In this document: piece by piece, positions 1-45,884 of the stretch
Position numbering within the stretch: the first letter of the stretch is position 1
How the letters are laid out: each line of letters starts with the position of its first letter
Assembly (NCBI RefSeq): GCF_014773395.1
Contig: NZ_JACXAF010000034.1
Location: forward strand, 1 to 45,884
Direction: 5' to 3'
Length of the DNA: 45,884 nucleotides
From: Neiella litorisoli
GTDB lineage: Bacteria; Pseudomonadota; Gammaproteobacteria; Enterobacterales; Neiellaceae
Notes under the pieces: generated by a model
What the model was told of the DNA's origin: nothing
Database searches by the model: none
What the model saw: the letters and a program-made list of their open reading frames with translations, nothing else
Translations under genes and position numbers: made by a program

Positions 1-94
1 AAAAAAGTAATGTGGAGATCAGATCGAAGTTCACGGAAAAAGTTCAAAAAAATCCCCGCCAATTGCTTAGCGGGGATTTGTGTATAAGAGACAG
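1..94 (-). mobile_element. IS50/Tn5-like element end (left copy of the 94-bp terminal inverted repeat)
   Basis: Positions 1-94 are the exact reverse complement of 45791-45884. Read inward from the host DNA the end begins CTGTCTCTTATACACAAAT, which differs from the Tn5/IS50 outside end and from the engineered mosaic end at two of 19 positions each. The following 75 bases do not match known tagmentation adapters, so a natural IS4-family (IS50-group) insertion sequence is the best reading. Only its end is present; no complete transposase is visible. A hairpin (stem AATCCCCGC/GCGGGGATT followed by a T-run when read from host into element) lies just inside the end. The assembly probably broke here because the element is multicopy. 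Confidence 0.7.
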
Positions 95-112
95 GCTTTC
101 GCGGGCTTTTTA
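95..112 (-). terminator. asnS terminator truncated by the IS end
   Basis: On the minus strand, downstream of asnS, the sequence reads A-run, GCCCGC, loop GAAA, then GC, and stops exactly at the IS end. The stem GCCCGC would need GCGGGC; only its first two bases remain. The intact site was probably a rho-independent terminator, and the element inserted inside the 3' arm. A 9-bp target duplication typical of this IS group would cover 95-103, but the other copy is outside the window. Confidence 0.55.
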
Positions 113-145
113 GATCCAATTGGCGATCAGCTTGTCGCTGGCAAT

Positions 146-1546
146 TTAGAAATCAGCAGAGCGAGGCGCACGTGGGAATGGGATCACATCGCGAATGTTA
201 GCCATGCCAGTGACATAACTCACCAAACGCTCAAAGCCCAGACCAAAGCCTGAATGCGGTACCGTGCCGTAACGGCGCAGATCGCGATACCAGCTGTAAT
301 CTTCTTTGTCTAAGCCCATTTCGGCTAGGCGTGCATCAAGCACATCTAGACGCTCTTCACGCTGGCTACCACCGATGATTTCGCCAATGCCTGGGGCCAA
401 CACATCCATCGCCGCCACTGTTTTGCCGTCTTCATTCATGCGCATGTAAAACGCTTTAATGTCTTTCGGGTAGTTTTTCACCACCACAGGTGCGTTGAAG
501 TGCTCTTCAGCCAGATAGCGTTCGTGCTCTGATTGCAGATCAATCCCCCACTCAACGGGGTATTCAAATTTCTTGTCACACTTGAGCAGAATATCGACCG
601 CGTCGGTGTAATCCACTTGCACAAAATCACTGTCAACAAAACGCTCAAGCCGCGCCACCGCATCTTTGTCGATGCGTTGGGCGAAAAATGCCATGTCATC
701 AGCACGCTCAGCCAATACCGCTTTAAAGGCGTACTTCAACATGCCTTCTGCTAGCTTAGCGACATCGTCGAGATCGGCAAAAGCCACCTCTGGCTCGACC
801 ATCCAGAATTCAGCTAGATGGCGGCTGGTATTGGAGTTCTCGGCACGGAACGTTGGACCGAAGGTATAGACCTTACTCAATGCACAAGCGTAGGTTTCAG
901 CATTAAGCTGTCCCGATACGGTCAGGAATGACTCTTTGCCGAAAAAGTCCTGCTCAAAGTCGATTGCGCCTTTGTCGGTGCGTGGCAAATTCTCTAAGTC
1001 GAGCGTGCTGACGCGGAACATTTCGCCGGCGCCTTCGCAGTCACTGGCTGTAATAATTGGCGTGCTAACCCAAACGTAACCTTGTTCGTGGAAAAAGCGA
1101 TGAATGGCTTGTGCTAAGCAGTTTCGAACCCGAGTCACTGCGCCACCGACATTGGTACGGGCGCGTAAATGCGCGTGTTCGCGCAGGTATTCCATGCTGT
1201 GACGCTTTGGAGCCATTGGGTAGGTATCAGGATCTTCAACCCAGCCGAGGACATTCACTTCAATGGCATTCAATTCGAATGATTGACCTTTGCCTGGTGA
1301 TTCCACAACTTTGCCGGTAACGGCAACCGAGCAACCCGTGGTGAGTTTGGTTACTTCCGACTGATAATTGTCGAGTTCATTGGGCACTACGGCCTGAACG
1401 GCATCGAAACTTGAACCATCGTGGATGGCTAAGAATGAAATCCCTGCTTTGGAATCGCGACGGGTGCGAATCCAACCTTTAACTGTAATGACCGAATCAA
1501 TTGAGTAGTCGCCGGCTAAAACTGCGGCAACAGTAGCATGCGTCAT
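146..1546 (-). CDS. asnS: Asparaginyl-tRNA synthetase
   Basis: Charges tRNA-Asn with asparagine using ATP; a cytoplasmic class IIb synthetase acting as a homodimer. The protein is 466 aa, the usual length, and matches E. coli AsnS almost end to end. An N-terminal OB-fold anticodon-binding domain (about 1-100, with [15 protein letters not shown]) precedes the catalytic domain with motif 2 ([17 protein letters not shown]) and motif 3 (GFGLGFERL). The frame is open 26 codons further upstream, but the ATG at 1546 has a GGAG ribosome binding site and matches the family N-terminus ([10 protein letters not shown]). It is a single-gene unit whose terminator is interrupted by the IS end. Confidence 0.97.
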
Positions 1547-1713
1547 GAAGCAAATACTCCGAAATTGCTGTCTGCGTTCAAGATGAAAGACACACATCTT
1601 ACAGGTAAGATAGCGCGATACCAATCAGATTGAGCCAATGGTTTCATTTTGTCATTGGTTTCAGTGGATTTGTTCGGCAAAATTATTGATTAAGCAGAAA
1701 AAACGGAGCGGCT

Positions 1714-2085
1714 ATGGTGTGGGATGGAGTTGATCGGCGCAAGGGCCCCGATTGGCGTGTTCGAACACTGCAAGTTTTGGCAATCATCGCATGGCTACTG
1801 TTTATCGGTAGTTTGCTGCTGTTCCATTTTGCCCGCCCAGAAATGAACTCTGGCATTGCCCGTTACTATGAACTAGAAATTCGTCAGTTTTGGGAACCAA
1901 GCTATACCGGTCCATTGATGTATTTTGTCTGGAGCAGTTGTGTTGTCAGTTTGCTGAGCTTGCTAGCAAATCGGCAATTAAGTCGTCGCGCCGATGATAC
2001 GCGTCGGTATAACCTGATCCTGCTCACTGTCATCACGGTGTCATTTGGCATACTGCTGACCGTCAAGCTACTCGGCAACAGTTAA
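1714..2085 (+). CDS. Small inner-membrane protein, unknown function
   Basis: A 123-aa protein with three predicted membrane helices (about 17-37, 65-83 and 99-119). It starts with a short cytoplasmic segment containing DRRKGPDWR. I do not recognise a named family; the DRR-x-P N-terminus followed by three helices resembles uncharacterised proteins of marine gammaproteobacteria. A purine-rich ribosome binding site (AACGGAG) precedes the ATG. It lies divergent from asnS and about 58 bases upstream of the HDOD gene on the same strand, so the two may be cotranscribed. That pairing is suggestive only. Confidence 0.7.
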   Translation: MVWDGVDRRKGPDWRVRTLQVLAIIAWLLFIGSLLLFHFARPEMNSGIARYYELEIRQFWEPSYTGPLMYFVWSSCVVSLLSLLANRQLSRRADDTRRYNLILLTVITVSFGILLTVKLLGNS

Positions 2086-2143
2086 GTAGTCCGTTCACTT
2101 ATCAGATGTACAAAACCAATACGATGGTTTTGAGGAGATTAAA

Positions 2144-2974
2144 TTGGCCATTGAACAAGCATTGGTACTGACCTTTAAAGACAAGCTTGCGCGCGATGTG
2201 TTGGTGATCCCAAGTTTGCCCGAAGTGGCGATGACTGTTTGTGAAACCGTAGAGCGGGACGACGTATCACTAAAAGAAATCGCTGATTTGATTACACGCG
2301 ATGCTGGTATGGCGGCGCGGATGATCAAGATTGCTAACTCGCCGTTGTTTGGCGTGTCTCAGCGGATCAAGACTATCCATGACGCGGTCAACCGGATTGG
2401 CCTGACGGCGATTAAAAACATTGCCACCACCATGGCAATGGAGCAGCTATATGTCAGCTCTAACGAGCAGATCTATGAATTGCTCGAAGAGAACTGGAAG
2501 CGCGCCGTTAAGGTGGCCAGCAGTGCCGCCGCCTTAGCCACTATGTATCCCAATCGATTGCCATTTAATTCCGAACTAATCACCCTTGCTGGCGTTGTTC
2601 ACAATATCGGGGCGTTGCCGATATTGCTTGAAATGGAACGGATGCCCAAGGTCAGCGCTGATGTCGAGGTCATTGTTCGGGTGGTTCAGTCACTACAGCA
2701 TGAAATTGGCACTAAACTCCTCGCCGTTTGGGAATTTGATGAGACCGTCATTGATGCGGTAACACAGTTAGCCGAGCCCAAGCCAACCGACGGTGAAGCC
2801 TCGTTGGGTGACTTTATTTGTGCCGCAGTAATCGCTCAAGGCGGTTACCACGAACAAGACCAAGATGAGTTACTCAAGCCATTTATCGACAAAGGTATTG
2901 TCGCCGATAGTGATGTTTTCACTTCGCCCGATTATCTGACCCCCTATCGCGATACACTGAGTTCGTTTAACTAA
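2144..2974 (+). CDS. HDOD-domain protein
   Basis: A 276-aa protein made almost entirely of an HDOD domain (roughly residues 10-205), a degenerate HD-type helical fold found in bacterial signalling proteins. Recognisable segments are VIPSLPEVAMTVCETVERDD near the start, ITRDAGMAARMIKIANSP, and IGLTAIKNIATTMAMEQLY. No attached GGDEF, EAL or receiver domain is present, so this is the stand-alone form, whose function is generally unknown. The start is a TTG preceded by a strong GAGGAG ribosome binding site at 2132-2137; no ATG fits better. The HD metal ligands are not conserved, as is usual for HDOD, so phosphodiesterase activity is not expected. Confidence 0.85.
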   Translation: MAIEQALVLTFKDKLARDVLVIPSLPEVAMTVCETVERDDVSLKEIADLITRDAGMAARMIKIANSPLFGVSQRIKTIHDAVNRIGLTAIKNIATTMAMEQLYVSSNEQIYELLEENWKRAVKVASSAAALATMYPNRLPFNSELITLAGVVHNIGALPILLEMERMPKVSADVEVIVRVVQSLQHEIGTKLLAVWEFDETVIDAVTQLAEPKPTDGEASLGDFICAAVIAQGGYHEQDQDELLKPFIDKGIVADSDVFTSPDYLTPYRDTLSSFN

Positions 2975-3105
2975 CAAATCATCATGCCTTCAATCCCGAG
3001 GGCTCATTTGCGATGGCATGGCGAAGTATCTTTGATTTGCAAAACAGCCACTTCCTAGCCATGTTTAACACTGCCATGATGTAGTTCAGGACAAGGAGCT
3101 TGCCA

Positions 3106-6100
3106 GTGGTGCGGTTGTTTATTGTGGGTTTGTTGCTGATTGTTAGCATGCTTCATTACCAAAGTGTGCGAGCGGCCGAGGTTTCTATTGAGCAACTCGA
3201 GCAGTTGATAGAGCGAACCCCTGCCAACAACGACGTTCTCATCGAGCGCTATCAACGAGCGATTCAGCTCCTTACCGAGCGCGATAATTTTGCCGCGGAA
3301 GCTGAGCAATATCGTCAGCAGCTAACTCAGTATCCCCAAGACATTGCGAATGCCAAAGTGCGACCAGTGGTTGATGAGCAGCAAATCGCTGACGCCTACC
3401 GAGACAAAGATCAAGAACAAATCAGTCGCTTGATTAAGTCATTAGAACAACAGATTGTGTTGACCCGCGAGCAAATCCAAAGCTTAGAAAACCAAGGCCG
3501 TAAGGTGCAGGCTCGAATGGTTGATATTCCCCGTGAGTTAGATGAAATCGTCGCTGAATTAGAGCGCGGTTATAGCGAACAACTGGCTATCTCTGGTGAC
3601 GCCTTGCTGAATGAAGCGAGTCAATTTCAATACGATGCGCTGCGCGACATGCTGCTGGCCAAACAGCAGCTGATCCAGCTTGAATCGCAGGGTGTTAGCC
3701 AACGGATTGAGTTAAATCAGCTACAAATTGCGCAACAGAATCAAGCGTTGCTGAATCTAATGCGGCAGTTGCGCTTAGCCAATGACCGGCTTGCTCAATT
3801 GCGTCAGCAGGAGGCCGCTGAAGCACTGGCAGAGCTCGATCACGCTGCCAAAGTGGTGGCTGACGACGACCCTGAGTTGCAGGAAATCATTGCCAGAAAT
3901 ATTGAATTAACCCGCGAGCTAGAAGAGTTGCAGGCCACACAGCAATCGGCGCAATTACGCTATCAAGGGCTGCACGAACTGTCGGTGCAAATCAATTCGT
4001 TGTTGCGGGAGTTGCGTAAGGACATTGATCGGTTTGAGCCCTCGGTTGAGTTTTCCGATGCCATTGTTGAGCAGCTCGCCGCACTCAGTGGCTTACCGAA
4101 TATCCAAGAATTATCGAGATTGCTCAACCAACTGCGGGTTGATAGCTTTTCTTACCGCAATGAGCAGCGTAAAAATCGGCAGAATTTTCAGTTATCCAAA
4201 CGCAATGACGAGCGTGATTTACTCGATCTGCAACAGCAATTATTGACAGAGTTAATTGGTATCAATGGCCAGCTTGAAGTGTTATTGAAACAAGCGCTGG
4301 CCAATATTGATCAGCTCACCATCCGGCGCAGTGATCTTGAAGATCAAGCCTTCCGGCTACTCACCTGGATCCCAAATATGAAACCCTTGACTACGTCCGA
4401 TATCCCGGATGTGGTCAGCGACTTTAAACGCATCGCCAGTGAGCTGGTCCACCAATGGCGACTATACAGTCATCGCCCCGGAGAGAGCGCTTTTCAGCTC
4501 GTGCTGTTATTGTTGCTGGCGGTGTATTTACAGCGATTTATTAGCAAGTATGACGCCTACATGAGCCGCATTGGCGACCGTATTGGCAATGTACGCCGCG
4601 ACAAAGGTCATTACTCGCTCGCCGCGATCTTTGGCTTAATTGCTCTGGGTAGCTTGCTGCCGATGGGCGCTAAATTTTCCGATTGGTTGTCGCAAAATAG
4701 TCAGGTCATGATTCAGCAATTGATTTGGCTCACCACGATTGGCGCGAGTTTGCACTTGGTTGCACGGCAGCTGCGCAAGCCCCCAAGCGTGTTAATCCAC
4801 CATTTTCGGATGAAGCCTGCCGCGATTCAATTGATCATGCGGCACGTGATCTGGTTATCGCCGCTATTTCTAACCGTCTTACTCATCTACAAATGGTTGG
4901 CAGATTGGAATCAACTCGCGCTGTTTAGTGCAACAGGGCGATTAATGCATTTAATCAACGCTGTGCTGCTGACATGGGCGACGGCTTGGCTGTTCCGGCT
5001 GGTGTCTAATTTGGTCCATGAGCGCGGTGATATCATGCGGTTGCCAATGCGAATGCTGTGGTGGTTCGGCATCGCAGTACCGGCGGCGGCCACTGTGTTG
5101 TTGTTGCTGGGCTATATCGTGGCGGCCCAAATGTTGCTAAAGGGCTACCTTTGGACATTGTTGTCTGCAATAACTATTTGTATTTCTTACTTTTTGGCGT
5201 TGCGCGGCCTTGCCATTCTCTATCGCCGTCTGGCTTTCGAACGAGCGTTAACGCGGCGCGCGCAAGCGCTCGCCAAGCGTGAAGAAAATGATGATTCCGC
5301 TGATCCTGCGATTGAAGAACCACAAGAGAGCTATATCGAATTTGATGACATTGGTGCGCAAGCGAGCAAATTACTGCGGACCACTTTCGTGCTGGCATTC
5401 TATTTTTCCCTATTACCAATTTGGAGCGATGCCTTTAATTCGCTCAGCGCTTTTAATGATCTCACCCTGTGGTCGGTGCAAAGTGTTGGCGCGCAAGGGC
5501 AACTCGAAACCACATCAATTACCGTTAAAGTGTTACTAACGGCGATTGTCACCGGAGGTTTTACCCTTGTCAGTGTCCGCAATATTCCGGGCATGTTGGA
5601 GCTGTTGGTACTCCAGCGTATGCAGTTATCTCCGGGAACTGGTTATGCCATCACCACCATTACCAAGTATGTCATTCTGGTGGTTGGGCTACTGGTGGTG
5701 GTCGGTGCGCTGGGTTTTGATTGGTCATCGTTGCAGTGGCTCGTGGCCGCATTGACGGTGGGCTTAGGCTTTGGTTTGCAAGAAATTTTTGCCAATTTCG
5801 TCTCCGGTTTGATTATCCTGTTTGAAAAGCCAATCCGGATCGGAGATACCGTGACCATTCGTGGCATGAGCGGCACAGTGACGCGGATCAATACCCGCGC
5901 GACCACTGTGGTCGACTGGGACCGCAAAGAAATTATTATTCCTAATAAAGCCTTTATTACCGAGGACTTTGTTAACTGGTCATTAAGTGACGCCATTACT
6001 CGGATCGTATTGCGCATTGGTGTGCGCCATGACTCCGATGTGCGCATGGTGACGAAGATGATTTTGCAAGCCGCTGATGAGTGCGAGATGGTGATCGATG

Positions 6101-6318
6101 AGCCAACACCAGAGGTGTTCTTGCTAGAGTACAGTGATAGTGCGCTGATATTTGAATTGCGTGCATTTACCAGTGACACCTCGCATCGGCTGCCATCAAT
6201 TCATGAGATCCACAGTCGGGTCATTAAGAAATTCAATGCGTTGAATATTACGGTGGCTCACCCGCAGTTAGACATCCATGTTAAACACGCTGCGGGCATT
6301 GCCACTAACAACGGATAA
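3106..6318 (+). CDS. Large mechanosensitive channel, MscK/MscM (KefA) type
   Basis: A 1070-aa inner-membrane channel of the MscS superfamily that opens under membrane tension and releases solutes in hypo-osmotic shock. Layout: signal peptide (about 1-21); a long periplasmic coiled-coil domain (about 25-450) rich in Q, E and L; many membrane helices (about 460-860); the MscS core with pore helix and upper beta domain around 870-960 (LGFGLQEIFANFVSG, then FEKPIRIGDTV near 915); and a C-terminal alpha/beta cage. GTG at 3106 is favoured because AAGGAG at 3093-3098 is spaced about 7 bases from it; TTG at 3100 would sit on the Shine-Dalgarno. It could be mscK or mscM(yjeP); sequence alone does not decide. 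It converges on yjfC with 8 bases between stop codons. Confidence 0.9.
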   Translation: MVRLFIVGLLLIVSMLHYQSVRAAEVSIEQLEQLIERTPANNDVLIERYQRAIQLLTERDNFAAEAEQYRQQLTQYPQDIANAKVRPVVDEQQIADAYRDKDQEQISRLIKSLEQQIVLTREQIQSLENQGRKVQARMVDIPRELDEIVAELERGYSEQLAISGDALLNEASQFQYDALRDMLLAKQQLIQLESQGVSQRIELNQLQIAQQNQALLNLMRQLRLANDRLAQLRQQEAAEALAELDHAAKVVADDDPELQEIIARNIELTRELEELQATQQSAQLRYQGLHELSVQINSLLRELRKDIDRFEPSVEFSDAIVEQLAALSGLPNIQELSRLLNQLRVDSFSYRNEQRKNRQNFQLSKRNDERDLLDLQQQLLTELIGINGQLEVLLKQALANIDQLTIRRSDLEDQAFRLLTWIPNMKPLTTSDIPDVVSDFKRIASELVHQWRLYSHRPGESAFQLVLLLLLAVYLQRFISKYDAYMSRIGDRIGNVRRDKGHYSLAAIFGLIALGSLLPMGAKFSDWLSQNSQVMIQQLIWLTTIGASLHLVARQLRKPPSVLIHHFRMKPAAIQLIMRHVIWLSPLFLTVLLIYKWLADWNQLALFSATGRLMHLINAVLLTWATAWLFRLVSNLVHERGDIMRLPMRMLWWFGIAVPAAATVLLLLGYIVAAQMLLKGYLWTLLSAITICISYFLALRGLAILYRRLAFERALTRRAQALAKREENDDSADPAIEEPQESYIEFDDIGAQASKLLRTTFVLAFYFSLLPIWSDAFNSLSAFNDLTLWSVQSVGAQGQLETTSITVKVLLTAIVTGGFTLVSVRNIPGMLELLVLQRMQLSPGTGYAITTITKYVILVVGLLVVVGALGFDWSSLQWLVAALTVGLGFGLQEIFANFVSGLIILFEKPIRIGDTVTIRGMSGTVTRINTRATTVVDWDRKEIIIPNKAFITEDFVNWSLSDAITRIVLRIGVRHDSDVRMVTKMILQAADECEMVIDEPTPEVFLLEYSDSALIFELRAFTSDTSHRLPSIHEIHSRVIKKFNALNITVAHPQLDIHVKHAAGIATNNG

Positions 6319-6326
6319 AGCGATGC

Positions 6327-7478
6327 TTAGCCCAAGATAATGTGCGGCACGAAACGGCTGGTATCTTGGGTGATGAGGCTATTGTCCTCGCGAATGGTGA
6401 GTCCGGCGGCTTGGTTATCAATGACCCAGCTGCCGATTAAGGTGTGGCTGTCGGCAAACTTCGGTAGTGGTTGATAGGCTTGGTAAATATAGCCTTGGTC
6501 GCCATAGTCGCCGGCTGATTCTGCGATCAGCTGACTATCTTTTTCGATGCGAATATTGGCTCCTTCGCGGCTGAACAATGGCTTGCGGACGTGACCGCCA
6601 TCGAGAGACGGATTGTCACTGGCAAAAAAGGCCGGTAGCAGGTTGGGGTGGTTTGGGTGGCGTTGCCACAATAGCGGCAAAATGCCCTTGTTGGATAAAA
6701 CACTCTTCCACAGCGGCTCCAAAAAATGGCATTCGGCCTTGGGAATATAATGGCCAAAACTATCTTCGAACATCATCTCCCACGGGTAGAGCTTGAATAG
6801 CGCCTGAATTGCTGAGTCATCTTGCTGGACGAACTGTCCTCGGTCGTTAATGCCAATTTCATCAAGGTAGATAAAGCGCGTTGCAACGCCTCCTTGACGG
6901 GCACAATCTTCAAGATAGGCAACGGTACCGCGATCTTCATCGCTTTCGCGGCAACAGGTAAAGGTGATCGGCAAACTGCTTAAATCGGCGAATCTGGCGA
7001 TTAGCTTTTCTTGAATGGAATTAAACTGATCGGCCTCTCGGGATAAGCGACCTGCATCCACCTGTTGTTGCAGCCAAATCCATTGGAAAAAGCCAGCCTC
7101 GTACACTGAGGTTGGGGTGTCAGCGTTGTATTCCAGTAGCTTCGCCGGAGATTTGCCATCGTAACTAAAATCCATGCGGCCATAGAGCGATGGATAGCCG
7201 TTGTGCCAGCTGTTGGCGATGGCATCCCAAAAATGCGGCGGAATCGCGAGTTGCTCCATTAACTCCTGGCTAGCGACAACATCACCGACCAAATCAAGAC
7301 ACATTTGATGAAGCTCTTCGGTTGGGGCCTCTAAATCTTGCTCAATTTGTTGCAGGGTAAATTGGTAATAGGCCGACTCGTCCCAATAAATGTCACCGTC
7401 AATGGTATGAAAGTTAAAGCCATATTCTGCTGCGATTTGGTCCAAGTTCGGGCGGACGGTAATTGGCACTCGAAGCAA
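6327..7478 (-). CDS. yjfC: Glutathionylspermidine synthase-family ATP-grasp protein (YjfC/YgiC)
   Basis: A 383-aa homologue of E. coli YgiC/YjfC, aligning over the full length (EYGFNFHTIDGDIYWDESAY at the N-terminus, LPLLWQRHPNHPNLLPAFFA in the middle, ITQDTSRFVPHI at the end). The family shares the C-terminal synthetase domain of glutathionylspermidine synthase, an ATP-grasp ligase that forms an amide between an acid and an amine. YgiC/YjfC lack the amidase domain, and their substrate is not established. Conserved KPLFSREGANIRIE and the glycine-rich turn near residue 325 fit nucleotide binding. It is the last gene of yjfL-yjfM-yjfC; only two bases separate it from yjfM, so it is surely cotranscribed. 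Confidence 0.92.
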   Translation of the reverse strand: MLRVPITVRPNLDQIAAEYGFNFHTIDGDIYWDESAYYQFTLQQIEQDLEAPTEELHQMCLDLVGDVVASQELMEQLAIPPHFWDAIANSWHNGYPSLYGRMDFSYDGKSPAKLLEYNADTPTSVYEAGFFQWIWLQQQVDAGRLSREADQFNSIQEKLIARFADLSSLPITFTCCRESDEDRGTVAYLEDCARQGGVATRFIYLDEIGINDRGQFVQQDDSAIQALFKLYPWEMMFEDSFGHYIPKAECHFLEPLWKSVLSNKGILPLLWQRHPNHPNLLPAFFASDNPSLDGGHVRKPLFSREGANIRIEKDSQLIAESAGDYGDQGYIYQAYQPLPKFADSHTLIGSWVIDNQAAGLTIREDNSLITQDTSRFVPHIILG

Positions 7479-7480
7479 CG

Positions 7481-8050
7481 CTAGCTACCCCAGCTGCTGG
7501 AGCGTTGCCCAAAGCCGCCGCGATTGAGCGTTGCTGCCCGCTTACCCATGCTATTCGGGCGGCTGTATAGCGAAGCTTGTGAGGCTGACATTAGGCGGTT
7601 CGGTGCACTGCGCGGGCGAGTATCACCAACATTACCTGTTTTGACATTTTCAGCGGTGCGGAAGCTTGCTGGATCATCTGCTGAGCGATACAAGGGGCGC
7701 GAGTGCACTTGGCCGGAATTCAACCCAGCACCGACCGATCCGGCCAGCCGTGACATGAAAAAGCCAGCCATGAATGGCTGCCAGAAACTACCGTTGTGGT
7801 AACACTGATCGCGACCAAAGTCAGTCTGGCAATCATGGCCGTTTTGATACATAGGCGCATCCTGCGCCGCTTGCTGCTGTGCCTGCTGGTACTGGGCAAC
7901 ACATTCCTGCTCGGAAAACACTCGGTCATTGACGCATTCACTAATGTCCGAGTAATTGACAATTTCTTGTCGAGGCTCAGGAGAACAGCTGATTAAGCTG
8001 CCCGAGGCCGCGCCCATAATGGTCAGTTTTAGCCATTGTGATCGTTTCAT
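7481..8050 (-). CDS. yjfM: DUF1190 lipoprotein (YjfM/YgiB family)
   Basis: A 189-aa exported lipoprotein. The N-terminus has a signal peptide ending in lipobox LISC (Cys about residue 22). The body has a Cys/Gln-rich segment (SECVNDRVFSEQECVAQYQQ), then GSFWQPFMAGFFMSRLAG, and a Ser/Arg-rich tail ending in GGFGQRSSSWG. This matches the E. coli YgiB pattern (QNADDC, GSFWMPLMAGYMMGR, RGGFG). Function is unknown. I place the start at ATG 8050, 6 bases after AGAGG, instead of the TTG two codons upstream. In E. coli the ygiB-ygiC and yjfM-yjfC pairs are likewise adjacent, so the lipoprotein and the ligase-like enzyme probably act together. Confidence 0.88.
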   Translation of the reverse strand: MKRSQWLKLTIMGAASGSLISCSPEPRQEIVNYSDISECVNDRVFSEQECVAQYQQAQQQAAQDAPMYQNGHDCQTDFGRDQCYHNGSFWQPFMAGFFMSRLAGSVGAGLNSGQVHSRPLYRSADDPASFRTAENVKTGNVGDTRPRSAPNRLMSASQASLYSRPNSMGKRAATLNRGGFGQRSSSWGS

Positions 8051-8059
8051 CTGCAACCT

Positions 8060-8464
8060 CTAATAACTCATGCAAGCAGCATTTAGAATACCGGTTGCTA
8101 ATGCCGCGCAGCCGAGAAATAAACCGGCAGCAATCTGATCATCATTGATTCGCTTGACCAAGTCAGTCATGTACCAGCGCACCGTCATGAAGGTCACGAT
8201 TTGGGCGAGCAGGGCAACCACGGCCCAAATGATGTAGTCGATAATGCTGACCGAATGAATGGCAGCACTGGCTACCGGAATGGTGTAGCCGACCAAACTC
8301 AAACCGAAAGCGATGGATGCGGCTGCGTTGTTGTTGCGCATTAACGTCCATTCGCAATAGGGCGTTACTTTGCCATATAAGACGCAAAACAAAACGATAA
8401 AGCCATAGCCCACCACGAAGTAGAGAGCGAATGCTGGCAGTCCTTGCAGTGAATCAATAATCAT
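8060..8464 (-). CDS. yjfL: DUF350 inner-membrane protein (YjfL)
   Basis: A 134-aa membrane protein with four predicted helices. It matches E. coli YjfL along its length: ALYFVVGYGFIVLFCVLYGK, then TPYCEWTLMRNNNAAASIAF, an IDYIIWAVVALLAQIV helix and a C-terminal AALATGILNAACMSY. It belongs to the DUF350 family, of unknown function. It is the first gene of the minus-strand trio, nine bases upstream of yjfM. The upstream E. coli neighbours yjfI/J/K (the PspA-like part of that operon) are absent here, so the conserved minimum unit is L-M-C. Confidence 0.9.
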   Translation of the reverse strand: MIIDSLQGLPAFALYFVVGYGFIVLFCVLYGKVTPYCEWTLMRNNNAAASIAFGLSLVGYTIPVASAAIHSVSIIDYIIWAVVALLAQIVTFMTVRWYMTDLVKRINDDQIAAGLFLGCAALATGILNAACMSY

Positions 8465-8651
8465 AAAATCCGACTCCGAGAATGACTCAAGGGTGATTAG
8501 TGGACGCTATGTTACCAACAACATGGAGACCACAAAAGCGATGCCAATCAATCCAGCAATGACGCCCCAGCCAGTTTGCCATTAACGTCATGAAACTGTC
8601 ACTGCCGCAGGTTAGAACTAGCATTAGGATCAACTAGGGATACGGCGACAG

Positions 8652-8924
8652 ATGCTGAACTGGTTTACACCATCAAGCGAAAATATGACGGCAGTGAAGT
8701 GTGTCCGAGCGCTACGAGAGTTTGCCACCATTCATGAAGCGCAGGCGCTGGACCTAATCGAGCAGCTGGAGCGGCTCACCGGCCATCCGGATATTGCCAC
8801 TTATTTACAGGACAATCAGTGGCGCCTGCAAATGCCAAGGACTGTAGTGCGCGACATTATGGCCGAAGTCAGGCTGTTACAGCAGCTCACCGATGACGAC
8901 TCATTTACTGATACTGAGCATTAG
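8652..8924 (+). CDS. Hypothetical protein, 90 aa
   Basis: A small, mostly helical, soluble protein with no signal peptide or membrane segment. It begins MLNWFTPSSENMTAVKCV and contains a leucine-rich helix (ALDLIEQLERLTG) and an acidic tail (DDDSFTDTEH). I do not recognise a family. The ATG is preceded by AGGGATACGGCGACAG, giving only a loosely placed ribosome binding site; an alternative ATG 11 codons in (MTAVKC) is possible. It stands alone between the divergent yjfLMC set and rmuC. Codon use looks like its neighbours, and the ORF fills most of the intergenic space. Confidence 0.55.
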   Translation: MLNWFTPSSENMTAVKCVRALREFATIHEAQALDLIEQLERLTGHPDIATYLQDNQWRLQMPRTVVRDIMAEVRLLQQLTDDDSFTDTEH

Positions 8925-9038
8925 TGGCGCTGTTGTTTGATAAAGCAGCAGTTGTTTCACTAATCACTAAACGGGTGTTGGCAAAGCTCGGCTGAGGCAA
9001 TAGTCTAGACCGATTGTTGTCTTTTGGAGTCCCAGTTT

Positions 9039-10499
9039 ATGCTGGCGGAATTGATTCAATCGCCCTTTTTTATTGTGGTGACCAGCCTCTCGTTATTGGT
9101 TGCCTTAACCGTTGGTTATTGGCTTGCCAAACGCCATGGCAGTCAACAGCAAGCTCTACTGCAAGCTGCTGCTGAGCAGACTGCCCAGCAGCATGCTGAG
9201 CTGCAACATGCGCTGCAGCAGCGTTACCAACAAGAGCAGGACAAGGTTGCCGCGTTACAGCTGCAACTGAGCGAACAACAGACCCGCCGCGTTGAATTTG
9301 AAACCAGCGACAAGTTACTGCGTGAGCAGCTGTTGTTGACTCAGGGCAAGCTGGAACAGCATGAATCGACGATTGCTGAACTTAGGGACAAACTAGAGCA
9401 CAGCCAGCGTCAGTACGACACTTTAAAAGAACGCTACGCCAACCAGACTCAAGCCCTCGAAGAAAAACAAGCGTTGCTGCAGCAATCGGAGCAGCGTTTG
9501 AGTAAAGAGTTTGAAAACCTCGCGAACCGCATTTTCGAGCAGAAAACCCAAGCATTTCGGGTGAATTCTGAATCCAGTATGGAAGCCTTACTCAAGCCAT
9601 TTCGTGAGCAAATTAGCGGCTTCCAGCAGCAGGTGTCAAAACAAGCTGAAACCGATCTGAAACAGCACACCTTGCTGAAAAAAGAACTCGATGATTTGAA
9701 AACCTTGAACCTTCGCATGTCTGAAGAAGCCACGAACCTTACTCGGGCACTAAAAGGTGACAACAAAACTCAGGGCAACTGGGGAGAGGTGGTGTTGCAG
9801 CGGCTGCTCGATCAGGCGGGCTTGACCGAAGGGCGAGAGTACGAATTGCAGGTGGCACTGAAAAGTGAGCAGGGCAAGCGCTACCAGCCCGATGTGATTG
9901 TTCGTCTGCCCCATGACAAAGACATCGTAATTGACTCGAAAGTATCGCTAACTGCCTATGAGCGCTTTATCAATGCCGAGTCAGACGGCGAAAGTACGTT
10001 GGCGTTAAACGAACACGTTGCTTCGCTTCGCAACCACATTCGAGAGTTGGGCAAAAAGAATTATCAAAGCCTTGAGGGCATTCGCAGCTTGGATTATGTG
10101 TTGATGTTTGTGCCGGTGGAAGCGGCATTCTTATCGGCAATTCAACAAGAGCCAGAGATGATCAAAACTGCGCTCGATGCCAATATCATGTTGGTTAGCC
10201 CAACCAATTTATTGGTGGCATTGCGCACTATTCACAATATTTGGCGAGTGGAACAACAGAATCAAAATGCGCAAGAAATCGCCGAGCGGGCCGGCAAGCT
10301 TTATGACAAGTTTGTTGGCTTCGTTGATGATCTGAACAAAGTTGATAACGCCTTGGCGCGAGTGAACAAAGAATTTGACGCCGCTAAGAGTAAGCTCTCC
10401 ACAGGACCGGGCAACTTAGTGCGGCAGACTACCATGCTCAAGGAGTTGGGTGTTCGCAGCAATAAGCAACTCAGCAGCGAATTAATTGATAAGTCATAA
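9039..10499 (+). CDS. rmuC: DNA recombination protein RmuC
   Basis: A 486-aa RmuC-family protein, thought to limit recombination at inverted repeats through a restriction-endonuclease-like fold. Layout: N-terminal membrane anchor (about 5-25, FFIVVTSLSLLVALTVGYWL), a long coiled coil (about 30-230, very rich in Q, E and L), then the RmuC domain from about 245 (NWGEVVLQRLLDQAGLTEGR, with RYQPDVIVRLP and DIVIDSKVSLTAYERF carrying the acidic/Lys nuclease-like residues). ATG at 9039 is chosen because GGAG at 9026-9029 is correctly spaced; the TTG at 9024 lies on that site. A hairpin follows immediately after the stop. Confidence 0.94.
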   Translation: MLAELIQSPFFIVVTSLSLLVALTVGYWLAKRHGSQQQALLQAAAEQTAQQHAELQHALQQRYQQEQDKVAALQLQLSEQQTRRVEFETSDKLLREQLLLTQGKLEQHESTIAELRDKLEHSQRQYDTLKERYANQTQALEEKQALLQQSEQRLSKEFENLANRIFEQKTQAFRVNSESSMEALLKPFREQISGFQQQVSKQAETDLKQHTLLKKELDDLKTLNLRMSEEATNLTRALKGDNKTQGNWGEVVLQRLLDQAGLTEGREYELQVALKSEQGKRYQPDVIVRLPHDKDIVIDSKVSLTAYERFINAESDGESTLALNEHVASLRNHIRELGKKNYQSLEGIRSLDYVLMFVPVEAAFLSAIQQEPEMIKTALDANIMLVSPTNLLVALRTIHNIWRVEQQNQNAQEIAERAGKLYDKFVGFVDDLNKVDNALARVNKEFDAAKSKLSTGPGNLVRQTTMLKELGVRSNKQLSSELIDKS

Positions 10500-10501
10500 A
10501 A

Positions 10502-10526
10502 AGAAACCGCCTGAACGGCGGTTTCT
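10502..10526 (-). terminator. Rho-independent terminator between rmuC and the 47-aa gene
   Basis: A 10-bp perfect stem AGAAACCGCC/GGCGGTTTCT with a 5-base loop. Read on the minus strand it is followed by CTTTTT-type sequence, so it best terminates the minus-strand 47-aa gene. On the plus strand, where it lies just after the rmuC stop, the T-run is poor, but it may serve both convergent genes. Confidence 0.75.
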
Positions 10527-10547
10527 GGTATTTGTGGCACTGTCGAC

Positions 10548-10691
10548 TTAGTCGTCGGTACGCTCAGTAGCGTAGCGGAAATAACTTGCTTTGGTGCTTG
10601 GTGCGGAAGATGACTTCACGCTTTGCGCCGCCGCAATCTCAGTGCGTTTGGTATTTTTCAAATAGCCTAAAACTTCGATAAAACCTGACAT
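10548..10691 (-). CDS. 47-aa small protein, unknown function
   Basis: Reading the minus strand from ATG at 10691 gives MSGFIEVLGYLKNTKRTEIA followed by a Ser/Ala/Lys-rich middle and SYFRYATERTDD, then TAA at 10548-10550. The ATG has a well-spaced GGAG (sequence TAGGAGTTTACT before ATG). A terminator hairpin lies 22 bases past the stop, and regulator-like sites lie about 75-120 bases upstream. The complete start-to-terminator architecture argues for a real gene despite the size. No membrane helix or signal peptide is seen; the N-terminus may form an amphipathic helix. I do not recognise a named family. Confidence 0.7.
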   Translation of the reverse strand: MSGFIEVLGYLKNTKRTEIAAAQSVKSSSAPSTKASYFRYATERTDD

Positions 10692-10766
10692 AGTAAACTC
10701 CTAGCTAACGATTCAGCATGGTTCACCAGGGACCGTATGCTGTTGATCACTGAATTAGTATTTGTG

Positions 10767-10811
10767 TGTGATCTGGATCTCAAATTACATAAAAGTGTGA
10801 TGGAGATCAAC
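10767..10811 (-). promoter_or_regulatory. FNR-like and CRP-like sites upstream of the 47-aa gene
   Basis: On the minus strand 10810-10797 reads TTGAT-CTCC-ATCAC, nine of ten conserved positions of the FNR box TTGAT-N4-ATCAA. The overlapping plus-strand reading TGTGA-N6-TCAAC (10796-10811) and a second TGTGA-N6-TCTCA (10767-10782), 29 bp away, are CRP-like. An AATACTAAT stretch near 10754-10763 could hold the -10 element. The nearest downstream gene on that strand is the 47-aa ORF, so oxygen- or cAMP-dependent control is inferred. Confidence 0.45.
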
Positions 10812-10911
10812 TTTTATTTTTAGCCGGTGTCGTCCTTGCTAACAGCGCAATTAGGAGGGTGTCATTAGGCTAATATATTGATTTTCCTATTTTTATGTTA
10901 GGTATTAAAAA

Positions 10912-10931
10912 GCCGAGCAATGGTGCTCGGC
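10912..10931 (-). terminator. yciB-yciI operon terminator
   Basis: Perfect 8-bp stem GCCGAGCA/TGCTCGGC with loop ATGG; on the minus strand it is followed directly by TTTTTAATA. It lies 13 bases past the yciI stop codon. Confidence 0.85.
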
Positions 10932-10944
10932 TAATATAAAATTT

Positions 10945-11244
10945 TTATGGCAGAACTTTTTTAAAGGGTTTGACCATGACTTTGGCGTATACCCCAGCTT
11001 CGATATACGGATCTTGGTCGGCCCATTCTTGCGCCTGATCTAAGCTTTCGAATTCGGCAACCACTAACGATCCGGTGAAGCCGGCATCACCTGGGTCAAT
11101 GCTGTCGATGGCAGGCAAAGGGCCAGCAATAAGCAGACGCCCCTCTTCTTTTAATAGCTGTAAGCGGGCTAGATGTTGCGCGCGTACTTTTTGTCGCAGC
11201 GGTAAACTGTCGGCGACATCTTCTGAGCAAATCATGTAATACAT
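10945..11244 (-). CDS. yciI: YciI family protein
   Basis: A 99-aa protein matching E. coli YciI throughout ([55 protein letters not shown]). The family has a ferredoxin-like dimeric alpha+beta barrel with conserved His and Asp residues (here His24 and Asp50 or Asp53) that suggest an enzyme, but its reaction is not known; homologous domains occur in a dehalogenase-like protein. The start ATG lies three bases after the yciB stop, so the two genes are one transcription unit. A strong terminator follows. Length and sequence are typical. Confidence 0.93.
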
Positions 11245-11247
11245 GCA

Positions 11248-11820
11248 TCAGTCCTTGGGTTGTTCTAATTGTTCCTGGCCTTGTTCCTTCTGCTCTTTCG
11301 GCAGATAGCGCCAGATATAAAAGCCTTGTGCCACGGCGAATACTAAGGTCATCACGGTCAGTCCAAAGACCTTGAAATTGACCCAAGTTTCGAGTGGTAA
11401 GCTAAAGGCAACATAAACATTAAGTGCAGCGCAAAACAAGAAAAACACTGCCCACGCGTAACCCAATTTGACAAACACGTCATGGGGAAGTTGCAGTTCG
11501 CTGCCGAGCATGGCTTTGATTAATGGCTTGTTAAAGAACCATTGGCCAATTAGCAATGCCGCAGCCATAGCGCCGTAAATGGCGGTAACTTTCCATTTGA
11601 TAAAGGCGTCATCATGGAAAAACAGTGTCATTGAACCGAATACGGTGACCATGACCAATGTGATCCAATGGATTTTCTCGACCTGATTCCAAATCCATTT
11701 GGCCGCAGCGATCTGGACAATGGTGGCGACTATCAACACCCCAGTCGCGGTGTATATATCATGCATCTTGTAGGCGATGAAAAACGCCAACAAAGGCAGG
11801 AAGTCAAATAGTTGTTTCAT
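11248..11820 (-). CDS. yciB: Inner-membrane septation protein A (YciB)
   Basis: A 190-aa, five-helix inner-membrane protein, homologous to YciB/IspZ, linked to cell envelope integrity and septation. The N-terminus MKQLFDFLPLLAFFIAYK, the AAKWIWNQVEKIHW loop and FFHDDAFIKWKVTAIYG are family hallmarks. The open frame extends 24 codons further upstream, but the family start is the ATG at 11820. The C-terminal tail is short and Gln/Glu-rich (EQKEQGQEQLEQ). It forms an operon with yciI; the yciA gene found beside yciB in E. coli is absent here. Confidence 0.93.
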   Translation of the reverse strand: MKQLFDFLPLLAFFIAYKMHDIYTATGVLIVATIVQIAAAKWIWNQVEKIHWITLVMVTVFGSMTLFFHDDAFIKWKVTAIYGAMAAALLIGQWFFNKPLIKAMLGSELQLPHDVFVKLGYAWAVFFLFCAALNVYVAFSLPLETWVNFKVFGLTVMTLVFAVAQGFYIWRYLPKEQKEQGQEQLEQPKD

Positions 11821-11969
11821 TGGCTTGCCTGTTGATTGTAAAGAACTGGCAGGCAGTGTACCCAGTTGTGTGGCGTTCGTCACCCTATTCAACGGCGCTA
11901 AAAATGTCTCAGAATATGACCAAAATGGATTAGTATAAGGCGCTGGTAAATCGTTCGTTGGGGGAAGTT

Positions 11970-12281
11970 GTGGCTAGTCTTAGCTCTTGGTTGTACGGCG
12001 AATTACATTCAATATCAACCGCTTTGGTCGCGTGTTTGATTGTTGTTTTAGGATCTGACATCAATCAGTTACTACGTAAAACCATGCGTCGACATCATTT
12101 TGTTGTCCGTACATCGGTATTTATTTTAATCAATGCATTTGGCTTTGGTTTGGCCATTGTTAAGCTGTCGCCAGTTGTTGCAGGGCAACTAGCGCAACTG
12201 TCGCCAGCATGGTTATGTGGTTTGCTGATTGGCTGTTTCATCTTTATTGGTTGTTGGGCACAGCGCAATCGTCATGTCTGA
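11970..12281 (+). CDS. DUF3392 small membrane protein
   Basis: About 103 aa with three predicted membrane helices. The middle segment LLRKTMRRHHFVVRTSVFIL followed by NAFGFGLAIVKLSP is characteristic of DUF3392 proteins of gammaproteobacteria, whose function is unknown. Start: GTG at 11970 sits 4-6 bases after a GGGGGAAG purine run and is preferred over the TTG at 11958. It is divergent from yciB, with about 150 bases between the starts that must hold both promoters. No terminator is evident before the following SMP-30-like gene. Confidence 0.75.
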   Translation: MASLSSWLYGELHSISTALVACLIVVLGSDINQLLRKTMRRHHFVVRTSVFILINAFGFGLAIVKLSPVVAGQLAQLSPAWLCGLLIGCFIFIGCWAQRNRHV

Positions 12282-12346
12282 GGTTTGCCTGTGAATTGGG
12301 ATCAGGTATCCTCAAAAAAATTTATCATTAAAAAGGAAATTTATAT

Positions 12347-13363
12347 ATGAAAATTCGTTCGTTGCTTTTGGCCGCAGTGACCGCGGTGATGGCATTGACG
12401 GGTTGTCAGCAAACGACGCACGTTGCCAGTGATCAACCGCGAATTGAAATTATCGATGAGCAGGCGCTGCAGTTTGTCTCTGAAACCACTCAGATTGAAG
12501 TCCTCGCAGAGGGATTTGAATGGACAGAAGGGCCGGTGTGGGTGCAGTCGCAAAATGCGCTGCTGTTCTCCGATGTGCCGGAAAATGTCATTTATCAATG
12601 GCGTCCGGGTGTTGGCGTCACCGAATTTCTGCGGCCATCGGGCTCCAGCGGTGTGTATGCTGATGCCAGTAAGCAAGGCTCTAACGGTTTAGCGCTGGAT
12701 ATGACCGGCCAATTGTTACTGTGCCAGCACGGCGATCGCCGAGTGTCTCGTTTGGCCGCGCCTTTCGAGCAAGCTGAGCCCAACTATCAAACCCTTGCGT
12801 CGCTTTATCAGGGCAAGCGTTTTAACAGCCCAAATGATTTGACGGTTGGCAAAAATGGCCAGATTTGGTTTACCGATCCACCGTATGGCCTGCCGCAGGG
12901 ACAAAACAATACCGAGCAACGGGAATTGGATTTTCATGGTGTCTATCGATTGGATACCGACGGCAAAGTGACTTTGCTAACGAAAGAGATGACGCGTCCA
13001 AATGGCATTGCGTTATCCAATGATGAAAAGACGCTCTATGTTGCCAATTCTGATCCCAATAAAGCCATTTGGATGGCATGGCAAATCGCCGATGATGGCA
13101 GTTTAAACGACGGCAGAGTGCTGTTTGATGCCACGTTTCATCTGAGCACTGGGCATGGATTGCCGGATGGTTTAAAAGTGCACCCCTCGGGGGTATTGTT
13201 TGCCACTGGCCCAAATGGCGTGTTGCTGTTAACGCCAGAGGGTAACCATTTAGCGACGATTCACACCGTCACAGCGAGCGCCAACGTTGCCTTCAATCAA
13301 GATTTTTCGTCTTTGTTTATTACGTCGGATAATCGCTTACTGAGAGTGGCGATTAATCCGTAA
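12347..13363 (+). CDS. SMP-30/gluconolactonase-like lipoprotein
   Basis: A 338-aa exported protein with a six-bladed beta-propeller of the SMP-30/gluconolactonase/LRE family. The signal peptide ends in lipobox LTGC (Cys20), so it is probably a lipoprotein. Family metal-site residues are visible: EGPVW (about 59-63), FNSPNDLTVG, RPNGIALSNDEKTLYV and GLPDGLKV. Enzymes of this family open sugar lactones using a divalent metal; the actual substrate here is unknown. AAGGAAA precedes the ATG. Its 3' end overlaps the convergent periplasmic binding protein gene by 11 bases. Confidence 0.87.
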   Translation: MKIRSLLLAAVTAVMALTGCQQTTHVASDQPRIEIIDEQALQFVSETTQIEVLAEGFEWTEGPVWVQSQNALLFSDVPENVIYQWRPGVGVTEFLRPSGSSGVYADASKQGSNGLALDMTGQLLLCQHGDRRVSRLAAPFEQAEPNYQTLASLYQGKRFNSPNDLTVGKNGQIWFTDPPYGLPQGQNNTEQRELDFHGVYRLDTDGKVTLLTKEMTRPNGIALSNDEKTLYVANSDPNKAIWMAWQIADDGSLNDGRVLFDATFHLSTGHGLPDGLKVHPSGVLFATGPNGVLLLTPEGNHLATIHTVTASANVAFNQDFSSLFITSDNRLLRVAINP

Positions 13364-14348
13364 GTGGTTTTTCAACCGGCTCGTTGTTGCTACTGGCTCT
13401 GCTGTCGCTTTCGCGCAGCAGGGCTTGGATTTCAGGCTGCTGCAAATCGACAGTGGTGATATAGGTCGCCTCGGTCAAAATAACATCGGGCAGGGCATGG
13501 CCCTGCTGTAGCTTTGATGCCGCCATGACTCCTTGATAGCCAATCAAAAATGGCCGCTGTAAAAACAAACTGTGCAGCTCTTGTTGGGCCAGTGACTTCA
13601 ATAGCAACTTGTTCGAATCAACGCCGATGTGCACTATGGTTGACGGTTGCGCTAACGATTGCCGAGCTAATACAGCTGCAGTGGTCGTGGACTCGTTGGG
13701 CGTAAATAAGCCGGCCAATTGGGGCACACTGGCAATCAGCTGAGCGGCTTGTTGCGCAGTAGTTGCACCGCTATCTGCATCAGACTGCGGCGTATCAATG
13801 TAATCATCAAGTACCACAGTTAATCCGGCGACTTGGGCGCCATCAATGAAACCTTGCTCGCGCTCTGATGTTGAGCTGACCTGTTTATGCAATCGCAACA
13901 AGCCAACAGCCGATCCAGGCGGAAGCTCTGCCGCCATGGCGATTGCTGCTCGCTCCCCAGTTGCATAATTATCGGTTAAAATCGCCGTGGCGCGCTCGGC
14001 CGGAAAATCGCGATCGATAAAGATCGTGCGGATCCCCTGTTGTTTGAGCTTGGCGACATCCTGAGCCCGCTCAGGGCTATTGGGCGCCATGACGATGGTG
14101 GAACAAGCCATTGTTTGCAATTCATCGATCACCACGCGTTGCTGAGCGATGTCTTTGTCATCAAACGATGATCTCACTTCTAGCTTTAATTCGACCTCCG
14201 CAGCGGCTGCTGATGCGCCAGCCTCCACTTCTCGCCAGAACTGATCGCCACCACTGGCCGTGACTAGGCCGATGCAATCGGGAGTTTGTTGTTCGCTAGA
14301 GAGCAAGGCTAAGACCGCAATAAAAGCAGAAATCGTTGAGCTTGGCAT
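13353..14348 (-). CDS. Periplasmic sugar-type binding protein (type 1), orphan
   Basis: A 331-aa protein of the type-1 periplasmic binding fold (ribose-binding/LacI C-domain type). Recognisable features are IGLVTASGGDQFWREVEAGA near the N-terminus, IVMAPNSPERAQDVAKLKQQ, TIFIDRDFP, LTDNYATGERAA and LQRPFLIGYQGVMAA. The N-terminal 16 residues are hydrophobic and could be a short signal peptide. No permease or ATPase gene is adjacent, so it may be a sensor partner or work with a distant transporter. The ATG at 14348 lacks a clear Shine-Dalgarno. The long charged C-terminal tail (about 20 residues) is unusual. It overlaps the convergent SMP-30-like gene by 11 bases. Confidence 0.75.
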   Translation of the reverse strand: MPSSTISAFIAVLALLSSEQQTPDCIGLVTASGGDQFWREVEAGASAAAAEVELKLEVRSSFDDKDIAQQRVVIDELQTMACSTIVMAPNSPERAQDVAKLKQQGIRTIFIDRDFPAERATAILTDNYATGERAAIAMAAELPPGSAVGLLRLHKQVSSTSEREQGFIDGAQVAGLTVVLDDYIDTPQSDADSGATTAQQAAQLIASVPQLAGLFTPNESTTTAAVLARQSLAQPSTIVHIGVDSNKLLLKSLAQQELHSLFLQRPFLIGYQGVMAASKLQQGHALPDVILTEATYITTVDLQQPEIQALLRESDSRASSNNEPVEKPLTD

Positions 14349-14392
14349 GGCGTAACTAATTGGTGGTGTTGACGTAACCTTGAGATTAGTCG

Positions 14393-14420
14393 AAAAAAAA
14401 GCCTCCAGAGGTTGGAGGCT
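14393..14420 (-). terminator. trp operon terminator
   Basis: Stem AGCCTCCA/TGGAGGCT (14400-14407 with 14413-14420) and, on the minus strand, an eight-T run directly after it. It lies 24 bases past the trpA stop. Confidence 0.92.
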
Positions 14421-14444
14421 ATTTAATGTGATTCGAACTGGCGT

Positions 14445-15254
14445 TTAAAGCTGAGTGGCAGCTTTCATCTCGCTGATATAGCGGGCCATTTGTGCTAACA
14501 ACTGCTCTGGCTCATCGACGTTTTGTTCAATGACTTTGACCACCGCCGAGCCGGCAATAGCACCAGCTGCGCCAGAGCTAATGGCTTCATGAACCTGCTC
14601 GGGGCGGGAGATGCCAAATCCCAACAGTGGTTTTGGCGCGTTGAATTGGCTTAGTCGGGCCAATAGTTCACTGACCGGCATACCGGCTTCTGTTTCCGCT
14701 CCGGTGACACCCGCGCGGCTCAGCAGGTAAGTGTAGCCACTGCCCAATTTGCCCAGTTGCTCAAGGCTGTCGTCATCAGCATTCGGCGGCGCAATGAAGA
14801 TTGCATCAACCCCGTTGGCTTTTGCTGCAGCGGCAAATGGCTCGCTCATTTCAATTGGCACATCGGCCACCAATACCGAATCAACACCTGCCTTGGCACA
14901 TTCGGCATAAAACTGTTCGACGCCCTTGGCAAACACCAGATTGGCATACATCAGCAGGCCAATTGGCAGATCAGGAAATTCTGCGCGGATTGTGGCGATG
15001 ATTTCAAAACAAGTGATCGGCGTGGTGCCAGAATCCAACGCGCGGATGGTGGCGCCTTGAATGGTTGGGCCATCGGCTAACGGATCTGAAAATGGAATAC
15101 CCAGTTCAAGGGCATCCGCACCGGCCTTGACCATGGTGCGAATGATGTCCAAGCTAAGCTCAGGATTGGGATCGCCAATGGTCACAAAAGGAACAAACGC
15201 CCCCTGTTTTTTGGCCGCCAAAGCTTCAAACATCACATCGTAACGGCTGCTCAT
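14445..15254 (-). CDS. trpA: Tryptophan synthase alpha chain
   Basis: Cleaves indole-3-glycerol phosphate to indole and glyceraldehyde-3-phosphate; indole passes through a tunnel to TrpB in the alpha2beta2 complex. 269 aa, full length, with TIM-barrel signature [18 protein letters not shown] containing the catalytic Glu50 and Asp61 (Glu49/Asp60 in E. coli), and phosphate-binding loops near [10 protein letters not shown] and [10 protein letters not shown]. The start overlaps the trpB stop by four bases (ATGA type), indicating translational coupling. Last gene of the operon. Confidence 0.98.
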
Positions 15255-16447
15255 GACATCACTCCTTTGTCTTTTAGAATTTCATGAACGGTGAAAATGT
15301 CTTTGTCACCACGTCCAGATAGATTAACCACCAGCAGTTGTTCTTTTTCTGGTTCGTTACGAGCCATTCGCAATGCCATCGCCAGCGCATGAGACGACTC
15401 CAATGCGGGGATAATGCCTTCGTGTCGTGCCAACTCTTGGAAAGCGTCCAGCGCTTCGTCATCGGTCACCGAATCGTACTCGGCACGGCCGATCGAATTG
15501 AGGTAGGCGTGCTGCGGCCCAACCGATGGGAAATCAAGACCCGCAGAGACCGAATAAGATTCTTGCACCTGACCATGCTCGTCTTGCATCAGCGGCGCCC
15601 GCATGCCAAAGAAAATACCTTCAGGGGCGTGTTTCAATGGCGCGCCATGCTCGCCTGAATCGATGCCATGGCCGGCGGGTTCAACACCAATCAAGCGGAC
15701 ATCTTGTTCGTCGATAAAGTCGGCGAACATACCAATGGCATTGGAGCCACCGCCAACACAGGCGATCACCGCATCTGGCAAACGACCTTCAACTTGCAGG
15801 ATCTGCGCTTTGGTTTCTTCACCAATCATGCGCTGAAACTCGCGAACAATGGTCGGGAATGGGTGTGGGCCAGCTGCTGTGCCAAGCAGATAGTGCGCTT
15901 TTTCATAACTTGCAGACCAATCACGCAAGGCTTCATTGCAGGCATCTTTGAGCGTTGACGAACCAGAATGAACGGGGATCACTTCTGCGCCCATCAGTTT
16001 CATCCGAAATACGTTGGGACTTTGACGCTCAACGTCTTTGGCGCCCATGTACACTTTGCACTTCATGTCCATCAACGCACAGGCGAGGGCGGTAGCCACG
16101 CCATGTTGGCCGGCACCTGTTTCGGCGATGATTTCATTTTTACCCATACGCTTGGCTAGCAATACTTGTCCAAGCACCTGATTGGTTTTATGGGCACCGC
16201 CGTGAAGCAAATCTTCGCGTTTGAGATAAAGCTTGGTGTTCGTGCCTTTGGTGAGGTTGCGGCAACGAGTCAGCGCGGTTGGGCGACCAGCATACTCTTT
16301 TAGCAAAGCGCTAAACTCAGCCTGAAATTCAGCATCGTTTTGGGCGTCAACAAACGCTTTTTCGAGCTGTTTTAGGGCTGGCATCAGAATTTGCGGCACG
16401 TACATGCCGCCGAAGGGACCAAAAAATGGGTCAAGTAAGGTTGTCAT
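15251..16447 (-). CDS. trpB: Tryptophan synthase beta chain
   Basis: PLP enzyme that joins indole and serine to give tryptophan. 398 aa, usual length. The PLP lysine is Lys87 in [13 protein letters not shown]; the catalytic Glu109 lies in [11 protein letters not shown]; the PLP phosphate loop is [10 protein letters not shown]. The C-terminal SGRGDKD loop is intact. It is eleven bases downstream of trpC/F and overlaps trpA by four bases. All features are those of the TrpB1 type that pairs with TrpA. Confidence 0.98.
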
Positions 16448-16458
16448 TGACGCAATCC

Positions 16459-17841
16459 TTAATAGTGTCGCAGGGCATTGAATACGCCTGCGATTTTGTC
16501 GTGATCTTTGATGCCGGGGGCGCTTTCAACGCCTGAATTAAAATCTAAACCGGCACAGTTTAATGCAGCTGCTTGTGCTGCATTGGCAAGGTTTAAGCCG
16601 CCTGCAATCATGATGTTGGTTAAATCAACATCTGCTAAAAGCTGCCAGTCAAAGGCTTGACCGGTGCCGCCGCTTTGGTTGCCAATACGGCTATCGAGTA
16701 AGTGGCGATCAGCAGGCCATCGTTCAAAATCAGGCACTGCATCGCTGATGCCATGAGCTTTCCAGATTGCTGTTCCTTCGCTCAATAATGGCCTTAGCGT
16801 GGCAATGTAGTCACCATCTTCGTTGCCATGAAGCTGCACGGCCGCAAGCTTAAGCTGATTGGCGATGGCTGCGACTTGTTCCGGCGCTTCATCGACGAAC
16901 ACGCCAACATAATCAAGAGACGCCGCCTTGATCACCGCTAGTGCTTGTTCTGGGCTGATACAGCGCGGCGACTTAGCGGCAAAAATTAAGCCGCCATATT
17001 TTGCTCCAGCCGAGTAGGCGGCAGCGGCATCCTCTGGCCGAGTCAGGCCACAGACTTTGTGTTCACCCAGTACTAAGTTAGACACGGCGCGGTTGAGATC
17101 ATCTTGCGCCATCAGCGAACTGCCGACTAAAAAAGCATCCGCAGTGCGATGCAATTCGCGAACTTGTTGATGCGTGTAAATGCCGCTTTCAGAAACGATA
17201 ATGCGATCGTCTGGAATTTGTTCGCCTAATTCGAATGTTCGATTCAAATCAATGCTCAAATCACGCAAATCGCGGTTGTTGATGCCAATGACTTTGGCGC
17301 CCAAGGCAATGGCTCGTTCCAATTCCTCTTGGGTTGACACCTCGGTCAGCACCCCCATACCAAGTTGATGAGCTAAATCGGCAAGCGGCTGGTATTCATC
17401 ATCAGTGAGTACCGACAGCATGAGTAAGGTGGCATCAGCGCCGTGCAGGCGACCCAGATAAATCTGGTAAGGATCAATAATAAAGTCTTTCAGGATCACC
17501 GGCTGAGTAACTTGATCGCGCACTTGCTTTAAGTAGGCCATGCAACCTTGAAAGTACTTGCTATCGGTCAAGCACGAAATAGCCGATGCCCATGGCAAAT
17601 AGGCTTGAGCGATTTCATCTAAATCGAATGGTTCGCGGATCAGTCCTTTTGATGGTGATGCCTTTTTACATTCCAAAATGAATGCTGGGCTCACCGCTCT
17701 TAATGCCTGATAGAAATCGCGATCGCTTGGCGTAACGTCAGCAACAAAACTATCAAGTGGGCGCTGTTGTTTTAGGGTGACTAAGGTGTCGCGTTTATCG
17801 GCAACAATTTTGCCTAAAATGGTGTCATTCAACATGCTCAT
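16459..17841 (-). CDS. trpC: Bifunctional indole-3-glycerol phosphate synthase / phosphoribosylanthranilate isomerase
   Basis: A 460-aa fusion of TrpC (about 1-255) and TrpF (about 258-460), as in enterics and Vibrio. TrpF isomerises phosphoribosylanthranilate and TrpC decarboxylates and cyclises the product. The TrpC part has [45 protein letters not shown] and IVSESGIYT; the TrpF part starts [14 protein letters not shown] with the catalytic Cys and ends [19 protein letters not shown]. The ATG at 17841 overlaps the trpD stop (ATGA), so translation is coupled; a second in-frame ATG two codons on is also possible. Confidence 0.97.
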
Positions 17842-18866
17842 AGTTCCACTTGGCTGGCGCTGGCAAGGCTAGCCAGTGTGGTTAGACCTTGGCCTGAGCT
17901 CAGTACACGTTTGGCTTTGGCTGCGCCGCGCTGCAATGTTGGCTCCTTGCCAGCCAAATAAAGTACAGCAGCAACATTGGCAATGATGGCGGCATTGTGC
18001 GCTGGTTCGCCTTGGCCAGCCAGAATTTCTTTCGCGATTTCAGCATTTTCCTCGGGAGTGCCGCCGACTAAGTCCTCAACGGCAAATTCTTCCAAGTCAA
18101 AATCAGCTGGCGTAATCACTTTCTCTTCGATTTCGCCATGATTAATTTCTGCCACTTGGGTTGGGCCATGCACGGCAATTTCATCAAGGCCTGAACCGTG
18201 AACCACCATCGCCCGAGTGACGCCCAGTTGAACAAGAGCCTGAGCAATCGGCAGCACCAAATCTGGTGAATAAACGCCGAGCAGCATCACATCGGGTTGT
18301 GCCGGATTAATCAACGGGCCAAGCACATTGAAGATGGTGCGAGATTTCAATGCGCCACGAACCGGCATAGCGTGGCGAATGCCAGCATGATATTCAGGTG
18401 CAAAAATAAAGCAGGCGCCGCTTTTATCCAGTGCTTTGGCAGCTACTTCCGGCGGCATTTGAATGTTCACGCCAAGGGTTCTTAGCAAGTCGGCAGAGCC
18501 AGATTTGCTCGATACGCTGCGATTGCCGTGTTTACAAACAGTTAGTCCCGCCGCTGCAGCGACTAATACGCTAGTGGTCGAGATATTGATGGTGTTCAAA
18601 CCATCGCCGCCGGTACCGACAATATCAACCACCTGTCCTTCGGGGCGCGGAAATGAGCGAGCCGCAGCTCGCAGCGCTTGCGCTGCGCCAGCGATTTCAT
18701 CGGCGGTTTCGCCTTTGATTTTCAGCGCGGTTAGCAAACCTGCCATTAACGCTGGTTCAACTTCGCCTGCAACGATGGCAGCGAAAATTGTGCGGGTTTG
18801 CTCGCTGGTTAAGTTGTTACCGGCACAAAGAAGCTCGAAGCACTCTGGCAAAAAATTTGAGTTCAT
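17838..18866 (-). CDS. trpD: Anthranilate phosphoribosyltransferase
   Basis: Transfers phosphoribosyl from PRPP to anthranilate. 342 aa from ATG at 18866, which has a good AAGGA and matches the family N-terminus; the frame is open 19 codons further. The PRPP-binding motif VDIVGTGGDGLNTINIST is present, followed by KHGNRSVSSKSGSADLLR. TrpD is separate from TrpG here (fused in E. coli), the arrangement of Vibrio/Shewanella-like operons. Ten bases lie between the trpG stop and this start. Confidence 0.97.
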   Translation of the reverse strand: MNSNFLPECFELLCAGNNLTSEQTRTIFAAIVAGEVEPALMAGLLTALKIKGETADEIAGAAQALRAAARSFPRPEGQVVDIVGTGGDGLNTINISTTSVLVAAAAGLTVCKHGNRSVSSKSGSADLLRTLGVNIQMPPEVAAKALDKSGACFIFAPEYHAGIRHAMPVRGALKSRTIFNVLGPLINPAQPDVMLLGVYSPDLVLPIAQALVQLGVTRAMVVHGSGLDEIAVHGPTQVAEINHGEIEEKVITPADFDLEEFAVEDLVGGTPEENAEIAKEILAGQGEPAHNAAIIANVAAVLYLAGKEPTLQRGAAKAKRVLSSGQGLTTLASLASASQVEL

Positions 18867-18876
18867 GTGGATGTCC

Positions 18877-19503
18877 TTATGCTGAAGCTGGATTCGATGC
18901 TGCAGACTTAACTGGCGCAGCAAGTGCCCATGCCAGACTTTGATTCAGTAGTTTGGCGCCATCTGTGGTTAATACCGATTCGGGGTGAAACTGCATGCCC
19001 AGTACACGCTCATCAGCGTTCATCACTGCCATTGGGATCCCTTGATAACTGGCGACAACCTCGAGGCCGCCAGTGACTCTGGTGCCCATCAACGAGTGGT
19101 AACGGGCAACCGGAAGAGGTTGCGGCAATCCACTAAACATGTGCTCGCCACAATGATCGATAGCGGATGATTTACCATGCAGAATGTCGCCAGCAGAGCC
19201 GACTTCGCCGCCAAATTGTTCAATCAGTGCTTGGTGCCCCAGACAAATACCAATGATAGGAACGACACCACGCGCCAGAGCGATCAGTTCAATCATGCAG
19301 CCAGCTTCATGTGGCGCCCCGGGGCCGGGCGATAGCACCAACACCGGGTTGTCTGGGCAGGCATCAATGGCGGCCATTACTTGCGCTGCTTGCAGATTAT
19401 TACGGTAAATCGTCACCGGATAGCCTTCCGAGCGAAATTGATCAACCAGGTTGTAGGTGAATGAATCAAAGTTATCTAACAAGAAAATGTGTGCCTTACT
19501 CAT
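18877..19503 (-). CDS. trpG: Anthranilate synthase component II (glutamine amidotransferase)
   Basis: Supplies ammonia from glutamine to TrpE. 208 aa, class I amidotransferase, with catalytic Cys87 in [15 protein letters not shown] and His/Glu in [10 protein letters not shown]. The N-terminal [14 protein letters not shown] and [12 protein letters not shown] motifs are typical. The start is the ATG at 19503, which overlaps the trpE stop codon by four bases (ATGA); the 17 upstream open codons lie inside trpE. A PabA role cannot be excluded but the operon makes TrpG the primary call. The C-terminal extension ([12 protein letters not shown]) is Ala/Ser-rich. Confidence 0.97.
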
Positions 19504-21122
19504 TGGCCTTCTCCTTGTGTCGATGGTTGCTCGGCGAGTTGCTGATTGGCACAACGCACCGCGTTGATCACGGCTTGCGCCTTATTGCGAGTCTCATCTG
19601 CTTCCGATTGCGGATCAGAGTCGTACACCACGCCAGCTCCCGCCTGCACGTGCGCGATCTGATCCTTGACGAATGCGGAACGGATCACGATACAGGTATC
19701 CATGGCGCCAGTGCCATTGACGTAACCGACGGCGCCGCCATAACTGCCACGGCGTTGTTGCTCGACCGAGCGAATCAACTCCGATGCTTTGATCTTGGGC
19801 GCGCCGGTCAAGGTGCCCATATTCATGCAGGCTTGATAGGCATAGAGGGCATCCAGATCGTGGCGCAATTTACCCACGACCCGTGAGACCAGATGCATTA
19901 CATGGGAGTAGCGGTCGACCTTGAGCAAATTAGCAATGTGGCGAGTGCCAGGCTCGGAAATTCGCGCAACGTCGTTACGTGCCAAATCAACCAGCATCAA
20001 ATGCTCCGACAGCTCTTTTTTATCGAGCCGTAATTCAAGCTCAATGCGGCTGTCCAAATCCGGGTTAATGCTGCCATCGTCGTTAAAACCGCGACGGCGG
20101 GTACCTGCAATCGGATAAACCTCAACATCGCGGCTATCGGCGCAGAATTTCACCGCACATTCAGGGGAGGCGCCAAACAAAGTGAAATCCTGATCTTGCA
20201 TGTAAAACATGTATGGGCTGGGATTGCTTTGTCGTAATGCTTGATACGCCAGCAAGCTGTCAGGACAAGCGAGGCTGAAGGTGCGAGACGGCACCACCTG
20301 AAAAATATCACCAACAAAGATGTTGTGCTTTAGCTGCTTTACATGGTCGCGGAAGGTGGCATCGTCCATGCTTTCGGCAACATCAGAATTGTTTGGCGCA
20401 GCACTTGTGGAGCCGAAGGATTGCAATGTTGCGTCGTTGGTTAACTCGGCAATGGCCTCAATACGAGGGGCCAGTTGAGCGATAACTTTGTCGGCGTGTT
20501 CGCCGCCAAAGACGGTCGCGACCAAATGACAATGCTGATTCACATGGTCCAAGTGCAATAAGGTTTCAGCCAAATAGAACACAAAATCAGCGCAATCGTT
20601 CACTCCTTGTGGCACTTGCGGCAGTTGCTCGACGCTGGCAATCAGATCGTACGCAAACACACCACCAAGGAAAATGGCGTTGGGTTCATCCGAGTCGGTA
20701 GTGATTTGATTAACGATGGTTCTTAGTGCATCAAATGGTGACGCTGCTTTCAGTCGCGACTCTTCATCCAAGCCCAATGCTGGTATATCGAATTGGGCTT
20801 CTATGGCATCGCCAGCGCATGATGTGGTGGCGATCTGGCTTAACTGTTCGGTTAGAAAGGGCAGTAAGCTGCGGCCATTATCGGTAAGTGCGGTGATACA
20901 AACGGTTCGTTCGTTGCACTCTAATCGTAATGCCGCGTCGATCAGCATCAAGCTTTGGGTGTGTTGCTTGGAGTCAATTTCGGCGGATTCAAGCAGCATG
21001 CTGTTGCTGTGTTGATTGCGGCCGCAAATTCGCGAATACAAGGCGAGTGGATCGGCTTGATAGCTAAGCGAGCGGGTGACTACATGAGCCTGGCCGATGG
21101 CTAAAGAATGGTGCTCAGTCAT
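19500..21122 (-). CDS. trpE: Anthranilate synthase component I
   Basis: Converts chorismate plus ammonia to anthranilate, the committed step of tryptophan synthesis. 540 aa. The [10 protein letters not shown] segment (about 43-52) is the tryptophan feedback-binding motif, so allosteric inhibition is expected. The C-terminal chorismate-binding domain shows [53 protein letters not shown] and [18 protein letters not shown] sequence. A perfect AGGAGG precedes the ATG. It is the first structural gene, preceded by the trpL attenuator. Confidence 0.98.
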
Positions 21123-21232
21123 AGTGCCTCCTGAGCCGATTGCCGCAGCGGCAATGTCAATGTGATAAACCGTTTCATCTCTGCAATTCCTTATAATTGG
21201 TTACTGCGCGATAACCAGCAGAGTCAAGGTAC

Positions 21233-21308
21233 AAAAAAGCCCGCTCTGGCTGGAGCGGGCTTTGCGATTCGTTAATTTCAGGCAATCAAAACTCAACGCA
21301 CAACCCGC
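21233..21308 (-). promoter_or_regulatory. trp attenuator (antiterminator and terminator)
   Basis: Terminator (3:4): stem GCCCGCTC/GAGCGGGC (21239-21246 with 21253-21260) followed on the minus strand by TTTTTT. Antiterminator (2:3): minus-strand GCGGGTTGTGCG (21308-21297) can pair with CGCAAAGCCCGC (21266-21255) with one G-U and one mismatch in 12. The two structures share GCCCGC and so exclude each other. Strand 2 lies just after the Trp codons of trpL, as required for ribosome-stalling control. Confidence 0.88.
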
Positions 21309-21360
21309 AAGGGACGTGCCACCACCAGTTGGTTACTTGAGTGTTTGCTGCAAAAGTCAT
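21286..21360 (-). CDS. trpL: trp operon leader peptide
   Basis: A 24-codon reading frame, MTFAANTQVTN then three consecutive Trp codons (TGGTGGTGG), then HVPCGLCVEF and TGA. It lies immediately upstream of a mutually exclusive antiterminator/terminator pair and of trpE. When charged tRNA-Trp is scarce the ribosome stalls at the Trp run, the 2:3 hairpin forms and transcription reads into trpE. The Shine-Dalgarno (AGGCG) is moderate. The peptide itself probably has no other role. Confidence 0.93.
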   Translation of the reverse strand: MTFAANTQVTNWWWHVPCGLCVEF

Positions 21361-21392
21361 TGCTAACGCCTGAATCTTTTTTGTGGGTGTTA

Positions 21393-21421
21393 TTGGTACG
21401 TGATTGACCAACTATTGTCAA
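21393..21421 (-). promoter_or_regulatory. Probable trp promoter
   Basis: A perfect -35 box TTGACA at 21421-21416, a 17-base spacer, then TACCAA at 21398-21393 as a weak -10. It lies 33 bases before the trpL ATG. A TrpR operator may overlap the -10 region, but no clear match to the palindromic TrpR consensus was found. Confidence 0.5.
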
Positions 21422-21463
21422 GAGAAGACTGGCCTGAGGAGCAATTACGGCATAAAACGGCAT

Positions 21464-21495
21464 AAAAAAAGATGCCAACTGTTAATTGGCATCTT
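21464..21495 (-). terminator. Terminator of the small-gene unit upstream of trpL
   Basis: A 10-bp perfect stem AAGATGCCAA/TTGGCATCTT (21469-21478 with 21486-21495) followed on the minus strand by a T-run. It separates the small minus-strand genes at 21526-21854 from the trp promoter. Confidence 0.88.
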
Positions 21496-21525
21496 TGTCG
21501 TCGGTGTCATGGATATCGACTTGGA

Positions 21526-21627
21526 CTAATCCTTGATGCTGGTTAGCAGGTGAAGCCCAAGCCATGTCACCAGCCAACCTGCTAGTGGCAGACTCCACCA
21601 GACCAGTAATTCGACCGGTGACAACAT
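21526..21627 (-). CDS. Possible 33-aa Trp-rich membrane peptide
   Basis: Read on the minus strand from ATG at 21627: MLSPVELLVWWSLPLAG then WLVTWLGLHLLTSIKD and TAG. It is one long hydrophobic helix with five tryptophans, a negatively charged N-terminal side and KD at the end. It begins five bases after the stop of the preceding secreted protein and ends 31 bases before a strong terminator, so it sits inside a transcribed unit. There is no good Shine-Dalgarno; coupling to the upstream gene would be needed. A different short frame (ATG at 21573, 27 codons, ending in the terminator stem) competes. Confidence 0.4.
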   Translation of the reverse strand: MLSPVELLVWWSLPLAGWLVTWLGLHLLTSIKD

Positions 21628-21632
21628 CAGGG

Positions 21633-21854
21633 TTATTCGCCTGATTCGTCAGTTTCGACCATGGTTTGCAAGCTGGCCCAAACTTGTTCTAGTTGGCGAA
21701 CAGAACTTTCTTTGATGTCTGCGGCCACTTGCTCAGCAACTTCCATAGCAACTTCTGTGACCGTCTCGGTCAGATCGTTAGCCGAAGCCGCAGGTGCGAA
21801 AGCAGTTGAAGCCAAAGTTAATCCAGAAATAAGTGCGATTTGAATGCGTTTCAT
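21633..21854 (-). CDS. Small secreted protein, unknown function
   Basis: A 73-aa protein with a clear Sec signal peptide (MKRIQIALISGLTLASTAFA, cleavage near ASA at about residue 25) followed by an acidic, probably helical mature part of about 48 residues (NDLTETVTEVAMEVAEQVAA and onward). The ATG has a well-placed GGAGAG. No family is recognised. It lies divergent from rnm across a 389-bp AT-rich region, and upstream of a possible 33-aa membrane peptide with which it shares a terminator. The mature part looks like a small amphipathic helical periplasmic protein. Confidence 0.68.
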   Translation of the reverse strand: MKRIQIALISGLTLASTAFAPAASANDLTETVTEVAMEVAEQVAADIKESSVRQLEQVWASLQTMVETDESGE

Positions 21855-22243
21855 GATTTCTCTCCAGTACCCTTTCCTGTCTGTTGCAGGGGTGTGGGTT
21901 AGTGTTAGTTTCCAGTGACACCGCTGTGCTTCACTGCGTTACACAACCAGTAATTCAAGCTGTGTGCCAACTTGGTTAAAATTTTTAACGTATTGTTTTA
22001 ATTATTGTTTATTTTGGTTGGTTAGTTTTTTTGAAATTGTAACGAGTGCCTTGGGCGGGATGTGTTAGTGAAAATAACTAGCGAGTTGGTGATTTTCACA
22101 AGTGCTGATAGTGCAACATAGCCGAACCATGAGTGCTGTATGCTGTTCTCATCAAATCGCTTGGCAGGTTTTTGTTACTGCGGTTACCATCGCATTTTGA
22201 TTTCAGCCAAAGCTGAGCCATCACTAAACCGGACCAACAGCCA
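21855..22243. other. 389-bp AT-rich intergenic region
   Basis: Divergent region between the small secreted protein gene (minus) and rnm (plus). It contains long T- and A-rich tracts around 21975-22035 and no credible open frame, tRNA or terminator. It must carry the promoters of both flanking genes, but no promoter could be assigned with confidence. Confidence 0.6.
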
Positions 22244-23089
22244 ATGAAGATTGATTTGCATTGCCACAGCACATGCTCTGACGGCACCTTAACGCCGCAG
22301 GAGTTGCTATTGCGTGCCAGCAACATGCAGGTTGATGTATTGGCGCTGACCGATCATGACTCGGTTGAGGGCGTTGCCAAACTTCGAGAAGCGGCACAAG
22401 CGGTAAAGCCCCCCATCCAAATTATTAATGGTGTCGAGATCTCCTGTGCTTGGCACGGGCTCGAAATACACATCGTCGGTTTGCACTTTGATTTGCAGCA
22501 CCCAGCAATCACTGAGTTATTGGGTCAGCAGGCCGAGCGACGCTTGACCCGCGCCATGACGATCGCCGCTCGTTTGCAGCGCAAAGGGCTGGACAACTGC
22601 TGGTCTAAAGTATCGGCGCTTGCCCAAGGCGGGCAAGTGACGCGCTCTCACTTTGCCCGCTTGCTGGTCAAAGAAGGTTGGGTAAGTTTGGAGAAAACCG
22701 CCTTCAAAAAATATCTGCGCAAAGGTCGCAATGCCTACGTTGCGCCACCTTGGTGTTCGATCCCCGAGGCAATTGCGGCAATTCAAGCGGGCGGCGGCCG
22801 AGCGGTGCTGGCACACCCACTGGATTACCAACTGGCTGGCAATTGGCTCAGCAAATTATTGGATGAGTTTAGTGATGCTGGCGGCGATGCGATTGAAGTG
22901 GCACAATGCCAGCAAACACCGGCGCAACGCCTGAAGTTGGCCGAATTAGCCAGACAGTACAATTTGCTCGCCTCGCAGGGTTCTGATTTTCACTTTCCTG
23001 CAGGGCGCCGAGAGTTAGGCCGAAGCCTTGAACTCCCAGCAGATTTAACCCCAGTGTGGGACGGCTGGTTGACAGCAAACGAGGCGTGA
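22244..23089 (+). CDS. rnm: RNase AM, PHP-family 5'-3' exonuclease (YciV/TrpH)
   Basis: A 281-aa PHP-domain phosphoesterase. E. coli YciV (RNase AM) trims short oligonucleotides and rRNA 5' ends and can act on 3',5'-bisphosphonucleotides. Metal-binding motifs are intact: DLHCHSTCSDG (His6, His8), ALTDHDSVEG (Asp37, His38), NGVEISC, and C-terminal LLASQGSDFHFPAGRRELG. It heads rnm-yciO-scpA-scpB on the plus strand, divergent from trp, the same order as in Shewanella-type genomes. Length is typical. Confidence 0.93.
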   Translation: MKIDLHCHSTCSDGTLTPQELLLRASNMQVDVLALTDHDSVEGVAKLREAAQAVKPPIQIINGVEISCAWHGLEIHIVGLHFDLQHPAITELLGQQAERRLTRAMTIAARLQRKGLDNCWSKVSALAQGGQVTRSHFARLLVKEGWVSLEKTAFKKYLRKGRNAYVAPPWCSIPEAIAAIQAGGGRAVLAHPLDYQLAGNWLSKLLDEFSDAGGDAIEVAQCQQTPAQRLKLAELARQYNLLASQGSDFHFPAGRRELGRSLELPADLTPVWDGWLTANEA

Positions 23090-23111
23090 ATAAAACAAAA
23101 GGATCCCGGCC

Positions 23112-23732
23112 ATGAGTCAATTTTTTTATGTGCATCCCGACAACCCACAAGCCCGACTAATCAATCAAGCGGCAGCGATCATTCGCAATGGCGGCGTGGT
23201 AATTTATCCAACTGATTCGGGCTATGCCATTGGTTGTCATATTGGTGATAAGAAAGCGTTAGACCGCATTTGTCGTATTCGAAAAATCGATAAAGACCAC
23301 AACTTCACCTTGGTTTGTCGCGATTTATCTGAGTTGAGTTTATATGCCAAGGTAGAGAACTCTGCTTTTCGCGTTATTCGTAATAACACGCCTGGCGCTT
23401 ATACTTTTATTTTTAAAGCGACCAAGGAAGTGCCTCGCCGGTTATTGAATCCGAAGAAGAAAACCATTGGTATTCGAGTGCCGGATAACACCATTGCGTT
23501 GGCGCTGCTCGAAGCCCTTGGCGAGCCGCTGATGTCGACCACCTTGATCTTGCCAGACAGCGATGTTGCCGAGTCCGATCCGGAAGAAATTCGTGATCGC
23601 TTGGAGCATCAAGTGGATCTGATCATCAACGGCGGCCACCTTGGCGAATCGCCAACGACAGTCGTTGATTTCAGTGATGATGAGCCGGTTATCGCACGAG
23701 TTGGGCAGGGCGATCCTGACGTGTTTGCCTAA
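23112..23732 (+). CDS. yciO: YciO, Sua5/YciO/YrdC family protein
   Basis: A 206-aa protein of the Sua5/YrdC fold, whose best-known members (TsaC/Sua5) make threonylcarbamoyl-AMP for tRNA t6A. YciO is a close relative whose cellular role is less certain. Conserved segments: GGVVIYPTDSGYAIGCHIGD, ICRIRKIDKDHNFTL, NTPGAYTFIFKATKEVPRR and KKKTIGIRVPDN. AAAGGA is spaced eight bases before the ATG. It lies between rnm and scpA with only three bases to scpA, so it belongs to the same operon. Confidence 0.93.
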   Translation: MSQFFYVHPDNPQARLINQAAAIIRNGGVVIYPTDSGYAIGCHIGDKKALDRICRIRKIDKDHNFTLVCRDLSELSLYAKVENSAFRVIRNNTPGAYTFIFKATKEVPRRLLNPKKKTIGIRVPDNTIALALLEALGEPLMSTTLILPDSDVAESDPEEIRDRLEHQVDLIINGGHLGESPTTVVDFSDDEPVIARVGQGDPDVFA

Positions 23733-23735
23733 GCC

Positions 23736-24590
23736 ATGAGCGAGGTTGCGTCGTCGCAAACAACACCCTCTAGTCTGGCGGAATCGTCTGTTCAAAGCCC
23801 GACGCAACAACAGCCCTTGCCGCTGGGCTATGTCCGCGGCGAGGCATTTACCGACCAGCCTCAAGATCTCTACATTCCACCTGAAGCTTTGGCCGTTATC
23901 CTCGATGTATTCGAAGGGCCAATGGATTTGCTGCTGTATCTGATTCGACGCAATAAGCTCGATATTCTTGATTTGCCGGTACTTGAAATTACCGAGCAAT
24001 ACATGGAATACATCGCCCTGATGGAAGAGCTAAAGCTGGAGTTGGCTGCTGATTACCTATTGATGGCGGCATTATTAGCTGAGCTAAAATCGCGCATGCT
24101 ATTGCCTCGCCATTCAGACGATGAAGCAGAAGAAGCTGACCCACGAGCAGAGTTACTGCGGCGCTTGCAAGAATACGAGCTATTCAAGCGCAAAGCCGAG
24201 GAAATTGAACAGCTGCCGCGCAATGAGCGAGATTTCTTTTGCGCCAAAGCCGATCTTGATGACACGGTGAAGCCGACCAAACTGTCGCCAGATGTGGAAT
24301 TAGAGGATCTGATGATGGCATTTGCTGGCGTCGTCAAACGGGCGCAGGCGTTTGATCATCACCATGTTGAGCGCGAAGCCTTATCGACGCGCGAACGCAT
24401 GACTCGGGTGTTGGAAACGTTACAGCACGGAAAGTTTGTCAGCTTCGATCAGCTATTTGATGTCGAAGAAGGTAAGGGCGGCGTGGTCGTGACCTTCTTG
24501 GCGATTTTGGAGCTGGCTAAAGAGCAGCTGTTAGAGCTAACTCAGGCCGAACAGTTTGGCCAAATCCATGTTCGAGCGAAGGCTGCGTGA
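23736..24590 (+). CDS. scpA: Segregation and condensation protein A
   Basis: The kleisin subunit of the Smc-ScpAB condensin that compacts and helps segregate the chromosome. 284 aa. Family features: VILDVFEGPMDLLLYLIRRN (N-terminal Smc-neck binding helices), DYLLMAALLAELKSRMLLP, an acidic linker (DDEAEEADPRAEL) and a C-terminal winged helix near VVTFLAILELAKEQLLEL. The N-terminal 45 residues are an extra Ser/Gln/Pro-rich extension. Its presence with scpB implies a Smc-type rather than a MukBEF-only system. A hairpin repeat interrupts the usual tight scpA-scpB junction. Confidence 0.95.
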   Translation: MSEVASSQTTPSSLAESSVQSPTQQQPLPLGYVRGEAFTDQPQDLYIPPEALAVILDVFEGPMDLLLYLIRRNKLDILDLPVLEITEQYMEYIALMEELKLELAADYLLMAALLAELKSRMLLPRHSDDEAEEADPRAELLRRLQEYELFKRKAEEIEQLPRNERDFFCAKADLDDTVKPTKLSPDVELEDLMMAFAGVVKRAQAFDHHHVEREALSTRERMTRVLETLQHGKFVSFDQLFDVEEGKGGVVVTFLAILELAKEQLLELTQAEQFGQIHVRAKAA

Positions 24591-24610
24591 TACAACTCGA
24601 ATCGTTTGTA

Positions 24611-24718
24611 TGAAGGGTTCTATGGTTTGTTGTGAGAGACGCCGTAAAATCATCCCTGATGGCTCTGCTGCTGCATCCATGCAGCAGAAGCTCACACAAC
24701 AAACCATAGAACCCTTCA
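24611..24718. repeat. Long-stem hairpin element between scpA and scpB
   Basis: A 24-bp perfect inverted repeat (24611-24634 with 24695-24718) encloses a core that has its own palindrome CTGCTGCAT-CC-ATGCAGCAG (24668-24687). The core (about 24637-24689, gacgccgtaaaatcatccct onwards) recurs in reverse orientation at about 28943-28993. There it is flanked by a different but also self-complementary stem. It is about 108 bp in total and looks like a REP/MITE-type mobile hairpin. In RNA it would form a very stable stem inside the scpA-scpB transcript. Confidence 0.8.
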
Positions 24719-24854
24719 ACGTAAGCTCTTGGCCTTCTATAGTGAGTTCGAAGTTTGCTGGCGATTGCTTGGGCTACATAACTAAAATAGCCGATTGATT
24801 AGGCTAGTTAACTAGAAATAACTGTAACGATGAAACCGGAGTCATCAGCAGAAA

Positions 24855-25532
24855 ATGGCAAAACCCATTAACGACGAACAACTTGCCCAAATCATCGAAG
24901 CGGCCTTGTTTGTTGCAGATCAACCGATGACGCCGGTGGCATTGCGTGATTCGGTGTTGCAGCAATTCGCGGTGCCATTGCCACGGATCCGCGAAGCCCT
25001 AGAGCGGCTCAGGCAGGATTATTTATCACGAGGGGTGAACTTAATTGAAGTGGCGTCGGGATTCCGTTTTCAAACCGCGCCGGTGGTCAGTGAACAAATC
25101 GCCCTCATGTGGACCGAACGCGCGCCACGCTACTCCCGAGCAACGCTCGAAACCTTGTCATTAATTGCTTATCGCCAGCCGATCACCCGAGCTGAAATTG
25201 AAGACGTGCGCGGCGTGTCGGTGTCGTCGCAGATCATGAAAACCTTACAAGAGCGCGGTTGGATTAAATCGGTTGGTCATAAGGAAGTGCCGGGCAGGCC
25301 ATCCTTGTGGGCAACAACTGCTGAATTTCTGGATTATTTTGGCCTCAAAAGCCTCAGTGATTTACCCGAACTTGAGATGCCTGAAAATGCTCGAGAGCTG
25401 GCGCTGGCTAACGAATATCCGTTACTTAATGAGGTTGAAACGAGCAAAAAAACTGAAGCCGAGGATCAAACCCAAAGTGCCGACGCAGATGTTTCAGTTG
25501 CTGAACAGGCGATAGTTAAAGACCTAGACTGA
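24855..25532 (+). CDS. scpB: Segregation and condensation protein B
   Basis: Winged-helix partner that dimerises and binds the ScpA linker in the Smc complex. 225 aa. Conserved: IIEAALFVADQPMT, ASGFRFQTAP, YSRATLETLSLIAYRQPITR, EIEDVRGVSVSSQIMKTL and KEVPGRPSLWATT. The C-terminal 45 residues are a low-complexity acidic tail. The only purine-rich site (GGAG at 24838-24841) is 13 bases from the ATG, a wide spacing. In related genomes rluB usually follows scpB; here a WYL regulator follows instead. Confidence 0.95.
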   Translation: MAKPINDEQLAQIIEAALFVADQPMTPVALRDSVLQQFAVPLPRIREALERLRQDYLSRGVNLIEVASGFRFQTAPVVSEQIALMWTERAPRYSRATLETLSLIAYRQPITRAEIEDVRGVSVSSQIMKTLQERGWIKSVGHKEVPGRPSLWATTAEFLDYFGLKSLSDLPELEMPENARELALANEYPLLNEVETSKKTEAEDQTQSADADVSVAEQAIVKDLD

Positions 25533-25545
25533 TTACTTGATGTTC

Positions 25546-25560
25546 GTATCAAAATGATAC
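25546..25560. promoter_or_regulatory. Perfect palindrome upstream of the WYL regulator
   Basis: GTATCA-AAA-TGATAC, a perfect 6+3+6 inverted repeat located 55 bases before the GTG start of the WYL-domain regulator. BrxR/CapW-type regulators repress their own promoters by binding inverted repeats as dimers, so this is a candidate operator. A weak terminator role for scpB is less likely because no T-run follows. Confidence 0.45.
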
Positions 25561-25614
25561 ACACTGTCATTCACATTGAATTGGCGCTTTGCCGGATCTG
25601 AATAGGGAATTACA

Positions 25615-26496
25615 GTGACACTGGAACAAGTTAACTTCTCGCAAAAACAACGTCTTGCCTATATCGATTTCAAATTACTCTTCACTGGTTATGTGACCCG
25701 CAGCGAAATCGTCAATCGCTTTGAGCTGGGATTAGCCGCCGCAAGTCGCGATTTGTCGCTCTACAAAGAGCTAGCGCCGAATAATATGGCGTATGACAAC
25801 GCCGAGAAAAAGTACTTTATCACCAACAAATTCGCTCCGATTTACCACCACGATCCGCGCACCTCATTGATGAAAATTGCCTATCAGATTTCTGATGGTT
25901 TCGATGCTGTTGGCGATGTTCAATTTCCGGTTACCGCACCCACTCAGCTTAACGTGCCTGATATTTTTATTGTCGCGCGCTTATCCCAAGCAGTGATCAA
26001 CAAACGCCCTGTACGGGTGACCTACACATCGCTAAGCAGCGGCACCAGTGAGCGTGAATTGGTACCGCACACCATTGTCGATAATGGCTTGCGTTGGCAT
26101 GTCAGAGCCTATGATCGCAAAACCGAATCGTTCCGAGATTTTGTTGTCACTCGCTTGAGCAAAGTGGAAGTGCTGGCAGAAACCATCGATGAAGTTGAAA
26201 CGTCGAGCTACGACACCCACTGGCAAGCGCCGTTGACCTTGGAGCTAGTGGCTCACCCAGCCAACATCAAGCACCCGCAGGCCATTGAAATGGATTACGG
26301 CATGGACAACGGGGTATTAATGATTAATACCAAAGTCGCCCTAGCCGGTTACCTATTGCGCCGCTGGAATGTTGACTGCTCCGGCATGGCGAGCTTGCGT
26401 GGGCCGGAGTATCAGCTGTATTTGCGGAACAGCAAAGTGCTTGACGGCATTGAAGAGCTGGCTATTGCGCCGGGCTACCAACTGCCTCAACGCTAG
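25615..26496 (+). CDS. WYL-domain transcriptional regulator, BrxR/CapW-like
   Basis: A 293-aa protein with three parts: N-terminal winged helix (about 1-85; QRLAYIDFKLLFTGYVTRSE, then ASRDLSLYKELAPNNMAYD), central WYL domain (about 115-190; RPVRVTYTSLSSG, ELVPHTIVDNGLRWHVRAYD, FRDFVVTRLS) and a C-terminal WCX-like segment (DYGMDNG, YLLRRWNVDCSG). This layout and wording match BrxR/CapW regulators that control BREX, CBASS and other phage-defence loci and sense an unknown ligand through WYL. No defence gene is present in this window. GTG start with an AGGGAA site. The 3' end overlaps the convergent MFS gene by 35 bases. Confidence 0.85.
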   Translation: MTLEQVNFSQKQRLAYIDFKLLFTGYVTRSEIVNRFELGLAAASRDLSLYKELAPNNMAYDNAEKKYFITNKFAPIYHHDPRTSLMKIAYQISDGFDAVGDVQFPVTAPTQLNVPDIFIVARLSQAVINKRPVRVTYTSLSSGTSERELVPHTIVDNGLRWHVRAYDRKTESFRDFVVTRLSKVEVLAETIDEVETSSYDTHWQAPLTLELVAHPANIKHPQAIEMDYGMDNGVLMINTKVALAGYLLRRWNVDCSGMASLRGPEYQLYLRNSKVLDGIEELAIAPGYQLPQR

Positions 26497-27700
26497 TTTC
26501 GCAATCTGTGCAGTTGCTGGAGCGCCGCAACCAAGCAACTGCAGCCATCAGCGCCAGCGCAACTAATGCGGCAGCGATAGAGCCCAACATCGCGTGTTTG
26601 AATCCCCAGTACTGGGCCAGCAAGCCGGCCAATGCTGTGCCTGCCATCATGCCGCTGCGCATTGCATTGGTGTAAAAAGCAGAAGCAAAACCCAAACGCG
26701 CAGTTGCTGCATCTTGGATCAGACTGATCCCCAAGCCTGCGAAAATGCCAAAATAAATAGCGTTGAGAGCCTGCAGTGCAAATAGCTGCAATGGCGATTC
26801 GGCAAACTGCATGCCGATGTAGAACAGCAGGGCAAAACCAAAGCCCAAGGTGAACATGCGGTAATGGCCGAATCGGCCTGCCCAGCGAGGAACCAACAAC
26901 ATAATCGGAATTTCCAAACCAGCGGTCAGGCCCATGAGCATACCGGGTAATGACACCGGCAGGGCAAGTTCTTCGGTAAGATAGAGCGGCAGAGCGGTCA
27001 GATACAAGGTGTTGGCGAGGTTGCCGACTAACATCACCGCGCCAAGCAGCCACAACTCCAATGAAAGTGGCACCTTGGGTTGTTCCGTTGATGCTGACTT
27101 TTGTACCGTGGTTGCCTTTGGCAGGCACGTCCACGCCATCACAATGACCAGTAAGCACAGCATGGCTGATAAGTAGAAATTAGCCGAAAATCCAAACCAA
27201 TCGACTGCCGTGAAGGCAATCGTTGGGCCAATAATCCACACAAGCGATACCCCCGATCGCATCTGGGAGTTGAGCGCCACGCTGTTTTTACCACTGCTGT
27301 CGGCATAGCTGCGGATCATCGCTAGCATCAACGGAAAGCTGGCACTAGCGCATCCCATTAACACAACGCCCACCACCAGTGCTTGCCAGAAATTGGTGAC
27401 GTTTGCAAAGGCGATACCGGCTAATAATGCTGCCGTCATTGAGATCGTGAACAAGGGCAGGCCAGATTTGCCGCGGTCGAGTAATCCCCCAAGGAATTGA
27501 CTAAGCAAAATACCTGAAAGGGCGGTGGCGATGGTGTAAATGCCAATATAAGACGGTGGCGCTTGCAAATGTTTAATAAGGAAATAGCTCATAATCGGCA
27601 TGATCAGGCTATAGGACATCGCCGTGAGGCTATTCACCACGAAAAGTCGACTAGCATCACCACGCAGCGACGCCAGTGCAGAGAGAAATTTTGTTTTCAT
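26462..27700 (-). CDS. MFS transporter, sugar efflux (SET) type
   Basis: A 412-aa major facilitator with twelve predicted membrane helices, exporting small solutes with proton antiport. The segment SGKNSVALNSQMRSGVSLVW with IIGPTIAF resembles SetA/SetB sugar efflux pumps, as does the short overall length and the ARLGFASAFYTNAMRSGMMA loop in the second half. Substrate cannot be read from sequence. The tail (SSNCTDCETSVEAVGSPAQ) is hydrophilic and overlaps the end of the WYL regulator on the opposite strand. The start ATG at 27700 has AGGCAG upstream. A poor CRP-like TGTGA-N6-CTCAA lies at about 27716-27731. Confidence 0.82.
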   Translation of the reverse strand: MKTKFLSALASLRGDASRLFVVNSLTAMSYSLIMPIMSYFLIKHLQAPPSYIGIYTIATALSGILLSQFLGGLLDRGKSGLPLFTISMTAALLAGIAFANVTNFWQALVVGVVLMGCASASFPLMLAMIRSYADSSGKNSVALNSQMRSGVSLVWIIGPTIAFTAVDWFGFSANFYLSAMLCLLVIVMAWTCLPKATTVQKSASTEQPKVPLSLELWLLGAVMLVGNLANTLYLTALPLYLTEELALPVSLPGMLMGLTAGLEIPIMLLVPRWAGRFGHYRMFTLGFGFALLFYIGMQFAESPLQLFALQALNAIYFGIFAGLGISLIQDAATARLGFASAFYTNAMRSGMMAGTALAGLLAQYWGFKHAMLGSIAAALVALALMAAVAWLRRSSNCTDCETSVEAVGSPAQ

Positions 27701-27853
27701 TAAAACTGCCTGAGCTGTGACAATAGCTCAAAAGAAAAATGTGAAAGAAAGCGCATACATTTTATTTTGATTTGGTTGGTTTGCAACCAAAAACTGTGTT
27801 TGTTCATCGCTTCAAATCACGTTTAGATTTGTTTTTTGTGGTGTGAGCCGCCA
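27701..27853. other. MFS promoter region and repeat border
   Basis: AT-rich region upstream of the MFS gene. It contains TTTTATTTTGATTTGGTTGG-type tracts and no open frame. It ends where the first 467-bp repeat unit begins. Confidence 0.5.
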
Positions 27854-28320
27854 CCAAGTATCACTATCCGGTGAAGCCAAATTCACAAAGCGATAAAGAA
27901 GGCAAGTCAACGTTCAGACGCCGTAAATACTTCCATGTAGGCTCGGCGCTGGCTTCCATGCCAGCGACGCTTCACTATAGCCTTGTCATCTTTATCGTAT
28001 TCAATGTGTGAGGGGTAGTTAAAAGTAGTTTGCCGGCTGAAGCACCTCTCAGTGATACTTGCTGCTTGCTCTCCGGAGTAGAACAGTCACCCGAACATGC
28101 TGAGTAATGAGCTATTCGTCATCTACGAAGACCTTCTGCAGCAGGGATGCTGCGGTAGAGCTTACATGGGACAAATTTGCAAATTTGTCGCGCAGGCAGG
28201 AAGCCGAAGCGGGGCTTTGCAGAGGGCAGGAGCCCGGCAGCAAAGTATTTACAGCGTGTCTGAGTGGTTAATGAATAGCTTATTGCTCTTGCTTTGGATT
28301 TTACTAGGGCACACAAGCCA
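27854..28320. repeat. 467-bp tandem repeat, unit 1
   Basis: Unit 1 of a direct tandem repeat with a period of 467 bp (unit 2 is 28321-28787). The two differ at only a handful of positions, about 97% identical by eye. Inside lie sequences shared with other repeats of the window: gacgccgtaaat, a GCAGCGACGCTTCACTATAG segment, GCCGGCTGAAGCACCTCTC and GATGCTGCGGTAGAGC. It also contains an 18-bp perfect palindrome ACAAATTTGCAAATTTGT (28171-28188). An 88-codon frame within the unit has no ribosome binding site or family and is judged chance. Confidence 0.88.
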
Positions 28321-28787
28321 CCAAGTATCACTATCCGGTGAAGCCAAATTTACAAAGCGATAAAGAAGGCAAGTCAACGTTCAGACGCCGTAAATACTTC
28401 CATGTAGGCTCGGCGCTGGCTTCCATGGCAGCGACGCTTCACTATAGCCTTGTCATCTTTATCGTATTCAATGTGTGAGGGGTAGTTAAAAGTAGTTTGC
28501 CGGCTGAAGCACCTCTCAGCGATACTTGCTGCCTTCTCTCTAGAGTAGAACAGTCACCCGAACATGCTGAGTAATGAGCTAATCGTTATCTGCGAAGACC
28601 TTCCGCAGCAGGGATGCTGCGGTAGAGCTTACATGGGACAAATTTGCAAATTTGTCGCGCAGGCAGGAAGCCGAAGCGGGGCTTTGCAGAGGGCAGGAGC
28701 CCGGCAGCAAAGTATTTACAGCGTGTCTGAGTGGGTAATGAATAGCTTATTGCTCTTGCTTTGGGTTTTACTAGGGTGCAGAAGCCA
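28321..28787. repeat. 467-bp tandem repeat, unit 2
   Basis: Second copy of the unit. The same palindrome is at 28638-28655. A third unit begins at 28788 (agccagcaagtatcac) but diverges within about 15 bases into a different module, so the array is two full units plus a stub. Confidence 0.88.
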
Positions 28788-28802
28788 GCAAGTATCACTT
28801 TT

Positions 28803-28890
28803 CGGTGATGCTCAAGTCCATCCATGGAGCGCTCTGCATCCGGCATCCATGCCGGATGAAGCACCTCTCATTGATACTTGCTGCCTGCTG
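28803..28890. repeat. REP-like module (CCGGCATCCATGCCGG family), copy A
   Basis: CGGTGATGCTCAAGTCCATC onward, with central palindrome CCGGCATCCATGCCGG, then TGAAGCACCTC and TTGCTGCCTGCT. The same module occurs at 40186-40272 and 40472-40558. Its last part (GAAGCACCTCTCAnTGATAC) is also found inside the 467-bp units, so the families are mosaics of common blocks. Confidence 0.82.
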
Positions 28891-28928
28891 TGAACTATCA
28901 ATGGCCTTTTATGGTAAGCGGGATAAAT

Positions 28929-29007
28929 AGTTCCACAACAAGCTTCTGCTGCAGGACGCAGCAATAGAGCCATCAGGGATGATTTTACGGCGTCTTGTTG
29001 GGGAACT
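28929..29007. repeat. Second hairpin element with the same core, different stem
   Basis: Inverted repeat AGTTCCACAACAAG (28929-28942) and CTTGTTGGGGAACT (28994-29007), 13 of 14 pairs, around the core shared with 24637-24689 in reverse orientation (agccatcagggatgatttta region). Core kept while the arms differ but still pair is a sign of a structured element rather than simple duplication. Confidence 0.72.
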
Positions 29008-29167
29008 GTTTGTCTCGGTTGGAACGCTATGACTAACAAGTATTGCTAGACGAAGTTAATCGCAAAACTTGAAGGCGATGAGTTGTTCATTAGCCATGAA
29101 GGCCTTCCGCATCATGGATGCTGCGGTAGAGCGCAGAAACACTCGATTAAATCGGCGGGGTGCTTGG

Positions 29168-29926
29168 CTAAAACACCGCAACTCGGCCATTGGCGAGTTC
29201 AACACGTTCAACTTGATGCTGCCAGTACTGGGCGATGGTATCTGTGTCGAGTACCGCTGATGGCGTGCCTTGTGCAACTAGTTTACCGCTTTCAAGCAAT
29301 GCACAGTGATCGCAATACTGCAACACTTGATTCAAATCGTGGAGCACAGCAAGGACTGCAAATCCCCGTTGATGGGCGAGCTTTTGAGCGAGCGCTAAGA
29401 TCTGGTGCTGCTGCCCCAGATCTTGAGCTGAAGTCGGCTCATCAAGAAGCAGTAGCGGTGTCGTTTGTGCTTGGCTCAGCTGCAATAAAACTCGAGCCAA
29501 TTGCACCCGCTGACGTTCGCCGCCAGACAGAGAAGGAAACGAGCGCTTAGCAAATCGCAGGCAATCGGTTTCTGCCATCACCTGCTCGATGGCCCGCTGG
29601 GCTTGCTGTTTTGATAAGGTCAGCGGGGTTAAACCCAAGGCAACCACTTCCTCCGCGGAGAATGGAAAAGTCAGCTGACTTTGTTGCGGCAATACGCCAA
29701 CGTGTTTAGCCCGCTCCAATGCAGGCCACTGGTTAATTGGTCGGCCATGTAATTCAATTTGTCCTGTGGCGCGAATGTCGCCACTAATCGCCTTTAACAA
29801 GGTCGATTTTCCAGCACCATTCGGGCCTAACAGCGCACTTAGTTCGCCGCCGTTTAGGGTTAGCGTGTCGATATCCAGCAACTGGCGATGGCCAGCGCGA
29901 TAGCTAATATTCGTCACGGTTAACAT
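29168..29926 (-). CDS. hmuV: Heme ABC transporter ATP-binding protein
   Basis: Energises heme import with HmuU. 252 aa, with Walker A GPNGAGKST (about residues 34-42), Q-loop GVLPQQSQL, signature LSGGERQRVQLARVL, Walker B LLLLDEPTSAQD and H-loop His in VLHDLNQV. These are standard for the FecE/BtuD/HmuV group. It is the last gene of tonB-exbB-exbD-hmuT-hmuU-hmuV, with one base between the hmuU stop and this ATG. Beyond its stop lies the repeat island; no terminator is evident. Confidence 0.95.
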   Translation of the reverse strand: MLTVTNISYRAGHRQLLDIDTLTLNGGELSALLGPNGAGKSTLLKAISGDIRATGQIELHGRPINQWPALERAKHVGVLPQQSQLTFPFSAEEVVALGLTPLTLSKQQAQRAIEQVMAETDCLRFAKRSFPSLSGGERQRVQLARVLLQLSQAQTTPLLLLDEPTSAQDLGQQHQILALAQKLAHQRGFAVLAVLHDLNQVLQYCDHCALLESGKLVAQGTPSAVLDTDTIAQYWQHQVERVELANGRVAVF

Positions 29927-29927
29927 G

Positions 29928-30956
29928 TTAGCTCCACTGTTTGCGCTGTTGGATCAGTAACGCGAGGAAAAACGGCGCGCCGAGCAAGGCGGTGAGCAAG
30001 CCAACGGGTAATTCAGCAGGTTGCACCACAGTTCTCGCCAGCAAATCGGCCACCATCAGTAACGCGGCTCCTAGGAGTCCCGATAAGGGCAGCAAGGACC
30101 GATGATTGGGGCCTGTCGTTAAACGGACTAGATGTGGCACCACCAAGCCAATAAAACCGATGATCCCCGCGCAAGCCACAGTCACACCAACGCCAACAGC
30201 TGTCAGGACAATTAATTCCAGCTTGAGCCGCTCTACGGCGATCCCTAAATGACGCGCTTCGGCTTCGCCTAAAAGCAGAGCATTCAGTGCGGCTGCGCGT
30301 GATTGAAACGCCACTGCTAAGGCAATAGCAGTGGCCAATGCCAACCATAAACTTGCTGAATTTGCGCCAGTTAATGAGCCCATTTGCCAAGTTGTCAGCT
30401 GGCGCAAGCTTTGATCGTCAGCAAAGTAGCTTAAAAAGCCAATCGCAGCCCCAGCAAACGCAGCGATGGCTACGCCTGCCAACAATAAAATCAAGACTGA
30501 GGTGCCTTGTTTAGATTGCGCCAAGCCATACACCAATAAGGTCGTCAGTAACCCCATCACAAATGCGCTGGCAGGAATGGTCCAAGCGCCCCAAGCTAGT
30601 GGGAACAACACAATCGCGACGATGGCACCAACCGCGGCGCCCGAGGACACACCGATAATGCCAGGATCGGCTAACGGGTTGCGAAACAGCCCCTGCATCA
30701 CGGCGCCACACTGAGCCAGAATAAACCCAACAAACAGCGCTAGTAGCAGACGGGGTAAGCGCAATTCCATGATCACGACTTGTTCGTGGGGGGCAAGTTG
30801 ACTCATTGGCTGTTGCCAGCCAGCCACATGATCAACCAACGTCAGCAAGCTCTCTTTAGCGGGCAATGTCATGGCGCCAGAGATCAGCGACACCATCATC
30901 CCGATAGCAATGACCAGAAGTAACGACGTGGCGGTATAGCGTGTTGGCCAGCGCAT
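29928..30956 (-). CDS. hmuU: Heme ABC transporter permease (FecCD family)
   Basis: A 342-aa inner-membrane permease with about ten helices, forming a homodimeric channel with HmuV. Characteristic FecCD text: RLPRLLLALFVGFILAQCGA, MQGLFRNPLADPGIIGVSSG, and the helix-loop AGIIGFIGLVVPHLVRL that couples to the ATPase. The ATG shares one base with the hmuT stop (TGATG), so translation is coupled. The only adjacent binding protein, HmuT, supports heme as substrate; a vitamin B12 role is less likely given the hut genes across the divergent region. Confidence 0.94.
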   Translation of the reverse strand: MRWPTRYTATSLLLVIAIGMMVSLISGAMTLPAKESLLTLVDHVAGWQQPMSQLAPHEQVVIMELRLPRLLLALFVGFILAQCGAVMQGLFRNPLADPGIIGVSSGAAVGAIVAIVLFPLAWGAWTIPASAFVMGLLTTLLVYGLAQSKQGTSVLILLLAGVAIAAFAGAAIGFLSYFADDQSLRQLTTWQMGSLTGANSASLWLALATAIALAVAFQSRAAALNALLLGEAEARHLGIAVERLKLELIVLTAVGVGVTVACAGIIGFIGLVVPHLVRLTTGPNHRSLLPLSGLLGAALLMVADLLARTVVQPAELPVGLLTALLGAPFFLALLIQQRKQWS

Positions 30957-31807
30957 CAGTGAGCTGCCGTCACCAGTTGTTGCAGGCGCAGCGCTTCGTC
31001 AATTGCGCCAAGGCTCAAACCTGCGACCAGAGTGGCGCCATTGACCGAATAGAGACGTTGGTGTTGGCCTGCTGGGGTGTGTGCAAGAACAGGGTTGGCA
31101 GCGAGTAGATCGGTAACGGCTTGTTGTGCCGAACGTCCGGCAACCAGAATGACCGTCGGCGCCATGCTTAGTAAGGATTCTGCCGATACATTACGATAAT
31201 TGTCGTAGTCAGCGACATTAGCTGCGCCCATTTGTTGGATCAGCGCATCACCAGCGGTGCCAACGCCGGCCAGACGCAATTTGGCAGGATCCATTGCCAG
31301 AATAAACGCAACTCGATGATTGGCCAAAGGCGTTTGCTGTAGTTGAGCTTGTTTGCTGTCGAGCTTGGCAAGCAATTGTTGCCCGCGCTCGGGCTCGCCT
31401 AGTGCCTTAGCGGCAGCTTGAATGTTACTGCGCAGCTGCGTCGTTGTCAGCGCGCCGGGGAGTTGCAACAGGGCCACATTGGCTTGTTTCAGGGCCGCTA
31501 CCGTTTCCGGTGGCCCCATGTGTTCGCTACCAATGACGGTTGTTGGATTGAGGCTGAGCAAACCTTCTGCCGACAGCGCTCGGTGATAGCCAATATTGGG
31601 TAATTTAGCGGCGCCCTCCGGCAGTTTGCTGGTGACATCGATGGCAACTAATTGATCGAGCAAACCAAACTCCACAACCAAGCTGGTGGCGGCTGCATCG
31701 GTGGCGATTAGCCGGTGCTCCTCGGCTTGGGCAGTCGTCGCTAAGCTAATCAGCGAACCTAAGCTAACAAACGACATCAATATTAGCGGGCGGATTTTGG
31801 CAATCAT
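30956..31807 (-). CDS. hmuT: Periplasmic heme-binding protein
   Basis: A 283-aa cluster A-2-type (BtuF/FhuD-like) binding protein that takes heme from the receptor and delivers it to HmuUV. N-terminal signal peptide ends near TTAQA. The LPNIGYHRALSAEGLLSL segment holds the conserved heme-ligand Tyr of HmuT/ShuT proteins, and LRLAGVGTAGDALIQQMGA is the second-lobe hallmark. The start overlaps the exbD stop by four bases (ATGA). All features and neighbours agree with heme transport. Confidence 0.93.
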   Translation of the reverse strand: MIAKIRPLILMSFVSLGSLISLATTAQAEEHRLIATDAAATSLVVEFGLLDQLVAIDVTSKLPEGAAKLPNIGYHRALSAEGLLSLNPTTVIGSEHMGPPETVAALKQANVALLQLPGALTTTQLRSNIQAAAKALGEPERGQQLLAKLDSKQAQLQQTPLANHRVAFILAMDPAKLRLAGVGTAGDALIQQMGAANVADYDNYRNVSAESLLSMAPTVILVAGRSAQQAVTDLLAANPVLAHTPAGQHQRLYSVNGATLVAGLSLGAIDEALRLQQLVTAAH

Positions 31808-32214
31808 GGTTGTTGTTCCATCAAAATTTGAGTGTTGGTGATTTGTTGTTGATTCAATAAAGCGAGTAATTTCAATAGCGGCTCAACATCGGCATTGCGA
31901 TCAGCGGCAATTGTCACTTGCTGATCTGCATTGGCCAACAATGGACTTAATGCTTGTTCAAACGCTGCCCAGGACTCATAGCCTTGCTGATTTATCGCGA
32001 ACATGGGGCTGTTCGGCTGTATCGCAAGAGTGAGACTGTGATGGTTGGCTGATGCTGGCGCAGCCTGATCGGTGGTTGGAATATCGACCGGTAGCGACAA
32101 TAGTCGTGCATTGGCGGTTAACAGCAAAAACACCACCACAATAAACACAATATCAATCAATGGCGTCAGCTCGAGCTGAGTGCTCATTGGTGCTTGTTGT
32201 TGGGTTTTGATCAT
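31804..32214 (-). CDS. exbD: Biopolymer transport protein ExbD
   Basis: A 136-aa component of the TonB-ExbB-ExbD proton motor. A short cytoplasmic N-terminus, one transmembrane helix with the essential Asp (LTPLIDIVFIVVVFLLLTAN) and a periplasmic domain follow the family. The ATG overlaps the exbB stop by four bases. As in Vibrio TonB1 systems it is encoded within the heme operon, so this motor is probably dedicated to, or at least induced with, heme uptake. Confidence 0.94.
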   Translation of the reverse strand: MIKTQQQAPMSTQLELTPLIDIVFIVVVFLLLTANARLLSLPVDIPTTDQAAPASANHHSLTLAIQPNSPMFAINQQGYESWAAFEQALSPLLANADQQVTIAADRNADVEPLLKLLALLNQQQITNTQILMEQQP

Positions 32215-32762
32215 GCCAGCGCCTCGGTGCCAACCCCATCGATTTTCAAGCTGGAGATATTGATGACGTACTCGGCACGTGACACTAGTTTATCGACCCA
32301 CAGTTGGAATCCGTGGGCGCCAAGCATCGCTGGCACCGCAATAATCAAACCGGCAGCGGTGGTTTTCATCGCCATACCCAAGCCTTCGGCCAGCATTGCA
32401 GGCTCAATTGGGCCGGCGTGTTCGCCGATGGTGTCAAATACTTGAATCAAACCAATCACAGTGCCAAGCAGGCCCAATAACGGCGCAACTAAAGATATGA
32501 TCTGTAACACCCGAATACCGGCGGCGAGTTTACGCTGCTGGCCACTTAGCCAAACGGCGACGATTTCCTCGCGTAGCGCTTTGGCTTGGTTGCTGTGGCT
32601 TTGCAGCAAGGCAATACCCCGATTTGATAAGGTTCGCTGGGCGCTGCGCATGCTCAGAATGAGCAAGCGCTCAATGATGATCATGGTGGCTAGAAGGGCG
32701 CACAACATCAACGGCAAGGTCAGAGGGCCAAGTTGCCCGTGCAAGAATGCGTAACTGCTCAT
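32211..32762 (-). CDS. exbB: Biopolymer transport protein ExbB
   Basis: A 183-aa inner-membrane protein with three helices (MotA/TolQ/ExbB family) that uses the proton gradient to drive TonB. The C-terminal hallmarks LLGLLGTVIGLIQVFDTIGE and LGMAMKTTAAGLIIAVPAML are present. The open frame continues 43 codons upstream into tonB, but family length and the hydrophobic N-terminus (SSYAFLHGQLGPLTLPLML) fix the start at ATG 32762. It is 16 bases after tonB and overlaps exbD. Confidence 0.93.
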   Translation of the reverse strand: MSSYAFLHGQLGPLTLPLMLCALLATMIIIERLLILSMRSAQRTLSNRGIALLQSHSNQAKALREEIVAVWLSGQQRKLAAGIRVLQIISLVAPLLGLLGTVIGLIQVFDTIGEHAGPIEPAMLAEGLGMAMKTTAAGLIIAVPAMLGAHGFQLWVDKLVSRAEYVINISSLKIDGVGTEALA

Positions 32763-32778
32763 AATTGTTTTCGCTTGG

Positions 32779-33552
32779 TTATTGCAATGAAAATTCGATC
32801 GGAATTCGGACCCTAGAAGCCATGGCCAAGCCATTGACTTGGTGCGGCTTAAAGCGCCAGCTACCGACTGCCGCCAAAGCCGACTCATCAAGTACGTTTA
32901 GGCCCGAGCTTTGGCTAATGGTGGTTTGCGTTTGCTGCCCTTGCGCGTCGAGCCACACATCTATCCATACCACGCCTTGCTGACCCCGTTTGCGGGCTAT
33001 GGTTGGGTAGCGCGGAGGGCTAGGGGGCGCGGCAAACAAAGGCTCGACCAAGACCGGTTGCTGGTGCGCTCCGCTGGCCTGATGATTAGCGGCAATCGCC
33101 GTTTGCTGTTCGTTACCGACATCGCTTTTCGTGACTTTCTCGATTTCAACCATTTCCTCAGTTACCTCAGTCAATGGTGGTGTCTCGGTGGTGGTAGCCG
33201 ATGGTTCGTTGTTGGCGATTAGGACTGCTTCTTGCTGCTCAGTAGTTTGCTCTAACGGTGTTTCTACCGGTTCCGCAGGTTGCTCGAATAGGGCTGCTGA
33301 CGTGACTTCAGCGGCGCTTGGCTCAGCTACTGGTACAGGCTGAGCGTTCGCGGACGCTGGCTGTCTAGCAACAGGTTGGGGAGCAGCAACCATATTGACT
33401 TGGACGGATACCGCCGAGCGGATCCCCATTGGTGATGACAGTGGGGCAGGTGTGACATCCATGGATACCCAAAACAAGCACAACAAGGCGGCTGTGATCA
33501 TCAGTGCGCGGCCACTTAACAGTGGCCAGTTTCGTTTCAGGTATACCGTCAT
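32779..33552 (-). CDS. tonB: TonB energy transducer
   Basis: A 257-aa TonB. N-terminal anchor (about 15-33, with the ALLCLFWVSMD helix), a long periplasmic Pro/Glu/Thr/Val-rich linker (about 55-170) and a C-terminal TonB domain with RYPTIARKRGQQGVVWIDVW, SSGLNVLDESALAAVGSW and RFKP. The C-terminal domain grips the TonB box of the outer-membrane receptor. The linker is poor in the classical EP/KP repeats. No strong Shine-Dalgarno before the ATG. It leads the six-gene operon, divergent from the heme receptor. Confidence 0.93.
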   Translation of the reverse strand: MTVYLKRNWPLLSGRALMITAALLCLFWVSMDVTPAPLSSPMGIRSAVSVQVNMVAAPQPVARQPASANAQPVPVAEPSAAEVTSAALFEQPAEPVETPLEQTTEQQEAVLIANNEPSATTTETPPLTEVTEEMVEIEKVTKSDVGNEQQTAIAANHQASGAHQQPVLVEPLFAAPPSPPRYPTIARKRGQQGVVWIDVWLDAQGQQTQTTISQSSGLNVLDESALAAVGSWRFKPHQVNGLAMASRVRIPIEFSLQ

Positions 33553-33650
33553 GTCGATTTGTCGCTATAAAACAGTTGGTTAACAAACGCTATCGGTTGT
33601 GCTCGGAAGCAGTTACAGGTCGTACTCGGGCTATAATAACGAAAGAAATA

Positions 33651-33669
33651 AATAATGCAAATGAGAACG
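33651..33669. promoter_or_regulatory. Possible Fur box in the tonB/receptor divergent region
   Basis: AATAATGCAAATGAGAACG matches the 19-bp Fur consensus GATAATGATAATCATTATC at about 11 positions, mostly in the left half. It lies between the two divergent heme operons, where iron control is expected. The match is weak and the assignment rests mainly on context. Confidence 0.35.
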
Positions 33670-33795
33670 ATCCGTATTTACATTATTAAATATAGCCGTT
33701 AGCATTGCCCGAAATTGCTCCTCAAGAGAGCAACCAATGAGCGGTATGTCATTGCCGCCGCTGAATAATGCAAGCCAGTAATCTGTATTCGAAAG

Positions 33796-33825
33796 TTTTT
33801 GGGATAGTTATTTTTGGGATAGTTA
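33796..33825 (+). repeat. 15-bp tandem duplication at the receptor start
   Basis: TTTTTGGGATAGTTA occurs twice back to back (33796-33810 and 33811-33825). The second copy ends with the A of the receptor ATG. The GGGATAG core may act as the ribosome binding site. Confidence 0.85.
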
Positions 33826-35861
33826 TGAACGTTAAACCGTTAGCACTTTGTATCAGCACCGCGTTGTGTGGTGTGGCCGTTGCCGCAGATGAGCAAAACG
33901 CCGCTGCAGCGCCAGCCGAACAATCGGTCTTTGAAGTGAATGCTGTGGTAGTGAACGCCACTCGTATCGAGACTTCACTGGATGAGGTTACTCGCCCAGT
34001 TGCGGTTGTTAATAAAGAAACCATTGAAACCATTCAGCCGCAATCGGTCGCTCAAGCTGTTGCTTATGAGCCTAACATTACCGTCAGTGGCGGCCCGCGT
34101 GCCAATAACCAAAGTGTCAATATCCGTGGTTTATCGGGTAATAAAGTTTTGCAAACCGTGGATGGCGTCCGTCAGGTATTTGAATCTGGGCATCGGCCAA
34201 CTTACTTTTTTGACCCTGAACTGCTGACCAGCGTCGAGGTGGTTAAAGGCCCTGCGAGTAGCTTGTGGGGATCGGGCGCTGTCGCTGGTGTGGTATCGCA
34301 AAACACCGTGTCTGCCGGCGACCTGTTAGCGCCAGAGCAAACGATTGGCGGTTTTGTTAAAACCGGCTTCAATGACAACAACGATCAGTCCACTACCACC
34401 GCCGCAGTAGCAGGGCGCACCGATAGCGTCGATCTATTATTCAGCGCCTATTACCGTGATTCCAACGATGCCGAATTGGGTAACGGCCAATCATTAGTCG
34501 GTTCGGGCTCTGAGGACAAAGGCATGCTGGCCAAAGCACAATGGCAGCTTGATGATGCCCAATCACTGGAATTCAATTTCCGCGCGGCTAACGTCGAAGG
34601 GGCAGTGCCATCGAATGCATCTGCCGATCCAAACGGCAGCTCGAACTTTATGATCGGGCGCGATCAGGACACCATGAACGCGGCGTTGGATTACCGCATT
34701 AATACCGCCTCGCCACTGCTCAATGCTCAAGTCATGGCGTACTGGAATAGTGTTGAAATGGACGAAGAGCGGCTCAGTGATGGTCGCTCAGACAACACTG
34801 AACTGGATGTTTACGGCCTCAATATCAACAATGTCTCGCAAATTGGCGATGTTACCTTGTTGTACGGGATTGATGGTCATCGTGAGGAATTTAGCGCTGA
34901 TCGCGGCGGTGAAAATAGGCCGATTCCGCCTGATGCCGACACGGATATTTTTGGTGGCTTTGTGCAAGCGAGTTATCCCGTTGCTGATGGTTGGCGAGTG
35001 GAAGCGGGCGTTCGCTACGACTACTTTTCAACCGAGGCGAAAAACCTAGGTGACGATCGCTCTGATAATGATATCAACCCATCGGCAGCCATCATCTGGC
35101 AAGCGCAAGATTGGTTGGAGCTGACGCTGCGTCATGACCGCGCTTTCCGGGCGCCAAGTTCTGAGGAACTTTACTCCACCGGCTACCACTTTTGTATGTT
35201 CCCAGGCTTTTGTAACAGCTTTGAGCCCAACCCAGATCTGAAACCTGAACAAGCCGCCAATACTGAGTTAATGGCCAAGGCCGAGTTCGCTGGGGTGTTT
35301 GGTAATGATGATTCTTTGCACATTCAATCTTCGGTATTCCAGAATAAAGTCGATGATTTCATTCAACAAATTGTGACGGCACCGGCCTTTGGTCCACAAA
35401 TGGATCCGGGTAAAACCTATTGGTACAACGTCAATGAAGCGACCATCAAAGGCTTTGAGATCAGTGCTAATTATGCTTATCAGGCGTTTAAAGCCAGTTT
35501 GGCGTACGGCATTGTCCGCGGCGAAGATGATCACTCTAACGACGATCTGACCAATATCCCGGCCGATACCCTGACCGCCGATCTGAGCTATGGCTTCTTC
35601 GATAGCCAGTTGACCACCGGTGTCCGTATCACCCATGCCAACGATCAAGACAAAACTAAGTACGAAGCTAACACCGATGGCACCACCTACGATGGTTACA
35701 CCGTTGGTGATTTGTACGTCAGTTACAAGCCTGCCGCTTGGCCGGCGGTCAAGGTAGATTTAACCGTCAACAACATTAGCGATCGCCATTATCGTCAAGC
35801 GTGGAGCGAGCTGGACGAAGTTGGCCGAGAAGTGATTTTGTCTGCGAAATACAGTTTCTAA
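33825..35861 (+). CDS. TonB-dependent heme receptor
   Basis: A 678-aa outer-membrane receptor that binds heme or hemoproteins and imports heme using TonB. Signal peptide 1-20 (cut near AVA-AD). A TonB-box-like stretch (FEVNAVVVNATR) is followed by the plug domain (NIRGLSGNKVLQTVDGVRQV) and the 22-strand barrel ending in ILSAKYSF with C-terminal Phe. The heme-receptor hallmarks FRAPSSEELY and NPDL are both present, with a His between them (His455 in TGYHFCMF), as in HemR-type receptors. ATG at 33825 chosen for the signal peptide; the frame is open 19 codons upstream. HugA/HutA-type symbols would fit but are not asserted. Confidence 0.93.
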   Translation: MNVKPLALCISTALCGVAVAADEQNAAAAPAEQSVFEVNAVVVNATRIETSLDEVTRPVAVVNKETIETIQPQSVAQAVAYEPNITVSGGPRANNQSVNIRGLSGNKVLQTVDGVRQVFESGHRPTYFFDPELLTSVEVVKGPASSLWGSGAVAGVVSQNTVSAGDLLAPEQTIGGFVKTGFNDNNDQSTTTAAVAGRTDSVDLLFSAYYRDSNDAELGNGQSLVGSGSEDKGMLAKAQWQLDDAQSLEFNFRAANVEGAVPSNASADPNGSSNFMIGRDQDTMNAALDYRINTASPLLNAQVMAYWNSVEMDEERLSDGRSDNTELDVYGLNINNVSQIGDVTLLYGIDGHREEFSADRGGENRPIPPDADTDIFGGFVQASYPVADGWRVEAGVRYDYFSTEAKNLGDDRSDNDINPSAAIIWQAQDWLELTLRHDRAFRAPSSEELYSTGYHFCMFPGFCNSFEPNPDLKPEQAANTELMAKAEFAGVFGNDDSLHIQSSVFQNKVDDFIQQIVTAPAFGPQMDPGKTYWYNVNEATIKGFEISANYAYQAFKASLAYGIVRGEDDHSNDDLTNIPADTLTADLSYGFFDSQLTTGVRITHANDQDKTKYEANTDGTTYDGYTVGDLYVSYKPAAWPAVKVDLTVNNISDRHYRQAWSELDEVGREVILSAKYSF

Positions 35862-35875
35862 ACCATTATGTAATT

Positions 35876-35898
35876 AGCCCCCGCATGTGGGGGCTTTC
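35876..35898 (+). terminator. Hairpin between the receptor and hutX
   Basis: Stem AGCCCCC/GGGGGCT (35876-35882 with 35889-35895) followed by TTTCTGT. A partial terminator that could reduce expression of hutXZW compared with the receptor. Confidence 0.7.
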
Positions 35899-35911
35899 TG
35901 TCGAGGTAGTT

Positions 35912-36328
35912 ATGACCGAACAAGTCTCCCCACAAGCTGAGCAAGCCACCGTTCTTCCTGGTAGTCAGGCGCAGGCGCTGATGACCGAATTAGCGTCATG
36001 GCGCAACACCACCACTATTGTCATTGTGGCTGGTTGTGTCTTTGAATTTAAGGGAGTTTTTCCTGCCGGCAGTATTGCAGAAGGGTATTACAACTTAGCG
36101 CTTGGCGAGATGGGTTTTAGTGGCCACATTAAGTTGCAGGCGATTGCGTCGATTCGGCTGATTGAGCGTAAGCACCGTGGCACCGACAGCTTTGCGTTTG
36201 TGTTTGAAGACCGCAAGGGCCAACCAATCTTCAAGGTATATCTGGGGCGCGATGATCAACACGTCATTCACCCTGAACAACTCGAACAATTCCAACAAAT
36301 AAAAGCCAATGGCTTACAACCTAATTAA
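35912..36328 (+). CDS. hutX: Heme utilization cytosolic carrier protein HutX
   Basis: A 138-aa HutX/HugX-type protein. Family work describes it as a cytosolic heme carrier that hands heme to HutZ. Recognisable segments are WRNTTTIVIVAGCVFEFKGV, FPAGSIAEGYYNL, GEMGFSGHIKLQAIASIRLI and DSFAFVFEDRKGQPIFKVYL. ATG at 35912 with GAGGTAG; the upstream frame lies in the receptor gene and the terminator, so it is not used. It is followed by hutZ after 15 bases. Confidence 0.9.
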   Translation: MTEQVSPQAEQATVLPGSQAQALMTELASWRNTTTIVIVAGCVFEFKGVFPAGSIAEGYYNLALGEMGFSGHIKLQAIASIRLIERKHRGTDSFAFVFEDRKGQPIFKVYLGRDDQHVIHPEQLEQFQQIKANGLQPN

Positions 36329-36343
36329 TGATCTGGAGAGACC

Positions 36344-36874
36344 ATGACGAGTGAACGAATTGCCGGCCGCGTCGGCCCGGAAATTAAACAATTACTGGAC
36401 AGCCGCAAGAGCTTGTTTTTGTCGTCAATTACCAAAGATGGCGCCCCTTACGCATCTTATGCGCCATTTGCCATGGGTGACGAATGTTTCTACGTGCTGC
36501 TCAGTGAAATTGCCGTTCATGCGGTGAATTTGCAAGTGAATCCAGTGGCATCTGTGTTGGTGATTGAAGATGAAGACAGCGCCAACGAGTTGTTTGCTCG
36601 GTTGCGGGTTAACTATCAGGTGGAGGCCCATGTGTTGCCGGTTGATAGCGACGAGTGGCAGTTCGGACTCGATCAACTCACAGGCCGCCATGGCGAGTTA
36701 GTGAGAAATCTTAGCCAGTTAGGCGATTTTAAAATGTTCCGTTTGGAGCCAATTAGTGGCCGCTTTGTGAAAGGCTTTGGGCGCGCGTTCTCGTTTTCAG
36801 GTAAAGGACTGTTAGGGGAGCAAATTGAACACATGCGCGATGGCCACAAAAAGCGCGAGCAAGCCGAGGCGTAA
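36344..36874 (+). CDS. hutZ: Heme-degrading protein HutZ
   Basis: A 176-aa split-barrel protein that binds heme and opens it oxidatively to biliverdin-type products, releasing iron. RKSLFLSSITKDGAPYASYA is the FMN-binding-like barrel start; FKMFRLEPISGRFVKGFGRA and HMRDGHKKR near the C-terminus match V. cholerae HutZ, whose heme-ligand His170 corresponds to His168 here. GGAGAG before the ATG. The heme pathway is completed by hutW downstream for low-oxygen conditions. Confidence 0.93.
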   Translation: MTSERIAGRVGPEIKQLLDSRKSLFLSSITKDGAPYASYAPFAMGDECFYVLLSEIAVHAVNLQVNPVASVLVIEDEDSANELFARLRVNYQVEAHVLPVDSDEWQFGLDQLTGRHGELVRNLSQLGDFKMFRLEPISGRFVKGFGRAFSFSGKGLLGEQIEHMRDGHKKREQAEA

Positions 36875-36894
36875 TCGCGCCAATTACCCATGTT

Positions 36895-36917
36895 AGCCGG
36901 CCTGTTGTGCCGGCTTT
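36895..36917 (+). terminator. Hairpin between hutZ and hutW
   Basis: Stem AGCCGGC/GCCGGCT (36895-36901 with 36909-36915), 7-base loop, followed by TTATCG. It is a weak terminator at best and may set relative expression of hutZ and hutW. Confidence 0.6.
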
Positions 36918-36952
36918 ATCGTTAGTGATGCCAAGCAATTTCGGAGTATGTG

Positions 36953-38338
36953 ATGTCGACACCTTTTGATCCTTGTTCTCTAACCTTGACTGAAGCAATG
37001 ACAGGGCGACCATCACCATCGCCGCTGCAATATGCGTTCGCGGCCAAAACTGGTGCTCACGCTGGTCGTGGCGGAACCCCGCCGATGACAGCAGGCGCGG
37101 CTCGGCAGCAATTATCGTCGTTACTTGCACAGTCGTCTGCCAGCAGCCAAGGTAGAGCCTTGTACGTGCATATTCCGTTTTGCCGGGTGCGTTGTAGTTT
37201 TTGTAATTTCTTCAAATACGCCGCCTCTGCTGAACTCATGGCGAACTACTTCGATTTGTTATTGCTCGATTTAGAACGCAAAGCGGTGCAGCCTTGGTCA
37301 CAAGCACAGCCATTTGATGCGGTTTATATCGGCGGCGGTACGCCGACCGACTTAACTGCGGCGCAAATTTTCACCTTGGGTCAGCGAATTCAGCAATGTC
37401 TACCATTGGCTGATGATTGCGAAATAACGCTGGAAGGTCGCCTCAACAAGTTTGACGATGACAAATTTGCCAGTGCTTTGAAAGCTGGCTTCAATCGCTT
37501 TTCATTTGGTGTGCAAAGCTTTGATACGCAAGTGCGCCGAGCGGCCAAACGACTCGATGACCGCGAACCACTGCTGGCTCAGCTCAAACGTTTGACTGCC
37601 AGCAATGCCGCCACCATAGCCATTGATTTGATGTATGGGCTGCCGCATCAGACGGCCGATAGTTGGCAGCAAGACCTAGAAGACACGCTGAGCGCAGGCG
37701 TTGATGGGGTTGATTTATATCAGCTGATTCAGTTCAAAGGTTCAGGTATCGAGCGCGATGTTGAAAAAGGTCGCATTACACAGCCGATGGATTCGCCGCA
37801 ACGCGCCTTGTTGTATCAGCAGGGCAGTCGTTATTTTGCTCAGCATGGCTTGAAACAATTGAGTTATTGCCATTGGGCAACGAGTAACAAAGAGCGTAGC
37901 CGCTACAATTCATTGGCAAAATCAGGCGCGGAGATCTTGGCTGTCGGCGCAGGTGCCGGCGGTAGTTTAGCTGGTTTTGGTTACATGCAGCCGCGCGATA
38001 TCGAGCCGTGGCAACAAGCCATTGAGAACAATCAATGGCCGGTCGCCATGATGATGGTCAAGCCTGCTAATTACCTCCAAGATGCAGCGTTGGTTGGCGC
38101 TTGTGATACTGGTCTATTGACGCCAGCGCAAATCGGCGCGGCTCGTTTTCGGGCAGCACAGCCGCTCTTTGCCAAATGGCAACAGCATGGATTAGCTAAA
38201 TTGAACATCCAAGCGGGACAAGACTGTGTTGAATTGACCACAGCCGGTAAATTCTGGTCGGTGAACATGGCCAATGGTATGTTGCAATACCTGAATCAAA
38301 ATCCACAAGCAGTCGAGGCGTGCGAAACAGCAGCATGA
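36953..38338 (+). CDS. hutW: Anaerobic heme-degrading radical SAM protein HutW/ChuW
   Basis: A 461-aa HemN-like radical SAM enzyme. ChuW-type proteins open heme without oxygen, using SAM and methylating a ring carbon, to give a linear tetrapyrrole and free iron. The 4Fe-4S motif is C77-x3-C81-x2-C84 in HIPFCRVRCSFCNF; YIGGGTPTDL follows, then NRFSFGVQSFDTQVRR. The N-terminal segment (TEAMTGRPSPSPLQYAFAAK) is typical of HutW. ATG at 36953, six bases after GGAG, is preferred over the overlapping GTG at 36950. The stop overlaps the start of the downstream ABC exporter. Confidence 0.93.
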   Translation: MSTPFDPCSLTLTEAMTGRPSPSPLQYAFAAKTGAHAGRGGTPPMTAGAARQQLSSLLAQSSASSQGRALYVHIPFCRVRCSFCNFFKYAASAELMANYFDLLLLDLERKAVQPWSQAQPFDAVYIGGGTPTDLTAAQIFTLGQRIQQCLPLADDCEITLEGRLNKFDDDKFASALKAGFNRFSFGVQSFDTQVRRAAKRLDDREPLLAQLKRLTASNAATIAIDLMYGLPHQTADSWQQDLEDTLSAGVDGVDLYQLIQFKGSGIERDVEKGRITQPMDSPQRALLYQQGSRYFAQHGLKQLSYCHWATSNKERSRYNSLAKSGAEILAVGAGAGGSLAGFGYMQPRDIEPWQQAIENNQWPVAMMMVKPANYLQDAALVGACDTGLLTPAQIGAARFRAAQPLFAKWQQHGLAKLNIQAGQDCVELTTAGKFWSVNMANGMLQYLNQNPQAVEACETAA

Positions 38339-40119
38339 CAACGAATCACATTAGCTGGGCCAGTTTATGGCAACAAATTAAGTGCCATAAAGCCACTTTG
38401 GTAAAGGCTCATGTTATTGCTATTTTGGCGACGCTGATCAGCGTGCCCATTCCACTCATGATGCCTTTGATGGTTGACGAGGTATTGCTCAATCAACCCG
38501 GTATCGCGGTTGATTGGATGAACCGTATGTTGCCGCAAAGCTGGCATTCCAATGGCGGTTACATCGCGGCGATCCTGCTTGCTGTTGTGCTGTTGCGGTT
38601 ACTGTCATTGGCATTGACCGTGTTGCAATCACGCCAATTTACCATCATCGGCAAACAAATCTGTTTATCGGTTCGCCAGCGTTTGTTGGCTCATCTACCC
38701 AAAGTGCAACTGCAGCAATACGAAACTCAAGGCTCCGGCGGTATTAGTGCGCGTTGCATTACTGATGTGGATACCCTCGATCAGTTTATTAGCAGCTCGG
38801 TGTCGAAGTTTCTTGTGGCGGCGTTGTCGCTGGTTGGCGTGGCCGCCATTTTACTGGCGATTAGTTGGCAGCTCGGGCTGTTCATTTTATTGCTCAATCC
38901 GGTGGTGATTTATTTTTCACAGCTGTTTGGTAAACGGGTTAAGCAACTAAAAGTGAGAGAAAACGCAGCCACCGAGGCATTTCAAAGTTCGTTGATCGAA
39001 ACCCTCGATGCTATTCACCAATTACGTGCCATTCGGCGCGATGGTCATTACTTTGCAAAAGTCGGGCAGGCGGCCATTGAACTCAAAGATAGGGCGATTG
39101 CTTCGCAATGGAAAACCGAAGCCATGGGCCGGTTTAGCTTCACCGTGTTTCTAGTTGGTTTTGAGGTGTTTCGTGCCGTTGCCATGATGATGGTGCTGCT
39201 TTCCGATTTAACCATTGGTCAGATGTTCGCAGTGTTCGGTTACTTGTGGTTCATGATGGGGCCGGTACAAGAGCTGCTGAATATGCAGTACGCCTGGTTT
39301 GGCGCAAAAGCGGCTATGGGCCGGTTAAATGCGGTGCTCGATTTACCATCTGAAGTTGCTGAAAAGGGCCAGATCGACCCGTTCGACCGAGCGCCGACGG
39401 TTGCTTTAAGCTTCGAACAAATCGATTTTGCCTATGGCGATAAGCCGCCAGTTCTGAAGCAGGTCAACTTGGCTATACCGGCTGGCAAAACCGCGGCGTT
39501 GGTGTCGATGAGCGGCGGTGGTAAATCAACCTTAGTTCAACTGCTGTTGGGGTTATATCAACCGCAAAGCGGCACGGTCCGTTATGACGGCCATGCAATC
39601 GAGCATGTTGGGGTCGAAGCGGTACGTGCCAATATTGCCACGGTGTTGCAGCAGCCGGCATTGTTTAATACCAGCTTGCGTGAAAACCTGACGATGGGTG
39701 CCGATCATAGCGATGATGCCATTTGGCAAGCATTGGCAATTGCCGAGTTGGATGATTTTGTGCGCGAGCAAGATCAGCAACTTGAGACCATGGTCGGGCG
39801 CAATGGCGTGGCTTTGTCAGGTGGCCAACGACAACGTTTGGCGATCGCCAGAATGGTATTAAGCGATCCCAAAGTGGTGGTGCTGGATGAGGCCACTTCG
39901 GCTTTGGATGTCGCGACCGAAGCCAAGGTGTTGGCGAACTTGCAGCGTTTTTTGCAAGGCAAAACGACGCTGATCATTGCCCACCGGCTCAGTGCTATTG
40001 AGCAAGCTGATGAGATTTTTGTCCTCGATGATGGAACGATCAGCCAACGCGGCTCTCATCAGCAGCTTCTTTCCGAGGCTGGACTGTATCAAACACTCTA
40101 CGGGTCGCAGGTGGTCTAG
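38335..40119 (+). CDS. ABC exporter (fused membrane and ATPase domains) in the heme operon
   Basis: A 594-aa type IV (MsbA-like) ABC transporter: six membrane helices in about 1-325, nucleotide-binding domain about 350-594. ATPase features: Walker A VSMSGGGKST, signature LSGGQRQRLAIAR, Walker B KVVVLDEATSALD, H-loop IIAHRLS. The first Gly of Walker A is replaced by Ser391, the catalytic Lys397 is intact. The ATG overlaps the hutW stop (ATGA), so it is translated with hutW, and its substrate may be heme, porphyrin or the linear tetrapyrrole made by HutW or HutZ. The upstream GTG at 38320 lies inside hutW. Substrate is an inference from position. Confidence 0.88.
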   Translation: MTTNHISWASLWQQIKCHKATLVKAHVIAILATLISVPIPLMMPLMVDEVLLNQPGIAVDWMNRMLPQSWHSNGGYIAAILLAVVLLRLLSLALTVLQSRQFTIIGKQICLSVRQRLLAHLPKVQLQQYETQGSGGISARCITDVDTLDQFISSSVSKFLVAALSLVGVAAILLAISWQLGLFILLLNPVVIYFSQLFGKRVKQLKVRENAATEAFQSSLIETLDAIHQLRAIRRDGHYFAKVGQAAIELKDRAIASQWKTEAMGRFSFTVFLVGFEVFRAVAMMMVLLSDLTIGQMFAVFGYLWFMMGPVQELLNMQYAWFGAKAAMGRLNAVLDLPSEVAEKGQIDPFDRAPTVALSFEQIDFAYGDKPPVLKQVNLAIPAGKTAALVSMSGGGKSTLVQLLLGLYQPQSGTVRYDGHAIEHVGVEAVRANIATVLQQPALFNTSLRENLTMGADHSDDAIWQALAIAELDDFVREQDQQLETMVGRNGVALSGGQRQRLAIARMVLSDPKVVVLDEATSALDVATEAKVLANLQRFLQGKTTLIIAHRLSAIEQADEIFVLDDGTISQRGSHQQLLSEAGLYQTLYGSQVV

Positions 40120-40124
40120 TTTTA

Positions 40125-40296
40125 CGCCTTGTTGACGAAATGCTTATTCCGGTGCGTATAGCGCAGGCAACAATTACCATTATATCGGTGACGCTCAAGT
40201 CCATCCTTGGAACGCTCTACACCCGGCATCCATGCCGGCTGAAGCACCTCATAGCAGTATTTGCTGCCTGCTTGACTGTCACAAATCTATGTTGGC
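40125..40296. repeat. 172-bp direct repeat, copy 1
   Basis: Starts CGCCTTGTTGACGAAATGCT, six bases after the ABC exporter stop, and ends at GTTGGC. It is repeated at 40411-40582, 286 bp downstream, with about 93% identity by eye. Its centre (40186-40272) is the REP-like module CCGGCATCCATGCCGG seen also at 28803-28890. Confidence 0.87.
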
Positions 40297-40410
40297 GCGG
40301 GAAAGCGATGAGTTATTTATTGCCGTCGAATAGCTCCCGTAGCAGCGACACTTCGCTAAAGCCTTGCTCTCTTAGTCGCTGGCCAAGTTCTGGGATTAGT
40401 GATTTCACTT
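40297..40410. repeat. Spacer with fragments of other repeat blocks
   Basis: Between the two 172-bp copies. Contains GATGAGTTATTTATTGCCGT and GTAGCAGCGACACTTCGCTA, related to blocks in the 467-bp units and near 29079 (GATGAGTTGTTCATTAGCCA; GCAGCGACGCTTCACTATAG). No open frame. Confidence 0.5.
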
Positions 40411-40582
40411 CGCCTTGTTGGCGAAATATTTATTCTGGTACGTATCGCGCAGGCAACAATTACCACTATATCGGTGACGCTCAAGTCCATCCTTGGAACG
40501 CTCTACACCCGGCATCCATGCCGGCTGAAGCACCTCATAGCGGTATTTGCTGCCTGGTTGACTGTCACAAATATAAGTTGGC
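40411..40582. repeat. 172-bp direct repeat, copy 2
   Basis: Second copy of the repeat at 40125-40296 with the same central module at 40472-40558. The downstream stretch 40583-40731 has a small imperfect hairpin CCGCTC/GAGCGG (about 40588-40609) and the promoter region of maoP; nothing else is seen. Confidence 0.87.
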
Positions 40583-40731
40583 ACTGCCCGCTCTTTCGCT
40601 TGCGAGCGGATAACAAAAAGTCATTATTGTCACGATAAATAAATTTCGTTTTGCAGAAGCAGCAACGCGCTCTATCGTGCGTTCAAACTATCACGAGATG
40701 TTTTACGCAATCTGGTAACAGGGTGAACGCA

Positions 40732-41085
40732 ATGAGTATTCGACATGGCCACAAGGCTTACTACGACTTTGTAAAGTTCCCACGAGGATTCAATAAAACG
40801 GGTGATTTCACCCTAAAAGAAGCCGATTTGTTGACTCATTTTGGCCATACGTTGGTCGCACTTGAGCAACGGCAGCTGCAGCCGCTGAACTCCGAAGAGC
40901 TGCATTTTGTTGATGTTGTATCGGGCTTAACCGAGCCGCAAACCTTGCTTGAAAAAGCCTGGCTCAAATACATCAAGCTGAGCCGTTGCCACCGTGCATT
41001 TCATGGTTTATGTGGCAGCAAGCGTTCGCTATCTGAACCAGTGGTGGAAAGCGATAGCGATAACGATGATTATTTTGGCGATTAG
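40732..41085 (+). CDS. maoP: Macrodomain Ori protein MaoP (YifE, DUF413)
   Basis: A 117-aa DUF413 protein. E. coli MaoP (YifE) shapes the chromosome Ori macrodomain with the maoS site. Family text: YDFVKFPRGFNKTGDFTLKE, EADLLTHFGHTLVALEQRQL, PLNSEELHFVDV, AWLKYIKLSR and FHGLCGSKR. The acidic tail ends DSDNDDYFGD. ATG at 40732 with a GGGTGAAC site. The final codons and TAG stop lie in a 7-bp microsatellite. A PF05618-type gene follows about 48 bases downstream. Confidence 0.9.
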   Translation: MSIRHGHKAYYDFVKFPRGFNKTGDFTLKEADLLTHFGHTLVALEQRQLQPLNSEELHFVDVVSGLTEPQTLLEKAWLKYIKLSRCHRAFHGLCGSKRSLSEPVVESDSDNDDYFGD

Positions 41086-41119
41086 CGATTAGCGATTAGC
41101 GATTAGCGATTAGCAATTA
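41078..41119 (+). repeat. 7-bp microsatellite GCGATTA over the maoP stop codon
   Basis: Five perfect GCGATTA units (41078-41112) plus one GCAATTA. The maoP stop TAG (41083-41085) is formed by the first unit junction. Because the first in-frame TAG is fixed, gain or loss of units changes only the spacing to the next gene, not MaoP. Confidence 0.93.
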
Positions 41120-41133
41120 AAGGGCGTTGGTAA

Positions 41134-41574
41134 ATGACAATGAGTCGATTATTAATCGGCAATTTAGAGCTTTGCAGCTTACCTGATTTAGGCATAAGCG
41201 ATTTGGAAGTACGCATCGATACAGGAGCGAAAACATCATCGCTACATGTCGACAATTTGGTTCGGCTGCAAAAGCACGGTCGCCCTTATGTTCAGTTTGA
41301 TCTTCATCCAGATGTTTACGACCTGGCTCATACTGTTAGTTGTGAAGCGCCGCTGCATGACTCTCGGCGGATCAAATCCTCGAATGGTGAAGCTGAACAA
41401 CGCTGTGTCATCAAAACGATGTTTGTGATCGGCAATGAGCAATGGCCAATTGAAATCACCCTGACTAATCGGCAAGACATGAGTTACTTAATGTTGCTGG
41501 GACGAGAAGCGATGGCCGATCGTGTTTATGTTGACCCGTCATCAACGTTTTTGATTGATAGCGAAAGCAACTAA
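41134..41574 (+). CDS. PF05618-type retropepsin-like (ATP-dependent zinc protease family) protein
   Basis: A 146-aa protein with the aspartyl-protease-like fold of the PF05618 family (annotated 'ATP-dependent zinc protease'; also linked to RimK-type glutamate ligase loci as RimB). Catalytic-type motif RIDTGAKTSSLHVD at about residues 28-41 and MLLGREAMADRVYVDPS at the C-terminus are typical. The ligase partner RimK is not adjacent. AAAGGGCG lies about eight bases before the ATG. It shares a strand with maoP, separated by the microsatellite. Confidence 0.85.
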   Translation: MTMSRLLIGNLELCSLPDLGISDLEVRIDTGAKTSSLHVDNLVRLQKHGRPYVQFDLHPDVYDLAHTVSCEAPLHDSRRIKSSNGEAEQRCVIKTMFVIGNEQWPIEITLTNRQDMSYLMLLGREAMADRVYVDPSSTFLIDSESN

Positions 41575-41594
41575 AAGTAGGTCGTAGCCCGCTT

Positions 41595-42476
41595 TCATGG
41601 TTTCGCTTCGCTACTAAATGGCGCGGGCGGGTTAAATAAAAAATCGGGTAATTGCATTTTGTAGCCGGGTGGCAGCAACTTTAACTGTTCGGCATCTTCA
41701 ATGTAGAACTGACGCCGCTCTAGCAGATTGGCCTGAGCTAACATGGCCTGAATAATTTCGGAGTGATAAAGCTTGGCTTGATAGCTGCCATCCGCTAATG
41801 CCAACGCCATGCCTCGCTCAACTAACGCCTTTAATTCTGGTTGATCGGCGGCGACATAGAAATAAAGCACCAACGGGTAAACCAGCAGAATGTTCTTTTC
41901 TACTGTCAGCCCCATATCTTGCCGAATCGCCAGATCCGGCCAAGGCTCATGCGCGCCCAACGGCATGTAATCGAAGCGCTTGGACGCCAACATTTTCCAC
42001 AGCGCCTCGTTTTTGGTTGCCGTCATTACTGAGAACCCAGCACGCTTTAAGATTTGCGTATCGCCCCAGAATGCCCCTTGGCCAACTTTCAGCTCTTTTA
42101 ACGGATCGAGCGAATAGATCGAGTCGAACCGCTCTTGCTCACCTTGTCTAATGACGAAAATTCGAAAACCCGTTAGTCCCATAAATATCGGCTGCTTAAT
42201 GGGTACCACATATTCATCGGCACTGAAGCCAGCACTGGCCCAATGAATGCTGAGCACACCTTTTTTGACTAATGCAGCTTTGCGGCCATCGGTAACGAAA
42301 ATAGGCAGCGGTTGGTAGCAAATATTGGCTTCGGTCTTACTCAGAGCAAGTTTCAGCAGGGATAGAACAAGTTCGCTTTTGCGGGTTTCTAGCTTTGGAT
42401 GAGTGAGGGTGAGATCACAGGCCAAACACAGGTTCGGTATGGCAACCAACAACACCATCAACTGCTTCCAGCCCAT
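41595..42476 (-). CDS. Periplasmic binding-protein-like protein, paralogue 2
   Basis: A 293-aa exported protein with an N-terminal signal peptide (cut near LCLA) and a solute-binding (SBP family 3-like) fold. Family-type text: LKVGQGAFWGDTQILKRAGF, FDYMPLGAHEPW, ILLVYPLVLYFYVAA and DGSYQAKLYHSEII. It is clearly paralogous to the next gene upstream (roughly 55-60% identical by eye). No ABC permease or histidine kinase lies nearby. ATG at 42476 is preferred over the TTG just before it. Such stand-alone proteins in marine bacteria have unknown ligands. Confidence 0.75.
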   Translation of the reverse strand: MGWKQLMVLLVAIPNLCLACDLTLTHPKLETRKSELVLSLLKLALSKTEANICYQPLPIFVTDGRKAALVKKGVLSIHWASAGFSADEYVVPIKQPIFMGLTGFRIFVIRQGEQERFDSIYSLDPLKELKVGQGAFWGDTQILKRAGFSVMTATKNEALWKMLASKRFDYMPLGAHEPWPDLAIRQDMGLTVEKNILLVYPLVLYFYVAADQPELKALVERGMALALADGSYQAKLYHSEIIQAMLAQANLLERRQFYIEDAEQLKLLPPGYKMQLPDFLFNPPAPFSSEAKP

Positions 42477-42547
42477 CAATCACGATCCTGTCGGCTAACC
42501 TGTCGTCAGTATAGCCAATGGCGCTATTTTCTCTCGACCAATTACTG

Positions 42548-43435
42548 CTATTTGCTGGGTTGATCCGATTGCAGCAAGAACGCGGGCAACTCCATCACAT
42601 AACCTTCAGGCAGCAGTTTGCTCAATTCAGCATGGTGAATCTGAATTTGGCGCCGTTGGCTGATATTGGCATGGGCTAAAAGTGACTGAATCATTTCTGA
42701 TTGACGGAGCAGTTGTTGATAGCTGCCGTCGGTGGTGGCACGTGCCATCCCTTGGCTTATTAGAGCCTTGAGCTGCGGGCGTTGAGGGCTGACATAAAAG
42801 TACAGTACCGACGGGTACACCAGCAGCAGATTTTGCTCGACGGTCAGGTTCAACTCCGGCCGCAGCGCAATGTCTTTCCACGGTTCATGGGCACCGAGCG
42901 AGATGTAATCAAAACGGTGCGATGCCAGCATCTTCCACAATCGCCGCGCTTGGGCGGTGGTAACTACATCAAAACCTGCGCGTTGTAGTAATTGGGTGTC
43001 GCCCCAAAACAAGCCTTGGCCAACCCGCAATTGTTTTAAGTCATCGGCGCTCTTGATGTTGTCAAAGCGGTGTTGTTCGCCTTGTCGGATCACTAATACC
43101 CGAAAACCAGTCAGACCAAAAAAGATCGGCTGTTTAATCGGATCGGCGTAAGTATCAGCGCTGGAGCCAGCACTGGCCCATTGTACGCTCAGTTGGTTGC
43201 TATTGATGAGGGCCGACTTGCGCGCCTCGGTCACCACCAATTGCAACTGTTGGTAGCAAATATCGGCGTCCGTCTTACTAAGAGCGAGTGATAGCAGCGA
43301 AAAAATCAGCTGATCTTTACTGGATTCAAGGGGCGGATGGGTCACTGTGTGCTGGCATGACGATGCGATTGCAGGCTTGATCAACACGCCCAAAATGGCC
43401 ACACAAACGATCAATGGGGCTTGCAAAAACTTCAT
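42548..43435 (-). CDS. Periplasmic binding-protein-like protein, paralogue 1
   Basis: A 295-aa paralogue of the downstream gene. Signal peptide MKFLQAPLIVCVAILGVLI with cleavage near AIA. Shared blocks: QPIFFGLTGFRVLVIRQGEQ, LRVGQGLFWGDTQLLQRAGF, LWKMLASHRFDYISLGAHEP, LLLVYPSVLYFYV. Conserved cysteines (Cys28 region and DICYQQLQ) could pair in a disulfide. ATG at 43435 is chosen because of the signal peptide; the frame is open 21 codons upstream. The 70-bp space to paralogue 2 suggests one transcript. Confidence 0.77.
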   Translation of the reverse strand: MKFLQAPLIVCVAILGVLIKPAIASSCQHTVTHPPLESSKDQLIFSLLSLALSKTDADICYQQLQLVVTEARKSALINSNQLSVQWASAGSSADTYADPIKQPIFFGLTGFRVLVIRQGEQHRFDNIKSADDLKQLRVGQGLFWGDTQLLQRAGFDVVTTAQARRLWKMLASHRFDYISLGAHEPWKDIALRPELNLTVEQNLLLVYPSVLYFYVSPQRPQLKALISQGMARATTDGSYQQLLRQSEMIQSLLAHANISQRRQIQIHHAELSKLLPEGYVMELPAFLLQSDQPSK

Positions 43436-43598
43436 AGCCAAGGAGTCCAGTGTTGGTGAAATGGGGGCCGCAATGCAGATGTTTTTGAATGCAGCCAATA
43501 CTACCAGACCCTACCATGGACCGGTAAAAAGACTGTAGCACCTCAGGACGAATTTAGTCACCGAAAACCACGCTGCGTGGCTTTGCGCTTAACCGGTT

Positions 43599-43841
43599 TT
43601 AATGATTACAGATTTTGTCAGCGGCTGTGTTAAAGCCATCATCCGATTCGACAAATTTGCCGCGCGCGGCGAGAAAATCAATCAATTCATCGGCATCCAT
43701 ATCGCTGGCGCTGCAGGTGTGGAACTTAGTCGCTGGGCCAAATTTTTGTTCAATCGCTTGCTTTAGTGTGGCGCGAGTAAATTGCTGCTCTGAATCGAGC
43801 ATCATGTGCATTACTTCGTGGCCGTGAACGGAATCAGTCAT
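43599..43841 (-). CDS. yecH: YecH family metal-binding protein (DUF2492)
   Basis: An 80-aa protein matching E. coli YecH throughout: VHGHEVMHMM, KFHTCSASDMDADELIDFLA, GKFVESDDGFNTAADKICNH. His and Cys residues in the first half (HGHEV, FHTCSA) and the C-terminal CNH suggest metal binding; function is unknown. GGAGC precedes the ATG. A possible FNR box lies 60-75 bases upstream. It is a single-gene unit. Confidence 0.92.
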   Translation of the reverse strand: MTDSVHGHEVMHMMLDSEQQFTRATLKQAIEQKFGPATKFHTCSASDMDADELIDFLAARGKFVESDDGFNTAADKICNH

Positions 43842-44265
43842 TGTTGTGCTCCGAATGCATTAATGAGTTGGCAGTGTGACCAATGTCTCGCTTGAGAATG
43901 CTGATCTAACTCAAAGCGACGGCGACATTTTTTACGCGACGTCTGCGCGGACTTAATTTTTGCGGCGAATTAACATTTTATAGTGTTTTTCAACTCGGTA
44001 AAAAATGTTTATAAATCAGTATATTTGTTATTCAAATTTCGCGATTGTGTAAATTAATTACGTTGTTTAAGTGGTTTTCACCGTTAATTTGGCTAAAAAG
44101 TGTGTTTTTTTCGGTTGATTCTATTGTTTTATGAAATTTGCAAAAAAACGGTGTAATTAAGGTTCAGATCAAGTTTCGTTTGGCTGAACCCAGTAAGCTT
44201 TTCAACGCTTAACAGCCCTCTAATAAGTGGCACAAATTTATAACAAGTACGTAAGGGTAGATTAA
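43842..44265. other. 424-bp AT-rich region between yecH and the DUF3360 gene
   Basis: Divergent region with no credible gene. An FNR-like sequence CTGAT-CTAA-CTCAA (43901-43914) is near yecH. Further on are very AT-rich tracts (about 43965-44160) and a hairpin GGTTCAG/CTGAACC (44161-44167 with about 44184-44190) in the likely 5' leader of the DUF3360 gene. No start-proximal ORF with a ribosome binding site was found. Confidence 0.55.
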
Positions 44266-45720
44266 ATGTCTGATTCTGGAGAATTGGGTTACGCGGAGCA
44301 ACGTCGTCCGGCGGCGTCATTTGATAGCCGTGAAGACTTTCTTAATCATGAGCTGGAAATTACCAATGTAAAGCGATGGGGCATTAACCTGCCATTTCGC
44401 GATTTCGGTATTGAAATCGAAGATTGGGTACCAGCGCTAGCAGCAACGATCGGTAAGATCGTGATGGTGACAGCAATGGTGGCAGCATTTGCTGCCCAAT
44501 ACGGCCTATCACCAGAATTTGTGGCTGAAAATGTTCGTTTTGAGCTGTTGATTGCCGGTGTTTTGTTTGTTGTTCTTTTTTCTGCGATTTTGAACCCAGC
44601 AGCCAACTTGGCTGGCACGCACGGGCCGATGATCCCGCTTATTCCGCTCATTGCTTTGGCCGGCGGACACCCGCTTGCGCTGGGTATCATGGTCGGCATT
44701 TTCGGACTTCTGCTGAGTTTCTCCAAAGGCGGCTCGCGTTTGGTCAATGCGACTGGCGAAGGGGTTCGTGGCGGACTACTCATTTATTTGGGCGCCGTGG
44801 GCACCATCAGCCAGATCAGTAAGCTAGGCGGCTGGGCGGCTGGTATCGAAATGAGCACAGTATCGTTCGGCGTTATCGTCGTCACTATTGTGCTGTACGC
44901 TTATTTAGCTCGTATTCAGAAACGTTGGTTGGCGATTCCATTGTGTTCGGCCATCGCCGGTATTGTTGCTTACGCCATGGGCGCACCGTTTGAGTTTGTC
45001 ACTGAACCTGGTTTGCCAAATATGAACCCATTCTACTGGTGGGGTGAAGACACAGGTTGGCAGTTAGGCTGGCCGTCATTCGAACAATACATCGCGGTGA
45101 TTCCGTTTGCGGTCTTGGCCGTTGCGATGTGGTCTCCAGACGTATTAGGACACCGTGTATTCCAAGAATTGAACTACCCGCCAAAGGCGAAAAAAGTGCT
45201 AATGAACGCCGATGACACCATGGCCGTTGCTTCGATTCGCCAGATCGTCGGTGTAAGCCTGGGTGGCGGTAACTTGGCGTCTTCTTGGGGTACGTACATG
45301 ATCCCTGCTGCAATTGCTAAGCGCCCAATTCCTGGCGGTGCAATTCTGACCGGTTTGTTGTGTGTGTTGGCCGGTATCTTTGGTTACCCAATGGACTTGG
45401 CAATGTGGGAACCAGTATTGCGCGTGGCGCTGTTGGTTGGTGTATTCCTGCCGTTGCTAGAAGCCGGTATGCAGATGGTTAAAGATTCCAAGAACTCACA
45501 AAGTGCTGGTATCTGTATCTTCTCTTGTGCCTTCGTAAACCCTGTATTCGGTTGGGCTCTAACCATGTTGCTCGACAACTTGGGCTTCATTGGTGACAAA
45601 GAGCGTCCGAAGCAATTGTCTACTCTAGACCGTCTGTGGTTGCCACTGGTTGCCTTCGTTGTGTGTGTTGGCTCTTTGGCTTTGGTCGGTCAGCTACCGG
45701 GTATTCCTGCACTACTGTAA
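44266..45720 (+). CDS. DUF3360 multi-pass membrane protein
   Basis: A 484-aa protein with about ten to twelve predicted membrane helices, matching the DUF3360 family common in Vibrio and related genera. Distinctive segments are RRPAASFDSREDFLNHEL, FPFRDFGIEIEDWVPALAAT-like N-terminus, LAGTHGPMIPLIPLIALAGG, FEFVTEPGLPNMNPFYWWGE, MWSPDVLGHRVFQELNYPP and SSWGTYMIPAAIAKRP. The TGHGP-type and SPD-type loops recall transporters of the APC/SulP-like fold, but the substrate is unknown. A small AGGG precedes the ATG. Its terminator is broken by the right IS end. Confidence 0.85.
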   Translation: MSDSGELGYAEQRRPAASFDSREDFLNHELEITNVKRWGINLPFRDFGIEIEDWVPALAATIGKIVMVTAMVAAFAAQYGLSPEFVAENVRFELLIAGVLFVVLFSAILNPAANLAGTHGPMIPLIPLIALAGGHPLALGIMVGIFGLLLSFSKGGSRLVNATGEGVRGGLLIYLGAVGTISQISKLGGWAAGIEMSTVSFGVIVVTIVLYAYLARIQKRWLAIPLCSAIAGIVAYAMGAPFEFVTEPGLPNMNPFYWWGEDTGWQLGWPSFEQYIAVIPFAVLAVAMWSPDVLGHRVFQELNYPPKAKKVLMNADDTMAVASIRQIVGVSLGGGNLASSWGTYMIPAAIAKRPIPGGAILTGLLCVLAGIFGYPMDLAMWEPVLRVALLVGVFLPLLEAGMQMVKDSKNSQSAGICIFSCAFVNPVFGWALTMLLDNLGFIGDKERPKQLSTLDRLWLPLVAFVVCVGSLALVGQLPGIPALL

Positions 45721-45764
45721 TTTTTCCAGAGAGACTCAATGGACTGAACTCTCACACTTCTCTG

Positions 45765-45791
45765 ATAAAAAAGCCGCCCGATAAATCGGGC
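45765..45791 (+). terminator. DUF3360 gene terminator truncated by the IS end
   Basis: Reads AAAAAAGCCGCCCGAT-AA-ATCGGG and then the IS end (whose first C completes one more pair). The expected GGCTTTTTT is missing. The insertion is again inside the 3' arm of the hairpin. A 9-bp target duplication would cover 45782-45790 (taaatcggg). Confidence 0.7.
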
Positions 45792-45884
45792 TGTCTCTTA
45801 TACACAAATCCCCGCTAAGCAATTGGCGGGGATTTTTTTGAACTTTTTCCGTGAACTTCGATCTGATCTCCACATTACTTTTTT
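45791..45884 (+). mobile_element. IS50/Tn5-like element end (right copy of the 94-bp inverted repeat)
   Basis: Exact reverse complement of 1-94, starting CTGTCTCTTATACACAAAT. The following hairpin AATCCCCGC/GCGGGGATT with TTTTTTT supplies a new terminator for transcription coming from the host gene. The flanking sequence differs from that at the left end, so the contig lies between two separate insertions in opposite orientation. Confidence 0.7.

Follow-up and report, generated by a model that had tools for sequence, protein, structure and literature searches.

Copies of an IS50/Tn5-like element lie within intrinsic terminator hairpins of Neiella litorisoli and duplicate the hairpin apex

Introduction

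A contig of Neiella litorisoli (NZ_JACXAF010000034.1, assembly GCF_014773395.1), hereafter the window (the whole stretch of 45,884 nucleotides that was analysed), is bounded on both sides by the same insertion sequence end, each time inside a terminator. Does this reflect a choice of target and, if so, how is a terminator recognized? Few cut-and-paste transposases have been studied as thoroughly as that of Tn5, whose stagger of 9 bp is regarded as fixed. An earlier note, made from the window alone, had suggested that an IS50/Tn5-like element is targeted to terminator stem-loops, with the expected 9-bp target duplication. We propose, with a probability of roughly 0.75, that the window ends are the outside ends (OEs) of two copies of a cut-and-paste IS50/Tn5-like element (element A) that targets intrinsic terminators.

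Two insertion sites at the ends of the window

The ends of the window are perfect inverted copies (100% identity over 94 bp). The earlier note had seen here the same element end twice, which is right for the sequence, but each end comes from a separate copy. The note called them IS50/Tn5-like; the OE of element A, CTGTCTCTTATACACAAAT, conforms to the IS50-subgroup end signature. Identical sequence is also found at 7 further contig ends, in two cases over 92 bp. Pfam supports both flanking gene calls (Table 1), "asnS" being the finer name chosen in the earlier note, since PF00152 is common to the D, K and N synthetases of class II. Both junctions lie inside terminator hairpins, as had been described: on the left, read on the minus strand, AAAAAGCCC-GCGAAAGC precedes the IS within the asnS terminator and, on the right, AAAAAAGCCG-CCCGATAAATCGGG precedes the IS within the terminator hairpin that follows the DUF3360 gene. 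In the sister species G002, the asnS hairpin is uninterrupted (AAAAAGCCC-GCTACAGC-GGGCTTTTT) and represents the empty site. The asnS search also matched the other sister genome, G001.

Table 1. Features at the two ends of the window
Feature	Position	Strand	Evidence
OE of one copy of element A, truncated by the contig; terminal 16 bp at 79-94	1..94	-	identity to 45791-45884
The element's own intrinsic terminator, pointing inward, at bp 16-49 of the OE (stem of 13 bp, loop of 4 nt, T run)	46..79	-	folding of this sequence at the other window end
Target duplication of 8 bp, hairpin apex of the asnS terminator	95..102	-	same 8 bp at the inside-end junction of contig C19
asnS terminator: T tract and lower stem of 4 bp (GGGC on the + strand)	103..111	-	junction reading
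asnS-like class II tRNA synthetase gene, directed at the insertion	146..1624	-	PF00152 and PF01336
DUF3360 gene, directed at the insertion	44266..45720	+	PF11840, E 9.5e-246
Terminator 3' of the DUF3360 gene: A tract and lower stem of 4 bp (GCCG)	45767..45776	+	junction reading
Target duplication of 14 bp, hairpin apex CCCGATAAATCGGG of the DUF3360-gene terminator	45777..45790	+	same 14 bp at the inside-end junction of contig C36
OE of a second copy of element A, truncated by the contig	45791..45884	+	identity to 1-94
Inward-facing intrinsic terminator of the element, second copy	45806..45839	+	folding

Rebuilt insertions and their hairpins

All 92 contig ends of the genome were listed (10 ends, and five short contigs, read N), and copies were rebuilt by pairing OE ends with inside ends (IE) through their common apex duplication. 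This gave 23 insertions, nine of element A, six of its relative B and eight of an IS4-like element C, all in terminator-like hairpins. Each of the nine OE ends of A was paired with one of nine inside ends, the duplications being 8, 8, 9, 9, 11, 11, 12, 12 and 14 bp. All six OE ends of B found a partner (duplications of 8–11 bp) and one inside end was left over. In G002, 10 of the 12 OE ends of A were paired (9–11 bp); the unpaired junctions (two OE and two IE) show the hairpin too. The suggestion of terminator targeting, made in the earlier note from two sites, is supported by 9/9 A and 6/6 B sites here and 10/10 rebuilt G002 sites, all in one register. Terminator targeting can be regarded as practically certain. 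One candidate arrangement, in which A and B would be the two ends of a single element, was rejected, as A and B have separate second ends and no apex of A pairs with one of B. One-sided A sites number only three, with the OE on the tract side in 3/3, too few for a claim on orientation.

The contigs break at the element ends, as at any multi-copy repeat, and the terminal 16 bp of the OE equal part of the Tn5/Nextera mosaic end, both of which could point to an assembly or library artefact. The probability of such an artefact is negligible: the ends are element-specific over 94 bp, the other, matching end of each copy lies on another contig beside the same duplicated apex, and relatives are found whole within contigs and plasmids of other species, including complete plasmids.

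Register and length of the duplication

The hairpin apex is duplicated in 25/25 rebuilt A/B sites of the two genomes. The edge of the duplication is 4 bp from the A/T tract in 24/25 sites on the OE side and in 21/25 on the IE side; one site has 3 bp on both sides and three IE sides lack a close T tract. The lower-stem arms are perfectly paired in 22/25 A/B/G002 sites, three B sites having one or two mismatches. Across the cut, the first outer pair is formed in 24/25 sites, by four pair types (12 in shuffles), and the first inner pair in 24/25 (13 in shuffles). A fixed 9-bp duplication, as anticipated in the earlier note, does not hold for element A: the two window sites have 8 and 14 bp, and the range over all its sites is 8–14 bp. 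As it is the apex that is duplicated, the length is set by the hairpin and not by a fixed 9-bp stagger.

The sites follow gene ends, a stop codon often lying at a distance of 30–75 bp (in stretches of 400 bp at the contig ends, scanned heuristically), as would be expected if RNA polymerase, a termination factor or a transient DNA state at termination brought the transpososome to its target. Such recruitment is improbable as the explanation, since alone it gives neither the 4-bp register on both sides nor a duplication that follows the hairpin, and some relatives insert in palindromes devoid of a T tract.

Position-wide controls exclude chance placement in hairpins. Under a rule with both tracts (AAA-N4-[8-14]-N4'-TTT, perfect arms), 48 of the 444,434 positions in this genome pass versus 19/25 A/B sites of the two genomes (binomial 8e-71); with either tract, the figures are 747/444,434 and 22/25. 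A mechanical hairpin-plus-TTT test is passed by 51/55 single A, B and sister-copy junctions versus 2.3% of positions; the four failures of the strict script are C17e (imperfect inner pairing) and C6s, C10s and C45s (no T tract). Terminators between converging genes are a mild landing place, and insertions might occur anywhere with only the harmless ones persisting. This is very improbable: terminator apices are rare even outside ORFs (50/54,749 positions by a both-tract rule that is looser but still asks for perfect arms), a 4-bp register is nothing that selection could impose, and relatives at ordinary sites (G118, Rhizobium, Allorhizobium) do persist.

Relatives in other genomes

Among 20 genomes with relatives, 15/32 readable inside-end junctions pass the hairpin test, which 2.3% of positions pass; the scoring script counts an N junction as a failure and gives 15/33. 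All 15 fall in five genomes. The first nine genomes, picked from the 20 with a transposase match when some of their sites had already been seen, account for 15/21. The remaining 11 added 14 junctions, of which three were unreadable (contig end or N) and 0/11 readable ones passed. As the relatives behind this 0/11 (in G020, G216 and G383) have no readable junction in a terminator, the habit is not general: it is confined to part of the family. The Tn5-like element of G118 also lacks terminator targeting. The Pfam profile PF02281 had no match in three genomes nor in 14 control genomes and was therefore useless as a probe.

Of 44 loci of relatives, 36 were given to the end-finder, eight partial loci being omitted. 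The resulting set of 29 sites excludes L154, L168 and L125, which repeat a site already counted, and loci without a direct duplication, among them L156/L161 (swapped partners), L143, L133/L147, L166, L174, L176, L180, L184, L190 and L234. At least 5/6 outer pairs are formed in 16/29 sites and fewer than 4/6 in 10/29 (L123, L136, L160, L173, L186, L189, L231, L232, L235 and L237), the low score of L123 being due to a finder edge one base off (by eye, AAAGCCA-CCCTAGGG-TGGCTTT).

These sites bear on the main rival to hairpin capture, in which each transposase subunit would recognize, on duplex DNA, a G+C half-site of 4 bp together with an A/T tract, terminators being merely the commonest place with two facing half-sites at a tolerated spacing. 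GCCA/TGGC adjoins the tract in 14/19 A and G002 sites, and the arms of A sites are nearly interchangeable (5.41 of 6 pairs when shuffled versus 5.78), as this recognition would predict. We nevertheless hold it to be rather unlikely. The spacing of the half-sites ranges over 6 bp (8–14) for one element, which exceeds half a helical turn; lower stems differ among relatives with pairing retained (CCCC/GGGG, CCCG/CGGG, GGCG/CGCC, GGCT/AGCC); and the three A sites without a close IE-side T tract still have a paired TGGC.

A terminator carried inside the OE

Elements A and B and 8 of the 18 relatives that were folded have a strong terminator at bp 16–45 of the OE (-20.7 kcal/mol, z -5.2 at the right window end), whose stem is retained in relatives despite a different sequence. 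Relatives that carry it sit in terminators in 6/8 cases, those that lack it in 0/10, although a single clade supplies most of this link; in L232 and the Rahnella element the terminator is present, yet their sites are not clear terminators. The carried terminator probably replaces the broken one and shields the transposase gene. As the insertions follow gene ends and the element brings its own terminator, it is plausible that they do little harm, as the earlier note had supposed.

Element C and IS4 of Escherichia coli

Element C has the ends TAATGCC...CAGTTAA, as in K-12 IS4, and duplications of 10–12 bp in 8/8 insertions; the strict script fails 3/16 of its junctions, and at C24e/C26e and C9e/C31s the hairpins appear only by eye or in a shifted register. 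A Pseudoalteromonas element with C-type ends encodes a transposase 51% identical to InsG. Element C would fit the IS4 subgroup by its ends and duplication length (10–13 bp in that subgroup; PMC2266710).

As blastn of the IS4-type end of element C gave no match in E. coli genomes, the E. coli IS4 query was taken from K-12. The scan counted 5,360 places in E. coli, and 11 of the 20 rows listed were read. Of the distinct IS4 sites, 4/7 lie in hairpins (the adhE terminator, the bamD terminator twice and another hairpin). The other 3/7 are not hairpins, yet retain AAA and TT(T) tracts a few nucleotides from the duplication, which favours tract reading in E. coli IS4 and lends some weight to recognition in duplex DNA. 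Element C resembles the IS4 subgroup in its ends and has 10–12 bp duplications in terminator-like hairpins, while E. coli IS4 also uses non-hairpin sites.

Relation to known elements

Insertion at terminator stem-loops is known from group IIC introns, but these are RNA-based retroelements that, unlike A and B, make no target duplication. Among insertion sequences, element A is likely kin to IS50/Tn5, judging from its ends, a short C-terminal reading and the 127-aa C-terminal fragment of element B, which scores 145.6 bits with NF033590 (cut-off 160) and has no Pfam match. L158 and L121, two relatives whose ends are of this type, match PF14706 and PF01609 and exceed the NF033590 cut-off, and homology (E 2.8e-82) links the L158 transposase with PDB chains of the Tn5 transposase. 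Element A shares with IS50/Tn5 the OE and IE end types and the subgroup signature CW------Y---CA-A--W- (Table 1 of PMC2266710). The duplications given for that subgroup are 8–9 bp (De Palmenaer 2008, PMC2266710), whereas those of A are 8 or 9 bp in 4/9 sites and 11–14 bp in 5/9; element A is therefore termed an IS50-like variant and not a typical member. It also differs by its terminator targeting, hairpin-set duplications and carried OE terminator; the word "terminator" is absent from the main text of PMC2266710.

The closest known elements are IS1272/TnSha1 (IS1182 family), DDE insertion sequences described as inserting into hairpins, several of them confirmed transcription terminators, with no primary-sequence consensus and with a cruciform target drawn (Furi 2016, PMC4923244; Wan 2017, PMC5678879). 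Hairpin insertion is common to both; however, IS1272 removes the stem-loop and leaves its target unduplicated, whereas A and B duplicate the apex and retain the lower stem, a behaviour that much resembles the stem-loop duplication drawn as one hypothetical pathway in Fig. 13 of Wan 2017. REP-targeting insertion sequences (e.g., ISRm22 of the IS4 family) insert at the palindrome axis (Tobes and Pareja 2006, PMC1525189) and hit one repeat family, whereas A and B hit terminators of unrelated sequence. Searches of open-licence PMC papers listed none that describes elements of IS50 or IS4 type inserted in terminators and making duplications set by the hairpin; a prior description elsewhere is possible.

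Proposed mechanism and significance

Hairpin or cruciform capture is the mechanism that we favour, by a modest degree of belief, and it can be viewed as follows. A transposase dimer would capture the terminator as an extruded, two-fold symmetric pair of hairpins (a cruciform or similar). Each hairpin would receive one transposon end on its 5' arm, some 4 nt up from the base. In the extruded target, the geometry of the two joining points would stay the same for any apex length, which is not so in B-form duplex. The apex between these symmetric points is what is duplicated, and the duplication varies with the hairpin. The carried terminator would then stand in for the broken one and block read-through into the transposase gene. 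One point against capture is that the stems of terminators are short for a cruciform to be extruded in vivo.

A broader proposal is tentative, its chances being slightly below even: IS4-family transposases of at least two subgroups would read a folded DNA hairpin and join their ends a fixed distance up both arms of the extruded terminator, the hairpin measuring the duplication, and the IS50-like branch would have gained its own OE terminator. Insertion would then be a terminator-for-terminator swap, nearly neutral to the host, that shuts off read-through into the transposase gene.

Relatives of Tn5 with a hairpin-tracking duplication of 8–14 bp would show that a folded target can set the joining points of a DDE transposase. 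Landing in terminators would be a natural safe-landing strategy and may explain the build-up of such elements in one genome; it might also provide a tool for insertion after genes instead of within them. If IS4-family transposases do read hairpins, this could also account for the variable duplications of E. coli IS4.

Inventory of insertions in the draft genome

The earlier note described the ends of the window as inverted identical copies flanked by terminators, and both points hold: the same 94 bp, belonging to the outside end (OE) of the IS50/Tn5-like element A, stand in inverted orientation at the two ends, next to the terminator of an asnS-like gene on one side and that of the DUF3360 gene on the other. 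This OE is also found on 7 further contig ends of the genome (over 92 bp in two of them). In a survey of all 92 ends of the 46 contigs, 10 of them from five contigs reading N, 46 ends are accounted for by three multi-copy elements, A, its relative B and the IS4-like C. As the assembly is a draft, their copies were deduced from junctions. Joining of flanks by common sequence paired 9/9 copies of A, 6/6 OE ends of B and 8/8 copies of C, and left one inside end (IE) of B, the end of contig C6, without partner. Adapter trimming could clip reads crossing natural mosaic-like ends, which may contribute to the assembly breaks there. A seventh IE of B lies about 400 bp inside contig C31 (locus L137); the end of C31 and the start of contig C27 have a stretch of B transposase in common, past which C27 continues into other sequence, and this copy looks rearranged or interrupted.

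Features of the elements and of sites of relatives
Feature	Position	Ends or sequence	Remark
Element A	contig ends	9 OE-type, ..TGTGTATAAGAGACAG; 9 IE-type, ..GATGTGATCAAGAGACAG	contig-end listing
Element B	contig ends	6 OE, 6 IE	contig-end listing
Element C	contig ends	8 + 8, IS4-type, ..GGCATTA	contig-end listing
Terminal 16 bp of OE	window 79-94 and 45791-45806	CTGTCTCTTATACACA	identical to part of the Tn5/Nextera mosaic end
End apices at L166 (Rhodanobacteraceae MAG)	1414-1427 and 2917-2930	GGCAAAGCC / GGCTTTGCC	reverse complements, not direct copies
Long inverted repeat at L187 (Paenibacillus)	~115-140 and 1630-1660	ATTCATCCCCC/GGGGGATGAAT	distant relative in its axis; no T tract

Insertion is measured from the base of a terminator hairpin

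The rule was derived from 25 sites of A and B reconstructed as they were before insertion, some in this genome and the others in its sister, G002. They comprise, in order, an A-tract, a 4-bp arm (3 bp at a single site), an apex, i.e., the hairpin tip between the two joining points, and the complementary 4 bp, followed by a T tract in 22/25; the asnS terminator of G002, intact and empty, has the same plan. The 4-bp arms are perfectly paired in 22 sites and carry one or two mismatches in three B sites. The duplicated stretch is the apex, whose length varies: 8, 8, 9, 9, 11, 11, 12, 12 and 14 bp for A in this genome, 9–11 bp for A in G002 (10 paired sites) and 8–11 bp for B. On the OE side, the duplication edge lies 4 bp from the tract in 24/25 sites. 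This constancy implies that the hairpin base serves as the reference point for insertion, with duplication length as the remainder. The bases flanking the cut on its two sides covary: the first outer pair across it is complementary in 24/25 sites, with four pair types (12.0 in shuffles), and the first inner pair also in 24/25 (shuffles, 13.2).

Perfect arms with both tracts (AAA-N4-[8–14]-N4'-TTT) occur at 48 of 444,434 genome positions (p 1.1e-4) versus 19/25 A/B sites; if one tract, on whichever side, is enough, the figures are 747 positions versus 22/25. A mechanical single-junction check for a hairpin plus TTT (hairpin-T test) is passed by 51 of the 55 A, B and G002 junctions, against a background of 2.3% of positions. 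Many sites follow gene ends, with the stop codon, located heuristically, 30–75 bp from the element. Selection alone, which would leave only the insertions that sit in terminators, cannot explain these data, as survivorship does not produce a 4-bp register.

Terminator targeting among relatives

A Rahnella plasmid element, whose OE is similar to that of A, was used as query; it has matches in 21 of 394 genomes of the order, including the window's own. Scanning the species collection by pattern brought up 44 loci. Whole elements lie in terminators, with duplications of 8–12 bp, in Alishewanella, Alteromonas, Pseudoalteromonas, genomes G286 and G381 and a gammaproteobacterial MAG. The 20 other transposase-match genomes were searched in two lots for exact matches to the 15-base inside end. 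Nine genomes were selected when part of their sites was already known; eight of them contain the end, at 21 junctions, and 15 of these junctions pass the hairpin-T test (including 6/6 in G078 and 5/5 in G286). Of the remaining eleven genomes, five contain it, at 14 junctions; three of these are unreadable, and none of the 11 readable ones passes. Taken together, 15/32 readable junctions pass, all from five genomes (G078, G196, G285, G286 and G316), indicating that terminator targeting is strong and confined to part of the family.

Sites of distant relatives in Bdellovibrionales MAGs, Paenibacillus and a Sinorhizobium plasmid are palindromes lacking a clear T tract; the Paenibacillus site L187 is a case of palindrome targeting beyond terminators. 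Neither palindrome nor terminator was found at the sites of G118, Rhizobium, Allorhizobium and some Enterobacterales MAG copies. Over 29 relatives' sites, mean outer pairing is 4.21/6 versus 2.60 in shuffles (maximum 3.41 among 5000). A quick tree with 36 rows, which includes a fragment of B and was built without A, groups seven terminator-sited rows in one clade (SH-aLRT 97) and Tn5 with the non-hairpin G118 element (SH-aLRT 99); the B fragment falls outside the terminator-sited clade without firm position.

Mismatched apices or a missing mate were observed at L156 and L161 (Alishewanella jeotgali), L143 (G286) and the end of C6. The apices of L156 and L161 match crosswise, as expected from recombination between copies or misassembly.

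IS4-type elements

The eight sites of C have a like plan, with 2–3 bp on the left side and duplications of 10–12 bp; pairing is weaker or shifted at two. IS4 was examined in Escherichia coli K-12, whose copy has no hairpin at its site, and in 11 other strains (11/20 listed rows). Among seven distinct sites with duplications (one further copy has none), three are terminators, one is a hairpin without full T tract and three are neither. The terminators are those of adhE, with the same duplication in two strains (L245, L253), and bamD, used twice in two registers (L246 and L247; 14 and 12 bp). At the non-hairpin sites, AAA and TT(T) still stand a few nucleotides outside the duplication. The E. 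coli sites as a whole support a link to C and, for the IS4 subgroup, a tract reading over a hairpin reading. IS4-type relatives of C also lie in hairpins on Vibrio (L240) and Pseudoalteromonas (L242) replicons, the latter a clear terminator.

A proposed model for target capture

The transposase dimer would capture the terminator as a pair of extruded hairpins (a cruciform), with one joining point per 5' arm, each 4 nt up. Such a pair would fix the two-fold geometry of the joining points whatever the apex, and hairpin or cruciform capture is favoured for this reason (probability about 0.55). A reading of two half-sites with flexible spacing would select the same terminators and, since sites within one element have sequence in common, structure and sequence are separated only in part; this reading, the main rival, is less likely, as half-sites 8 to 14 bp apart on B-form DNA offer no constant geometry to a rigid dimer.

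The closest known behaviour is that of IS1272/TnSha1, described as targeting hairpins, several of them confirmed terminators, and as deleting the stem-loop with no duplication (PMC4923244, PMC5678879), whereas A and B duplicate the apex. A hypothetical pathway drawn by Wan et al., in which ends joined at the 5' feet lead to duplication of the stem-loop (PMC5678879), resembles the behaviour of A and B if started 4 bp higher. De Palmenaer et al. give duplications of 8–9 bp for the IS50 subgroup and target-arm specificity for some IS4-subgroup elements, and do not mention terminators in the main text (PMC2266710).

A terminator carried in the outside end

Base pairs 16–45 of the OE of A fold into a hairpin (stem 13 bp, loop 4 nt) with a T run, directed inward (-20.7 kcal/mol; 0/200 shuffles as good). 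A terminator occurs at about the same place in B and in 8 of 18 folded relatives, with different stem sequences and conserved pairing. Six of these eight are sited in terminators, versus 0/10 relatives without one; L230 lies in a G+C hairpin without T tract and L232 in neither. The Rahnella OE also aligns with the carried terminator, and its site shows no clear terminator. Both ends of C bear inward terminators too. From this correlative evidence, mostly from one clade, we infer a double role: the element would return a terminator where its insertion breaks one, and the carried terminator may protect the transposase gene from read-through.
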